The notes under the pieces were generated by a model, which saw only the letters and a list, made by a program, of their open reading frames with translations, searched no databases and was not told the DNA's origin. The position numbers and the translations under genes were made by a program. Of a stretch of DNA of 64,000 bases, positions 1 to 64,000 are shown in pieces (within the stretch, counting starts at the first letter, position 1; the number at the start of each line of letters is the position of its first letter). Origin of the DNA: Branchiostoma floridae (lineage: Eukaryota; Chordata; Leptocardii; Amphioxiformes; Branchiostomatidae); assembly GCF_000003815.2 (NCBI RefSeq), contig NC_049993.1, forward strand, positions 5,483,686-5,547,685, read 5' to 3'.

Positions 1-246
1 AGAGGCTTGTTGTTAGATTCACTGTTCAAATATTTCACAGTAGAGAGTGTAACTGCAAAATAGTAGATGAAGAAAGATAATGCTACTTTTGTATCCTACT
101 AGTTATATGCGATTTTTCTTGTCTTCGGTTCTTATTGCAAGAAACGGACAGCAGTAGAATGACATATGAACGGAAAAGACTCTAGCAGTACATCTGCTTG
201 TAGATGACGGCTGTATATGTAAAGAAGCGATGAACTGCCATATCCA

Positions 247-354
247 TAGTCTGTGTAACACAAACTCCGCTGTCCAGGGCTGTAACTGGCCCCTCCCCTC
301 TAGGGGACCGGCGGATGTTTGACGGGCTGCTATAAGCGAGATTTAATCAGGCTA
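247..354 (-). mobile_element. Short TIR element, family A copy 1
   Basis: A 108-bp element with ends TAGTCTG...CAGGCTA, flanked by CCATATCCA (238-246) and CCAAATCCA (355-363), a 9-bp duplication with one change. It matches the copies at 22367 and 50800 along its whole length, in inverted orientation. It has no coding capacity. Confidence 0.85.
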
Positions 355-492
355 CCAAATCCACCGTTCCGGGGATCCAACTCAAAGCCCCGATAATCGG
401 TGCCCCAACTTCCCATCATACACTCTTCACGAGAACAGTCTCACCATCAATGTCATCCTCTTCGAATTCCTTGTCCTCCTCATCGCTGTGCT

Positions 493-912
493 CTCACACC
501 TCACAGTCTCATTACCTTCATAACCATCTGCGCCATCTTCTCTGCGCCCTCACACCTCACACAAACTGTCTCATTACCGTCATCATCATCACAGATAATC
601 GTCTGCAGCCATAGCCTGGTACCCAGCCGTAATATAGCTCCCGAGTCTCTTCTCTCCTCTCATTAGCGTTAGCAATTACACAATTGCGAAGAGGAGAGAA
701 GAGACTCGGGAGCTATATTACGGCTGGGTGCCAGGCTACTGCAGCCACGCGTAAGACTCACACCTCACAGTTTCATTACCGTCATGTTTTATTAACACCA
801 CTGCGCTCTCACACCTCACACAATCAATCTCATTACGGCCATCATCACAGATCATCACAGCCACGTGTGAGCCTCACACCTCACACAGTTTCATTGCCGC
901 TATTATCAATGT
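493..912. repeat. Minisatellite, about five units of 50-70 bp
   Basis: CTCACACCTCAC recurs at 493, 549, 757, 808 and 873, each followed by a variant of (C/T)TCATTACCGTCATCATCAC. The long second interval contains the fold-back element at 612-738. Removing it leaves a unit-sized gap. Confidence 0.82.
612..738. mobile_element. Fold-back TIR element, family B copy 1
   Basis: A near-palindrome of 127 bp. Both arms contain the run from TAGCCTGG through CAGCCGTAATATAGCTCCCG to GAGAGAAGAG, with an unpaired centre near 670. A perfect 9-bp duplication, CTGCAGCCA (603-611 and 739-747), flanks it. It has landed inside a minisatellite. Confidence 0.87.
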
Positions 913-1472
913 GAGCGTTCGGCAACAGGAAAACACCTTCTCATCTCCAAGCAGATATATGGCTCTGCAGCTACTTTTCTGCTTATTTCGCACATGTTTT
1001 TGTCAGTTATGAATGTTCAAGATCTGCTTTGATCAGTTGAGGCGAGTTGAGAACTAATACGAATACAAAACGAGGAAAACTGCGCTTTAAAAGAGCCGCA
1101 CTCATGCATATACGATACTTGGAGACTATACGCCCCCCCTCCCCCTCCATGTGTTCTTCAAGGTTTGTAGAATTTTGACGCGGCAGCGCGAGTCCACGGG
1201 GTGATTACCAGCACAAATATGGGCACATTCCGCGGGACCTACCCGCTAACGTGTCGGACAAACACAGGAACAAGTCCGCCTGTCCACAAAAACATCCGAA
1301 TGTCACACCACACCGGGAACGACCCAAGAAGAACGCACCTGTGTGTGTGTGTGTGTGTGCGTGAGAAGGGGGAGGGGGGCAGTAGCACTGTCAAATGAAG
1401 TTTCGCTTTACGTAGTGAAGGATATTTTCATTATACATTGACTTCCGTCGGCGACTATGAAATGAATCGATG

Positions 1473-1519
1473 ATTCTGGAAAGGACTGCGATTGCTTTAG
1501 TTCCAGTCCTTTCCAGAAT
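1473..1519. repeat. Perfect 16-bp hairpin
   Basis: ATTCTGGAAAGGACTG (1473-1488) and its exact complement (1504-1519) flank a 15-base loop. No Pol III signal or longer family was recognised. Confidence 0.85.
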
Positions 1520-1883
1520 AACCAATTCTCGTATGATTCAACAATCATGCAAGCACCGTTTGAAGAACTGCCTTACCACAACGTCGGAGCGCCTGCACTG
1601 TGGAGAGACTTGTGAGCGTAAGATTAACACAATCATGTACACTTCACTCTTCGTCTGAAGAATTTTTAATGGTATAAGATCTATATTTGTGAGTAGATCT
1701 ATTATATAAATCGATAGATAATGGTTGCACTCTCTTTACAGATTTAAAGCTGCCTTAACTTGCGATTCCCCGTCAATTTGCAAGATGCTATTTAAAAGGC
1801 TGATTCCCCTTGTCGTACACATGTACAGTGTTGTTCGGAAAATATCATTTTCAATTATGAAATAGCTCAATAGTTATTTTTTG

Positions 1884-2935
1884 TCCTGAGTTTCGCCCCA
1901 TGACTCATATAGAAAAATTAGTTAAAACAAGGAAGGAAAATCTCCAACCTGCAATTTTTCATAGCAATAGACAAGACAAAAGATCTCACAATGATATGCT
2001 GTAGTATGCACCTTTGCTGAACCTTTTCGATAAAAGTGTAATATACGTGCCATGCATGCACTGATGTTACTCGTTTATTCTATGAAATGTGACCGAATGT
2101 CGATAATTTACATTTATTCTTTTCCAAAAATTTAGGATTTCTTTCACAAAAGCAAACCATACGTAAACCGATTCGCCATTCTGGACTATTTCGAGAATAT
2201 TACATTTCGTCTTATAATCTCGTTCTGTCCTTTCTTATATAACAAGAAAAAAGACACACTGATGAGATTTACCAATCTGAAACAGTCATTTATTCATAGC
2301 TTTAATATTGTTTGGGTTCTGAGTTTCACCCCATGAAACATTAGTTGAAACGAGGAAGGAAAATCTCCAACCTGCAATATTTCATAAAACCTGCAAGACA
2401 AAAGATCTCACAATGATATGCTGTAGTATGCTCCTTTTCTGAACTTTTTTGATAAAAGTGTTAGTATTCCATGCACTGATGTTGCTCCTTTCTGCTATAA
2501 ATGTGACCAAATGCCGATAATTGACATTTATTCTTGTCTTCCAAAAATGCAGAACTTCTTTCGCAAAAGCAAATCATACGTAACATTACATTACGTATCA
2601 TACGTACTTAGGTCCGACTCTTTTTACAAGAACTCATTTTTCACCAATCTCTGGCGCCGTCTCTACACATAGCCATAATATTGTCAGTTTGTCTTAAAAT
2701 GTTGTACATATTCTTTGTTTTTCATGTTTGTCCCTACGTCATATGGGCCAGTGAGAGCCTGAAATAAAGAAATAATTAAAAAAAATTAAACCAATTTGCC
2801 ATTCTAAACTATTTCGAGAATATTACATTTTCTAGCTATCTTTCGTCTTATAATCTGGTTTCGTCGTTGCTTATACATGTACATGTACGACAATAAAAAA
2901 AATACATCTATCATTCTGAAACAGTCACGTAACAA
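1884..2935. repeat. Tandem duplication, period about 434 bp, two copies
   Basis: TCTCACAATGATATGCTGTA and its neighbours occur at about 1984 and 2405. The match continues through CCATTCT..ACTATTTCGAGAAT at about 2176 and 2798 to GAAACAGTCA. Divergence is visible, so the duplication is not recent. The second copy is interrupted by about 200 bases (2585-2787). Confidence 0.85.
2585..2787 (+). mobile_element. 3' tail of a LINE inserted in the duplicated block
   Basis: The insert is absent from the first copy of the duplication. It ends ATGGGCCAGTGAGAGCCTGA, then AATAAAGAAATAATT and an A-rich run, as in many CR1/L2-type 3' ends. No coding part remains. Confidence 0.55.
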
Positions 2936-3530
2936 TCTGGGCACAGCTGTCCAGAGCTGGGCGGTACAGCAGGGATCGCAAACATATTGTGGAAACAAAA
3001 GCTCCACAGAGGGCCATATTGTGATATTGTTAGAAACATCAATCAGAGAGATAATGGAGTACTTTGTGCGGATAGATATTACGCATAAAGGACGGTAAAA
3101 GCGAAAGGGCGGGATAATTAGCATAAGATTGTCAAATTATGTATCATCATCGACAAGCCTTCATAATTTGTTTCACGGGAACATAGATTTTGTTTATTTT
3201 GAAGCTGAAAGAAGACTTTATCAATGTCAAGTGAAAAGAAGTAACAAAGAACAGGAAACTCAATGTAGGATTTCTGAGTAATGTGAATCGTACAGAAAAA
3301 AAGCTGTGCACTGTGATAGAAGTATTGCAGGCTTTATCATAACCTTTATGCATAAACAATAACACCCACACACATAAACACACACAAAAGTCATCATATT
3401 CCCTCCAAACGTCTGCTCAGAAATCGACTCAAGCGCCCACTGCGCCACGTCAATAATCTCCAAGCAGATGTGTTAACGGAAATCCGTAACTTTTTCTGAC
3501 TGCCCCGTTTTTTGATCCGCAAAGGTCACA

Positions 3531-3730
3531 AAAAATCGTTACGATTTCTCCTCCTAACATCCGCTTATACGTGATGTACCAGTTCTCTACACAAGACAAA
3601 ACACGTCACAATATCTCCTCCTAACATCTGCTAGTACCTGATGTGTCAGCTTTCTGCACAAGACAAGAAATGTCACAATTTCTCCTCCTAACATCTGCTT
3701 GTACATGATGTGTCAGCTCACCGCACAAGT
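3531..3730. repeat. Tandem repeat, three units of about 67 bp
   Basis: TCTCCTCCTAACATC begins units at 3547, 3614 and 3681, each followed by GCT..TAC.TGATGT..CAGCT and CACAAGACAA. Confidence 0.9.
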
Positions 3731-4639
3731 GTCGGAGTGCTCAGCTATGATGGGAGCGGGCAGGGTCTCATTATCCGGGCGGTATTTTTGCACGTGTGGC
3801 CCTGTCGGCAAGCCCTCTCCCGGCGGGGCTTGACGGCCACACGCGCCGAATAATCAACACCAAGCGGCGAAACACCGCGGACTCCGCGAGAACACTTGTT
3901 TGAAATTTGGCCAACAGGGCCCGTTTATAGCTCACCTGCGTTCGGAGGTATTTGGAAACTGGGACAGCTTTCAAGGGTTCTGTTAGAGGTCCTGTCAGTA
4001 ATGTATATCTTAAAAATTGAGGGGAATCATGTTAACGAAACAGTCACAGATGTAACGTTAAATAAGTCCAGAAGGCTCATTCTTTCCACACAAATATAAA
4101 TCATTTCAGGTGCGTCCTTCGCGGCAACATTATTGCATCAACATGCCACAAAATGTTAGGTACTTTTGATGGAGACACAAGAACGATGGCAGTATTCCTG
4201 GATGACAGTATTCCTTGGCGGCAAAGTTGAGCAAATACAGGCATTTATACATCATAAACCTTCATAATATCGAAATGCTTTCATGTATTCACTGGTTTAG
4301 AGTACATGGACCAGTAGAGGTGAATGAATAATCTTCGCCGCCAACACTGTCACCTGTATCAAGAAGAGAGAGAAGTCATATTCATCTGTATATTAGCTAC
4401 TGTACATAATGAATGTTTATGTTTGTAAATACATCTTCATTTGTTGTTACAACGATACGTAACAAACCTACTGACCACCTTTACATCGGGACCACATGGC
4501 CATTGTGACCACTTTTTGACCCATGTGTAGTGGCCACTTGTCCACAGTGGTCACTTCCTTCAAGTCCCATGAGTAGTCACTATAGTGTAGAATCTTGTAC
4601 ATCTGTTTGTGAAGATTAGTCATCCGGGATACATTAAAA

Positions 4640-5074
4640 TTGAAGAAGAATCAATCTATACTTATGGATAATTGTCAAATTTTAATAGACGTTTCGAACG
4701 GTGTCCACCGTATGCAAAACACACAAAAATTTCCAATCGCTTACCGATGAAAACAAAACTATAACGCCGTTAACGTCACATAACCCACTCATTATAGAAA
4801 AAGTGGGTTACTTCGTCTTCCACTGCTTCCAGAAAAGAAGTCAAACCCCAAATGCATAGATTGTAGCTCTCAGCAGTCCATATCATTGATAGAATAGTCA
4901 CTTGTCTACATTTTTCACCATTGTTATCTATACCAAATTACTTTATTTTATGTATGTTAACTATATTTTCTGCATGTTTCATGTTGCAATTAGCCCTCGG
5001 GCAAGAACTTGCAAATAAACTACTATAATTAAAATTTGACAATCATCCAGAAGTATAGATTGATTCTTCTTCAA
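4640..5074. mobile_element. 435-bp element with 47-bp inverted repeats
   Basis: The arms 4640-4686 and 5028-5074 pair with about two mismatches (GAAGAAGAATCAATCTATAC and its complement). Inside are TTCGAACGGTGTCCACCG and a retroelement-like end GGGCAAGAACTTGCAAATAA. A 13-base direct repeat AATCTTGTACATC lies at 4591-4603 and 5073-5085. This mixture of features does not fit a plain DNA transposon, and a retroelement remnant is possible. Confidence 0.7.
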
Positions 5075-5514
5075 TCTTGTACATCGTTCTACAATGTATG
5101 ACATGTATATATTCTATTTGAGCAGGAAGGCACGATGATGATAACTCTCTCATTTTTTCGCCCATTTATACATTCGTTTGTCTCTCAATTCACTCACTCT
5201 CTGTTGTTCAACCCCTCCACTTTAATCGTGCGCATTGCCCACTTTTTATTAGATTGTAGTTTATATAGTAATGATAGAAGTATTCTTTTTAGCTGTATTA
5301 TAGGATAGCTCCCTCGCTTTGAATCTTTGTCTAGTGTTGAAAAATTCATTTTTCTTATGAGCTTTGATCGAACGACATTATACAAACACATCTCAAGCTA
5401 CATATTCAACATTGATAAGAAACGAGAAGAAGCCGAACAAATGTATTAGACTAGTTTTAGAATCCATGTTTTAGAATCCATGTGTACTGCACTACTACCG
5501 TTTGTATCTATATG

Positions 5515-5570
5515 CCTGTACTTAGCCCGATAGGGCATGAATGTGCAATAAAGGCTATTATTATTATTGA
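5515..5570 (+). mobile_element. Retroelement 3' end with (ATT)n tail
   Basis: TAGCCCGATAGGGCATGAAT, then GTGCAATAAAGGC, ends in (TATTAT)n. This is the form of a non-LTR retroelement terminus. It is too short to assign. Confidence 0.45.
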
Positions 5571-6648
5571 TTGTTATGACATCACATGTACAGGTGGTAA
5601 AGGCGACACATTGGTGGGAGTCACCCCATCGAGAAACAATATTGGCCTTAAAGATTTTCATTGGGAGGTTTTATTTCAAGATAGGAATATCAGCTTACCA
5701 ATGAAACTTTATCACGTCTCCATATACCCAGATGGGGTTAATATGGCGGTGATCGTTCGTTTGGTCTACGCGTATACGTTACGTACACGTGCAGACTCGT
5801 ACGGGTATCTATGTTGCGTACATACGTAATTTATACATTCCTTGTAGTTGTGATTTTAGCATAACTTAAGATATGTTTTTTACAGCAACGACAAATTTCA
5901 ACCGCTTTCAAACAAGTGAGTTATTTGATGTTTATCATAGTATGTATTTGTTATCATTGGGTATAAATTCTGTATATTTGTACCCAATATATCCGACCAT
6001 ACATATGATTTTGTGTCTACAGCATATTGATCGTCTCTTTTGTGCCTAATTATGGAGTGAGGGATGATCAGGGGTTCGTTTTTAGCTACGAGCATCCATG
6101 TTTTTTTTTACATCGTCTTAGATCGAGTAAAAAAAGTGAAAACGACTCAAGATCCCAACTGCAATCACGAACACCTAAGAACACCTGTACGAAATACTGC
6201 GGTGCAGTAAGTCTGACAACCTTAAGAAGTAATACGTACTGCGAATAAATACAGGTGTTTTGAAAACTTTATTTACGATTGTCTAAGATTTTAACGTCGA
6301 ATCCAGAAGCCACGGAAGTGTGACAAAGCTTGAGTTGAGCTCACGGTCCCTACTTTGCATACATGTATACAGGGTAGGGAGTCCGAAGTGAAAGATTCCT
6401 GTGAGTGTGAAGCATTTTTGACGGCACTCATTACATGACAGGAATAAAGAATTGTTGGTGATTTTAAAGCTCCATATAGTGTTAGATGCAGAATATACTG
6501 TACCACAATTGATAATAAGTGAAACTCTCCAAGTCATGCAATGTCAGCAAGTATAATTCTATTGCCTATGAAAATGGGGAAAAAATCACAAATATTTCCC
6601 TTAAGGCCGTCTCTGTCTCCCTACCTACTGCCCTCTGCGACACAGCAT
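5571..6648. other. Non-coding, FoxD 3' flank
   Basis: No gene or repeat family was recognised between the (ATT)n tail and the fold-back element at 6649. ORFs here are short and lack domain-like composition. Confidence 0.5.
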
Positions 6649-6719
6649 TAGCCTGGAATCCAGCCGTTCTAGCTATAATACAGCGATAATACGGCTGGAT
6701 ACCAGGCTACTGCGACCCA
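6649..6719. mobile_element. Fold-back TIR element, family B copy 2
   Basis: A 71-bp element with ends TAGCCTGG...CCAGGCTA and partly paired arms (CCAGCCGT / ACGGCTGG). It is flanked by CTGCGACACAGCAT and CTGCGACCCAGCAT, a 14-base direct repeat with one change, longer than the 9 bases seen at other copies. Confidence 0.8.
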
Positions 6720-6789
6720 GCATGATAAATCGGCCCACTCCATAACCAGCATTCTCCCCTCGCACCCTCTCGAGCCGGAGAGCTTCGGT

Positions 6790-6905
6790 TACAACAACTC
6801 CCATCTGTGAGTCGGCGGGGAGGGCGCCCTGCACGACCGAGGAGCGAAGGTTCGGAGTTCGATCCCCACATCTGGGAAAGGCGTTACATACGAGGCTCAC
6901 ACCTC
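6790..6905 (+). mobile_element. Decayed tRNA-like SINE fragment
   Basis: A B-box-like GTTCGATCC at 6857-6865 is followed by GGGAAAGGC..ATACGA..CTCAC, a pattern also found just after the head of the SINE at 45815-46294. The A-box region is poor. Probably a relic of the same family. Confidence 0.4.
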
Positions 6906-9900
6906 GGCTTTAGTTTACATCCTTGGCACTTTTACTTGCGCCATTAAAATACCTTCTTGGTGCGTTCTGTATGCAGCGGACCCTTAATTTGAACCATTCC
7001 ACTCTAATTTGTCAGTGTTCTGCGACGAGCTGGCAGTGACTTTTGCCCGTCGGGTCGGCGTGTGGTCTCGACTCTGCCCTTACAGTTGACACATCCGCGG
7101 TTTGTCGGGCATAATCACGACATATCTGTACTTATCATCTTGTTTACAGCATCAGAGGGTGGAGGGGTCATTATTACAACGACAACAGGTGACGGGGTGA
7201 CTAATAACCTATAAGTGACATGTCTTCTGCGACTACCAAAGCCGGTATTCTTTTCCTCAACTCGCTTGGGATTTCACCAACTGTAGCCCTGAGCAAACAA
7301 CTGTAGTTTACTGGTGAGAGTTCAGGAACCTGTCCAGGGGATTTAGGGGTTTGTTTCTCTCCAAGCGGGGCGCATAGCTCCCGTAATACCTGTCCAAACC
7401 GCCTGGGTATCCGTGGCATTAGGACTGACACCTTCAGCTGATCCTTGGTGATTGTGTTGGTCTGTATGAAGTCCACGCGTCACGCGCTCAGGCTGGGTCG
7501 GACCGGGCAATGCGATCCGTCCAGGCAACCCTACACCGCGCGGGGCCGCACCAGCCACCTGGCCCGGCATGAGCAAGAAAAACGAGCTCGGTTAGACACC
7601 GTGAAGCCGGCCTGCTATGCCATGTCATTTGGAATCTAGAACCCACCGCCTGCAAAAACAATAATATTCAAGAGGCAACGCAAACAACACAGGCCTGGCT
7701 GTGTGTAGGGTCTACCCGGCATAGCTTATAAATCCCACACGCCACAGTATATCATACTTCCTACATGACAACATTAGTCAACATTCTGTAGGCAAACTGC
7801 CCACAACTCCTCAACATTGAAGTCTAAGGAACGAAGCCTGTCGTTCCGATGTGCCAAGCGGTGGTGACTGTTGTTTTAAGGCCCTTGTCTTATCTTATGT
7901 TGAAACACAACGACACATGGGCTATCAACGCCTAGTTTGGATAAGCGCTGAAGGGTTTCAGGCGTGCAGCTGCGATTAATAACCCGCGACAAGTCAGCCG
8001 ACATATTACAGCTTAGCTGGGGTATATTCTAGGATTAGCTTATTACAAAAAAATCAGGCCAACAAAACAACAAAACACAACCGTTGGGAAGGCGAATAGC
8101 GGTGATTTCTCTGATAATGACAACTTGTTCTATCAGATTCAATTTGCGCTGGTTATTTTACCGCAGGGGCTGTATGTTGCCTGCCGCGCGCCATTTAATT
8201 CAATATTACAAGCCTTGTTGCAGAGGCGTCATTTCAATATTACGTTGCCTCGGGAGAGACATCCAGCCTCAGAGACTATTACATCTACCGTATGATAGCA
8301 TCATTTCAAATATAGCCCACAGAGAGGATGGAATTAGTGCAAATTGTTACGGGAAAATGAGTGGATTTGCGGTAGACGCGCTCCCTTTGGTTCCAGATAA
8401 AAATATATAAACGATTTACCACGTTTCAAATCAGTCCTGATCTCAGCGGAGAGCCGAGGGAGTTATGTTTAGAATTCACGACTATTTAGGAGATAACGGC
8501 AAGGGAAATGTTTTCCGATTTTAAAGATAACATTATGGAACGGCGGGACTACTGAAGTGTTCCGTATATGACGTAGAAGTGTGTATGTGATCTAGAAAAA
8601 TACGTTTCATCTGATGTGTCTAAATGTCGCACTTACCGTAAATATCTCCAACAATCCCCCCTAAACAGGATGATAATTTAACATTTAGAGGGGATAAAAA
8701 GAAAGGATGATGACTGTCGTAACAGATGTTGTTGTTATATATACAAACGATGTAGACTGCGACAAACGTCTGCACGCAATGACTGTTCAACTGCACGTAC
8801 GGCACAGTATATATATACTGCGTTAACTTAAATTATTGCCGACAGACCAAACAGACACGAAAGTTAACCTTGACTCTTACAAGAATTTTAGCAGTTTTTA
8901 CGAAAACAGAGGGGCCCGTGTTTTAATAAGCTTGGAATAACGTTTTAGCTGTAGTGTTGTTGATACACATACGGTGATATAGTTGGGGATGTGTGTATTG
9001 TGTGTGGGCTTGTCCTAACATGTGTTCTCCTCGAACCCAACGTACGGGTCAAGTAAGCAATGCCCCAGACTCTTGTACGAGCACAACTTCTAAAATGTTC
9101 TCAACCGTCTAAAGTAGCGTTCTTTAAAACTGTATCATTGGCATAAACTAAATTATGCTTTATATCGTCATACTTGATCTTAGAATATATTTGCAGACTT
9201 GTCGTAAAATGTACACAAACTGCAGTATAATATCACAGATTTTACATAACCAATTAGTTCTACAGCGCAATAAGATTTGTTCATGACACAAACTTTGCAA
9301 TATTTCCATGTTTAATACCTTCTACAAGATAGCATCACGAGTCATAATACGTTATGGATAAGTTATGATATATCGGTCTAACATTCAACATGACAGGATT
9401 TTGAAATGACCAAAGCAAAAAACAAAGTACAAAGCGATGTAGCTACATCTAGAAATATATAAACATTATGTTCCTTTAGCGCTTTATAATATGCGTTGCT
9501 GTTTGAGTCTGTATTTATTTACAGCTGTCTAAAATTGACACATGTGAGGTGATGTGGTCAATGTTCCATGTGTAAACATAAGCTTCATAAACCGTTCCGT
9601 ATTTACACGACAAGACAGACGGAGTTTTGGTTGGAGACTTGACCGCACGACCCTGTGTAGAGCAGCACCCCAGGTGGGCCCGCTTTATCTGACACGGGTT
9701 GTCTCAGCCCCGTCCTGACGGTAACATATAACTTCCTGTTCATCTGCACTACGTTTGCTTATAATTAGGGCAATGTTCACGGGTAGGTAGACGGCGCAAC
9801 CATGTGTGAAACTGAGTCATCCCGAGGTAACGTCTTGTGGTGCCTGACGTTGACTAAGATAGACCCGTTTGTCGACAGTAATTGTTTAATCAATGACTTA

Positions 9901-12900
9901 AGATTAGAACAACAGATACGTTACTTATCGCTCTAATCATTACGTGTTGCCGAGAGGCCGCACTTTGACGCCGAGAAGGTGTTTTTCAAACGCCACCAAC
10001 TGTGCTGACGAACTTGTGGTGAGGATAACAATGTGTCATCGGTTCCCCAAGGCTTTACCTTCTTGCCTGTCAAGTTCAAGAACTGTCCGTGATCATCTAG
10101 TTGATAGTACGCAGTCGCATGATGATGTTACAACACGTAGAACGTTACCGACCTCCATTCAGAAGTCGCGATATCCAAAAGCGTAACATTTACCCTTGAC
10201 TTTTTTTACTGTTAAGGTTAATTTCAGCGTCGTTTTAGACACATTCGAATATAGATTTCCTTAAACTCATACATGTCCTGCAATGCACTGTGAAGTCTCG
10301 CAAAAGGTATATTCACCTTGGGTATACACCTTGTTTCTACCAAATACATGTAGGGTAAAAGCGACAATAACATATTTTACATTAGAGGGGATGACATGTT
10401 TTAAAATAAGCAACCCTCATTCAACCCCGCTGTGTCTAATAATTTGGATCACCAACTTGACCAAGAAATACTTTCGCTATGCAAATTTTCAAGAAAACCA
10501 CTGCCGATCTTGCTGACTTGTTTTCAGACTAGACGGTCTCACATTAGCTGTTTAAGATTGACGGACAACTCGCGATGCATTTTGAAGTGAGAACGACAGA
10601 TAAGTTGAGTGGGGTCAGTCATTTTAATCCTCGCCACCTTCCCCAATGTCGGACCTTACCCCTGTAGAGTTACCGGCATGGCGGCTGTAGGGTTACCCGG
10701 GTCAGACCCGCCTGTACGCCGCTATGTCGGGCCGTCCGCCGAGCTGCTCCGATAACCTTACAGAATATACCGATCCATGTGCCGTTTGGCTCCCTAACAA
10801 GCCCTATATGGCGATTTACGTATAGTAAATCATGTATTTGTATCACGGAAACTGGGTATGTTACAGCTAATATGCTTACTGTGTGATACAGATACACAAG
10901 TGGCCAGTTTTCGTCTTCACTGAGGTTTTCTACACCAGTACTACTACTACTAGACTGTAGACAGACTCGCGGCGTTTGTTGTGCCACAGACCAGAAGATT
11001 ACAAGATAAGGACAAGATCAGCGTGTCTCAAGTGTTTGTTATGGCCTGGGGGTTAGTTTAGAACCGAGTCAGTTTCACTCATCTTCACAAGTGCTGTGTA
11101 CAACGCGTGATGTTGGTAGATTCGATCATTTTGAGTCATTAGTTAGTTAGTGCGGCCCTAGCCTGAGGTTTTTGTAAGGCATCACTGACCCGAGATGTTC
11201 CTGCCGTACACTGTACGGTACAGTAGATTTTGTCCCTTCCTAAACCTTTATCCAAGGACGGAAACGCCAAGTTTCGCGGCTATATATCTTAAACCTTGTG
11301 GATACATCACCCTCAGAACTATCTAACGTTCAGAGTTGGGTCCGAGAATGTGACAGAGGGAAGTTTGTGTCTCTAAGAGGCTCCAGTGTTTATCCACTTC
11401 TCGATTGTGTAGTGACCAAGGACCGTGGAAATATTTACTCTACACCGCAGGACACAAGCACAGGCAGACCACTACATCGTCACACCATATCCCAAAACCT
11501 GCCTGTTTTGAAATCTGTGAGGAAAATCTACATGATAGGGAGTTTGTGAGAGCTTTCTGTGCTTGACAAGTCGTATATTTCACATTATAGCAACGCGAGG
11601 TATTTGGTACACACAAAGTTCAGGCTTGCATCGAAAGTTGTCCGGATCAAACATTTTCGAAAAAGATAACGATGCCAGAGTCGTTCAAATTGTCCGCCTA
11701 CTGAATGATTTCTGCTAGCTATATTGAAATCTAGTTTTGAGAATGAGGCTTTCACAATATGTACCTTTATCAACAGATTTCTACCAATGCTTCAGCCACC
11801 TTCCATTTTCTAAAGCGAAACAACTGCACATCAAACCTTAACCGCGAGGAACGGTAGATTGGGACCTTAACTTAAACGAAAAATATCCGCTAATTTCGTC
11901 AAAAACGTCAACTTGTTGACAAATTTCTGAGACACTGAAGCGATGAGCATTTGACGCAATTTCCTGGGCGTAGAGAGCACGTTTGAAAAGAAAGAATGTG
12001 ATAAGAACGAACTCTCAAAGGTTGCTGGCTTACAGAACAAACTACGGCAGGTTTTGAACCAGCACATTTTATGGTGTGGCGCTGTCTTTGATGTCCTGGT
12101 GTGAGTAATGATTCAAACAAAGCTGGGCTAAATCACTTCTTAATTTGGACCGTTATATGGGGGAAGGTCTCAGAGCATTGTTCGCTAATCCAGCATATGG
12201 CTTCATAGTTAGTTTACAGATGTGTGGCTTCGTCATTTTCCTACATCAACGATGATCTGTTCCTTTATCTCTACTTCACTCCACTGTGCATTGTGTAACG
12301 TACGCCTAATCAGGAATATGGGAATCTATGCACTCTAGTCTATCTTATTTATACATTGGTTAGTTTTTTCTTGACCATAGAACTCAGATGTTAGATTAGA
12401 ACTTAGGTGTTATAGAAGAAAGATAAAAGATCACGGCACACAAACTCGAGATTTGAAAAATCTTGGAACAGTGCTATATTTTTCGAACTGGACAATTGAT
12501 ATACATATATAAACAATATATAATTTCTGTCTACAAAAAATCACGTTTTACATTGATTCATACCACGAGTGCCATGTGACACAATAAGAACAACGTACAT
12601 AATTCCATCTCAATTGGCAATGAAAATTCATTTCTTAAGATTTCAGTGTACATCCATTATTTCTCAATTATCGGCGCATGCACGCCTGTTTTATGTCGAC
12701 CCCAAATAGTGTACATATGGCTTTTACAGCATGAGACGAACAGACGGCGCTACAATGGACAAGTAAGTGGAATCGAGATGAAAACAAATGGGGTACGTAC
12801 GCTTATGCTACACTTCCCAACAAGCTCACTGCACTTGGAATTTCGACAATAAATTAGAGTGAGGGAAAAAACTCTGCTACATTTATATACAGACGCTTTC

Positions 12901-13400
12901 AGGGCTAAGCTGAGAGTGATTCCAGCTCTTATTATTGCTAATAATTCATAATTTTTGGTTGAAGTTAAATCTAGGTAGAGATACATTTACGGGCGCTGGT
13001 AGGTGCCCCGTGGATTCTCTGTTTTCAGTTCTATTAGAATGGATCATATGAACCACCGGCCTCTATGGGCTTCGTACAACAGCAGAACTCGGCATAATGA
13101 AGATAAACTGACGCCATCAGAATCTGACAGAGTGCCTTGCTGTTACGCTACGACATATTACGCAAATTAATGACAGAGAGCACATTATACACGATTCACT
13201 GGCCGAGTGGGAATCACTCACTTTGTAAGCCTGGTCCACAAGGGATAATTTTCACTTTTTAACACAATTTTTATAATACACGGATAGGTAACGTTCGTGT
13301 AATGTGGTCAAAAAGTCCCCTGGGTACGGGGAAAATTCTAACTTCTGCTAGACCTCTCTGTGGTAGTGTCCAAGTCTTGAAAGAATGTATGTCAAAGTTT
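6906..13400. other. Non-coding, FoxD 3' flank
   Basis: No coding exon, RNA gene or clear mobile element was seen. The 3' UTR of FoxD must lie at the upper end of this interval, but no strong AATAAA on the minus strand marks its end. Confidence 0.5.
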
Positions 13401-13473
13401 CAAACCGGAGACTTACATGTCTCGTAGGTTAGGCTCCCAGCACTACTAGTCCTGTCAGTCCAGGGTGCAGCTA

Positions 13474-14682
13474 TCACGAGTGCACGTGCGGCCAGGAAGG
13501 GACGCTGCCATTGCACTGCAGACATTGCCTGTACTTCTCCAGGTCCATGTGGAGGGGGGAGGTGAAGGCGCTGGTCCCGCCGCCGAACGGTAAGGAGTCC
13601 GGGGGTCTGAGTCCGGTGGCGCAGACCGGGATGGTGGCGGGGACCGACACGGTGGGGCGGAACGCGGGTGCTCCCGTCGTGCTGATGGAGAAGGTGGTGG
13701 AGACAGTCTTGTCGCTGGCAGCGCTGCTCCCGATGATGTTTTCTATGGAGAACCCCGCCGGCCGGTGCGTCGTGACGGGGGTGGTGACGGGCAGGGTCAA
13801 CCCGCCCACCGAGGCGAAGGCGCCGACTCCCCCGGCGATCTGCGCGGCCAGCGCCTGCGTCCGTGCGAAGTCTGCGGCGGTCGGCGCGTGGGGGAGGGGC
13901 AGGGGGACGGGCGGCGGCAGCGGGGACATGTAGTGGTAGGGCAGCGCCGCTGGGTGAGGGTGGTGGTGCGGGTGGATCAGGCCCAGGTGGTGTCTGTACG
14001 GATCCGTGGCCGCCATGAAGGCCGTGGGCTCCCGTAACACGTCCGGAGCCTGCCGCTTGAACCGTTTTCGGCGCCGCAGGAAACTGCCGTTGTCGAACAT
14101 GTCCTCGCTGGCGGGGTCCAGCGTCCAGTAGTTGCCCTTGCCGGGGTTGCCAGGCTCGCGCGGGATCTTCACGAAGCAGTCGTTCAGCGAGAGGTTGTGT
14201 CGGATGGAGTTCTGCCACACCGGGAACCGCTCCCTGTAGTAAGGAAACCTGTTCATGATAAACTCACAGATCTGGCTGAGAGTCAGTTTCTTCTGCGGAG
14301 ACTGCAGAATTGACATGGTAATGAGAGCTATGTAAGAGTACGGCGGTTTCACAAGGTTGGATTTCTTCCGTACAGACTGTCCATTCTTGTCTTCCACGTC
14401 TGTATTCTCCGCGTCCGAGTGCACGGACACAGAGTCACCCGACACGTCCAGCTCTTTGTCGCCCGGCTCGAGTTCGTGGGTCTTCCCCGGGCTGTCGCCG
14501 TCCCTCCTGGCGGCGTCAGGGTCGGCCTGGGCCGGGCTGCCCTGTGGATGGCTCCCCTGGCTGGTCATCTCCCGGGGAAGGGTGGCGTGGGACTGCGTCG
14601 GTCTTGTTTGCACTTGGTGGTTTTGGTTTTCTGCCGGCGTAGCAGCATGCACAGGCCTGGTGGCGTCCGCCTCGAGAAGCAT
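13474..14682 (-). CDS. FoxD: FoxD forkhead transcription factor, single exon, 402 aa
   Basis: The protein is a nuclear DNA-binding factor of the FoxD class, which in chordates acts in somite, notochord and neural development, often as a repressor. The forkhead domain spans about residues 110-211. It opens with [15 protein letters not shown] and carries the recognition helix [19 protein letters not shown], then [10 protein letters not shown] and a basic RRRKRFKRQ tail. An acidic N-terminal patch (residues 78-99) and a His/Pro-rich stretch (229-265) fit FoxD. FSIENIIG (311-318) is an eh1 motif, the Groucho/TLE-binding signature typical of this class. The first in-frame ATG after an upstream TGA is used as the start. 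Its context is weak (C at -3), and Met40 (14565) has G at -3, so a shorter form is possible. Tandem stops TGA-TAG follow. There is no intron, as is usual for FoxD genes. The coding region is clearly more GC-rich than its surroundings. No convincing AATAAA was found close downstream. Confidence 0.96.
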
Positions 14683-14806
14683 TGGTGCTGGGTTGGCCTG
14701 CTGACTGAGCTGGTGCGGCGGGGGTCACCCTGTTTTAAGTGTCCACTCCACAGCTGTGAAACTCGTGAGGAGAGCTCAGCCACTTCTGGCAAGATGTGCT
14801 GCAACG

Positions 14807-14817
14807 TAAATATATCA
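14807..14817 (-). promoter_or_regulatory. TATA-like box upstream of FoxD
   Basis: On the minus strand this reads TGATATATTTA, about 125-135 bases 5' of the FoxD ATG. It is a plausible core promoter for a short 5' UTR. A palindromic E-box CACGTG lies further upstream at 14938-14943. No transcript evidence is visible, so this is a candidate only. Confidence 0.3.
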
Positions 14818-14949
14818 ATTCCCGGGGCAGGCTGGAAAAAAAACGTGAATTCAAGGCCCACCCACCTCGACTGTGGCCAGAACCTGTATGAAGTCCGCAG
14901 AGTTGCAACAGTCGCTAATGTCAATTGTGCGCGCGGTCACGTGGGCTAG

Positions 14950-17900
14950 CTCCGCTACTACCGGTCATTACCATACTCGATTCATCAATGCTTTGGGCTG
15001 TAAACGCCCCCTTCGATAATTAGGCGATTTGCTCTGTAAACAAAAGCTGGCATAAACGGTAATAAAAGATGCTGATTAGCAAGTCCTCGGCCAACCAGTC
15101 GCCGATACACACTCCAGTCGGCAGATACACACACACACAAACTGTGTGAACAAACTTGGGACGGCCCCAGTGATGTGGTCGGGACGGTTTCTGTTGTAGA
15201 TACGTTACGGCACTACCAATTACCTCGCACATTTGCTGATGGGCCGAGCAGATAGCGGAGTCGAGTGGCGATCGCTCGCCACGGGAGCCCATTGGTTCGC
15301 CCCTCCTCCACCCCAACACATCAGGTAAACATGCATAAAAGATGGGACACTGAAATATGAACCCTAACAGTCATCTCAGGGAAAAAAACGGGACAAATTC
15401 GGAGCACATGCGGGAGTTAAGTAAACTGGAAAGAGGGAGGGTCCTTAAGAAAACAAGCAGCACAAGAAACCTCCTTCTGTGTAAGCAAAGACAAGGTGGT
15501 GTCATGGTGAAGTGTTGTAAGCACACGGGGAAACAGCTTAGCTTTGCCCGTGCCAGATCACGTCTTGCCCGAACCCGACCCGGGGGTGAGCAGGGGGAGG
15601 TACGGACAGCTGCCGCCCCCCTCCCCTCTCCTCACGTCCCCGGAGACGCGCAGCGGAAGGTGGTGGCTTGAAGAAATAGGTTTGTTTACTTTCCTCCCAT
15701 CTCCAACAAACAACAACAATCGATCATCGGTAAACATTTTGTTCTGGTTGAGATACTGTTGATTTAGCCGGTTGGCAAACACCCCGCTGTTGGTACACAC
15801 ACACACACACATACACACAGCGTCTTGGCAAAACTTTGTTTTATTTAGAAGTCGTCGTCATTTTTTGTGGTTTTCTTTGTTGAGATACACGGAATGACAC
15901 AAAAACATGCACGGGGAGAGGTTGAAATTCGTATACACAAAATAAAGAAAGTGAATTACACAAGTCAATGGAAAGTAACAAGTAAAAATACTAAAACATG
16001 GCCATCTGATGGCCCTCTTTTTTTTTAGTATGAGCAAATTAGACATCTTACTTTAATATAGTTTATGATCGTTATAATTTCAACCATCAGACAACTGAGT
16101 GTAAAATGTAAAGAACTCGACTGTATCATTTTATTGGGCATTTCAGACAATGGAAATGTCTTTCATGTGAGAAAAAACATTGCTAGCATTCATATCTACA
16201 TATACGCGTGTAAGAAATGTACATATGCTATAAAAAAGTTGACGAAAAGGACTCATCTATTCGTCTATTACAATTCTTTCAAGCACACACGTTTGTATTC
16301 AAAACTATTATCTTTTACCATGTTCGTTTCAGTGGAACGGTTTTCAGTTAAGACTTAGACTGACAGGCTATTATTTGTAAAATTCATGATACAGTATTCA
16401 CAAATGGCAGCATTTCATCGATCCTATATCCGTGCCTCGCGAAAAAGACGCAGGGAGGTTTGTTTTTCTTGGCGGACGATATTTCTGCGGGCCGGGGCAC
16501 GTGGTGGTCACTTCACGGCCTGGCCAAGCCGCCCCGCCAGGACCCCGTGGTCAAGATTCCTCCCTGGCGGAAAAATAAACAAAAGTAAACATCACAATTG
16601 TTATCTGTACAAACACCGCACACAACATATGTTGGTGAAACGCTTCGATCGCTTGACAATCGTAGCGACCTACAATAACACATAAGGGGGGGGGGGGCGC
16701 ATATGCTTTGGATATTCGCTCGCGAGCACAAATATTTAGCTATCCTGTTGCGTTCGTTTTGACTTGTGAATCGCATGATCGCTGTGTAAGTACAAATCGT
16801 TTATCAATCATGGGAAAGTCATCAACAAGTAAAAGTGATGCGTTAAAGAATGATTATGTACAACCACATATATGCATTTTGTTTTCAAGCTTTGAGGTGT
16901 TACGTTTCGTTTTATTTCCAACCTTCCCCCACTTGTTGCAGTAGAAGGATGCTACTGTGGATCGGAGTGTGTATCAATGTACGCTGAGTGGATACACAGA
17001 GCGGCACATTTTTGCCACATTTCGCACGTACGTGAGACGGAAGGCCGGGGATACCGAGCTAATACTCGTTCACACCTCCGTGTTTGGATCCCGCTGGGGG
17101 AGGAAATGGGCCAAAATTTACACCCAGTTGCCGCCACACGTGGGGACATGGGCGAGCAGACTTCGCGATTGTTTTATGAACTGATGGGCTCGTTTGTTTC
17201 TCGGCGGGGGTTCTGTCTGGATTGATACAATCATACATTCCCCTTCCCCATCTTCTACAGCACGCGTGTGCGTTTAGACGCGGTGATTCGTCGTAACGTA
17301 AGTCGTCCCACGATTCTGATATGCCAGAACCAACGAACGACGACGGTCTAAAATAGTCTTTTCTGTAGTGTAGCAACATAACCGAATTTTGTACGACATA
17401 TGGACGACAATCATATAAGAAATTCAATGTACTCAGTTTGCGATCGTACGACAACTTTGCGACTATTACCACTCCAGTATGTATAAACGTGATCACGCCA
17501 CGAGGAAAAGGACGTCAAAAAACGTTTAGTTTTTCTACAAACATAACGAAAGGTCTGTCTCAGTGTCTGGAAACAAGTTTTATTTCAATTTCCAATCCTT
17601 GTGTTTTTCACCAAAGCAGCGGGGGCAGTCTTTAGAAATCCACCAAACAAAAACACGGAAAAAACTAATGAAAACACTTTTCTCCCTGACAAATCGCCCA
17701 TCTGTTGGGGCGATCTGTTTTGTCGTGTGTGTGTATTGACCACAGATATGTCTGGCCATCTTTTGTGATTGTGGCAATGATTTACAGGTTTGAAAGAGCT
17801 TCCTCTGGGCTTCGCGGACGGAGGAAATTCCCTGACGTCCACCCCAACAGAACCCCCTGTCTCAACACATCCTAACAAAGGCAGGCGGACAAACTTGGGC

Positions 17901-18433
17901 ATTGAGACGTAAGGCAGAACGGGCCCAACATATGGCGGGCATTGTCGGACGGTAACACGCATCTGTACCGAGCTACAAATTACACACACACGTCAGAGAC
18001 AGTGTGGGAAGGTAGGGAGACTGGTGTGGTGCGGGGACAAATTTGGTGCGAAGCCTCACAGCGCTACTGTTTCCCACCAGTACGAGTGGCAATACTATAC
18101 TCCCCCTGTGCCGCACGGCAGGTCCGTCCAAATTCAGGCATTTCTGCCCTCCTTTCCCATACCTTGCGTTACAGGTGGCACGCTTTGTGCGATTCTCATC
18201 AACGTCATGTTGGGTAATACTATACTAGGTAGTAGAAAGATCATTGTACATCCAAAACTATGAATCCCATAGCCAGGTACTTCAAGGGAAAAGGTACCAT
18301 ACTTTTCAATTTGGAGACCCATTATGTCCAAATTACGTGGATAACGTTTGAATGTGTTATATTCAATTTTTGATGCCGCAAATTTGTCAATTTTTCTCTT
18401 GCCATCCAATACTCGTAGGAGCATGTTTCAATA
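14950..18433. other. FoxD-ZNG1 intergenic spacer
   Basis: No coding exon was recognised in this interval on either strand. It holds the forkhead-site cluster, simple repeats and ordinary AT-rich DNA. The missing C-terminal ZNG1 exon, if it exists, is most likely here. I looked for an acceptor followed by the expected G-R/K-N-L-D-like start and found none. Confidence 0.5.
15035..16591. promoter_or_regulatory. Cluster of forkhead-type sites 5' of FoxD
   Basis: Six matches to the core RTAAACA, on either strand, lie in about 1.6 kb upstream of FoxD: 15036-15042, 15325-15331, 15683-15689, 15730-15736, 16575-16581 and 16585-16591. FoxD or another Fox protein could bind them. The interval is AT-rich, which inflates chance matches. 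It also contains (AC)n tracts near 15130 and 15797, and a poly-G run near 16685. Confidence 0.35.
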
Positions 18434-18439
18434 TTTATT
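18434..18439 (-). other. Candidate polyadenylation signal for a short ZNG1 form
   Basis: The minus strand reads AATAAA here, about 160 bases past the end of ZNG1 exon 13. It would serve a transcript that reads through the GTGAGT at the exon border and stops at the in-frame TAG two codons later. Confidence 0.3.
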
Positions 18440-18598
18440 TCTATCATAATTCTTTTATCATAGGGACATTCTGTTTCAAAATGTTGTTACAGAATCAAAC
18501 TTTTGAGCGCCTGTGAAAATTTAAACTCAACCGTGATGAATTTAAGGACTGAATGATTTCTGTCCGTCTGACACGTCCTACAACAACGGACTACTCAC

Positions 18599-18731
18599 CA
18601 ATAAAAACTAATCTGTTGATCCTACTGGTAGTCTCGTCCTCAGGCCAGGGAGAAGTCTCTTCCAAGTCGTACAGCTCGTGAACAGCCTGGAGCAGGCATC
18701 TCCGAGGGCAGCCTCGCAGCGACAACAGGCC
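18599..18731 (-). CDS. ZNG1: ZNG1 exon 13: last exon recognised
   Basis: The exon encodes [20 protein letters not shown], then [20 protein letters not shown] and LVFI plus one base. HELYDLEET is nearly identical to vertebrate CBWD. The exon lies 17 kb from exon 12. The border is GTGAGT, a consensus donor, which would lead to a final exon for the usual GRNLD.. tail. If it is not used, the frame reads I-G-E-stop (TAG), which would remove about 30 residues from the normal C-terminus. Confidence 0.9.
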
Positions 18732-21700
18732 CTGGAGTAACACAGGGATTCCTTTGTTAGATATAGTTTAGTACGTAAGAAATGATCCCTCATACATTCG
18801 TATTACACTATCTTTGAATGCCACTGTTACTGTAATATCCTGAACATAACATTCTTCAACTCAGTTCAAGACTAGAAAACTCTAATTGGTCATGTGGGAA
18901 TAAAGCTGGAAAGGAAAGTGTTAGAAAAATGGATACCATTGACATCAATGAAAATGCTATGAAAAAAAGGAATATACAAGCAACACAATGGATAGAAGTT
19001 ATGTGATTGTGACTAGGTTTTAGCAAAGTCTTTTTTTTAGTTTTTAATCTGTTTAAATTTTCTTTCATTCAACTAATTTCATGGGTATGGGATTAGCTAG
19101 AACGATTTGTCTAGATGTGAGGGTGTATTGCAACGCTAATTGTTTTTGTGAATTTCTTCCACCTGGACATAAAACAATAGATAGGTGCTGCGGTCAGAAA
19201 AACAACAAACCTCCCTTCATCAGATTGAAGATAATCCCAGATATCCCTAATTTTCTGACCACCTAGAAAAGCTACAAAAAGGGATTTTTGCTGCATTGGT
19301 TTCAATGTTTTGGACCAATTCCACAGTGTTGTGGACTTTCCCTTGTCCTGGGCACCACAGACGGTCTGCAGACTACGCAAACAGGACCAGGGAACATGTT
19401 TGGTCACGGCAAACCGTCAGGACAAAGTTAGGCAAAGATAAGTATCCTTCTGAGACAATAATGTCCTAACACTTGGCAAGGCATGCGGCGGGTTGACTGA
19501 GTAGCGAAAACAAACTGTGGAAGTATTTGGAAACACGGAGTAAAACTAGTTTGTTACAGGACGAGACTGGCGTGCCGCTAGCTACACAAACAGGCGGCCT
19601 GGGGTGGGCCGCTGTCGGGGGCGCACAGATGAAAGGACGCGAGAAAAAACTCGGAAGTTTGGATTGCAGGGCTAATTTGGCTAATTATACGTCATGAGAA
19701 GGGATTGCAGGAATCGTTTATTTGTCTGTTTGTTTCATAAAACAATAAGTGTGACTATAGGAGGTAGAAAAGGCGCGAGACTGAATGAAAATCGTTTCAG
19801 AGCGTTGTGTGAAAAACGTAAAACTATTCGACGTTGTTTTTCTTCCCTTATTATGAGTTGAACGAATATAATATGCGCTTCCGGCAAAACACAATATGAA
19901 AACAACATCATAAACTGAGCATTGGTCAGAAATAAGCTCTAGAGTTCATTGTGAATGTGAACCATTGGCGGAAGACCGTGGGACAGTATTGGTGGGGCGC
20001 TCGCGCTCTAGCTACCCCCCCCCCCCCGCGGTTCCCCACATTATAATCATTAGAGGTGTTTCCGAAAAACAAATAGGGATGAGCCGAACAAAAACTTCCA
20101 TGTTTCGCTCCATTTCACACTAATCTAGTAAACAATGGCACCTCAGATCTCCTTCTTAAACCCTCCACGGCCCGCGGACAAAGATAAACTTTATTGAAAA
20201 GCACCAGCGCGCGTTGCACACAGAACCTGTAATTACTTACACCGCAATTTGTGTAGCCGGAGAGAAAAAGTGTAGAAACGCGAATGTTTGCCAGGCAGGT
20301 AGCGGTGTGTTTCTTCTCCGGTAGCCGTGTGCGAATGAAAGCGGTTTGGAGCGCTATCAAAACAGATGGTAGCTTACAACAAAAGTTTGTGCAAGTCCTT
20401 CAATCCTTTCTCTAAATCCCCTCCGTTTGGCTTCGCCTCGCTAGATTACCCGTGCCCGCCACCGTACACCCCTCGGCACACACTCCCCTATCTCTCCCAT
20501 CGATACGGATCCTCGGGTCGACAAATCCTGCACTGCGGAAAAACGCGGCCTGCCAGCACAAGCTTGGGACTTGTTGAAAAGCTATTAGCTCCGATGTCCC
20601 CAAAACAAACAGGGGTAATCGCAGATCGGGAGTCCTGGGCCGATAAGACGGGGTGATAAGCGCACAGGCACGCATTGAATGCGGGGCTCAAGTGTACCAG
20701 CCCCGCAGATACAAGGCAAGATAACGCCAATTAGACTACAGAACAAGACGAACAGATATACACAACACTCTCGGCAGTTCCACGCACACAGGAAGAAATA
20801 CAACCGATAACATGGCCTAAGAACTGTCGTATTGTTGTGGCATGTGGGAGGAAATGGTACAACAATAGGACAATGATAGTAGGAGTTTTTGTGTTATTTT
20901 GGTGGGCAGGTGAGAGAAAGTAGAAACAGTTTAGATACCTGCAAGGTGTTCAATCACTAGACAAGCCACAGGTACATAAATCACGACAAATTGTGTATAT
21001 ATTCTAGTCTTCTGCGCTTTTTTCGCCATCACACTGTAAAGAATTGGATCCAATGTAAATGAACTTTCTATATACATTTCAACATTCCAACGTTGTACTT
21101 GCTTGGATTATAAATGTAATGTAGTTTTTTTTATCGTACCCGGACAAAAACATTATCTACAACATATAGCTATGATATGACACCGTGTTTAAAAAAAGTA
21201 CAAACAGGTGTATACAAAGCTTGTAACTCTAATGTAGATGTCAACTGATGAATTGTCTTGCAAAGCGATCAGTCAGTGTCCTGTTGTGTTTCATGAGTGT
21301 GGTTTACTTTTCCCTCAGATTTTTCTTTAGTTCGTTTTTATGACGTAAGAAGTACATCTATACTATAGTAAGGAATGCAAGAAAACAATAAAGTGTAAGG
21401 CACACAGGTGTTCTTTCCTCAGGTAAACTTGGAAAAGGCCTCAACAGCACAGGTGAGTCACTTTCTTAACCACAAAAATGTTTTTTATTATCATTCCATA
21501 GTAGATGGCCGACAAGCTATGGAAAGACTGAATCTACATCATTTTTCGTCATCATTTCGTCTCTTCCATCTAACAATTCTAATCTCCAAGCAGATGTCGG
21601 GATGGGAGAGTGAAGGGTGTCCTAGACGGTCGTCTCGTTTCCCATCAAGAAAAATGAAGAAGCTAGAAACCTGCGCGATCTTTCCTTCCCACATCTGCTT

Positions 21701-24700
21701 GAAGATCCTTCCCTCCAGATTCACCTGTGACAGATGAAGGACAGGTGAGGAGCGGCGGCGCCTTTTGAACGCAGGTGTGAATCTGACGGGCCGAGCGAAG
21801 TGCATCCGCGCGCACAAGCCTTGAAAGGCCTTCTCAAGCCGGCAAGCATGGGCTATCACAACAAGCGGGTGGCCGGGCGGGGGTAATACCTGCGGAGTTT
21901 GCTGTAGGATCGGGGCCGGGGAGGCGACACCGCGACAGGTGCGCAGATTCGTCTCGGGGAGTTGGAAATGAAGTGTTAGCTCGGAAAACAAACAAACACG
22001 ACAGCGCTTCTGAGTGGAAAAGGTTAGTGAGATGTAAAGGAATGTGTAAATGTTGTGCTGAGGTTGGTAAGCATGATACTGGTCGATAGTTTCCCGGATT
22101 TTTCTGGGTGCTATCTGCCGGTACGATCTGGAGCACGCGGAGTGCCCCCCTCCCCCCTTCACTCTACCATAAAAAAAAAACAACTTGGAAAAATCCGTTC
22201 ATGGATGAAAACAGGAAATTATAACTCACACCAAAGTTGTGGAATGACATCTAGGTATCCGTTAAGATGAAATAATAAATGGAAAACTCAAAGAAAGGGA
22301 TGAAATAGACTCAGTTTCAGCTAATCAGTGACTTGAAGTAAGCAATACCAATGGGACTGATTCTACTAGACTGATTAAATCTCGCTTATAGCAGCCCGCC
22401 AAACACCCGCCGGCCCCCTAGGGGAGGGGCCAATTACAGCCCTGGACAGCGGAGTTTGTGTTACACAGACTAAGATTCTACATCCAACAGATACTTGCAC
22501 CGCGTTGTGTTATGTTTTTGCTGACATAAACACTGGTGAGCCATTCATGGGTCAAACATTTCCACTGTAGTACTTCACGATCCATGGTCAGAAACTCAGC
22601 AAATTTTAAACAGGTGATATTTCATAAGTTATGTCAACATAATCATAATTTACTACAAGCTCTGTACATCATATAGCCATTCAAATGATAAATAACGGTC
22701 CATTAATAAATGGCATATACATGTAGTGAAATATTACTTTACAACCATGGCAAGAATTTCCGATATTAGCGCCTAACAGAAATCCTTTTTCCGGACATGT
22801 AACTTGTTTATACCCTTTTTAGTATGCCAATTTCTCCATTTGAAAGTAATAACATGACAATCTGTTGGTGGTAAACCAGTGCCATGTAACAGTTCATAAT
22901 ACTAATAGTCGACCTCACAACGACCGCGCCCTACCACTAGAAACTGCGACAGCTGAGTGGCTTAAGATTTGATCAAGATCGCTCAGCGAATTTCATTGAT
23001 ACACAGATGAGCTTCCATGACAAACGAATTTGATCATGTTTTGTTTTAAATTATCCTTTTACATCGTTCATCATATTTCAGTTTAATCATGAAATAAAAG
23101 GTCACATAAATCCAATTGTTGTCACTGTACGGTCGCTTATAGCTTAGTGGAAAGAGGGGTTAATCAACATAAGAGCTACGCCAATGCGGTTGGTTATATC
23201 ATGTCATACGCCTGCATATCAAACACGTTGTTCACATTTATCCATAGAAGAGAAAGTTGCTCCTGAATACTGAATAAAAGCCTTTAAAAAGCATTAAAGA
23301 GTTCTAAACATAGAAACAAAACCCACACCCCAATTCAAATCGCTAACGAAAGTTTTGCTGTGACGTAAGCGCCCTGGCGGCCACCTGTTCTACCTGCCAA
23401 ACTTCCAGCCGCGCCATGTGTACTCTGTTATCCACTGTTACCACTTCTATTCGCTTTATTAGAAAACCCGGGTTAGTCCTACAAAAACACAGCAGCGAAG
23501 GGCACACGTCGTCAAACTTTCATGTAGCCACAAAACGAGCGATAAAATTCTCTCAATGACGGAATAAAAAGCGACATAAATTAAAAGTGTATATGTGCTG
23601 AACGGTAACAAAGAAATAATAACGACTTTAAAGTTACTTCTCACAATTCACTATCCAAAAGAATAATATTTTGATATCACCTATGACATATGAGGTAGAA
23701 AAACGGACGCTTTGACTCAAGTTTAAGCTATTCAGCTTTCAAAAAAAAACAAAACAAATGCGATTTTGCGTTTAACATAGTAAGTTCTAAAAACTGACAA
23801 TCTATACACTATTTCGACGTTAACGCAAAACATATCATCGAAAAAAATGTTAAAATCTACTTTTTAGTTCATTTCAATTACGTCCCTAAAACGCACACGT
23901 ACTTTAATTTCTTGCATTTAAACTGCAATACGTGACCACCTGGTTTCTGATGTCGTCGCTGCCAAATTTACACCAACAGACCGCGCGCAATGGTAGCGCC
24001 GTCCAAACACAATGGTACTTCATCATTTTTATGGTACGACGAGTGATATTTTATAGACCATTCTCGTTTACCATGCGCATATTTGCCCGCTCATAGAGGA
24101 AGTTAGGCCGCCTAAATGACCGATATTTCTTCACAGAGACAACAATCACCCCATTTCTGATGATATGTATTTTTCTACCTTTATTGCTCCCTTTCTATTA
24201 ACTGTGCTGAGTGTATTCAGTGCGTATTGATTAGTTTGCACTTGTAATGTATTCGGTAAAGGTTTTCCCGTTGTGTGTACAAATGTAACGTACATTCACA
24301 CTTAACGTGTAAAGATCTCCTTTGTCCGAAAGGCTGTGTAAAGGCAGCTCAATTTGTGGCCGCTTTTGTTAACGCGGTAGAAAAATCTATACCTTTACTG
24401 TCGACATTTCCTTGAAAGTACCCGCCAAAGGCCTGGCAGCCTGGATCGAATGCAAATTTATATCATCAAAATCGCTGCACGTCTGGCTCAAACGGCAGTT
24501 TATTTACGACCAACACTAGGAGGCTTTGTGACAACCCCGCCGTAATACTTTCTTTATGAACTTTCCGTTTGCAGACACTCTTTACACAGCGCCTTATGAC
24601 AAAGTGCACTTCACCGGCAGATATAAATGTGTGATTGCACAATAAAACAGACGACCGCGCCGCTGGCTAGCAATCAACCTTAACAAGCTCTAACATAGAC

Positions 24701-27700
24701 TGATGGACGTACGGCGTGTAACAGCTTGCATAATGGGGTCGTCAGTGGCGGCTAATGGCCAGATATATGGCTGTGTTAGCGTCGTGCGAAAAATAAAAGG
24801 ACCGGGTTGAACGCGGCAAATCCCGCGCGTTGATCCGCTGAAGTGGACTCAGTAAGCGGCGGAACAATCGTCAGACTACCGGGCTTAAGACACTCTTAAT
24901 CTGCGCAGGACTCAACTACACTTAAACGGACGGACCGAGACTCCTTAAGGGATGTGCTCGGTACTTGAGGAAACGACACAATTATAGGGGGTTTGCTGGC
25001 GACTTCTGCTTCCAAATTACACAGGTGTAAACGTGAAGATCCGACTTCCCAACACGAGGATGAACTATTAATTACAAACAATGTTCGGAAACTTTGCAAA
25101 AATGCGATTCAACACTCAAATAGTAGAGTGGTTAAAAAAATCAGCAGGCAAACATATGGTTGAATACGTTGCAACGCTTGCAAAGTTACATATAATGTGA
25201 GCAAAGCGCTTTACGCACATAGACGTGTCTAGAATAGACATCTGACGTGTTTTGCCAGTCACTAACGTTGTTTGGTTTGAAAAGTAATAAAATGCGCGAG
25301 CACACACACACACAAACAAACAAACATATAAGAACACACAAACATACGCTATTAAAGTCAAAACAAGTAGAGACTTGCAGGAGTGACTGTCCGCACATGA
25401 CGTACATGAGCGTGATAAAACGTATTCCCATCATTTATTCCATTCACTTCCTTTTATGAAATTTGAACATTTTCCAGACACCATAAAAACCTCTCGTGTT
25501 CCCTGTAGCCCGTTGACTCGGACGGGGGAGTTTGTAACGTAACGCGAACCGCGGCAGAGCTTTTCTCCCACGGAGCGGCCCATGCGGGATTTATCTCCGC
25601 GGATTGGAGAAGCACTACATCCGCACATCCATCACAACAGACCCTACATCACTGTCAATTTGAAAGGCTATCATAAGGACATCAATCGAGCGGCGGACCC
25701 AAATTTGGAGCCGTAACCGTAATCTGTGCCTGTACGGGGGCAGGCGACGTAACCGCACCACGACCGGGCGGGGGGAACTGCTCAACAGAAAGGCAAGAGT
25801 TCGACAAGCCACGAGGGGAGCCACGTCAAACGTTTATTCAGCTATTCATCACGATTAAACATAGCCTATACTAAGGTTAAAGCAGCAGACGCCACTTGCC
25901 CCCCACCCCACCCCAGCCCGAGACTGTATATGCCAGGTCCATAGAGGGAAATGCCGTGGGAGCTGACCGCACAATTATGTCATGCGCTCCATTTTGGTAA
26001 TAAAAGGAACTCCGGCACAATTCCTCAAGACATAAATCACCGGGAAGGTACCATTTATCACATAGCTACGTGCTGCTGAGACTTTCATAGGAAAGCATTG
26101 CACTCTGCTCTAAACAGGAACGAAAATTCGAAAAAAGGTTCTCTGCAAAACATGACGTCTGCTGACGTAAGCGATGATCAAATTTCATTAGCACGTGTTC
26201 TATTACATGTAAATGATTGTAAAAGTTTGTAATTCAAGACATTACTTTTTTCAATTTAAGAATTATTCGAATGCTTTGACCTACAACCGGCGACTACAAA
26301 CTGCTTTGTAAAAAATGTCATGGCTTTTACACTTTTTAGGGCTTTTGAGTACGAGCATTTTGAAAGAAAAAAAAGTAACATTCGCTACCTACCACTATAA
26401 TTATTACAAATCATTGCAGGCTGTAAAGAACTATTAAGTGTATATATTTCTTAGGTTAATTTGTGGGTAACTTGAGTAAAATGATATTGGCACAGAAAAC
26501 ATCACTCAGTGAAAGTTTAAGCATAGAAGTTCAATGCCGTCTGACCAAACACTTTAACCCCCACCTCAGCTCAAGCGACCTAATGACATATTTCCTGTAT
26601 TCTCTGCCGTCATCTATACCATTTAGGCACCTGCCCTGCACTACACTGCATTACACAAGCTTCACACAACTTCACATCAACACTTGTGTCTCATCCCCAC
26701 TTCTCAACAGGGACGAAAACACTGTCTCCGTACTCCAGCCGTCACAAGGACCGGCATCCCGCCCCATCCAATCTCACTCCTGTGTCAAGAGCGCTTTCCA
26801 AACCCAATGTGGCAGCACTACTTCTCCACAGGAGTGGCGCGTTCTATTAAAACACCGGCTTTTGAAGTTGTCAGCGATAGACAGCGTCGCCCTTGAAACT
26901 TGAACGCCAAGACTGGTCAAGACTTTAACGTCAGGACTGGACTACTAACCGAAATAGCCTCGGCGGACGATACCCTTTCGGTTGGCGTTACAGCCCCCCA
27001 TGGTGCTCTCTGTGAGAGTTAAAATGAGGGCGGTTGATATTGTGTTTGGGCGCACAAATATTTTCTTAGCGGCATCTTTTCTTTGCATGACCTTTCGAGA
27101 TTTGAGGAAAAGGGGGAGGGGGGCGGTTGTTCTTTCAACGCGGTTTTGGCGCGGAAGGTTTCTTCAAAAGCTGTTTTTCCTGCCAACTGCGTGTGGGATT
27201 CCTGAGCGATGACGACAGAAGTAGTGGGGAAGAACGTTTTTCCATCCGCACCACCAGTCACATCAAAGTCCCTAGGCCTCTCCCCCTGCCCTGATGCCGC
27301 CACTCAGCTTATGTTACCTCGGTGCCTTTTGCCGCTTGCTGGTAATAATTTGGCGCTAAACGATACAGCAGGCATTGTGCGCGGCCACAATAAGAAACCC
27401 ATTTGCTGTGATAATCATATGAATTTATGTGGAGAAACATTATCCCGCGCGTTCAGTAAACTATCCACGGGGGACGAAATCCCGCGAATATCGGGCCAGA
27501 TCACCCGCACTCGCGCCGTCTCTCTCGCCGCAATAAAACCATGATCCCCGCCTGATTCCGCCGCAATAATCGTACGTTTTACCGGGATTTGGGCCATATT
27601 AACAGATACGCTTCTAATGGCACCCAATATAAATAGCAGAGCCGCGGTTTAGCACGTTGGCTCGGGTTATCCATTTTCTCATTTCACTTGTACAGGAGGA

Positions 27701-30700
27701 ATTGAAGCGCCTGTCAATCGAGACAATCCATCAACACACTCATCCCCAAACTCGCACATACATATAAAACACACCCTCTCCTGGCACTACTTTTAAAAGC
27801 TTAGCAAAATGCAGGAGGACAAAAACGTATCCATCTCCGCAATGGCCCAAAACGCCACTGCCGTAATTAATATCAATCAAGCTAAATTACAAATAGATGT
27901 TCGACGCGGTTCTTAATGGAAGCAATAGTGCCATTAAGGGCGACAAGGGGAACTGGTAATTTTTATCAAAATATTTTGACGCCTCTTTGTGCTAATGAAG
28001 AACGGCAGTGAGGAGATGTAGGGTACCGGTAGTGGTGGATGTGCGTCAGAGATCAACATCTCAATGTGACAACAACCACATTCTCTTCTTTCAACACAAG
28101 TCATTCGTCTATTTTGGGTCAGTTAGTCCTCACTCATAGTGAGCAATTGGGCTGGTCTCAATCATGATGTTTCTGACCTAGGGCGAAGAGTTGCTGTTAC
28201 AGTTCCAATTATGTAACCCGTAACCTTGAGTGGCCTTCAGGCCTTGTTACGTGGTGACCATTGAGTAAAAAAAAAAGGCATAAGAGAACTCGTTAACACG
28301 TGGAATAGTATAGGTTAATAAGACTGTTCATTCTAATTCTACAAAGGAAAAAATGAAAACAAATAAGACAAATAAACCAAGGGGTTGGGGAGACAGAACG
28401 GCAAACTTTTGAAAACAAATTGCTACTTGGAATTGACTTGATACTTGTGGGCAGATGAGGAAAGGTGACGCGTCCAGACTTCATGGTATTTGATAATACA
28501 GTTCTAATGTAATGTGTGCATCGCTCAGTATTTGTGGTCTCCGTAGCAGTCTCTTCTAGTCTTGACTTTCTTGATGGCAAATCAGCTCTACTGCACTCAG
28601 TCGTACAAGGCTGGCAACAACGAAACGAGTGCAGTAGAAATCGAATATATCCGGATGGTGCAACAAAGCGAAGTTATTCATCTAGACCGCATTACTGCAA
28701 GTGTGCAGTTATCCGTTGTGCAATTAACTGGCTTCTATCGTATCATCAGAAAAAGCCAAAATCGCAGAGCCTGCTTATGAGGCTAACCTATCCGCTACAG
28801 AAATCGCACAGCTGAACGCTACACTGTGCTTAGGTACGGCTATTCTGTTGTTGTTTCCTGACATTTAAGCAAGCACAGATCCACCTGAAATAGTCGCCAT
28901 CAAAAAGCAGCAACCAAACGGAAGCGACGTTGAAGTTGATTTCGCGGCCCGTAATTACCCCTCCCGGGATTGGTTAGACTGGGCTGGGGGAGAGCCAATC
29001 ACGTCTAATGAATTCTCTCTCCGCCGGCAGAAGCGCCGGGGCCTGCAGGGTGAGGCGGGAGCACCACGCCGCGCTGACTCCACTCACTATCAAAACAACA
29101 AGACAGGATCGTTTAAGTCAACTCATAACAAAACTTAACAACTGTTGGCCATACCAGAACACCTGCGAACCCCGATATACCTTTCTCGAGTCTGAACATG
29201 TTCGTTCTGACGTTAGAAGAACGCAAAGGTCAATACTTCTTATCATGTGAGTGAGCAACACCTGCGCGAACGGTGCTACAAGCTTCTTTCTCTATAAACG
29301 AACAAAAGATTAAAAACTATCGGACAATGTAATACTCAATTTCTGGTAAATGAAAGTAAAATTGGAAGTACGTATGTTTTTACGTTACATGAATAACATA
29401 AAAGGAACATGTTCCAACCCCGGATTCTAAATCGAAAAAGTCAATATCACCTTTCCAATCCTGTGCTTGCAGCTTGTTATCGAAAATACACAGTAGTACA
29501 CGACATTCATACTGTTTCCATTCAAATAAAAGTATACCTTTATTGAAAACTATGAACAACGTAACTTTCAGTATTATCTAAATGGAACAAATTTTAGGAA
29601 GCAACGCACAGGAACCGTTGATAGGAAATGCGCCACCAATGATTAAACTTTGTGCATAAAGTGCTAAAGTTGCTGTACTCTGTCTGTTAAGTCTGGATAT
29701 AGAATCAGGATGGACTGTATACACTGAAAACTCGTCCCGTAAGTTGCGACTATCTGTCAGTCCGTGCTCTATACATCTATAATCTAACCCGTTCTGTGAT
29801 AGAGTTAGTGGAGATGGCGGTGGTAAAACTCTATCTGACGTCCCGACTCCGACACAGTTCCTCTAACTCCGCACCAAATCTTCCAAATCCGGACCGATGA
29901 TGGGAAAGGCGATACATCCATAATGCGATATATCAGCGAATCAGAGAGATTAAAGATCGAATTAGCGTAAAACTAATGTCATCGTCCCGGGAGCCGGGCG
30001 CGTGAAAGCCGCGGCTTTGCGGCGTGGCGGGGATTGATGTTTGCGGGTTTGCGATGTCGTTATAGACCATCTATTAAGACACATATGCACGGTGGTCCGG
30101 ACAAAGCCAAATTATTATATATGGCTGTGTAAGCCTATTAGCCACAATTTGAGGTTACATTGGGGGCAGCCCGACTCGCGCCTATTGTGTATTTTTAGCA
30201 TGGCTGAGTTTGGCTCGGAGATCATTACGGAGGTTTGGGGGGAGAGAAAGCGGGCAGGGCCTGATGAATGCGCGGGGACGGCAGGGACAATGCCCGGCGG
30301 AAGAAACTGCTGAGGCGCGCTCTTCTGCACGACACCGGGTGACCGGGACGCACCCCGGCCCTTTGTCGGGGAGAGCGACCCCGTTACCTGCGGGTGAGGG
30401 CCGGAGATGGGCTCATCTCGGCACACCAAATGAAACAATTTCATGGCGGCTGGTTTGCAATAGCTGGCCCTGCTCGTTCCCGGGCGCCCGGTGTCACGGG
30501 GTGTCGTTGCCAGTGATGAGACGTTCCAAGGTGACGCTCCGGTGAGGACCGGGGGTTACCCAGGAGGAGACATCACTTTAATCACCGCTATAACCATGGG
30601 CTACTGGCATTTCTTTTTACAGCGTCAGCGGTAATATTTGCTTATGATCAGGCTACGTGTAAGCAGTATTGCTGCAGGAGAAGCCAGTGTACTGCCGATG

Positions 30701-33700
30701 GACAAAAAAGTATCGGAAATAGGTGGCGATGTCAAGGTAGTGTCTTTTCTCTTAATACAAGGGTCTAAATCCTTGAAGCCTGTATGTTACGCTTAAGGGC
30801 GGTGGCGCCGGATGGGCACAAACTCAAACATTCCATTTCCACCGTCACAATTGCATCAGCACAAAACAAAAGATCTGTTTTTGAACGTCTGACGAATAAG
30901 ATGAGACAAAAACAACGCAAAACACCGTTTCGGCACACAAAAGCTAATGACGGTAAATTCCAATATGAAGAGAACCGGAAATTCTCAAATGATCGTTTCC
31001 TCTTGGAAAGCTGCTTGTTCATTTCCGACCACTTCCGGTCAGCAAGATCATGACGTCATCTGACGTCACTCATGAAGTATCCGATGGTCAAGAGACCAGA
31101 CTTTCCAAAATAACCCCCCACCGCACTTAAGGGGAAGAGTGACGTTTGCGACGTCTAAATTTACCCCGTCCTTTTTTGTTAATCTCTGAGGTGGCGGCGA
31201 GCGACGGCTAGGAAAACTGACCACACTGATTCTTTCTTCAATTGTTATTTCATCCTTTTGTCCGTCCATCGATTTCTTTTTCTTTTCTTTATTTTGCTAT
31301 GACACTTCTCTCTTCATTTGTCAGCCACATCTTCTAACTATCATTTGACGTATGGAAGTCAGTATTCTTTACCATGTTAACCGTGACACATACAGCAATC
31401 TATCATAGTCTTTTGTTTATACCGCAAACACCGTGACCTTGGTTAACAACAAAGTCAGCACCAAGGACAGGTGCCGTTTGATAAGGTATTGTGTAAAAAC
31501 CTGCAATATAATCATGCCATTTATACGCTAATTATTGTGCATGAACCTTACTCACAAGTGTATAACTCACTTTTGATTATACTGTATCATTTTAACCGTA
31601 TTGGTGGTTATATCAGCTCTATTAAAGTGCTTAAAAAGTGTTTTTCAGCTTCTAAGTACATGTACAAGTTTCGAGATGTTTGCAACAGGTTGACAAGTCG
31701 TACCCATCATTCTGCAGAACAACTCTTATCCAACATAAAAGTAATCTGTTACAAATAAATCACTCTTGACCCTTTACAGCGTACGCTATCATAGTAGTAT
31801 ATGATACTTTAACACAGCACTTATTCTTGGATTTACGTCACTCAAGTTCAAAGTGGTGATTTTAACGTCACACGCTTCTTCACCTGACGTCGGTCGCATC
31901 TTGACCTGACGTCCTATGCATTTCGACCTCACGACTGCCCTGTTTTTTTAACTTTGATGATGCTTTAAGCTTCGCTACTCGACAACCATTGACACGACAA
32001 AGTAGGGGTTCGTCAATCCGTGTCAGTGGGTTCACTTGAAATGTAACGGTTATGGTGATGACATAATGCAAAATGCTGTGCAACTTTTCCAGTGCATATT
32101 TCAAAGCTAAAAATCTCCTTTGTCAATACAATGCTACAATACACTTTTAAAAATGAAATTCGGAGATAGATGAGAATAAGAGCATGCATCTTCACCGATT
32201 TTACTTGTAACATGGGCGATGAAGACAATTTTTCAATTTTGAAAATATGTTAAAAAAAAACATATTCTCGTTTTACTTGATGCGTGTTCTAAGAGGCTAT
32301 AGTAGCTTCAGCATCATTTCAATTTATTCGTTGCTATGTGTAATCAAATGCGAAGTGTTACGCATCAAGTGTTTTGCCAGAGATTTAGTGGGAAAAGTGA
32401 ATGAAGTGCTATATCTTAGATTCACCTAGTAGCCGTTGGACCAGCATCGACACTTAGAAGGCAGTACTCTAACTACTAGATCTGTGCATCCTCAAGATCG
32501 AAGAGGGCTACACTTGAGGCAACATGGAAAACATATGAAGTGAGAGGTAAAAATGTTTGTGTATGTCGAAGTGCTTCTTTATAAACTACTTCACGTAACG
32601 AGAGGGCGAGCACTCTCGGTCTGTGACGCAATCGGACGGTAATTCACTATCCTCTCCCCGGTCGAGACTGTACCTGTTCCCGGTAAAATTAGTCCTCTCG
32701 GCTGCCCTTCAACAGAGATTGGGTCCTTCGGACGCAGGGCCTTTAATTTGAGAGGCACGTAAGCAAAAAAAGCTGGGGGGGGGGGGGTCCTCCGAATGCG
32801 GACAGGCGCTCGAAATGAGAATACTAATTCTGCATGATTCACACGAGTATTAATGTATCGCTGTTTCAACGCCGTTTGGGAAAAGTGAGCAAACGCTGAA
32901 ACCAGATCGAGCTTCATAAACAAACGCTCCGTGACTCCCTCCTTTCTTGTCGGGCTGAAAGGACAACGTACACCGCCACTTTGTAAGTCTCACGCGGACA
33001 AAGTGGCTCTATTCAAAACAACATACCAAATTCCAATATGCAAACAATGCTATCTGGTGTCACAAATTGATACTACTACAATTTGTATTATTTCACCTTA
33101 AACAAGCAAACACGCACCCGAACAAAGTGCTTTTTCATTAACCAAGGGGTTGAAATTCTATCAGGCAAATTCAAATACGGCCCATTCACTGCACCCCGGC
33201 CGCAACACAAACACGGAGGGACCCCAATTGTCGTTCGGGGCGCTTTTCCATAGAATTCTACCGGAAGAACCTCTTACTAGGGGTGAGAGGTCGCTTCCTT
33301 TGAAAGCTGGAGGGTCTGTGTTTTATACTTCATGTCTGACATGGTCCTAACAACGACTGCTTAACCTCTGCAGCGTCCAGTGACACCGGGCCTGGTCAGC
33401 TCCGGGAGACGCCCACCCCCGCTGGTCTGACAAGGTGGTCCGTTCCTACACAGGTCGGGCGGACGGACTTGGAGGTCGGATTTGGCGCAGGTCTTGGCCT
33501 TTCCCAATCCTCTTGTGGCTTCACCATCTGGTGTTCGCCTTGTACGGTTGTCATAGGGTCTGTACGGGGCACGGGGTGACTTCCTACCCCTTTGTTGGGA
33601 CGGGAGACGTGCATTCAGCGAACACAGTTCGCCACTGTGTGGTCTGAAGACTGCGTTTCCCTTGGTTTATATAGCAGGTGTGGGGTAAGGTTACATCTCC

Positions 33701-36700
33701 TCTTAATCATCTTCTCATCACCTGCAGTGTGTACCTGAGGTGTCGGTGGCAGGCAGGTAAACACTATCCCCCAGGTGGGGGTGCGGGGCTTTGTGCGGCA
33801 GGTGGGAGCGCTTCACGCCCGCGAGGATCATACCCCCAAACAAGTCCCTCCGCAATTATTTGCCGATGCCGGACACCCGTGAAGCTCACAATACCCCGCC
33901 CGACATCCAATAAGTGGCCAACAAGAGCGGAGCCCCGCTACAACAAACACCCGAAGAGCCACGCAAATAATTTTCCGGTAGTTCGGCTACCGCGTAATGA
34001 AAACTTTGGTGACACGGGGTTGGCCGACCTGACCCGGGCGGCTTACCCTAACCTTAACTTCACCTGTTCGGACGCGCCACCAGCAAGCGTTTCATCCGCA
34101 CTTAATCCGCACAGATTCCAGAGGAGAATCGGATCCGAACGGGCGGATCATAACCTCAGCTAGCGGGAAATCTCACCGTTCTTTTCTTAGCAAATTCTTG
34201 CGTATCCCCTGCTAAGTAAACTCTGTGACGGTCCGTCACCTGAAAGTTCCCGCGGCTCAGCGGCTCGAAAAAGCCTGACCTCGGCCGAAACGCGATGACA
34301 GAGTTTCGCGGGGCGAACGCAGCGGCCCGTCCGACAGATTTAATTACTGGGATATTTGTATAAAGCCGGATTTTTTCCGTGTATATGTTACCCCTAGCGG
34401 GTGGGACATCAACAGAGGTGTTGGGAGAGCCCAGGTGCACGCGCTCATGCGGAGAATCGCACCGCCTCTGGAGCGGACACGGGACACCCGGGCGGGCTGC
34501 GCTCGGGTCCGGTTGCGCTTTCACTACACCGTCCAAACTATAGTCATGAACCTGCAACGAGTTTTTCAACGATCAAATAAACCACATACACGTTCATGAT
34601 CAAAATGATGCCGTAAACAGACGTTCAAATCGGCATGAAAACAGTACTTGAGGCAAAGCTCGTGTTCACTTTGTTTGACCTTGAAATAGCCATATCCGAA
34701 AAACAGCAACAAGTCATTTATATTCTTTTATCCAGGCTTCAGTATCTCTTGCTTTGAGACCAATTTAAAGGGATCGAATAATATTAATACAGTCATCTTA
34801 TGATGTAAAAGCAGTTGCTCCTGCGCTGCAAGAGGCAAGAGAAAGAAAGCTACTTTTACGCAGATTCGGCAGCAACGAAAACTTCCTAATATGTCATTTA
34901 TCCATCTACAATGTAATACTAGGGCTTATTCAGACAGTGATAGCTCATATTGGACATCAACAACGCCAATAAAACTGCTTGTAAACATTAGTCAAAATGA
35001 GCCCTGCCATGTGTGACCAAGGTTTGATATCTATGGTTGGAAAGTGCCGCGTTCTTTCAACCCTTTAAGTATTTTCGGAGTCCACACAATAGACCATGTT
35101 TTCCCTCGCTGTCAGCATCTCTACCCAATCGTGTTCCGCACACTTGCCTCCAGTCAAGGAGCACCGGAACAAGGTCTCAAGGAACACGTCATCGCCGCTT
35201 TGGTCAAGGACTCTCAAATACACTTGGTAATGACACATGGGACACCAATGGTACGATGAATGGGATTGAACAGAAGAGGGGAAATCAAACTCATCGGAAG
35301 ATAAATCAACCATCAGAACGAAACATATTGTTGAAAATGTTAGGTTGATTGACTGAGTTCCTTTATTAATTGTATTTTGTTATGTGGCGCTGTTAAAATA
35401 AGTTTGTATATCTTGAGTGCTGCACCACATTGCCTTTGTCATCAAGTGTTATTAAATAAAAAAACATATTACCAAACGTTTCCTACTAAAACGTTACCGC
35501 CAAAATACTTTGAAAAGAAGTGCTGTACCCATGTAACTGAAACTTTTGGAAAGAACAAGTCACTATGAAGGTCACAATGTGATAAAAAAATATGATATTG
35601 ACCCATTTATACCAGTAAAACAAAAAATACCTAGTACTACAGAAATGCTTAGAATATGAATGGAGATGAATGTTTTTTATTTCATAATGGTTACGGAGCA
35701 TCAGTCAATATGAATATTTGTCATTGGATTTTATTTGATGCTATAATCCCTATTCTTTTCCGCAATGAGGGTCCCTTTACTATAGAGCTGTGGTGGAATA
35801 TGACACCAAAGTAAACAAGTAAATAAACAACAACAACCCACCTTGAGCCTTAGTATATCCATTGTCTCTCCTTTGGTGTTTTTTATAGACTTTTCCCACA
35901 ACAGGTCCTGAATTGAATAACACACAAGATAAAGCTTACAACTCCCTAAAAATAGTACATAAAAATCACCAAAGCACCTGGCAAAAGTTTTTGCTGTCTT
36001 TGATGACATATAGCAAAATATATACCCCAAAAAATGTATTCTAAAAAGATACACACAACAAAATGTAGTCTAAAATATATTCTTAACTTCGAGTGTGCAA
36101 ACCTATCATGTTAGGAAATAGTCATATGTTAAAGCATAATAGTATAATAATTTTGTAGAAAGATTTGAACAGCTCTCTAAGTATAATTGCCTGCAGATAC
36201 ATGTGTACTAACAATTTATATTTGCCGGCATTACATTAAACTACAATCATCAAACAACTATAGAAGCATTGTTTTCCTGTGAAAGAAAGGTTGCAATAAA
36301 ATCAAGTCAACTCACCTGTAGGAAGATTTCAAATGTCTCTCGGTCCATGTCTCCGCTCAGTTCCACCGTAACCGTGGATACACTCTACGGTAAGAGGGCG
36401 AAGAAAGATGCACAAAAGTTTGTATACAAATCTGACGCTCAATTTCTGACAGCTCATTTGTCATGAAGTTTTCTCATAAAGCGGATGACGGGGACGGAGT
36501 TTGGTGCCGAGTTTCCACACCTGTTTGTTCAGGTGGGTTTAGCTCTATACAAGCCCGGCCTTCTTGCATAAAGAACAGGTGGACCCGATTGTTCGAGGGA
36601 GTTCTTTCTTTGTGGTGTAACCACTGCAAGAGGGCAAACTGTTTTCAGAAACACAAAGCCATCATTTAATTAAAACGAGCCCACAACAACAACATACCAA

Positions 36701-39700
36701 CACTTAGAATGCAATCTTCAACTGGCTGTAACATGTTCATGGCATAGAAATCGGAAAAGGTACAAGAACTTCTCTAAATATTGTTTTAACAGTAAAATAC
36801 AACAATGAAAACCTCAAATGTTGCATGTAGTTTTGATGTACAATTGCCCAGGTATGTATCTATTGCTAATACATGTGTATGTCATGAAAGCCCTGGGAAT
36901 TTGACATTTTTCAGTTATTCCCTTTGATCCTACAACTTAAATCTGTTTCTGAATTGCCAGGTAATCACTTTGAAATGGGGGCATCTGTAGATACAATTGG
37001 GCATGTAATGTGACGGATTACCCAAGCATTACACATGGCATTCTCTGTCAAAGTTAAGCCCTATTGTATATGAAGAGCTGCCACACACAGTACATGGCCT
37101 GCAGAAATGCGGATGTTGGTAATTGAGCGGAAGATCGATCAGTTGTCACGTCCAGGTGTGTTTTCCCTCAGGTGTGCTGCACAGGTGAGTTGGCTGAACT
37201 ACAGGTTCAACCTTGTAGCTGTTTTCATTTGGTATACACTCTTAACATTTCACATACATTCCTCAACAAACAACTGTCACATGTGTCCACAATATACACT
37301 TCAGTAGTGAAAAGATGTGTGTTGTTCAATAATTCTGTAGTACCGTGGTACATGGTGAATTTTGGCACTATTGTAAAATTTTCATATTTCATCTGAACCT
37401 CAATAACTACCAACTTGCAAAAATTGAAACATATCCATCGAAATGATCTTGAGTTTTAAGTGCAAAATCATAAACACAGCAAGAAAAAGTGCCCCCTTCC
37501 GAGGAGAACCTCCTTCCAAATGGTCATAAACAGTAACAGCAATGAGTAAAGCTTTGCTTAGGAGAAATCTAATGTGTTCAATGCAAGGAAAATACACCAG
37601 TTCTGTGCATTGAGTTGGTAAGTTCAAGCTATGTAAAGAAGTTCTTGGCTTGTGCCAATCCTTTCAACCAGTGTGGTGGGTTCTTTAATGTTCTCAAGAA
37701 GTAGTTTCCCTAAAACTTAAACTTGGGACTGTCAACTTTCAACTTTTGCCTCTAAAAACCTTTACTTCTTCTTTTCTGTAAGCTACTAGTTCCATGCAGC
37801 TTTGCTACAGCTTTCATTTTCGGCTAAGTGTGTTGGGCTTTTTTACATGCAGAAGTTTGATGCCATAAGCTCCCTCATACAAGAAGCCACCAGCTTTACA
37901 TCTCCATCCGAAAGGATGCAACTCTTTTCCAATCCAGCCCAGACCCAGGTACGAACCTGCACTGCTTGCTTGACAGAATATGAACCAGATTACGGCAAAG
38001 TAGCTAGCCTGGGTACAATCCGAGTTCTAGAGGGGCTCCTTACACTCGCTACCCTAAAAGGAGCCCCGGCAGAAATCGGATGGTACCCAGGCTACAAAGT
38101 AGCAGAATAACACACCAAATTGGTAGTTGAAAGTGTACGTGAACATCATAACGAATAAAAAGGTCAGGACTTGTACAATGAGATTACGGGGTGAAAAACT
38201 CTGCTCACAATCAATTATTCACCACAGACAAGCCTCCGACAGATTATGGTTTGATTTAATAATCCTCTTCCTCTGGATTATCCCCCACAATGGCTAATAA
38301 TGTTATCACGATTGACTCCCGAACATGAGGCTTTGGCAAGGTGTAATCCAGCTGATTGTGGGAAACAATTTGTGCAGGATGGACCATTTCACTAAGCCTG
38401 TTGACCTTGTGTGGTATGGAGAATAAGCTGATTACAGCAAAGTCTGGATTGACAGGCCAGTGAAACGACCGGGTAGTTTCCTTTTGTCACTTGTACACAG
38501 TAACTAGCTCATGGTTCATTAATAACGGTGCATACATGTACATGTACCCTATCTATGTTTCTATGCAACTTGTGAGTAGGCAGGAACAGTCACTGTAGTT
38601 ATCTTCAGAGTCTTCAAGAGCTTACTCTCAAACATTTGCTAATGCTAAGCCTAGGGTTTCCTTTTGTCACTTGTACACAGTTACTAGCTCTTGGTTTGCT
38701 AATGACAGTGCATACATGTACCTTATCTACAGTATGTGTCTGTGCAGTGTGTAACTTGTGAATATACAGGAACAGTTACTGTAGTTATCCTCAGAGTCTA
38801 CAAGAGCTTACTCTATCTCAAACAGTTGCTAATGCTAAGCCTCGGGTTTCCTTTTGTCAGTTGTACACAGTAACTAGCTCTTGGTTTGCTAGTGTAATGA
38901 CAGTGCATACATGTACCTTATCTATGTGTCTGTGCAGTGTGTAACTTGTGAATATATAGGAACAGTTACTGTAGAGTCTACAAGAGCTTACCCTCATACA
39001 TTTGCTAATGCTAGGCCTTGGGACACATTTTGGGCTGTTTGCGGGAATGAGAAATAAATTATGTTCATGACTGACTTTACAAAAAGTTTTGTGTGTTTTG
39101 TTGTCTTTTATATCATACTCTTTGTTCCCACAAACTGCTTGGCCAGGTGCAGGAAATATGACCCTCTCTTTATCAGTGACAATGAGGAAGGGTGGTACAT
39201 TTCACATTTTTCTTATACTTTTTTCAATTAAGCTACAGTAAGCGATCAGGCAATAGTACATAGATGACTCTGGCAGCTGACATTCAGAATCAGATTTGCA
39301 TGTGGCATAACCCATGAATGACCATTATTGCAAACTATGGCTGAACTCTTCAAACACAAATCACTCACTCACTCACTATCCGGTTTAGCGTCCGTTCTTC
39401 CCTGTCTTGCAGAGGTTGGACGTGTCGTCAAGACGTTTTGGTCTAATTGCTGCCCTCCATCCATCTCTGTCAAGGGGGTTGGCTTTTTGCAGTTTCCTAA
39501 GATCTTCCTTGACATTGTCTACCCATCTCCTCTTGGGGCGCCCACGCGGATTCTGGCCCACTACAGACAGGTTCAAGACCTTTCTTGGCCAGCTGTCTTG
39601 GGACATTCTTTGCACGTGGCCATACCATCGGAGTCTGTTGTAGCGCAAAATGTCATGGATGCTGTGTAAACCTAACCTACACCTAAGCTGCTCAGATGGC

Positions 39701-42700
39701 ACTCTTTCTGCTAGCCTTCTGGAGCATATCCACCTGGTCATAGCATTATCACACCTAACCAGCCTCCTTACATCTTCGGCCGACAATGCCCAGGTTTCTG
39801 ACGCATATAACATAGCACTTCTAACACATGAGCTATAAACATGCCCACGATTCCTAAAGGGGATATTGCGGTTTGTAAGTATGGGTAGGAGCTCATGGAA
39901 GCTCTTCCAGGCTGACCTAATCCTGGCTGTTACTGCATCTGCACAGCCACCAGACTGGCCGATGGTATCACCCAAGTAGCAAAAGATGGGGACTACCTTA
40001 AAAGTATCACCGGAGACAGTGGCTTCCATTAAAGGTGGTTCTGGGGGGGTGGGTGCTTGGTTGCTACAACTGTGGCAGATAAAGTTAGGGTCTTCTTTCA
40101 GTTTACCCTTGATCTTAGTACATCTCTTATGTATCCAGTGTTTGCATTGGGTACAGAATATAGAGTTATCTCCCACACCCTTGTGGCATACACCACAAGG
40201 GAACTTCCCTGTTTCCTTGGACGGTCTAGAGTCATTGTATTTACAGTGGACTACCATGGTTTTACCGGTGTTCACACGCAAGCCGTGTGAGCTTAAATTG
40301 TTCTTCCAAGGGGAGAACCTTTGCGACAGGAGTGTGAGAGTTTCAGCAGCTAACCCCAGGTCGTCTGCATACAGCAATTCCCACGGACAGCCTACTCTAA
40401 AATCCCGCGATATTGCTTCCATGACTATGATGAACAAGAGTGGGCTGAGGACAGAGCCCTGATGTACTCCTACCTTGACATCAAACTCTGGGCTATATTT
40501 GCCGTTAACTCGTACACTGGACCTAGCATGGCAATACATAGATTGCACAGTCCTAACTAGCCACTCCTGCACACCTAGCTTTCTCATTGCCCACCATAAA
40601 ACTTCCCTGGGCACCCTATCAAAAGCTTTTTCCAGGTCTACAAACATAAGGTACAGGTCCTTTCTCTTAGAGAGGAATTTCTCTTGGAGCTGCCGTAGTA
40701 TGAAAATTGCATCTGTAGTGCCCCTCCCTGACATAAAGCCAAACTGCATGGAGTCAATGTGAACCTGTTCTCTAATCATGGGTTCGAGCACTCTTTCAAC
40801 TACTTTGAGCACCTGATCTAAGAGTTTCAGACCCCGATAGTTGCCTCTCTCCATAGAGTCTCCCTTACCCTTATAACAGTTAATAATGTAGGAAAGGTTC
40901 CAATCATTTGGTATTTTCTCTTCCTTGATTATAGCATTTGTGAGGGAAGCAATCTGGTCAGCCATGAAATCACCACCAGCTTGTATCATTTCGGCTACAA
41001 TACCTGAGGGTCCAGCAGCTTTACCTTTTTTCATAGCATTAATTGCTTTTGTTGTCCTAGCTCTATCAATTTTTGGGGGAGGTCCGTACACAGGAGAAAC
41101 TTCGTCTAGAGTGTCTGGATCCCAAGGGAATTCGACATTCAGAAGTCTCTCGTAGTGACATTTCCATGCAGACAGTTTATCAACGTCTGTGAAAGCAATA
41201 CAGCCATCATCTTGCCTAATGCACTTTTCCCCAATCACATCCTGGTTTTCAGACTTCATGTTGCGGGCAAGTTTGAAAATCTTATTCTTCATGTCATATG
41301 TTACAATATTACTGAACTGAGCTTCCTGAACACTCTTTTTAGCAAAGTATATCGCTGACTTTGCGGCTCTCTTTGCTGCGATGTAAGGTTCTTTACTCCC
41401 ACCCTTCTGCCATTCTTTAAACCGGCTGCGCTTTAAGAATTATAATAGATTGTATCCAGTGACCAAATGCTGACACACATGGCTCCCCACTGTTCTAACT
41501 GCCTGTTTTCTCTCCAAAATGTGTGCTCAATGAATCGTAGAGCGACAAGCTTAAGGATTAATGTACTGTGATCTTCTTTCTCTTCTTCTTTCAAGCCTTG
41601 CTCAGTGGTGTGCAAATATTTGCATCTCTACAGGTTTGACCCATCATTCGGAGAGAAATGTGCATCCATCATTCCTCCTGCAGGCTGGAACACTGGTGAG
41701 GTAACTATAACACACCGCAGGACACTGCTGAGGTGGTGTCCGATGGCTACTACGGTGGCCTCGCCTCACAGGACGATCGCACAGGTCAAAAGTACAACTC
41801 TTATAATATAAGGCTTTTGCAAGATCTTAGGAAACAGATCTGTGTCCTTTTTATCTGCCTCGTATTCATGAGGGAAGACTTGTACTGACAATTAAAAGTT
41901 CAATTTTTAAAACACCTACTTGTGATATCTAATGGTCGCCTTCTTTATGTGATGACTGCTATTAAAGGTGAAAAATACAACTTTTATATAATAAAGCTTT
42001 TCAACAAAAGACATGTCTACTTTCTGCTCTGTAAAAGTTAGGGAGAAAAAAATGTGTGTAATTGACAACAAAAACTTTTAGACACTTGTTTGCTATATTC
42101 ATTTGATGATGGTGTTCTTTTCCCACTAATAAGATTATGAAATGGACATTTTTATTGGCATGCCAGCTGGATGTTTTATGATTCTTTTAAAAGAAGAAAC
42201 TGTTTTCATATTGTCTATTCATTCCCCTTAAGAAAAGAAATGCTCAATCATTACAAATCAATAAAGAAAATGTTGCAAATTTTGTGCATGGAGCAAGGAG
42301 CAAGTACAATATAAAGAAACAAAAATTCTATATGTTCCTATGGGATCTGTTTGCTTTTTACATACATGTACATGTGCATGTACATGTACATGTACATGTA
42401 CATGCACCCCAACATCTAATGAAGAAACGATGAAGTGTAGAGAGTCATCCTGACTTCATCCCATCACCTCAGGTCACAGTGGGGTCATTACTCCCATTGA
42501 AGTCTGTCTCAATGCAAGTAAGATTGCCACGACCCAACAAAGGCTGCACAGGACCTCTCGACAAGTGTGGTCCCTCTCCATGAAACACTCTTAGAAAAAC
42601 TCGCTTGGTGCTCGGAACAATGGTAAAGAACACAGAGGCTCTTTGTGTGAATGCCTGACATGAGATCGGGTACCGGGGCCAACTGTGAGGGTTCGTGGAA

Positions 42701-45700
42701 AATTTTCATCACAAAACGACTCCGCGCAAACATTTCTACAAGGCGATGTCGGGCCATTGTCTCCACTCTCCTGCCAAATTCCTGCAAGAAGGCACGGAAC
42801 AAAGCGGGGTCGCGGAGGTCACGGTGATACATCATCGCAGCGTAAACTGACCTGATCCAAATGGTGGCTGTGCGAGGACGAACAGGAGTCTGCGTTCGGT
42901 AAAACCGGGGCGGTGAAGACGTCTTGGTTGCTATGGCAACAGACGAGAAGGAGCAACAATGTTAGCCACAGAAGAGGAGGGAAATGAAAACATTTGTGTA
43001 GCTTTATTGGGAAAACAGGGAGCTGTTTATGGGCCGAAATTAACCGATAATTTGGCGGACATAATAGAGTGGGATAATAACAGGTCTCGCAGCGTGAGCA
43101 GAGCTACCAGCAGAGCCATTCAGGTCTTTTTAAACACACAGCGTGCGGGCGGCCTAACCCGACACTCTCTCCGATTCATGCACGGACGTGGGTCAGAACA
43201 CAGAGGGACGCGAGGGAGAGGAAAAAGAGAGGCAAGTCAGTTCTAACTCACCAACGATCCGAGTTCCCCTCAAAGGCATGCAAATCCAGGAGTGCTGCCA
43301 GCTCAGTTCTGAAAGGACACAACGAAGCATACGATAATGAGCATCAGTAGGGTTATTGGGCTGGGTAAAGGATTGTATGGTGGGCCATTATTATGTTTGG
43401 TTTGGGAAAGATGGGCCGGGGAGTCCGTTGTATGCTTTACAAAGGAGGAACGGCAGGAGACCTTTTCTGTGGGCAAACAATAGGTGTGAAGCTTACGGGG
43501 ATTAAGTCACTAGGACGAGCTGAATTCACGAGCACAAACAATGTTCATAACACACATAACGGACCCGTTTTTCAAAGTGCCTTTCCCACACACAGACTGT
43601 GACAGGGTGCATATATCCAAAGGACAATACAAATGAATACAAACGATTTATAAAGATAGATTAGGAATATTGAAACCAATTGTCTCCTAACTTTCAAGGC
43701 TTTCCTAAGAGCAGTCCTAAGCAAATAGATTGCATTCTGCACTAAAAATTGAAGGGAAAACTTTTCACAAAAACAGCATATTATAAAGTGAAAGTAGTCC
43801 CAAAATGTTTATAGTTCTAAGATTCTACTCAATTGTGCCTTTCCTCTTTTGAATTAAAGGGCCAAACTATTTTCTAGTTTTCATGTTTAATTGTTCTTTT
43901 TTTTAAGCTTCACAGTGGAAGAGAAATCAGCTGCAACCTTTTCGCTCTTTCTTGTCATGATGCAATTTGAAAGACATGGCAGAAATTCAAAGCCAAGTTC
44001 ATGTACATGTAAATATCATAATGTAATTGTTGCTAATGCCTCTTGCAACTAAGAAACATCTTTTGTCATTTTCAAGTGATTCTGTGACCAAAACATTCTG
44101 GTCTATATTATAATGGGAAATTGTTTACAGAGAACTTCTGTACTTTTCTGTAAGTCAAGTCTCAACACGATAGACTCATGTGATGGCTTCAATGGTTTCT
44201 GTCAAATTTCCAAAGGAGTTATGCCACTTACGTTAACACAAACATACCCCTATAGAGAAAATCTTATCTGAAATAGCAAGTTTGTGTACCAAACAGCAGG
44301 GTCTTTTACTGAATTAAACATAGTCAAGTTCTCACGAGGGATTTAGTTAGCCATAACTTGTAGAACCTTTAGAAACAGTGTGAAAAGTTGGTACAGAATA
44401 GCTGAGAACGCACATCATCGCTTGTTGCGGCATTTTGTTTGAGAACATTTTCCAGATGTCAGAAACAGTTGGGCGGAGGGGAGGCCGTGTATTCAGAGCG
44501 TGAAGTTTAGACAAATGTTATTGTATAAACTGTTGAATTTCCTGAATGGGCAGGATGGCACAAAGCGCGGCGCTGACCCTGACTGTTATGTGTGTCCGGA
44601 CTGCCTTTTGTTAAGAGAGAGGAAAAACGGCTGTAGACCTCACAACTTCACATGGTCGGGGGTCGTTTGCATTGGAGAGGTTGACAAACCTACACCAATG
44701 GAGCACACTGGGAAGTCTTGGAAATGAGGCAAAGGAAAATCAATATGATGCACCCCCAACTTTCATCATGTAAGAAGTAAAAGTTGAAAGGAAAAGTATT
44801 TTCAGGTGCTTACTGTTCCGATGAACCGGTATCTTTAACTTGAGATATTCAAGTTACTTATATCATTAAGTCTGAATAAACAAAAATCAGAATTTGTACA
44901 TGTAGAGTATTTCAATCTTCTATAATTACCTGTTCTGTATACGTGTATACAGGGGTAATATATACTGTATACAGGGCACAATGTGCATTCAATATGTAGT
45001 ATGATACCCTGGTATTTAACTTCAGAGAATTAAAAGAGTTCCAAAGACTTACCTTGACTTGTGTGTCTCCAGCAGCTTTGCAACAGAGTTGATAGCCCTG
45101 GAATGAAAAAAAAGAAGAAGAAAGAAATAAAGAAAGGAAAATTAATTTCACATCAAGATCTCCTCTACGATAATCAGAACTTAGAATAAATAAATGTTGT
45201 ACCTGATTTCTTTTTCTACTCTACTGAGCTCCTGGGCCGAGACCAGGTCCACTTTGTTGACCAGTATAACGTCAGCCATGGCAACTTGCCTGTAAACAAA
45301 TAAACAAACAAACAAGCAGACAAACAATTACATCAGAACAAATAAAGCAGACTGACTGATTATAATTTCTAAAGCTCTCAATGCTAGACATAATGGTACA
45401 TTGATCATGACAAATGCACAGCATTGTGCACTGAAGTAACATTACATGTACATGCTCTTGTAGATATTGTTTAAAAATACATATTCCTGTTGTTAACATG
45501 AAAATATGAAATAATTTTGAAACATCATATATATAGCTATATCTATCTAATAGTATGTTCTATACACTTATGTTATATAAATTTTTACATGTATGCTTTG
45601 AGTTTAAGCAATGTCTAACTTGAACTTTATCACCAGGAACATGTAACAGTTCCACACAATAGATCTGATATATCCTAATACAGGATGACTTACCTGACCG

Positions 45701-48700
45701 CTTCATTAACTTTGCCATCTGCCTTCTGCTCATGCAGATGCTGTAAAACAAATATGTACAAATAAAACACAACTGTTCTGTGGTAAAGGTTTAAATGGGT
45801 GAGCTTGATGTACATTTTTTTTTTACTCAATGGTCACCACGTAACAAGGCCTGAAGGCCACTCAAGGTTACGGGTTACATGATTGGAACTGTAACAGCAA
45901 CTCTTCGCCCTAGGTCAGAAACATCATGATTGAGACCAGCCCAATTGCTCACTATGAGTGAGGACTAACTGACCCAATAGGCGAAGCAGGGGTTACGAGG
46001 GCTGCTCGGGAGATTCCCTACCCCTATTTTGGCCAGAATGGTTTGATCCGCTCGGGTGGATGTTCGCACATGTGGCGGGTTCTTTAACGTGCATAGGGTA
46101 GGCTCTCCCCATACACGGGACCTCCATTTAACGTCCTATCCGAGGGATGACTCATTTTTTCACTTGAGTAAAGTGAGGAAAGTCGTATAAAGTGCCTTTC
46201 CCAAGGGCACAAGACCGGCAACACGGCAGGCGGATTCGAACCGGCGACCTCTCGGTCACGGGCCGAATACACTACCACTGTGCTACGCGGCCCCACAAAC
46301 ATGTAGCATCTAAGTGTTTTTGCAAAATGCATTTCAATTTCACTTTTTGAAAATAGAATGAAAAACACCAACCTGTAAACAGAACTTGGAATCAACCACT
46401 GTGATGATACCTAAGGAAATGAATATAATGATGATATAATGTAAATCACTTGAAGCTAAATAATAATGAAACAAAACATGCCGATAGCTTAGAAGTAGTT
46501 TAGAAATGCAGTCAACAATGGAGACATCTTGTAGAATATCTAGGTGGCTTAAAGGGGCATTCCACTCCAGACGGGACTGTTGTTTTCCGATAGATATTAA
46601 TTATAGAAGTGACAAATGTATGCTACGTACCATTATACGATAGAGAACCCATTAGCCCCACGCGCATTGAAAACATTCAGTCTTCTTCAAAACTCCCTGA
46701 GTATCCTCTAATTAAATCAAATCAATCTCAGCCTATGTCTGAATACAATGTGCCTGACAATGCCTGACTTAAGTTAGGATACAAAGCTAATTTCAGGGGC
46801 GCTAAGCAAAAACGTCTTGATATATGTTCTTTGATATCTTGTGAAAATTTTCACGATAAAAGAAGTGTCTACACGTATAGGGAATATATGGGTAGGTTCT
46901 GCATGGGTTTAGTGAGTGTCATATTGTTTTACAAACACACGTTGCGTAATTCACCACAAGTGGAATTCCACCAAAGGTCGGCTGATCATGTATTCATTGA
47001 TACATTATCTACTGGAAAATAACACTCCCTTCTGGAGTGGAATGCCCCTTTAATGATGCTATTTACTTACCATCTAAATATAAGTCACTGCAAAGCTCTG
47101 AGTCCAGCCAGAATATGGATGCAACTGGACCTAAAAGAAGTACAACGAGAAAATGTGTACAGTAATTTACTCAATCACTGTTTTTGTAGATGAAGTTAAC
47201 AATCATCATCATTGTCAGATTTATGAATTATCAATCATAACTTTATGATTTATGGATTGTTAATGGATTGTGAGTAAGTAGAAGTAGATGATTGTATTTT
47301 TAGAAAATTTCATGGAAGAGGTTCGAGATCTCTTGAGAGAGAAAAGCCATAACAAACACGAATGGGGATGTCATCCACAAAATCCAGTTTGTATGACCAC
47401 AATTTCCCTTGGATCCTACTAACCCTGCTGTTGTTACTATAGACCTGATCTAGACACCAGATGTACTGACTTTTCAGGAAGATCATATTTCAAGGAACTT
47501 GCCTAAAACAGTCTCTCATGTTATGGTTCTTTTTATGAGTCAGGGGAAGCAATCATGTGGGTGTGTGAATAATATTATAGTTGGCAAACTTTTTTTTCAA
47601 GTTCAAGTTTATTTTTCAAGTTCATCCTTTTTTCTCTCCCGTTATTCACTGATTTTTCTTTTGTAAACCCTCTTTTACAAAGAAGTTCTTTCTGAAAGTA
47701 AAGCATCATGAGTTAATTGTAAGACCATGCTTTTTATTCATCATGGTATTTCATTTCTGTCATAACTATTCTTGACTTCAAAGTTAATGCCATTTTCCAA
47801 ATGGCCAATGGATTTCCATTACCAAAGGTGAACCGTGTTGTTTTACATGTACATTTCATGGCTGTACATTTTTTAACCCCCACTCACACACAGAATCCTT
47901 CCCTGTCCACCCCTACAGAAAATAAAATGACCCAAGACAAACTTTGCAGGTGCAGATCTCACGATTGTCAAGTTTCATTCTTGGAAGGAGTCTCAGCCTC
48001 GCCATGGTCTTTCTTTGATATCCAGCCAAGGGGACAGATCGGCAAAGCAATTAACACTTGACTGCGAAGGTTAACTTCCAGATGGGCCTTAAGAAAACTT
48101 CTTCCCTGCTCCTTTTCATAAGTTAAGTAGCCCAAGAAGACTGCCATAATCGTAAGCAATAAGTCTGTTATTCCTGAAAATAATTTCATCAGATTGGTAG
48201 AACATAGGATGTTGGAGTTTTCCTTTACGCAACCAATACTTTCTCTTAAGCTATACACTATGACCAATCAACAATTGCACTTTTTTCACAACACTTGTGA
48301 CCCTTATTCACTCAATTCAATTAGACAGTACCAGAGAGTACAGGACTCTGAAGGGCAGCTTCAGTATTGTGCCTCAGTTCATAAGAAATGTTGAAATAGT
48401 CCTTTATCCTTCAAAATCTTGTTCTGGAGTAAGACTAAAACCTGTACTCTAGACCAACCAACAAAAAAGGATGTTGGCTTTTTTTAGCCCTTTACCAACT
48501 TGGCCCATGGCTGTAATAAGAGCACATTTGCCCAATACCTGGTCAACTGGTCCAACACCCCAAAGGGTAACTTAAACGGTGGTCGAGAAGAATGTTGGGC
48601 CAAGTCGGTCGCACTGGTTCCAACAAAAATATCCATATCTGTTTTACTACTTTTAGTAACGAATAAATTAATGAAACTAATGCTGGCAAAATAACTTCCA

Positions 48701-51700
48701 TGGTTGAAGTAATAAAAGAGAACACTTCCTCTTTTCCTCTTTTCTTTGGGCTTAAACCCCTCAAGACATAACTGCTTTATTATCACAAGTGCATGTTCTA
48801 TGGTTAGTTTGAATGTTACACATGAAAGTTGCATGGCATCCTCTAAAGAACATAAATTTCACCTCTGTGTAAACAAGGCCCCTCACCCCTACATGATGAG
48901 AGGTCTTTAGAATTTAAATTCCTCCTCTGCATAAACAAGACCCCTCACCCCGTGATAGGTGTGACCAATTGCCATCAGGATTGTTGTCCAAACAGTTGTG
49001 CCAGGGCACCATGTGCAACCACAACTGTGACAACCTGAGCCTAACCCTCCACAAGTACTCCTTTGTTCATCCAGCTAAACACATCATGGCCCAGAATATC
49101 TCTGGTTATACCAGCTGCTACTGGTCCTCCCAACATCCACAAGTCTTGTCTGTTACAGTCATCAAGTGTACTTCAAGACATATTTTTGGTAGTGAAAGTT
49201 CTTTTGTTTGAAGTCATCCGGAAAAACAAGGTCCAACTTTCCAGGGAAAAGGGGGAGGGGGTCTAAAGTGGCAACACCTGTTGAGAAAGGCATGCAGTAA
49301 AATGGATGATTTTAAGGAGGGAATGGGGGAGTAACTTTGTTACTTTGTGTGCCATTTGAGATACCAACTACGTATTTTGTATACCTACACCAAAATCTAT
49401 TGATGTGACCTCTTGAAAGTTACTGGTAATTTACGCAAATGAATTACGCAAATGCACATTCATTTAAGATCATCATTAGAGGCATTACACAACTTTAACG
49501 TTATGTAGGTCTGAACTTTAAGTCATTTGTATGAGATATCTTAGAAGATGTCAGTCTGCCACTCTTCAAATAATGCTACGATTAGACTATTGATTCAGAG
49601 GCCATATGAGAATGTTTTCGTACCTTAACCATTGATCAACTGATGCTTTGTTTACTTGGTATGTTGAATAATGTTCTGTTGAGTGTTTTGTATCCTGTAC
49701 ATGTTTGTGGCAACAAGTATGACTGTGATTGGTCTACACAGGATGTGATGTGTGTAGTACTTATGTGCTGTAGGCAGTTTTGCTGCAAAGCAAATAAATG
49801 TATACACGTTGCATATGATTGACAATATTTGGCACAATTTTGTACGGCTCCCAACACTGTGCTATATCAGTCACAGTTTAGTCACACGTTGGGGACTGTA
49901 AAAACATTATGACCATCATTCCAAGCACTCGGACTATGCTGCCCTTTGAGAAGTGGGGGACTCCTGTCCAAACAGCGACCAGATCGCCATAACCAAACAA
50001 CATAAAACGGTCCTTGTCTGTTATTTCATCTCTCTTGTGTCTTTTTTGTTCCATCCTACGACCTTGACGACAAGGGTACAAGAAAGAGGCTGTTCCGGGA
50101 CACTCACAATCAAATATCATCTAAAATGATGTCTGTCTTGAGTTATAAAGGATAAAAAGAGTGACTGCAAGACGATAATACTACAGAAACATTTGTGTAA
50201 CACTGTTGCCGTCTGCATGCCGGGATGACAGTTCATATATAGACACCAAAACATGAAACTATTTTTGCGCTGTCCGTTTTTCTGCCAGGAAAATTTGGCA
50301 TACTTGGTAACGTAGGAGGCCAAGGCAATTACCCAGAGATGAATGTTGGGTGCATGAAATTGAAATTAGGCTCCAAAATGGGAGTTAATACAAAGAATAA
50401 CCTAAGACATGGCCCATGGAGCTACTCTGACCCCACTGGGCAGCAACAGTTAGGAGAGGAGGGCTGACTGTATGCCAAAAGGTTACAGCCACATAACCCT
50501 TGTCACATGAACGTATACATACAGATGAGTTGGGCTCTGATGGGGGATTCCAGGATACATTCATTTGTTCACTCTTGTAGTGCCTAGTGGCACATAGGGT
50601 TGTAGGGTATATTTTAGCTGGGAGGGGTTGCTAGCTCTTTTTATTGGCACCTCCTCAAACATAGGATATGCATCCCATCCAAAAAATGGGTGCAGCCCCA
50701 ACCGAGATGTCCTACCCATGCCAGACTTGAACCAGGGTCGTCACCAAGTTACTATCTATTTGGAACCAACTGTGAGGCTAGTACCAGTTGAGTTACAGGT
50801 AGCCTGATTAAATCTCACTTATAGCAGCCCACCCAACATCCGGCCAGCCTTGGAGGGCCAGTTACAGCCCTGGACAGCAGAGTTTGTGTCACACAGACTA
50901 AGTTACAGGGACATCCCCAAAACATGTACACAAAATCTGTAGACACAATGGCTGACAATGTCCCCTCAGAAGGATATCTTTCCTATTATATATATACATT
51001 TCTATATAAATCCTATCCCATCCAGTAGCACACATCAGGGTTTAGCACTACTTGAATGCTAGTATGGTCAAAGATTCAGGACTGATGATTGATCAGTAAC
51101 CACCTTAACACTACTTGTCGAGGATCCTCGATGTGTTCAAATCTGTATCTGTTATATGCATTATTTTTTGTTTTATTCAACCTTTGATCTTGTGGACTTC
51201 TGTGATAATAGCAGACATCATTTTCAACGCGGTAGAACCACCATGCACACCCTTGAAGCTATTCAGATACCCTTTCATACCCCATAACTGTCACGACCTC
51301 CTTTAGCGAACCCTACAGCAATTAATTATGCGAAAGCCCCCAAATGCCAGCCGGGGATCTTCGCCTTCCGCGGTCTTTGTCTAAGTGAGTTGCTGATTTA
51401 CACCACTTGGTCCACATAAATTACATTTTCCTTACCCCAAAATACATTGCCTGACCCCATAGCCAAATAAACTCAACCCCTATTTACACTGCTGGAATTA
51501 AGGAGCCGTGGGTAATATTTTCAAGTTTAAAAGCAATGATTCCAGCTAATGGTCTAGAAAATTGAGTGGGAAGGCACGCGAAAGTTCGCCCTGCCTGAAG
51601 TTGGGGTGTGGGGTATCCACTTAGGGGTGTGAATTTGGCTGGTTTGGCGGGCGCTCTGTCGTGTAATGACATGAAATGCTAACTGTATCATAATGTTGTT

Positions 51701-54700
51701 ACGGTAATCTAATTTTGCTCAAATTGTTTTCTTGCTGTATATACCAGTGAAAAGTTGGCATGTAGTTTTCTATGGATTTGCTTGATTACTGCATTCAGGT
51801 TTTGCAAAGAAAAAGATAGAAACTAAACATCCTTAACTGAACAAATGATATGGGTTCTTTTGATTTATTTTTGCACATTTAATCATTATAAATCTCTCTT
51901 GGTGTAATCATTGTGATATAGACAACAAATATTGTATGATGTGTATGCTAGGTTTAGGGCTTGTGAAAGTATTATCTCTGAGTCATGCTCATTCCAAACA
52001 ATGTATGGGAGAACATTAAAGATCCTTTGTTCAAAACTTGTCCATAAGATTAGGGATTTGCCCTGTGTGCTGTGGACATCTTCTTGAATTGAGGACATTA
52101 CAGGCACATGCCTTCTTTCCCATCACTCGCTATGGTAGACAATCCTACAGAATGTTACATGTACGGTATAAAGTACTTTGTTTCAATGAGTTACTTTCAG
52201 AGTAAGTCAAAAAGGACTTTGTGGTGATATATCGGACAGGATTGCTGACTGAGAACTTCTGCTACTATACTAACTAAACAACTTTCCTATAGCTTTCCAT
52301 CACAAATCCTACCAAGTGCCTTTCCAACACATGTGATTTCCTGAAACAACACTTGCATTAATGTAGCCTTACTTGCCCTTTGAAAAGTAATCAGAGAGAC
52401 AAACTCTGGATGATAATGCAAGCTAACACACCATGTTCACCTGGCCTTGGGGCAGCGGCCAATGATTCTGCCTAATGATCTAGAAAATTGTAGGGAAAAG
52501 TCACCTTTGGGCTTGGCTTAATGGCTTCCACCAAGTTGGGCAGAATTTTTGTAGAATGATTTCTGTTGAGCCGATTATGTAACAGGCATGTTATTAAAGT
52601 CAGAGTAATAGCAAAGACTTTCTAGTTGCTTCCCTACTTCATTAATGGGTCTGTACAGCTACAAAGCTTTAGCATTGCTCTTTACTAAGTGTTAGAATAT
52701 ATGTGCTATTGTAATATCATCTATTCATATAGGGGCAATATATGCATCACACATACAAGGCGACATACACACACACAGATACATGTACACACATGTATGC
52801 AAACACACATACACACAGGCACGCACACACACACACACATGCACACACACACAATCACAAACATTTAGAAAAGGATGTGTTGCATTGAATATGAAAAGTG
52901 TACCAATCACTGTTAGTTTTAATGCTAGTTCACCTTTATCTGCGGGGTGACCTTTATCCATTGTCTTTAAAAACAGCATTTAGGAGTATCAAGTCTGCGG
53001 AATGTGGTTTCAAATCTGCAATATTTTCAAAATGTTCCAATTTCAAACCACTGTCCATCGACTTTATATCCCTGAATACACTTTTTTTTATAAACAACAG
53101 ATATAGGTTACCCTCAGATAAAGGTGATCTAGCGTTAGCTGCGAAAGAGCGACAATTCCAATAACAACTGATTGTCAGCCAATACCTGGGTCAGCCAGAC
53201 CGGTTGTTTCCAGCAGGATGTAGTCAAACCTTCCCTTCTTCAGCATCAGGTTCTCGATGGCCTTCACTCCATTGTCTCTGTAGAACACAAGGTCAGGGGT
53301 CAAGGTCAGGGGTCAAGGTCAGATGGTGACATGTGAGGTCTAGCTTTCTTTGACTGGACCAGAAGGCTGTGGGTTTGACTCAAGCTTAGTTTGTTCGTAT
53401 TTTAAATCAAAATACAAACAAGCTAGACTTGTATTTGAGCCTGAATTGATGTTACATGCTACATACATATATACATTGTAGATTGTTATAAGTTGTCAAA
53501 TTAGGGACAAAATTACTTTATAAAGTAATGAAAAGCTTTAGGAATCAAGTAATAAGGTGACAAAGTATTAAGCTTTTTCAAGAAATTCTATGCAGACACT
53601 ATACATAGCTACTAAAAGTAATCCCTTCTAGTGTTTGTTTCACAATAAAATACTGTACAAACCGTGATGATTTATATGTTATTCGCCACTAAAGACACTG
53701 TACTAAGTCAGGGAAACCCTACACCAAAAAGCTTTATTTCACTTCCATTTGGAAGATAGATTGTCCAATTACCCCGGTGAATGTATGAAAAGCAACACCG
53801 TTATACTCGTGTTCTTGACAACAAAAACCACATTTGTCACTGCTGTGGTCCTTACACACAGGGTTCAAGTTCATCCCGAGTTACTGTTGGGCCAGTCCAT
53901 TTGTCATCGAGGGGTGCAAGCTCCATAAGAATCATCACAAAGATTTGAGATATCTTTTCCTCCAACCATTTCTTAGAATCATGAATCTTTCCATTTGAAA
54001 AATGCCCTTCCTGTCTTGAATGCTAACTGTTGTGGAAACTTTAAAATGCAGAGGATGACAACTGACATCCAAAATAATGACAAGAAAGTGGCTTCTTTAT
54101 AATGAAGACGTGCATCTTAATTCTGTCGTAGATAGTTTGTTTCAATGTTTTTATTTTGTTTTATATTGTCACCCCTTCCTGAATGATCGAAATGAAACAA
54201 GCTAATACTTCATAAGAAGGGAGTAAATCTGTCAGTCTAAATCCACTTCCCATTTGGAGTGTAATTATATCTTAAACCTTGTCCCTTGTTCAGTACGATT
54301 AGATCATGTATCACTAATTTCCCCCAAGTTGTAAGGTTTCAGTTTGTTCCTCAGAAACTGTGGTCATTACTAACAAGGCCTTTAAACCTGGGAAGTCGTT
54401 AATCTTGTCATTCCTATAATGAAAGTTTGCTTGCAAGAAATAACTGCCATCAATCGGGTGAAAGTAAAAGTCATCACAGGCCAGTTTGGTGATAATTCTT
54501 TCCACCGAGTGAAAGTCGTTTCCTGTAAATTGTAGTTATCAAATGTCTGGGTGGTATCAAGATCAGGAGATTGCTTTACTAAAGACATCTCATCATTTCG
54601 TGTGCAGAAATGTCTCATATTTACAGGGGTGTCCAATGATATCCTGACAGCAGAAACAAGCCCATCAGAAACATGATGCTTTAGTTGTTAGTAAATGTGT

Positions 54701-57700
54701 CTATAGTGTCATTATTTGCCTAATGGGTGGCATCCATGACTAGAAATTGCATTTCAGAGGATTTATGACCACTTTTGTACGAAGTCTTATTGATGCCCTT
54801 TACAGTCTAGCCTGGTAGGAAAGCTGTCTTCCTCAGTTGATAAATTCTTGCATACAAAAAAGCTCTAATTCCAGATCTCTCCCAAAATTCAAGCCTTCAT
54901 TCCCTTAGCCAAGGCTTTCACCAAAATTATTGAAAAATGTTTTTAGACCCATCCTACTCAGGAACCAACAATAGATAGACAAACCAAACCAAACATCAAA
55001 TATACCAAATAATTGGTGAGAACAATTGTGTTTGAAAAAAAAAAATGATAAAAAAAGATTACAGTATGAGCAATGGAAATCATCCAAACAATTTATATGA
55101 AACAGCCCAAGAGTGATTCTGACATCAATAGCCACCAATAATTTCAGGAGCACATTTTCTCTGTAATGTCACTCATAAATGTTTTTGAAAGTGTGCCCTG
55201 GATTATGCTATATTTTGGTTTCCTGTCAAAACATGTACCTAAAGACTGTCTAAATTCCCACTGATGGGCTACAAAGCAGCACCTGAAAATGGAGCGATTA
55301 ATATTATGCATGGGGTCAGCAGAGGTTAAGGACCTAATGTTGCGATCACATTACCAATGGACTTCTTTTACATCAGGGTTAGAAAAGGTCCTTACTTACT
55401 GGTGTTCTAATATCACATTATAGGGCCAGAGTAAAGAAATACTTGGGCACTAACAATTACAGATATGTTCTCTCTGAAAATCTGTTGTAAATTGGAACTG
55501 GCTATGAAAAAAATTATTAGGGAAGAGTTTCACGTTTAAATCATTGGAGGGAGACATTGATAGCTTTGTAGGAATTTGAGCTGGCTGTTGATCAATTTGA
55601 TATATCCAGATATTGCCACATTATTGCTTTATTGAAGGGCAGTTTTATCAGCAACTGTTGATTAATACAAATAAACATAGCAGATATACTAAAATTTGGA
55701 AATATTTCTGACAAACATAAGACTAACTTGTTCCAGCCCAAATGTTAGCTGACTACTCAGGCCCTTAGACAAGGATAAATGACTCTCTGAACACAACTGA
55801 GCACATTACGGCCACACAAACCCCTTACAGGTTTTGTTATATATCAGCTTTTCTATTTTCTTGACAAAACTAGGGCTGATCAAGTCATTCAATAGCTACA
55901 CCAGCCTGCTAAGTAATCTGAAAGTAGAGCAAACCATTGGCAGGTGAGAAAATTGTGGTTATGCTTAAAGAACTTTCTCTGAATTTGAAAATATAAAATC
56001 CTTAACTGCCATATAACGTTACAAAATGTAGCATAGCAAGGTGTAATATACCAGTTCTGTAGTCGAAGTTGATACCTACACATTGTGAACTGGGAACTAA
56101 TAAAGCTTTTGCTAATATAATAATACCAGCATACTACTCATAGTAGACCCCTACTCTTTATGAGTGCTACAAAAACAGGTTTTAAGACCCCTTTCAAATG
56201 GGAGATATGGATAAATGGTTAGCATCATTACTTTGAACAGGTGGCATGTGTCTTCAGAAACACATTGTCTTAAAGGCATGACCCCCTTCCCCTGGTCCTT
56301 CCAAGGAGCTGTAGCCTCTCCTGGAGTGAAACACAAACCTTTTTCACAGGTGGCAGATTCATTTGTTACAGGCTGAAGGTAGTTTATGTGAGACCTCACC
56401 CTTTTCTGCACTCCTGGCCCAATTTACGCTTGTTCTTGATATTCATTTTTCTTCACGTCGCCACTACTTTACCTCTGAATTGTATTGATCAGGTGGATTC
56501 AGTTACCTTACTGGCTTTCTGTATTGTGATGCATTGGTTAATAGATAATTGTTGAGGGGGTGTTACACACTCACGACCTTGCTAATACACACTGTATAAC
56601 ATATACACTTATAACAAGCACCAAGGCAGCATACCACATAACTTCTGTACAAGTGGCAATGGACAAGCAGCAGGACTCTTCTTGAGAAATACAAGAGGTT
56701 CTCAAACATTCTTGAGGTGTGTTATTTCTTAAAGTGTGCATTTCTTGCGTCTGACTTCTGATGACTCGGACTGCAAACTCTCCACCTTAGATCCAGGGCC
56801 CAGTGCATGGGGGGTCCCGACAACGATTTACGCTGAATTCAGATGAACCCCCTACGTATTACGCTAAATCAAGGAAGGCAATTATGCTAAATTTGGTCGC
56901 ATCGCTACGAATTACGTAGATAAGATGGTTTTCCCTACGAATTATGGTAATAAAAATAGGCTGCCTACGCCTTACGTAAAAGAGCATACAGACCCTCAAT
57001 TGTCCACTGCGTAGCTCTATTATTGTTCACTCCCTGCTACAGACTTGTTCATCACTAGATATAGAAGCCATGAGTCTAGTACATCAGCAGGGACAGGTGG
57101 ACATGATTGATTGAATGGAAATCTACCTGTGTTTGTATGCTCGTGTAATGTTAGCAGCCTCATTTCCCTTGACGAAGACTGGAGTAACACTTGAAATTTT
57201 GGGTGAGTCCTGTTTTGTTTTGTGTTAGAACAACTAAAAGCCCAACTCCTACAAGATGGAAGAGCCATCACCTGGCAGTGATTGGGAGTAGCCTGATGAG
57301 AACCAGTCCATTGTTCCCCCTGGCCTGACAGAGACGAATGTGGGAACACAGTGCCCCATCAACACCTGGGTTAGGCTCTCACAGACAGACACACCACACC
57401 TTCCAAAAACTACATCTGTACCTCTGCCAGCTGGAGACTTCCTTCAAACCTTTACTGTCTTCCTCTCATAAATCCTGGGTTTCATCAAGACATGGTCACA
57501 GCAGGTGGTGAACAGAATTGACAGTGGGGACATCTTCATCTGTAACACACCTGTATCTACTCAGGGATAAAAACTTCTGTAGTGTTTACAGTAGCATGCA
57601 TGGTCCATTGGTCAGTGACCTTGGGTATAGATCATGACATTTCGTTACTCTCTTGACAAAATTTGAATTTCTGCTTGTATGTGTCAAACTTTAAAAAAAA

Positions 57701-60700
57701 ATCTAATGTCATTGTTTCTCCTAAAAAAACCTGTTATGTCTCATTTGCAAGAGATCCTGGCAACAAGAGATGAAGACCAAGGTTAAAAGTCACCTCAAGG
57801 GTGATTAAGGAATTTTTTATGTAATGCCCAGTCTTCATAAAAACAGTCAAAGATATGCCGAAAAAATATCTAAAAAATGCATCCAGCCAATCTTCATTGA
57901 TCTTGCTCACCAACAGACAGACAGACACATACACACAGAGACACACAGTCAGACACACACACACACAGACAAATACTACCTAAAATATACCCACCATTTT
58001 TCATGGAGGTAACCAGTGAAGTTTCAAGTCTGCTGAGTTGGAGCAGATTAACATTACGCAAGGCTAGTTATTAGGATAACTTTGAACTTCATCAACATTT
58101 CAGCTACCATCTCAGGTGCTACTGAATTTTCACTCATCCCCTCCCCCTTTTTTTATTCCATCCTAGTCCATCCCTCAGCCACCTCCACCCCCTCCATGTC
58201 CACATGTTCTCCCTAGTGATGATAAACTAACAGCAGGGATCCTCTCTGGGAGCTGAAGCCTTCCTGGTGTTGAAATAAAGTTTATCCAATTAATAATGCT
58301 ATCACACCTGATCTGGGAGACATGTGTTGTTGCTATATCCTCCTGTCACACACTGTAATAGCTACCAGGTTGGGACAACACACCAGACAGGCCTGCACCG
58401 TGGGCGGCCAGAAAACTCTGACCTTCCAAAGCAAGACAGGCATGATTCTTAAGACATGGTGAAGGTCAAGGGATGGCTGGACTTGAGCTAGAAGCTGACT
58501 CTGGAGCCTTGAGAGGATATCGATGGCAAAGTTGGGTAGGTGGTTGAAATGTAGGCCAACATGTGTTCGGATTTGTCAGGAGCACCCCATCTGGCCCAGA
58601 AATCTCTGTTGTGTTTAGATTGGATGAGCTGGGCTGACAGTTTGTGTTAGATTGTAAACAGATAGAATCAGGAGGCATTAGGGGAAGGTGCTGGTGGGCT
58701 GGGCACTTGTCACCTTGCCCCTGGCATACCGTGGCCGACTGGGACAATACTATTCAAACACTCCTGAGCCCAATTCCAAACGTCCCGCGGCAGATTCCAA
58801 CACTTCCGAGCCCAGTTCCAAACAGCGCGGCAGATTCCAACACTTTCGAGCCCAGTTCCAAACGTGCCGCGGCGCAGATTCCAACACTTCCGAGCCCAGT
58901 TCCAAGCGTGCCGCGGTCGGGTTTTCCAAACGTGCCGCGGCAGATTCCAACACTTCCGAGTCCAGTTCCAAACGTGCCGCGGCGCAGATTCCAACACTTC
59001 CGAGCCCAGTTCCAAGCGTGCCGCGGCAGGTTTTCCAACCGTGCCGCGGCAGATTCCAACACTTCCGAGTCCAGTTCCAAACGTGCCGCGGCGCAGATTC
59101 CAACACTTCCGAGCCCAGTTCCAAGCGTGCCGCGGCAGGTTTTCCAACCGTGCCGCGGCAGATTCCAACACTTCCGAGCCCAGTTCCAAACGTGCCTAGG
59201 CAGGGCAGACTCTACCAGGCTTCGTGGATCGGTGGTCTAATTGTAGAAATTGGACAAATAGAATCTATAGTACGCTAGGGGAGTTAGCCGGCCGATACAC
59301 GGAGCCTGGTAGAGGCTATAGGCAGGGTGTCCAACCGTCGAGTCGGCTTTGGGCTCCCGAAACCAAGGCTCACTGTATAGTGGCCCCTTATCTAATGGGT
59401 CAAGTGTTTTAATGATACGAAGTCTTTCCACCTAAACGAATATACAAAAAAACGTGGTTTTATATTCGTTAGGTGGAAAGACTTCGTATCATTTCGCTTC
59501 CTCGCCAAGCTGATGTAACCCTTGACCCATTAGAAAAGGGACCATCATGGATATTTCTTTATTGCAGTTTAAAATGTAAATAAATGAAGAAGGCTTAAAT
59601 AAAGCTGCAATGTCTGTCATTTATATGTCTCTATGCCACATGCACCACTGATAAGTTTAAGTAAAGCTTCCATTAAAATCTATCACTACATGCTAAGAAG
59701 AACGTAGCTATCTAGAAATATAAATGTACCCTTTTTCTATTAATTTAACTTACACAGATTTCAGGACAAGATCTTTTTTTCAAGTAGCCTAATGCCCAGC
59801 CGTACGACAGTTCCTGAGTCCCTTTTGTCCTTTTTTTTTATTTGTATGGTAAAAAAATGCTTGGATACCAAGCTACAAAAACAGTGACTTTCTTTGTATC
59901 TTAGTGGACATTGAAATCAAATCATAAATGTTAAAAAATTGAACCAGCCATGTTTCTACCTTTTCTTTTTCTCATAGTAGTCGTATTAAGTATACAAAAA
60001 ACAAATATCAATATCGATCACCATATGAAAGTGTGCCAGAATAACTCTACATAGTGCTGCAATCTGTTTCAATAGATGAGCCCAAATGGGAGCCCAAAGC
60101 CGAGTTCGACGGCTGAACACCCTGCCTCGGCACGTTTGGAACCTAGGTTTTGACACAGCAAGATAAAATACAAAATAGAAAGCCCGATAAAAATGACTAA
60201 AAAAAACGTATAAAAAAACAGCCGGAGCCTATAAACCTCTGCTTGGAGCGTATGGAAAACCCTGCCGCGGGACGTTTGGAACTGGGCTCGGAAGTGTTGG
60301 AATCTGCCGCGGCACGTTTGGAAAACCCTGCCGCGGGACGTTTGGAACTGGGCTCGGAAGTGTTGGAATCTGCCGGGGGACGTTTGGCTCGGAAGTGTTT
60401 GAATCATTTTGTCCCATTCGGCCACGGTACTGGCACCTCTGCCAAGGAAAATCAGGACCAGGCCCCCAACCATAGATCACCTCCACACCAGCTGGAGAAG
60501 GGCTGGGTGGGACAAGGAACCATTGTTGGGTACAAGTTCTCCTGCTATTGGTGCTTGGGGAGTTGACATGGTGTAACAGTTACCTTCTCACATACATTCA
60601 TGTATATCTAACTTTAAGGTAAGGGCTAGGCTCAACCAATGTCACTACTTGGATCACAGGAAAAGAAAAAGAAGAAATTTTGATTGCCAAGTAGACAGCA

Positions 60701-63222
60701 GTCTTGAACATTACTTTGGAGCAAACACTGGTATGAGTCTGGTAACACTAAACGTTACTCATAAAAATGACTTATATTCTTGGGGAGTATGGACTCTTAC
60801 CAGTATTACTACCAGACTGGTGTTTTGGTATTGTTTTTGACTGGATGAATTTAACTGATTCTTGGGATATCCAGTACATTTTTGTCAGATTCAGAATGTC
60901 AGCATATCCTAAAACTTGAAACCTACCTCTGTACAAAAACTGTAACGTCATATGGTGTTTCTGTATTTTCCATTGTTTTCAGTCAAAAATTCCCTCTCAA
61001 AATATGGGATACAGTGTTTCAAAGAGTTAGAAACAATAAAATTTTACTGGGGGTATGCCTTCTCGCAGGCTCCCCTGGCATTCTCCAAGCAGAGGTATGG
61101 TGGAGGATTATTGTGGATGGGATTTCTTACTGCTCCTTTCGCTTTCTGTATAGCAGAGGTGAGGGGAGGAAGCAGTATGAAATTCCAGCCATTAGTGCTA
61201 TTGCCGACCCAACCTCTCCTTGGACAAGGCATCAGATCCAATACGACATAAGAAAAGATGCCCAAAGATGCTAACTGTTAACCTACTTGACAGAGCAGCA
61301 GAGACAACCGTTCCTGAGCTCCAGCCACTCTTCAAACACCTCTCCTGACTCTCCCAGGGAGATAGGCTTCTCAATCTCACCTCCTGAAGGACAAAAAACG
61401 GAGGAAAAGAAAGGGAAAAGTTTCAGTTTTAATAATAATAATAATATCTGGTGTATTTGCAGCGAGTAGGTACACAATATTTGGGTAATGAGGCTGATTG
61501 ACGTGGTCGAGGTGCACCCTTGAGCACGGGACCTCCATTTAACGTCCCTTCCGTGGAGGTCTTGGTCCGGCTGCAGCATCCAGTCGTCCTTGGGTGTCTG
61601 GACTGCACGTTGCTTAACTTCCACGATCGAGGGATTATGTGTGTCCAACGCGCCACACAGCCGTAGCTAAGTCAAGACTATACAGACATTTTTGTGAGGT
61701 ATCAGTAAAAGTTTTTTTGCCCGAACACTTTGGTGTTTCCTTGTAAAAAGTAAGCAAAATGATGTCATAAACAAATGCCTTTTTGTAGCCTGGATACCAG
61801 ACCCCAGCCTGACCTCAAAAATTATCTATTGATAGATGTGCTTGATATCAGCTGGGATCTGGTATCCAGGCTATTGCTAGCTATAGCCTTTTTAGTGCTT
61901 CCTAACATCTAAAGTTATCAAACAGCGATGCTAACTGCTCTGTGCAAATCATCATGTAGGTCCTCTTTACAAAACTTAACATAAATGTTGCCATAATCGA
62001 CAAGCCCAAAGTACATATGGCACAGCCATTATGCCAATTCTAAGCGAAATCACATCCGAGTTACCCACACATTTTGTCTGAATAAAGGAGACACATAAAT
62101 CAGGATTACTTTCCAACAATAAACTAATGTGTTGATAGCCAAAGTACATTATGCAAAGTAAGCACCCATTGTGGCAGGTTCAACGTAATGTGACAGTGCT
62201 AATCAAACGTCTCAAATTTCCGTACGAGGGAACCACAAAATGGTTATAATCAGACCCGGCGAAGCGAATCTCTAAATGGGTACGATACATTATAGTCTCT
62301 ACAAACAGTTTGTCTTGATGGAACTGTTGGTAAAGCATTATGTGATTTGATTACGTGAATCGGGCTAATGTGAACTAACTGTGCGCTGATCTCCGCTACT
62401 GAATGATCGCCGCTAATCATATCTACCAAGTTAATGAGCCCAAACTGCCGCGCACAGCTTGAACGAATTCATTTGTCCATTACGGCAAATTGGTGCAGCA
62501 ACAACGAACAAAGGAAGGTACAATATGTACGCCAAAATGCTTTTTGTGTGAATTGTGTTGACAGTAGACCAGACATGTTCCACACTGTCAGTGTTGTAAT
62601 ATGTGTAATTACCAATATGTGTCATTACCTCTGCCTGAAAGGTTACTTTTTTATTACATTTGTTCTGAGGATAACACAAAATTCTACACTTGGACTGTTA
62701 TCACCATTTGGTAGTGAGTGAATGTTGATCCGGATAAAAACAGCAACTTTTTTGAGATACTATGTACTAGATCTGGAATGAGTCTTTTTCTTAAACATCT
62801 AACTTCTAGAGGGCCATCTTGGCATGCAACAAATCTAAAAAAAAACCCTTTTCATCAGTGAATGAAGAACAAGTAATAAGCATTCTGTTTCAGAAAGTTT
62901 TGTTTTCTTGTCAGAAAGGAGTAGAAACAGTCTCCTGGCTCTTGGGATCCCATATGGCCTAGTGGTTAGGATTCGGCACTCTGTACCACCAAGGCCTAAT
63001 GTAAGAAAGGAGTAGACATCACAAACCCAGCACCACAAACCACTACACCAAAAGCTCAGCGCCTTTGCATGGTCAGTTTGGCTGCACTTGAACCCCACTA
63101 TTACACTTTACCTGCACCATGCTGTGGTTACTCACCTGCCCCAAACTCGTTCATGATGACAGCGATGCGTTTCCCATGCTGCTCTGTGAGGATGTGGTTC
63201 AGCAGTGTGCTTTTACCGGCAC
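18599..63222 (-). CDS. ZNG1: ZNG1/CBWD (COBW domain) zinc-chaperone GTPase, 13 exons, 5' partial
   Basis: This is a G3E-family P-loop GTPase of the COBW/CBWD group. Vertebrate ZNG1 transfers zinc to the methionine aminopeptidase METAP1. The spliced exons total 957 bases, about 318 codons; human CBWD1 has 395. Visible motifs in order are the Walker A end GAGKS, the metal-binding NGCLCC (CxCC), the switch-like ETTGLADP, and the guanine-specificity motif NKVD. The C-terminal domain follows, with LDLHAF, a His-rich HSHHLDQ and HELYDLEET. Every junction is GT..AG and all twelve joins keep the frame, which is strong evidence for a live gene. The N-terminus, up to the first glycines of the P loop, lies beyond the window. 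The extreme C-terminus is unresolved. The introns carry most of the mobile elements in the window. Its 3' end faces the FoxD promoter. Confidence 0.93.
18732..22366. other. Long ZNG1 intron, FoxD-proximal part
   Basis: It contains poly-pyrimidine and poly-C tracts (near 20015) and the inverted-repeat element at 21582. No exon was recognised on either strand. Confidence 0.5.
21582..21706. repeat. Inverted-repeat element with CTCCAAGCAGATGT ends
   Basis: ATCTCCAAGCAGATGTCGGG at 21582 pairs with TCCCACATCTGCTTGAAGAT at 21687-21706, apart from one or two bases. The motif CTCCAAGCAGAT also occurs near 945 and 3458, which suggests a dispersed family. Confidence 0.6.
22367..22472 (+). mobile_element. 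Short TIR element, family A copy 2
   Basis: The ends are TAGACTG...CAGACTA. The flanks TGATTCTAC and AGATTCTAC form a 9-bp duplication with one change. The body includes TTAAATCTCGCTTATAGCAG and GCCCTGGACAGC, shared with the other two copies. Confidence 0.85.
22473..28114. other. Long ZNG1 intron, middle part
   Basis: Largely repeat-poor. 23900-24900 and 27300-27660 are AT/CpG-mixed and rich in homeobox-like cores, including an octamer ATGCAAAT near 24448. This is candidate regulatory DNA and nothing is coding. Confidence 0.4.
28115..28276 (+). mobile_element. 5'-truncated copy of the tRNA-derived SINE
   Basis: About 160 bases match the 3' part of the element at 45815-46294 with a single substitution noticed by eye (AATTATG for AATCATG). 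Both end in TTGAGT plus a poly-A tail. The tRNA-like head is missing, consistent with incomplete reverse transcription. Confidence 0.87.
28277..35841. other. Long ZNG1 intron, distal part
   Basis: It holds the twin CREs at 31051 and a poly-G run near 32776. GC-rich blocks at 30180-30560 and 33360-34560 have open frames on both strands but no domain. No exon was recognised. Confidence 0.45.
31051..31068. promoter_or_regulatory. Twin CRE palindromes
   Basis: TGACGTCA occurs at 31051-31058 and again at 31061-31068, one helical turn apart, inside the larger inverted motif TCATGACGTC..CTCATGA. CREB/ATF proteins bind this octamer. The pair lies in the long ZNG1 intron near FoxD. Confidence 0.45.
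35842..35907 (-). CDS. ZNG1: ZNG1 exon 12
   Basis: A 66-base phase-0 exon encoding [20 protein letters not shown], then LK, matching the vertebrate [22 protein letters not shown]. It is flanked by AATTCAG and GTGGGT. Confidence 0.92.
36316..36384 (-). CDS. ZNG1: ZNG1 exon 11: C-terminal domain
   Basis: A 69-base phase-0 exon encoding [20 protein letters not shown], then FLQ. It aligns with the vertebrate SIVTITFEVPGN..MFIQ segment that opens the C-terminal COBW domain. It is flanked by CCGTAG and GTGAGT. The intron before it (6.5 kb) holds the retrotransposon. Confidence 0.9.
36385..38475. other. ZNG1 intron between exons 10 and 11, first part
   Basis: Apart from the fold-back element at 38005-38094, nothing recognisable was seen. 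Confidence 0.5.
38005..38094. mobile_element. Fold-back TIR element, family B copy 3
   Basis: A 90-bp element with ends TAGCCTGG...CCAGGCTA and paired arms containing GGGGCTCCTT / AAGGAGCCCC. A perfect 9-bp duplication CAAAGTAGC (37996-38004, 38095-38103) flanks it. Confidence 0.87.
38476..39020. repeat. Tandem repeat, three units of 180-190 bp
   Basis: GTTTCCTTTTGTCA begins units at 38476, 38656 and 38846. Each continues through TACACAG.AACTAGCTC, GTGCATACATGTAC and CAAGAGCTTAC..TC to GCTAATGCTA. Part of the third unit is deleted. Confidence 0.92.
39360..41443 (-). mobile_element. 5'-truncated non-LTR retrotransposon (RTE-like)
   Basis: The element sits in a ZNG1 intron in the same orientation as the gene. 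Its open frame continues upstream of the first ATG to a stop near 41443, so the endonuclease part has been lost, as happens in incomplete target-primed insertion. The 3' end carries a short (TGAG)n tail at 39360-39378, a simple-repeat tail typical of this kind of element. No clear target-site duplication was identified. Confidence 0.88.
39385..41292 (-). CDS. Reverse transcriptase ORF with internal PHD-type zinc finger, 635 aa
   Basis: The reverse transcriptase spans about residues 85-345: [36 protein letters not shown] (motif A aspartate), [11 protein letters not shown] (motif B) and LLYADD at 306-311 (catalytic motif C). Residues 366-409 follow a C-x2-C-x10-C-x2-C-x4-H-x2-C-x14-C-x2-C pattern, which is the Cys4-His-Cys3 order of a PHD finger. 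It is placed between the polymerase and the C-terminal part. The C-terminus has [14 protein letters not shown] and RGRPKRRW, common in RTE/CR1-like elements. There are no internal stops, so the copy is young or constrained. It lacks an endonuclease and is not expected to move on its own. The exact clade is not resolved. Confidence 0.9.
   Translation of the reverse strand: MKNKIFKLARNMKSENQDVIGEKCIRQDDGCIAFTDVDKLSAWKCHYERLLNVEFPWDPDTLDEVSPVYGPPPKIDRARTTKAINAMKKGKAAGPSGIVAEMIQAGGDFMADQIASLTNAIIKEEKIPNDWNLSYIINCYKGKGDSMERGNYRGLKLLDQVLKVVERVLEPMIREQVHIDSMQFGFMSGRGTTDAIFILRQLQEKFLSKRKDLYLMFVDLEKAFDRVPREVLWWAMRKLGVQEWLVRTVQSMYCHARSSVRVNGKYSPEFDVKVGVHQGSVLSPLLFIIVMEAISRDFRVGCPWELLYADDLGLAAETLTLLSQRFSPWKNNLSSHGLRVNTGKTMVVHCKYNDSRPSKETGKFPCGVCHKGVGDNSIFCTQCKHWIHKRCTKIKGKLKEDPNFICHSCSNQAPTPPEPPLMEATVSGDTFKVVPIFCYLGDTIGQSGGCADAVTARIRSAWKSFHELLPILTNRNIPFRNRGHVYSSCVRSAMLYASETWALSAEDVRRLVRCDNAMTRWICSRRLAERVPSEQLRCRLGLHSIHDILRYNRLRWYGHVQRMSQDSWPRKVLNLSVVGQNPRGRPKRRWVDNVKEDLRKLQKANPLDRDGWRAAIRPKRLDDTSNLCKTGKNGR
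41444..42851. other. ZNG1 intron next to exon 10
   Basis: It includes the (ACATGT)n tract. A minus-strand ORF (42509-42835) starts just inside the intron and has an ordinary-looking first half, but it matches nothing known to me. Confidence 0.4.
42360..42407. repeat. (ACATGT)n microsatellite
   Basis: About seven hexamer-like units of ACATGT with one interruption, self-complementary throughout. Confidence 0.92.
42852..42930 (-). CDS. ZNG1: ZNG1 exon 10: His-rich linker
   Basis: The exon was found by requiring one base to complete the codon left by exon 9 and a phase-0 end. It encodes [19 protein letters not shown], then HSHHLDQ. The end matches vertebrate QPHLDQ. It is longer and richer in Ser/His than the vertebrate linker. 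The acceptor TGTTGCCATAG follows a pyrimidine-rich stretch and overlaps an imperfect palindrome (42927-42940). Confidence 0.83.
43252..43308 (-). CDS. ZNG1: ZNG1 exon 9
   Basis: The exon encodes [18 protein letters not shown] and two bases (TG) of the next codon. LLDLHAF is the diagnostic match (vertebrate VLDLHAF). Acceptor CCTTTCAG and donor GTGAGT are both strong. Confidence 0.92.
43309..45052. other. ZNG1 intron between exons 8 and 9
   Basis: AT-rich with no recognised features. Confidence 0.5.
45053..45097 (-). CDS. ZNG1: ZNG1 exon 8
   Basis: A 45-base exon encoding [14 protein letters not shown], flanked by CATTCCAG and GTAAGT. It corresponds to the vertebrate SINGLGQILETQRSR region. 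It is separated from exon 7 by only 105 bases. Confidence 0.92.
45203..45289 (-). CDS. ZNG1: ZNG1 exon 7: guanine-specificity motif
   Basis: The exon encodes [20 protein letters not shown], then [12 protein letters not shown] is the G4 motif that selects guanine nucleotides. Acceptor TTTACAG and donor GTACAA flank it, and the frame is kept on both sides. Confidence 0.94.
45694..45740 (-). CDS. ZNG1: ZNG1 exon 6
   Basis: The exon encodes [15 protein letters not shown] and two bases of an arginine codon. It lies between TTTTACAG and GTAAGT. It matches the vertebrate HLTEEKPDGLINEATRQ segment. Confidence 0.92.
45815..46294 (-). mobile_element. tRNA-derived SINE, full length
   Basis: Read on the minus strand, the element begins GGGGCCGCGTAGCACAGTGG. 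It has a Pol III A box (TAGCACAGTGG, 46275-46285) and a B box (GGTTCGAATCC, 46232-46242). A body of about 400 bp then ends in a 10-base A tail. It lies in the intron between ZNG1 exons 5 and 6, in sense orientation. The distal part is almost identical to 28115-28276. Confidence 0.85.
46373..46410 (-). CDS. ZNG1: ZNG1 exon 5
   Basis: The 38-base exon completes the glycine from exon 4 and encodes [12 protein letters not shown], matching the IITIVDSKYGL strand of vertebrate proteins. It ends in phase 0 before GTTGGT. Confidence 0.9.
46549..47053. mobile_element. TTAA-flanked inverted-repeat element, 497 bp
   Basis: The termini AGGGGCATTCCACTCCAGAC and its partner near 47026-47049 pair over 24 bases with one mismatch. 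Both ends abut TTAA. TTAA targets are used by piggyBac and Kolobok transposases. There is no transposase ORF inside, so it is non-autonomous. Its right end is 17 bases from ZNG1 exon 4. Confidence 0.85.
47071..47130 (-). CDS. ZNG1: ZNG1 exon 4
   Basis: The 60-base exon encodes [19 protein letters not shown] and keeps the frame at both ends. It matches the vertebrate segment [20 protein letters not shown] in pattern. The donor GTAAGT is only 17 bases from the end of a TTAA-flanked inverted-repeat element. Confidence 0.92.
47131..50582. other. ZNG1 intron between exons 3 and 4, proximal part
   Basis: A short two-copy repeat near 48850-48960 (CCTCTG.GTAAACAAG.CCCCTCACCCC) is the only structure noted. 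Confidence 0.5.
50583..50799 (-). mobile_element. Second type of tRNA-derived SINE, with a TIR element inserted at its head
   Basis: The minus strand reads TGTAACTCAACTGGTACTAG (A-box-like, 50778-50797), then GGTTCAAGTC (B box, 50724-50733). An unrelated tail follows, including GGGATGCATATCC. The two boxes are farther apart than in a normal tRNA. The 3' border is not defined. Confidence 0.5.
50800..50900 (+). mobile_element. Short TIR element, family A copy 3
   Basis: A 101-bp element with ends TAGCCTG...CAGACTA, flanked on both sides by a perfect 9-bp duplication AGTTACAGG. The left flank is inside the A-box region of a SINE-like sequence, so it is nested in that older repeat. Confidence 0.87.
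50901..53185. other. ZNG1 intron between exons 3 and 4, distal part
   Basis: It contains the (AC)n tract at 52764. Nothing else was recognised. Confidence 0.5.
52764..52855. repeat. (AC)n-rich microsatellite
   Basis: An impure ACAC/ACATAC tract in a ZNG1 intron. Smaller (GT/AC)n tracts occur near 1340, 15797, 25300 and 57911-57965. Confidence 0.92.
53186..53277 (-). CDS. ZNG1: ZNG1 exon 3: switch region
   Basis: The exon encodes [19 protein letters not shown], then [19 protein letters not shown] is the conserved G3-like element following the Walker B strand. The exon completes the lysine begun in exon 2 and ends one base into a glycine. Its acceptor tract is made largely of a short GGTCA-type tandem repeat at 53289-53321. 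Confidence 0.93.
53289..53321. repeat. GGTCA tandem repeat forming an acceptor tract
   Basis: AAGGTCAGGGGTC is repeated two and a half times. On the minus strand it supplies the pyrimidine-rich CTGACCTTGACCCC stretch just upstream of ZNG1 exon 3. AGGTCAGGGGTCA also fits a DR1 nuclear-receptor site. Confidence 0.75.
53322..58726. other. ZNG1 intron between exons 2 and 3
   Basis: Mostly featureless AT-rich DNA. At 56840-56990 a degenerate motif, CTACGAATTACG and variants, recurs about every 30-40 bases. Confidence 0.45.
58780..59200. repeat. CCGCGG minisatellite, left arm
   Basis: Units of about 45 bp (CAGATTCCAACACTTCCGAG..CCAGTTCCAA..GTGCCGCGG) alternate with about 65-bp units that carry an extra GGTTTTCCAA, giving a higher-order period near 110 bp. 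The array stays open in several reading frames on both strands, so long ORFs here are by-products of the repeat. Confidence 0.9.
59210..59317. repeat. Nested inverted repeat
   Basis: CTCTACCAGGCTTCGTGGAT near 59211 pairs with ATACACGGAGCCTGGTAGAG near 59295 with few mismatches. It forms a second stem within the large fold-back element. Confidence 0.75.
59411..59493. repeat. Hairpin inside the fold-back element
   Basis: The arms 59411-59444 and 59461-59493 (AATGATACGAAGTCTTTCCA and complement) pair over 33 bases with one extra A. A weaker outer pairing, CTAATGGGTCAAG with CTTGACCCATTAG, extends the palindrome to roughly 59385-59540. Confidence 0.9.
59785..59875. mobile_element. Decayed fold-back element, probable family B
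   Basis: The ends TAGCCT..CCCAGCC and TTGGATACCAAGCTA form an imperfect inverted pair around an AT-rich centre. It lies inside the large fold-back structure at 58727-60429. No duplication was found. Confidence 0.5.
60245..60400. repeat. CCGCGG minisatellite, right arm (inverted)
   Basis: It contains the same units as 58780-59200 in reverse orientation, with two full CCGCGG-GTTTTCC units and a partial one. It is shorter than the left arm. Confidence 0.88.
60430..61286. other. ZNG1 intron next to exon 2
   Basis: No repeat family or exon was recognised here. Confidence 0.5.
61287..61383 (-). CDS. ZNG1: ZNG1 exon 2: CxCC metal site
   Basis: The exon begins after CCTTCAG and ends before GTAGGT. 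It encodes [19 protein letters not shown], then [12 protein letters not shown]. The NGCLCC motif is the conserved zinc-binding CxCC of this GTPase family. It leaves two bases of a lysine codon for the next exon. Read without splicing, the frame meets a TAG at the donor. Confidence 0.93.
61495..61663 (-). mobile_element. SINE with a 5S-rRNA-like head
   Basis: The minus strand reads CGATCGTGGAAGTTAAGCAA, then a gap and GACTGGATG. This resembles the internal promoter of 5S rRNA (CTCGGAAGCTAAGCA, then TTGGATGGG). Downstream, a 23-base run (61525-61547) is identical to one in the tRNA-headed SINE (46114-46136). The 3' side runs towards an (ATT)n tract near 61430. The assignment of the head to 5S is by eye. 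Confidence 0.55.
61786..61873. mobile_element. Fold-back TIR element, family B copy 4
   Basis: The ends are TAGCCTGGATACCAGA and TCTGGTATCCAGGCTA, 16 bases that pair perfectly. No immediate 9-bp duplication is visible. GCCTTTTT occurs just left of the element and again about 13 bases past its right end. Confidence 0.78.
61874..62947. other. ZNG1 intron between exons 1 and 2
   Basis: Nothing recognisable was seen before the tRNA-Glu-like fragment. Confidence 0.5.
62948..62995 (+). pseudogene. tRNA-Glu-like fragment, T arm missing
   Basis: The sequence TCCCATATGGCCTAGTGGTT, then AGGATTCGGCACTCT, matches the acceptor, D arm and start of the anticodon arm of eukaryotic tRNA-Glu. The anticodon loop is altered by an extra base, and no B box or 3' acceptor strand follows. 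It is either a broken tRNA gene or the head of an old SINE. Confidence 0.65.
63136..63222 (-). CDS. ZNG1: ZNG1 exon 1 of window: P-loop
   Basis: The exon starts after TGTCTGTAG and ends before GTGAGT. It enters two bases into a glycine codon and encodes [18 protein letters not shown], then [10 protein letters not shown]. The phosphate-binding loop is GAGKS, where vertebrates have GAGKT; both are functional P-loop forms. The EFG after the second strand is typical of COBW GTPases. The upstream exon, expected to encode VTIITGYLG or similar, is not in the remaining 780 bases. Confidence 0.93.
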
Positions 63223-64000
63223 CTACAGACAACAGTACCAAAATACATATGTATAGTTGCTGTACACTATTGAGAGTTGAAGAAAAAGATTCTTTGCACA
63301 CAATCAAGTGTTGTTGAGGTAAAATTAGTCCTAGTCAGAATAATGAAAAGCCTTTACATCTATACAAAATGCCCCAAATCATGGTAGAAGCCCGTTTATG
63401 ATTTAAAAAAGAAAGAAAACTAGACAAGAGGGACAAGACGTTTTTCACTGTTATCATATTTTTTTTTACATCATTTCAAAGAACATACAAGAGAAGAAGG
63501 AAAGAAAAAGGGATGTGTCAAGCTACCCACAACAGGTTACTTGTCCACCGGGGTCCCACCAACCCACTCCTGCCAACTTGACACATCCAAATAAAAAAGA
63601 CATACAAAATGTACAAGACAGACAGTTCATACCAGTAGACTGATACGACTGAAGCCTTCAGGAGATGACAAGTCATCTTAATTATAACATCTAAGAGTAG
63701 GACCTGGAACAAGTATCAGTAGCAAACATGTCACTGTTGTGTGTGGTCTGTTGGACAATTGAAAACAAAAACTCAACTTTCGAAGAGTCTATTATGCATA
63801 CTAATCATTCCTGAAGTATAGAGTTAATAGTTGAACTTATGTTTAACTGTTATAGTTGAAGATTTGTATTTGTGACATTATTAGTTACCATTCTGTGTAA
63901 TCTTTTGTATTGTTTGTATACTAAACAATTTTGCTTGTTTTATTTATTTATTTCGTCTTGTTAAATGACACAGTTTGCTTGGTATTTTATGGTAAAATGT
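63223..64000. other. ZNG1 intron running out of the window
   Basis: No upstream exon encoding the start of the P loop was found, so the ZNG1 5' end lies beyond 64000. Confidence 0.6.

Follow-up and report, generated by a model that had tools for sequence, protein, structure and literature searches.

Is the pairing of FOXD4 with CBWD (ZNG1) in the human genome a primate curiosity, or does it descend from an arrangement that vertebrates inherited? The question is raised by a stretch of 64,000 nucleotides of Branchiostoma floridae (C15:5483686-5547685; hereafter the window), in which a first-pass annotation had placed a FoxD gene beside a ZNG1/CBWD gene. We searched the whole assembly (513,431,437 bases in 431 contigs) and compared the results with published gene orders. 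On the basis of this one non-vertebrate genome and these papers, we put at roughly 85% the probability that chordates inherited FoxD and ZNG1 as a gene pair with a fixed tail-to-head order.

The features of the pair are as follows; all ZNG1 exons belong to one joined model, and the means by which each was located is given in brackets.

13474..14682, minus strand: single-exon FoxD coding sequence including the stop (402 aa counted from the first Met), eh1 at residues 311-318
14683..16507, minus strand: ZNG1-FoxD interval, 1,825 bases, poly(A) signal at 16135
16508..16563, minus strand: last ZNG1 exon, ending RNLDHGVLAGRLGQAVK-stop (joined model)
18599..18731, minus strand: ZNG1 exon, GLLSLRG...HELYDLEET...RINRLVFIG (tblastn)
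18732..35841, minus strand: 17.1-kb ZNG1 intron, the longest in the model, a candidate site of FoxD control DNA
35842..35907, minus strand: ZNG1 exon (tblastn)
36316..36384, minus strand: ZNG1 exon (scoring of splice-bounded frames)
43252..43308, minus strand: ZNG1 exon (tblastn); a short exon is missing between here and 36384
45053..45097, minus strand: ZNG1 exon (scoring of splice-bounded frames)
45203..45289, minus strand: ZNG1 exon with the NKVD (NKxD) motif (tblastn)
45694..45740, minus strand: ZNG1 exon (tblastn)
46373..46410, minus strand: ZNG1 exon (tblastn)
47071..47130, minus strand: ZNG1 exon (tblastn)
53186..53277, minus strand: ZNG1 exon (tblastn)
61287..61383, minus strand: ZNG1 exon with the CLCC (CxCC) motif (tblastn)
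63136..63222, minus strand: ZNG1 exon 2 with the P-loop GAGKST (tblastn)
C15:5556627-5556477 (window-equivalent 72942-72792), minus strand: ZNG1 exon 1, MSDSSDEECPDLVP...ITGYLG, about 9 kb beyond the window

The FoxD gene lies in an intact minus-strand reading frame (13474-14724) that is open from 14724 and has its first Met at 14682. Its protein scored 129.2 bits against the Pfam Forkhead family, and the top match among 46 matched PDB sequences was Genesis/FoxD3 (2hfh, E 1e-62). The eh1 motif, FSIENIIG, is C-terminal. In the table of PMC1939712, B. floridae FoxD (AF512537) has 402 residues and an eh1 motif at 311-318, and the FoxD of the window agrees with the published protein in length and motif position. 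A forkhead-domain search of its own genome with FoxD returned 37 matches; one is 100 percent identical, and FoxE follows at 79 percent. A second FoxD copy could be ruled out among these 37, as the runner-up was FoxE, and amphioxus thus has one FoxD. The forkhead matches also include four of equal Pfam score, three on the plus and one on the minus strand, within 58 kb at C14:16451228-16509301, perhaps a recent tandem expansion.

To build the ZNG1 model, we searched for exons by tblastn with human CBWD1 as the query and recovered two more by scoring splice-bounded frames. The tblastn matches varied in strength, several having E values of 1e-12 to 1e-8 and others being weak alone (E up to 1.5); the weak exons were accepted for their collinear order and flanking splice sites. 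The model comprises 14 exons, 13 of them inside the window, bounded by AG acceptors and GT donors. Exon phases agree except between 43252 and 36384, where one short exon was found neither by tblastn nor by scoring of splice-bounded frames; the phase at this junction is therefore not established. Even with that exon missing, the joined protein of 360 aa was recognized by the Pfam models cobW (PF02492, 178.7 bits) and CobW_C (PF07683, 61.3 bits), a recognition independent of the CBWD1 query, and 200 of 349 residues aligned with human CBWD1 were identical. The model carries GAGKST, CLCC and NKVD, which we take to be the P-loop, CxCC and NKxD motifs of ZNG1/CBWD. Exon 1, outside the window, contains CPDLVP, a CPxLVP motif that is presumably the N-terminal METAP1-binding stretch of eukaryotic ZNG1. 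Solved relatives found for the joined protein were YjiA entries only, and a ZNG1 fragment searched against the PDB gave no useful match. The division of ZNG1 into short exons explains why a Pfam scan of the minus strand over 49-64 kb, made in two of its three frames, yielded a single sub-threshold cobW match of 14 bits.

ZNG1 measures about 56 kb and the whole pair about 59 kb. The first-pass annotation had given the extent of the pair as 13474..63222; its left end is indeed that of FoxD, but its right end is where ZNG1 exon 2 starts, exon 1 lying further out. A cobW search of the genome gave two matches, the second on C14 with 33.3 bits. The C14 sequence was rejected as a ZNG1 copy: the single frame that was scanned matched no Pfam family, and tblastn with the ZNG1 model gave scattered matches, the best (E 0.003) covering 36 columns with a stop inside. 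Amphioxus has one ZNG1. The 5′ part of its exon 1 is present in five tandem copies, 129-137 bases apart (C15:5556621-5557157; window-equivalent 72936-73472), all of them having an ATG of their own and CPDLVP (CPGLVP in one); only the last reaches the splice donor.

The ZNG1 introns hold several other elements. A non-LTR retrotransposon-like frame of 684 aa with RVT_1 and a PHD finger occupies 39385-41439 on the minus strand, and a 190-base tandem repeat of 2.7 copies lies at 38476-38974. Tandem arrays with 44/65/109-base units around CCGCGGCA were seen at 58752-59204 and 60249-60387, the latter inverted by eye relative to the former. At 46221-46292, minus strand, there is a tRNA-like sequence (Rfam, 35.8 bits) on which ARAGORN makes no call; it is perhaps a SINE or a tRNA pseudogene.

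The arrangement itself is as the first-pass annotation had described it. Both genes are on the minus strand, and ZNG1 lies upstream with its 3′ end facing FoxD, its stop ending at 16508 and the FoxD ATG standing at 14682, so that 1,825 bases separate the two in tail-to-head orientation. This interval presumably holds the ZNG1 3′UTR and the FoxD promoter. Several results speak against a misassembly: the window contains zero N, the flanking sequence matches it at both overlaps, the ZNG1 exons are collinear through the last one, and the chromosome holds the expected company (FoxE, KANK, DOCK and Dmrt). The probability that FoxD and ZNG1 were falsely joined in the assembly is accordingly close to nil.

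This company was charted along C15, which measures 21.5 Mb or 4.2 percent of the genome. FoxE lies at C15:5631186-5632448 (5.63 Mb), 133 kb from FoxD and 75 kb past the 5′ end of ZNG1. It encodes 381 aa with eh1 at 227-234 and, by length and motif position, equals B. floridae FoxE4 as entered in PMC1939712 (381 residues, FSIDNIIA at 227-234). Given this agreement of both FoxD and FoxE with the B. floridae entries, a hemichordate or mollusc source of the DNA was rejected. The sole KN-motif match of the genome, KANK, is at 6.70 Mb on C15. A DOCK-C2 search gave eight matches, two of them on C15, both at 11.97 Mb and one with an internal stop; the remaining six were on C4, C5 and C12. The C15 fragment reads ETPVGYT, which we take, from a comparison of this short motif with human proteins, to be the DOCK6/7/8 form, and the gene appears DOCK6/7/8-like. 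Among 12 DM-domain matches, the four best are all on C15 (1.18, 1.20, 13.57 and 13.60 Mb), the other eight being on C4, C19, C234, C1, C5, C6 and C165. It is thus plausible that C15 is the counterpart of the vertebrate FOXD4-CBWD block. Measured from FoxD, FoxE is 0.13 Mb away, KANK 1.2 Mb, DOCK 6.5 Mb and Dmrt 4.3 to 8.1 Mb; among the genes tested only ZNG1 adjoins it. With all the others 0.13 to 8.1 Mb off, conservation of the whole chromosome does not by itself explain the tightness of the pair.

Further frames were noted nearby. Between ZNG1 and FoxE (C15:5570989-5604928) are ankyrin-repeat, LRR and B-box/NHL frames and a TPT (SLC35-like) exon, and an N-terminal fukutin exon (FKTN_N, 31 bits) lies 11 kb beyond FoxE. 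On the other side of FoxD, C15:5432288-5432623 holds an amidase exon (97.6 bits; FAAH-like by eye).

Order and orientation had also been described as those of human FOXD4-CBWD. We take human FOXD4 and CBWD1 both to lie on the minus strand near 9pter with CBWD1 upstream; on that footing order and strand would be identical, and the orientation would be that of the FOXD4/FOXD4L-CBWD neighbours in general. What the literature upholds is the shared location: in their accounts of 9p24.3, PMC8104183 and PMC8606205 place FOXD4, CBWD1, DOCK8 and KANK1 there, distal to DMRT1, and DOCK8, KANK1 and DMRT1 have counterparts on amphioxus C15. FOXD4L1 and CBWD2 both appear among the genes of the human chromosome 2 fusion site in the part of PMC10496407 devoted to it. 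Recent segmental duplication has multiplied the human copies, against a single gene of each kind in amphioxus.

Xenopus tropicalis offers a lineage without the primate duplications. On one side of Dmrt1, the gene-order passage of PMC12467463 lists Kank1, Dock8, Cbwd3, a Cyp2J6-like gene and FoxD5a, and this order makes the FoxD-ZNG1 linkage older than primates. The linkage is the same as in amphioxus, although the Cyp2J6-like gene is listed in between and the likeness covers gene order, not strand. For Rhinatrema, the same passage lists Pgm5 and Tmem252 after Cbwd3 and is not plain on the place of FoxD5. As far as these listings go, adjacency is not uniform among vertebrates, which limits the ancestral reading. 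A second vertebrate region includes KANK4, USP1, DOCK7, ANGPTL3, ATG4C, FOXD3, ALG6, EFCAB7 and PGM1, as named in a passage of PMC4422726. It combines a FoxD paralogue with KANK and DOCK paralogues, families also present on amphioxus C15, and FOXD3 is described as the target gene of a regulatory block with bystander genes in the relevant part of PMC2745767. In contrast to the amphioxus locus, ZNG1 is absent from the genes named around FOXD3 in PMC4422726, a list that is a selection.

Linkage between Fox families is a separate matter from the FoxD-ZNG1 pair. FoxD-FoxE linkage is already known, and passages of PMC7859237 and PMC4077281 quote distances of 20-300 kb between linked Fox families, a range that includes the 133 kb between amphioxus FoxE and FoxD. 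For planarian Fox genes, PMC7859237 states in its synteny section that no conserved microsynteny was found, the assembly being fragmented; it also says, citing Irimia et al. 2012, that microsynteny between some Fox genes and other genes has been kept across metazoans.

Could FoxD and ZNG1 have met independently in amphioxus and in vertebrates? Few lineages were compared, and one ancestral chromosome probably held both genes, which raises the odds of such a meeting. Nevertheless, in a crude uniform model that allows either side of FoxD and any orientation, the chance of so small a gap is about 7e-6 genome-wide and still about 1.7e-4 given one shared chromosome, and strand and order are the same as those taken for human. 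As C15 also carries other members of the X. tropicalis block, shared descent is the better reading and a coincidence very unlikely. The adjacency in B. floridae, the block members on C15 and the X. tropicalis linkage, as that passage lists it, together support the claim of the first-pass annotation that the pairing predates the vertebrate duplications. Under shared descent, the pair would be older than the vertebrate whole-genome duplications. ZNG1 would then have stayed beside the FOXD4/FOXD5 copy, it was apparently lost from the FOXD3 block, and primate segmental duplications would later have spread a FOXD4-CBWD unit that was paired beforehand.

Why would the two genes have stayed so close? 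The reading that we prefer, at about even odds, is a bystander relation in which control DNA of FoxD, a developmental target gene, would extend into ZNG1, a broadly needed bystander, and occupy its 3′ part and its long introns. Separating the two would then harm FoxD expression, and they would be kept together. A candidate seat of such control DNA would be the 17.1-kb intron at 18732-35841, which is the largest of ZNG1 in the model and the first long one met from FoxD. Alternatively, the ancestral pair may be held by nothing beyond its short gap, few random breaks falling within 1.8 kb. Much of the 1,825 bases is necessarily ZNG1 3′UTR and FoxD promoter, and the other neighbours lie far off, both of which fit such passive retention; the extra gene listed between Cbwd3 and FoxD5a in the Xenopus passage of PMC12467463 indicates that the linkage there survived an insertion. 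As there is little room for a harmless break within 1.8 kb, we regard passive retention as nearly as likely as the bystander relation.

The shared strand and the short gap would also suit a coupling of transcripts, with ZNG1 read-through or shared promoter activity feeding FoxD and the pair kept for co-expression. We consider this improbable, as the poly(A) signal at 16135 stands between the genes and FoxD expression is tissue-restricted, whereas ZNG1 is expected to be broadly expressed. The furthest extension of the bystander relation is that ZNG1 has hosted FoxD control DNA since before vertebrates, and that primates spread FoxD together with an inherited regulatory bystander; this we hold to be possible but rather doubtful.

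No paper title that we found reports a FoxD-ZNG1 pair outside vertebrates; our coverage did not extend to Irimia et al. 2012, the work likeliest to list it. With that reservation as to novelty, the pair is probably a further case of ancient microsynteny. Read in this way, the FOXD4-CBWD neighbourhood goes back to before the vertebrates instead of being a primate curiosity. The pair provides an outgroup for identifying the FoxD duplicate that has retained the ancestral locus. It also marks the stretch of ZNG1 in which FoxD control elements might be sought, namely the 17-kb intron and the 3′ end; any FoxD upstream element longer than 1.8 kb would include the end of ZNG1 (compare the element that PMC7014683 describes as tested). 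If ZNG1 did host FoxD control DNA from before the vertebrates, its absence beside other FOXD duplicates would mean loss or replacement of old control DNA, and could thus be relevant to the origin of the role of FoxD3 in the neural crest.
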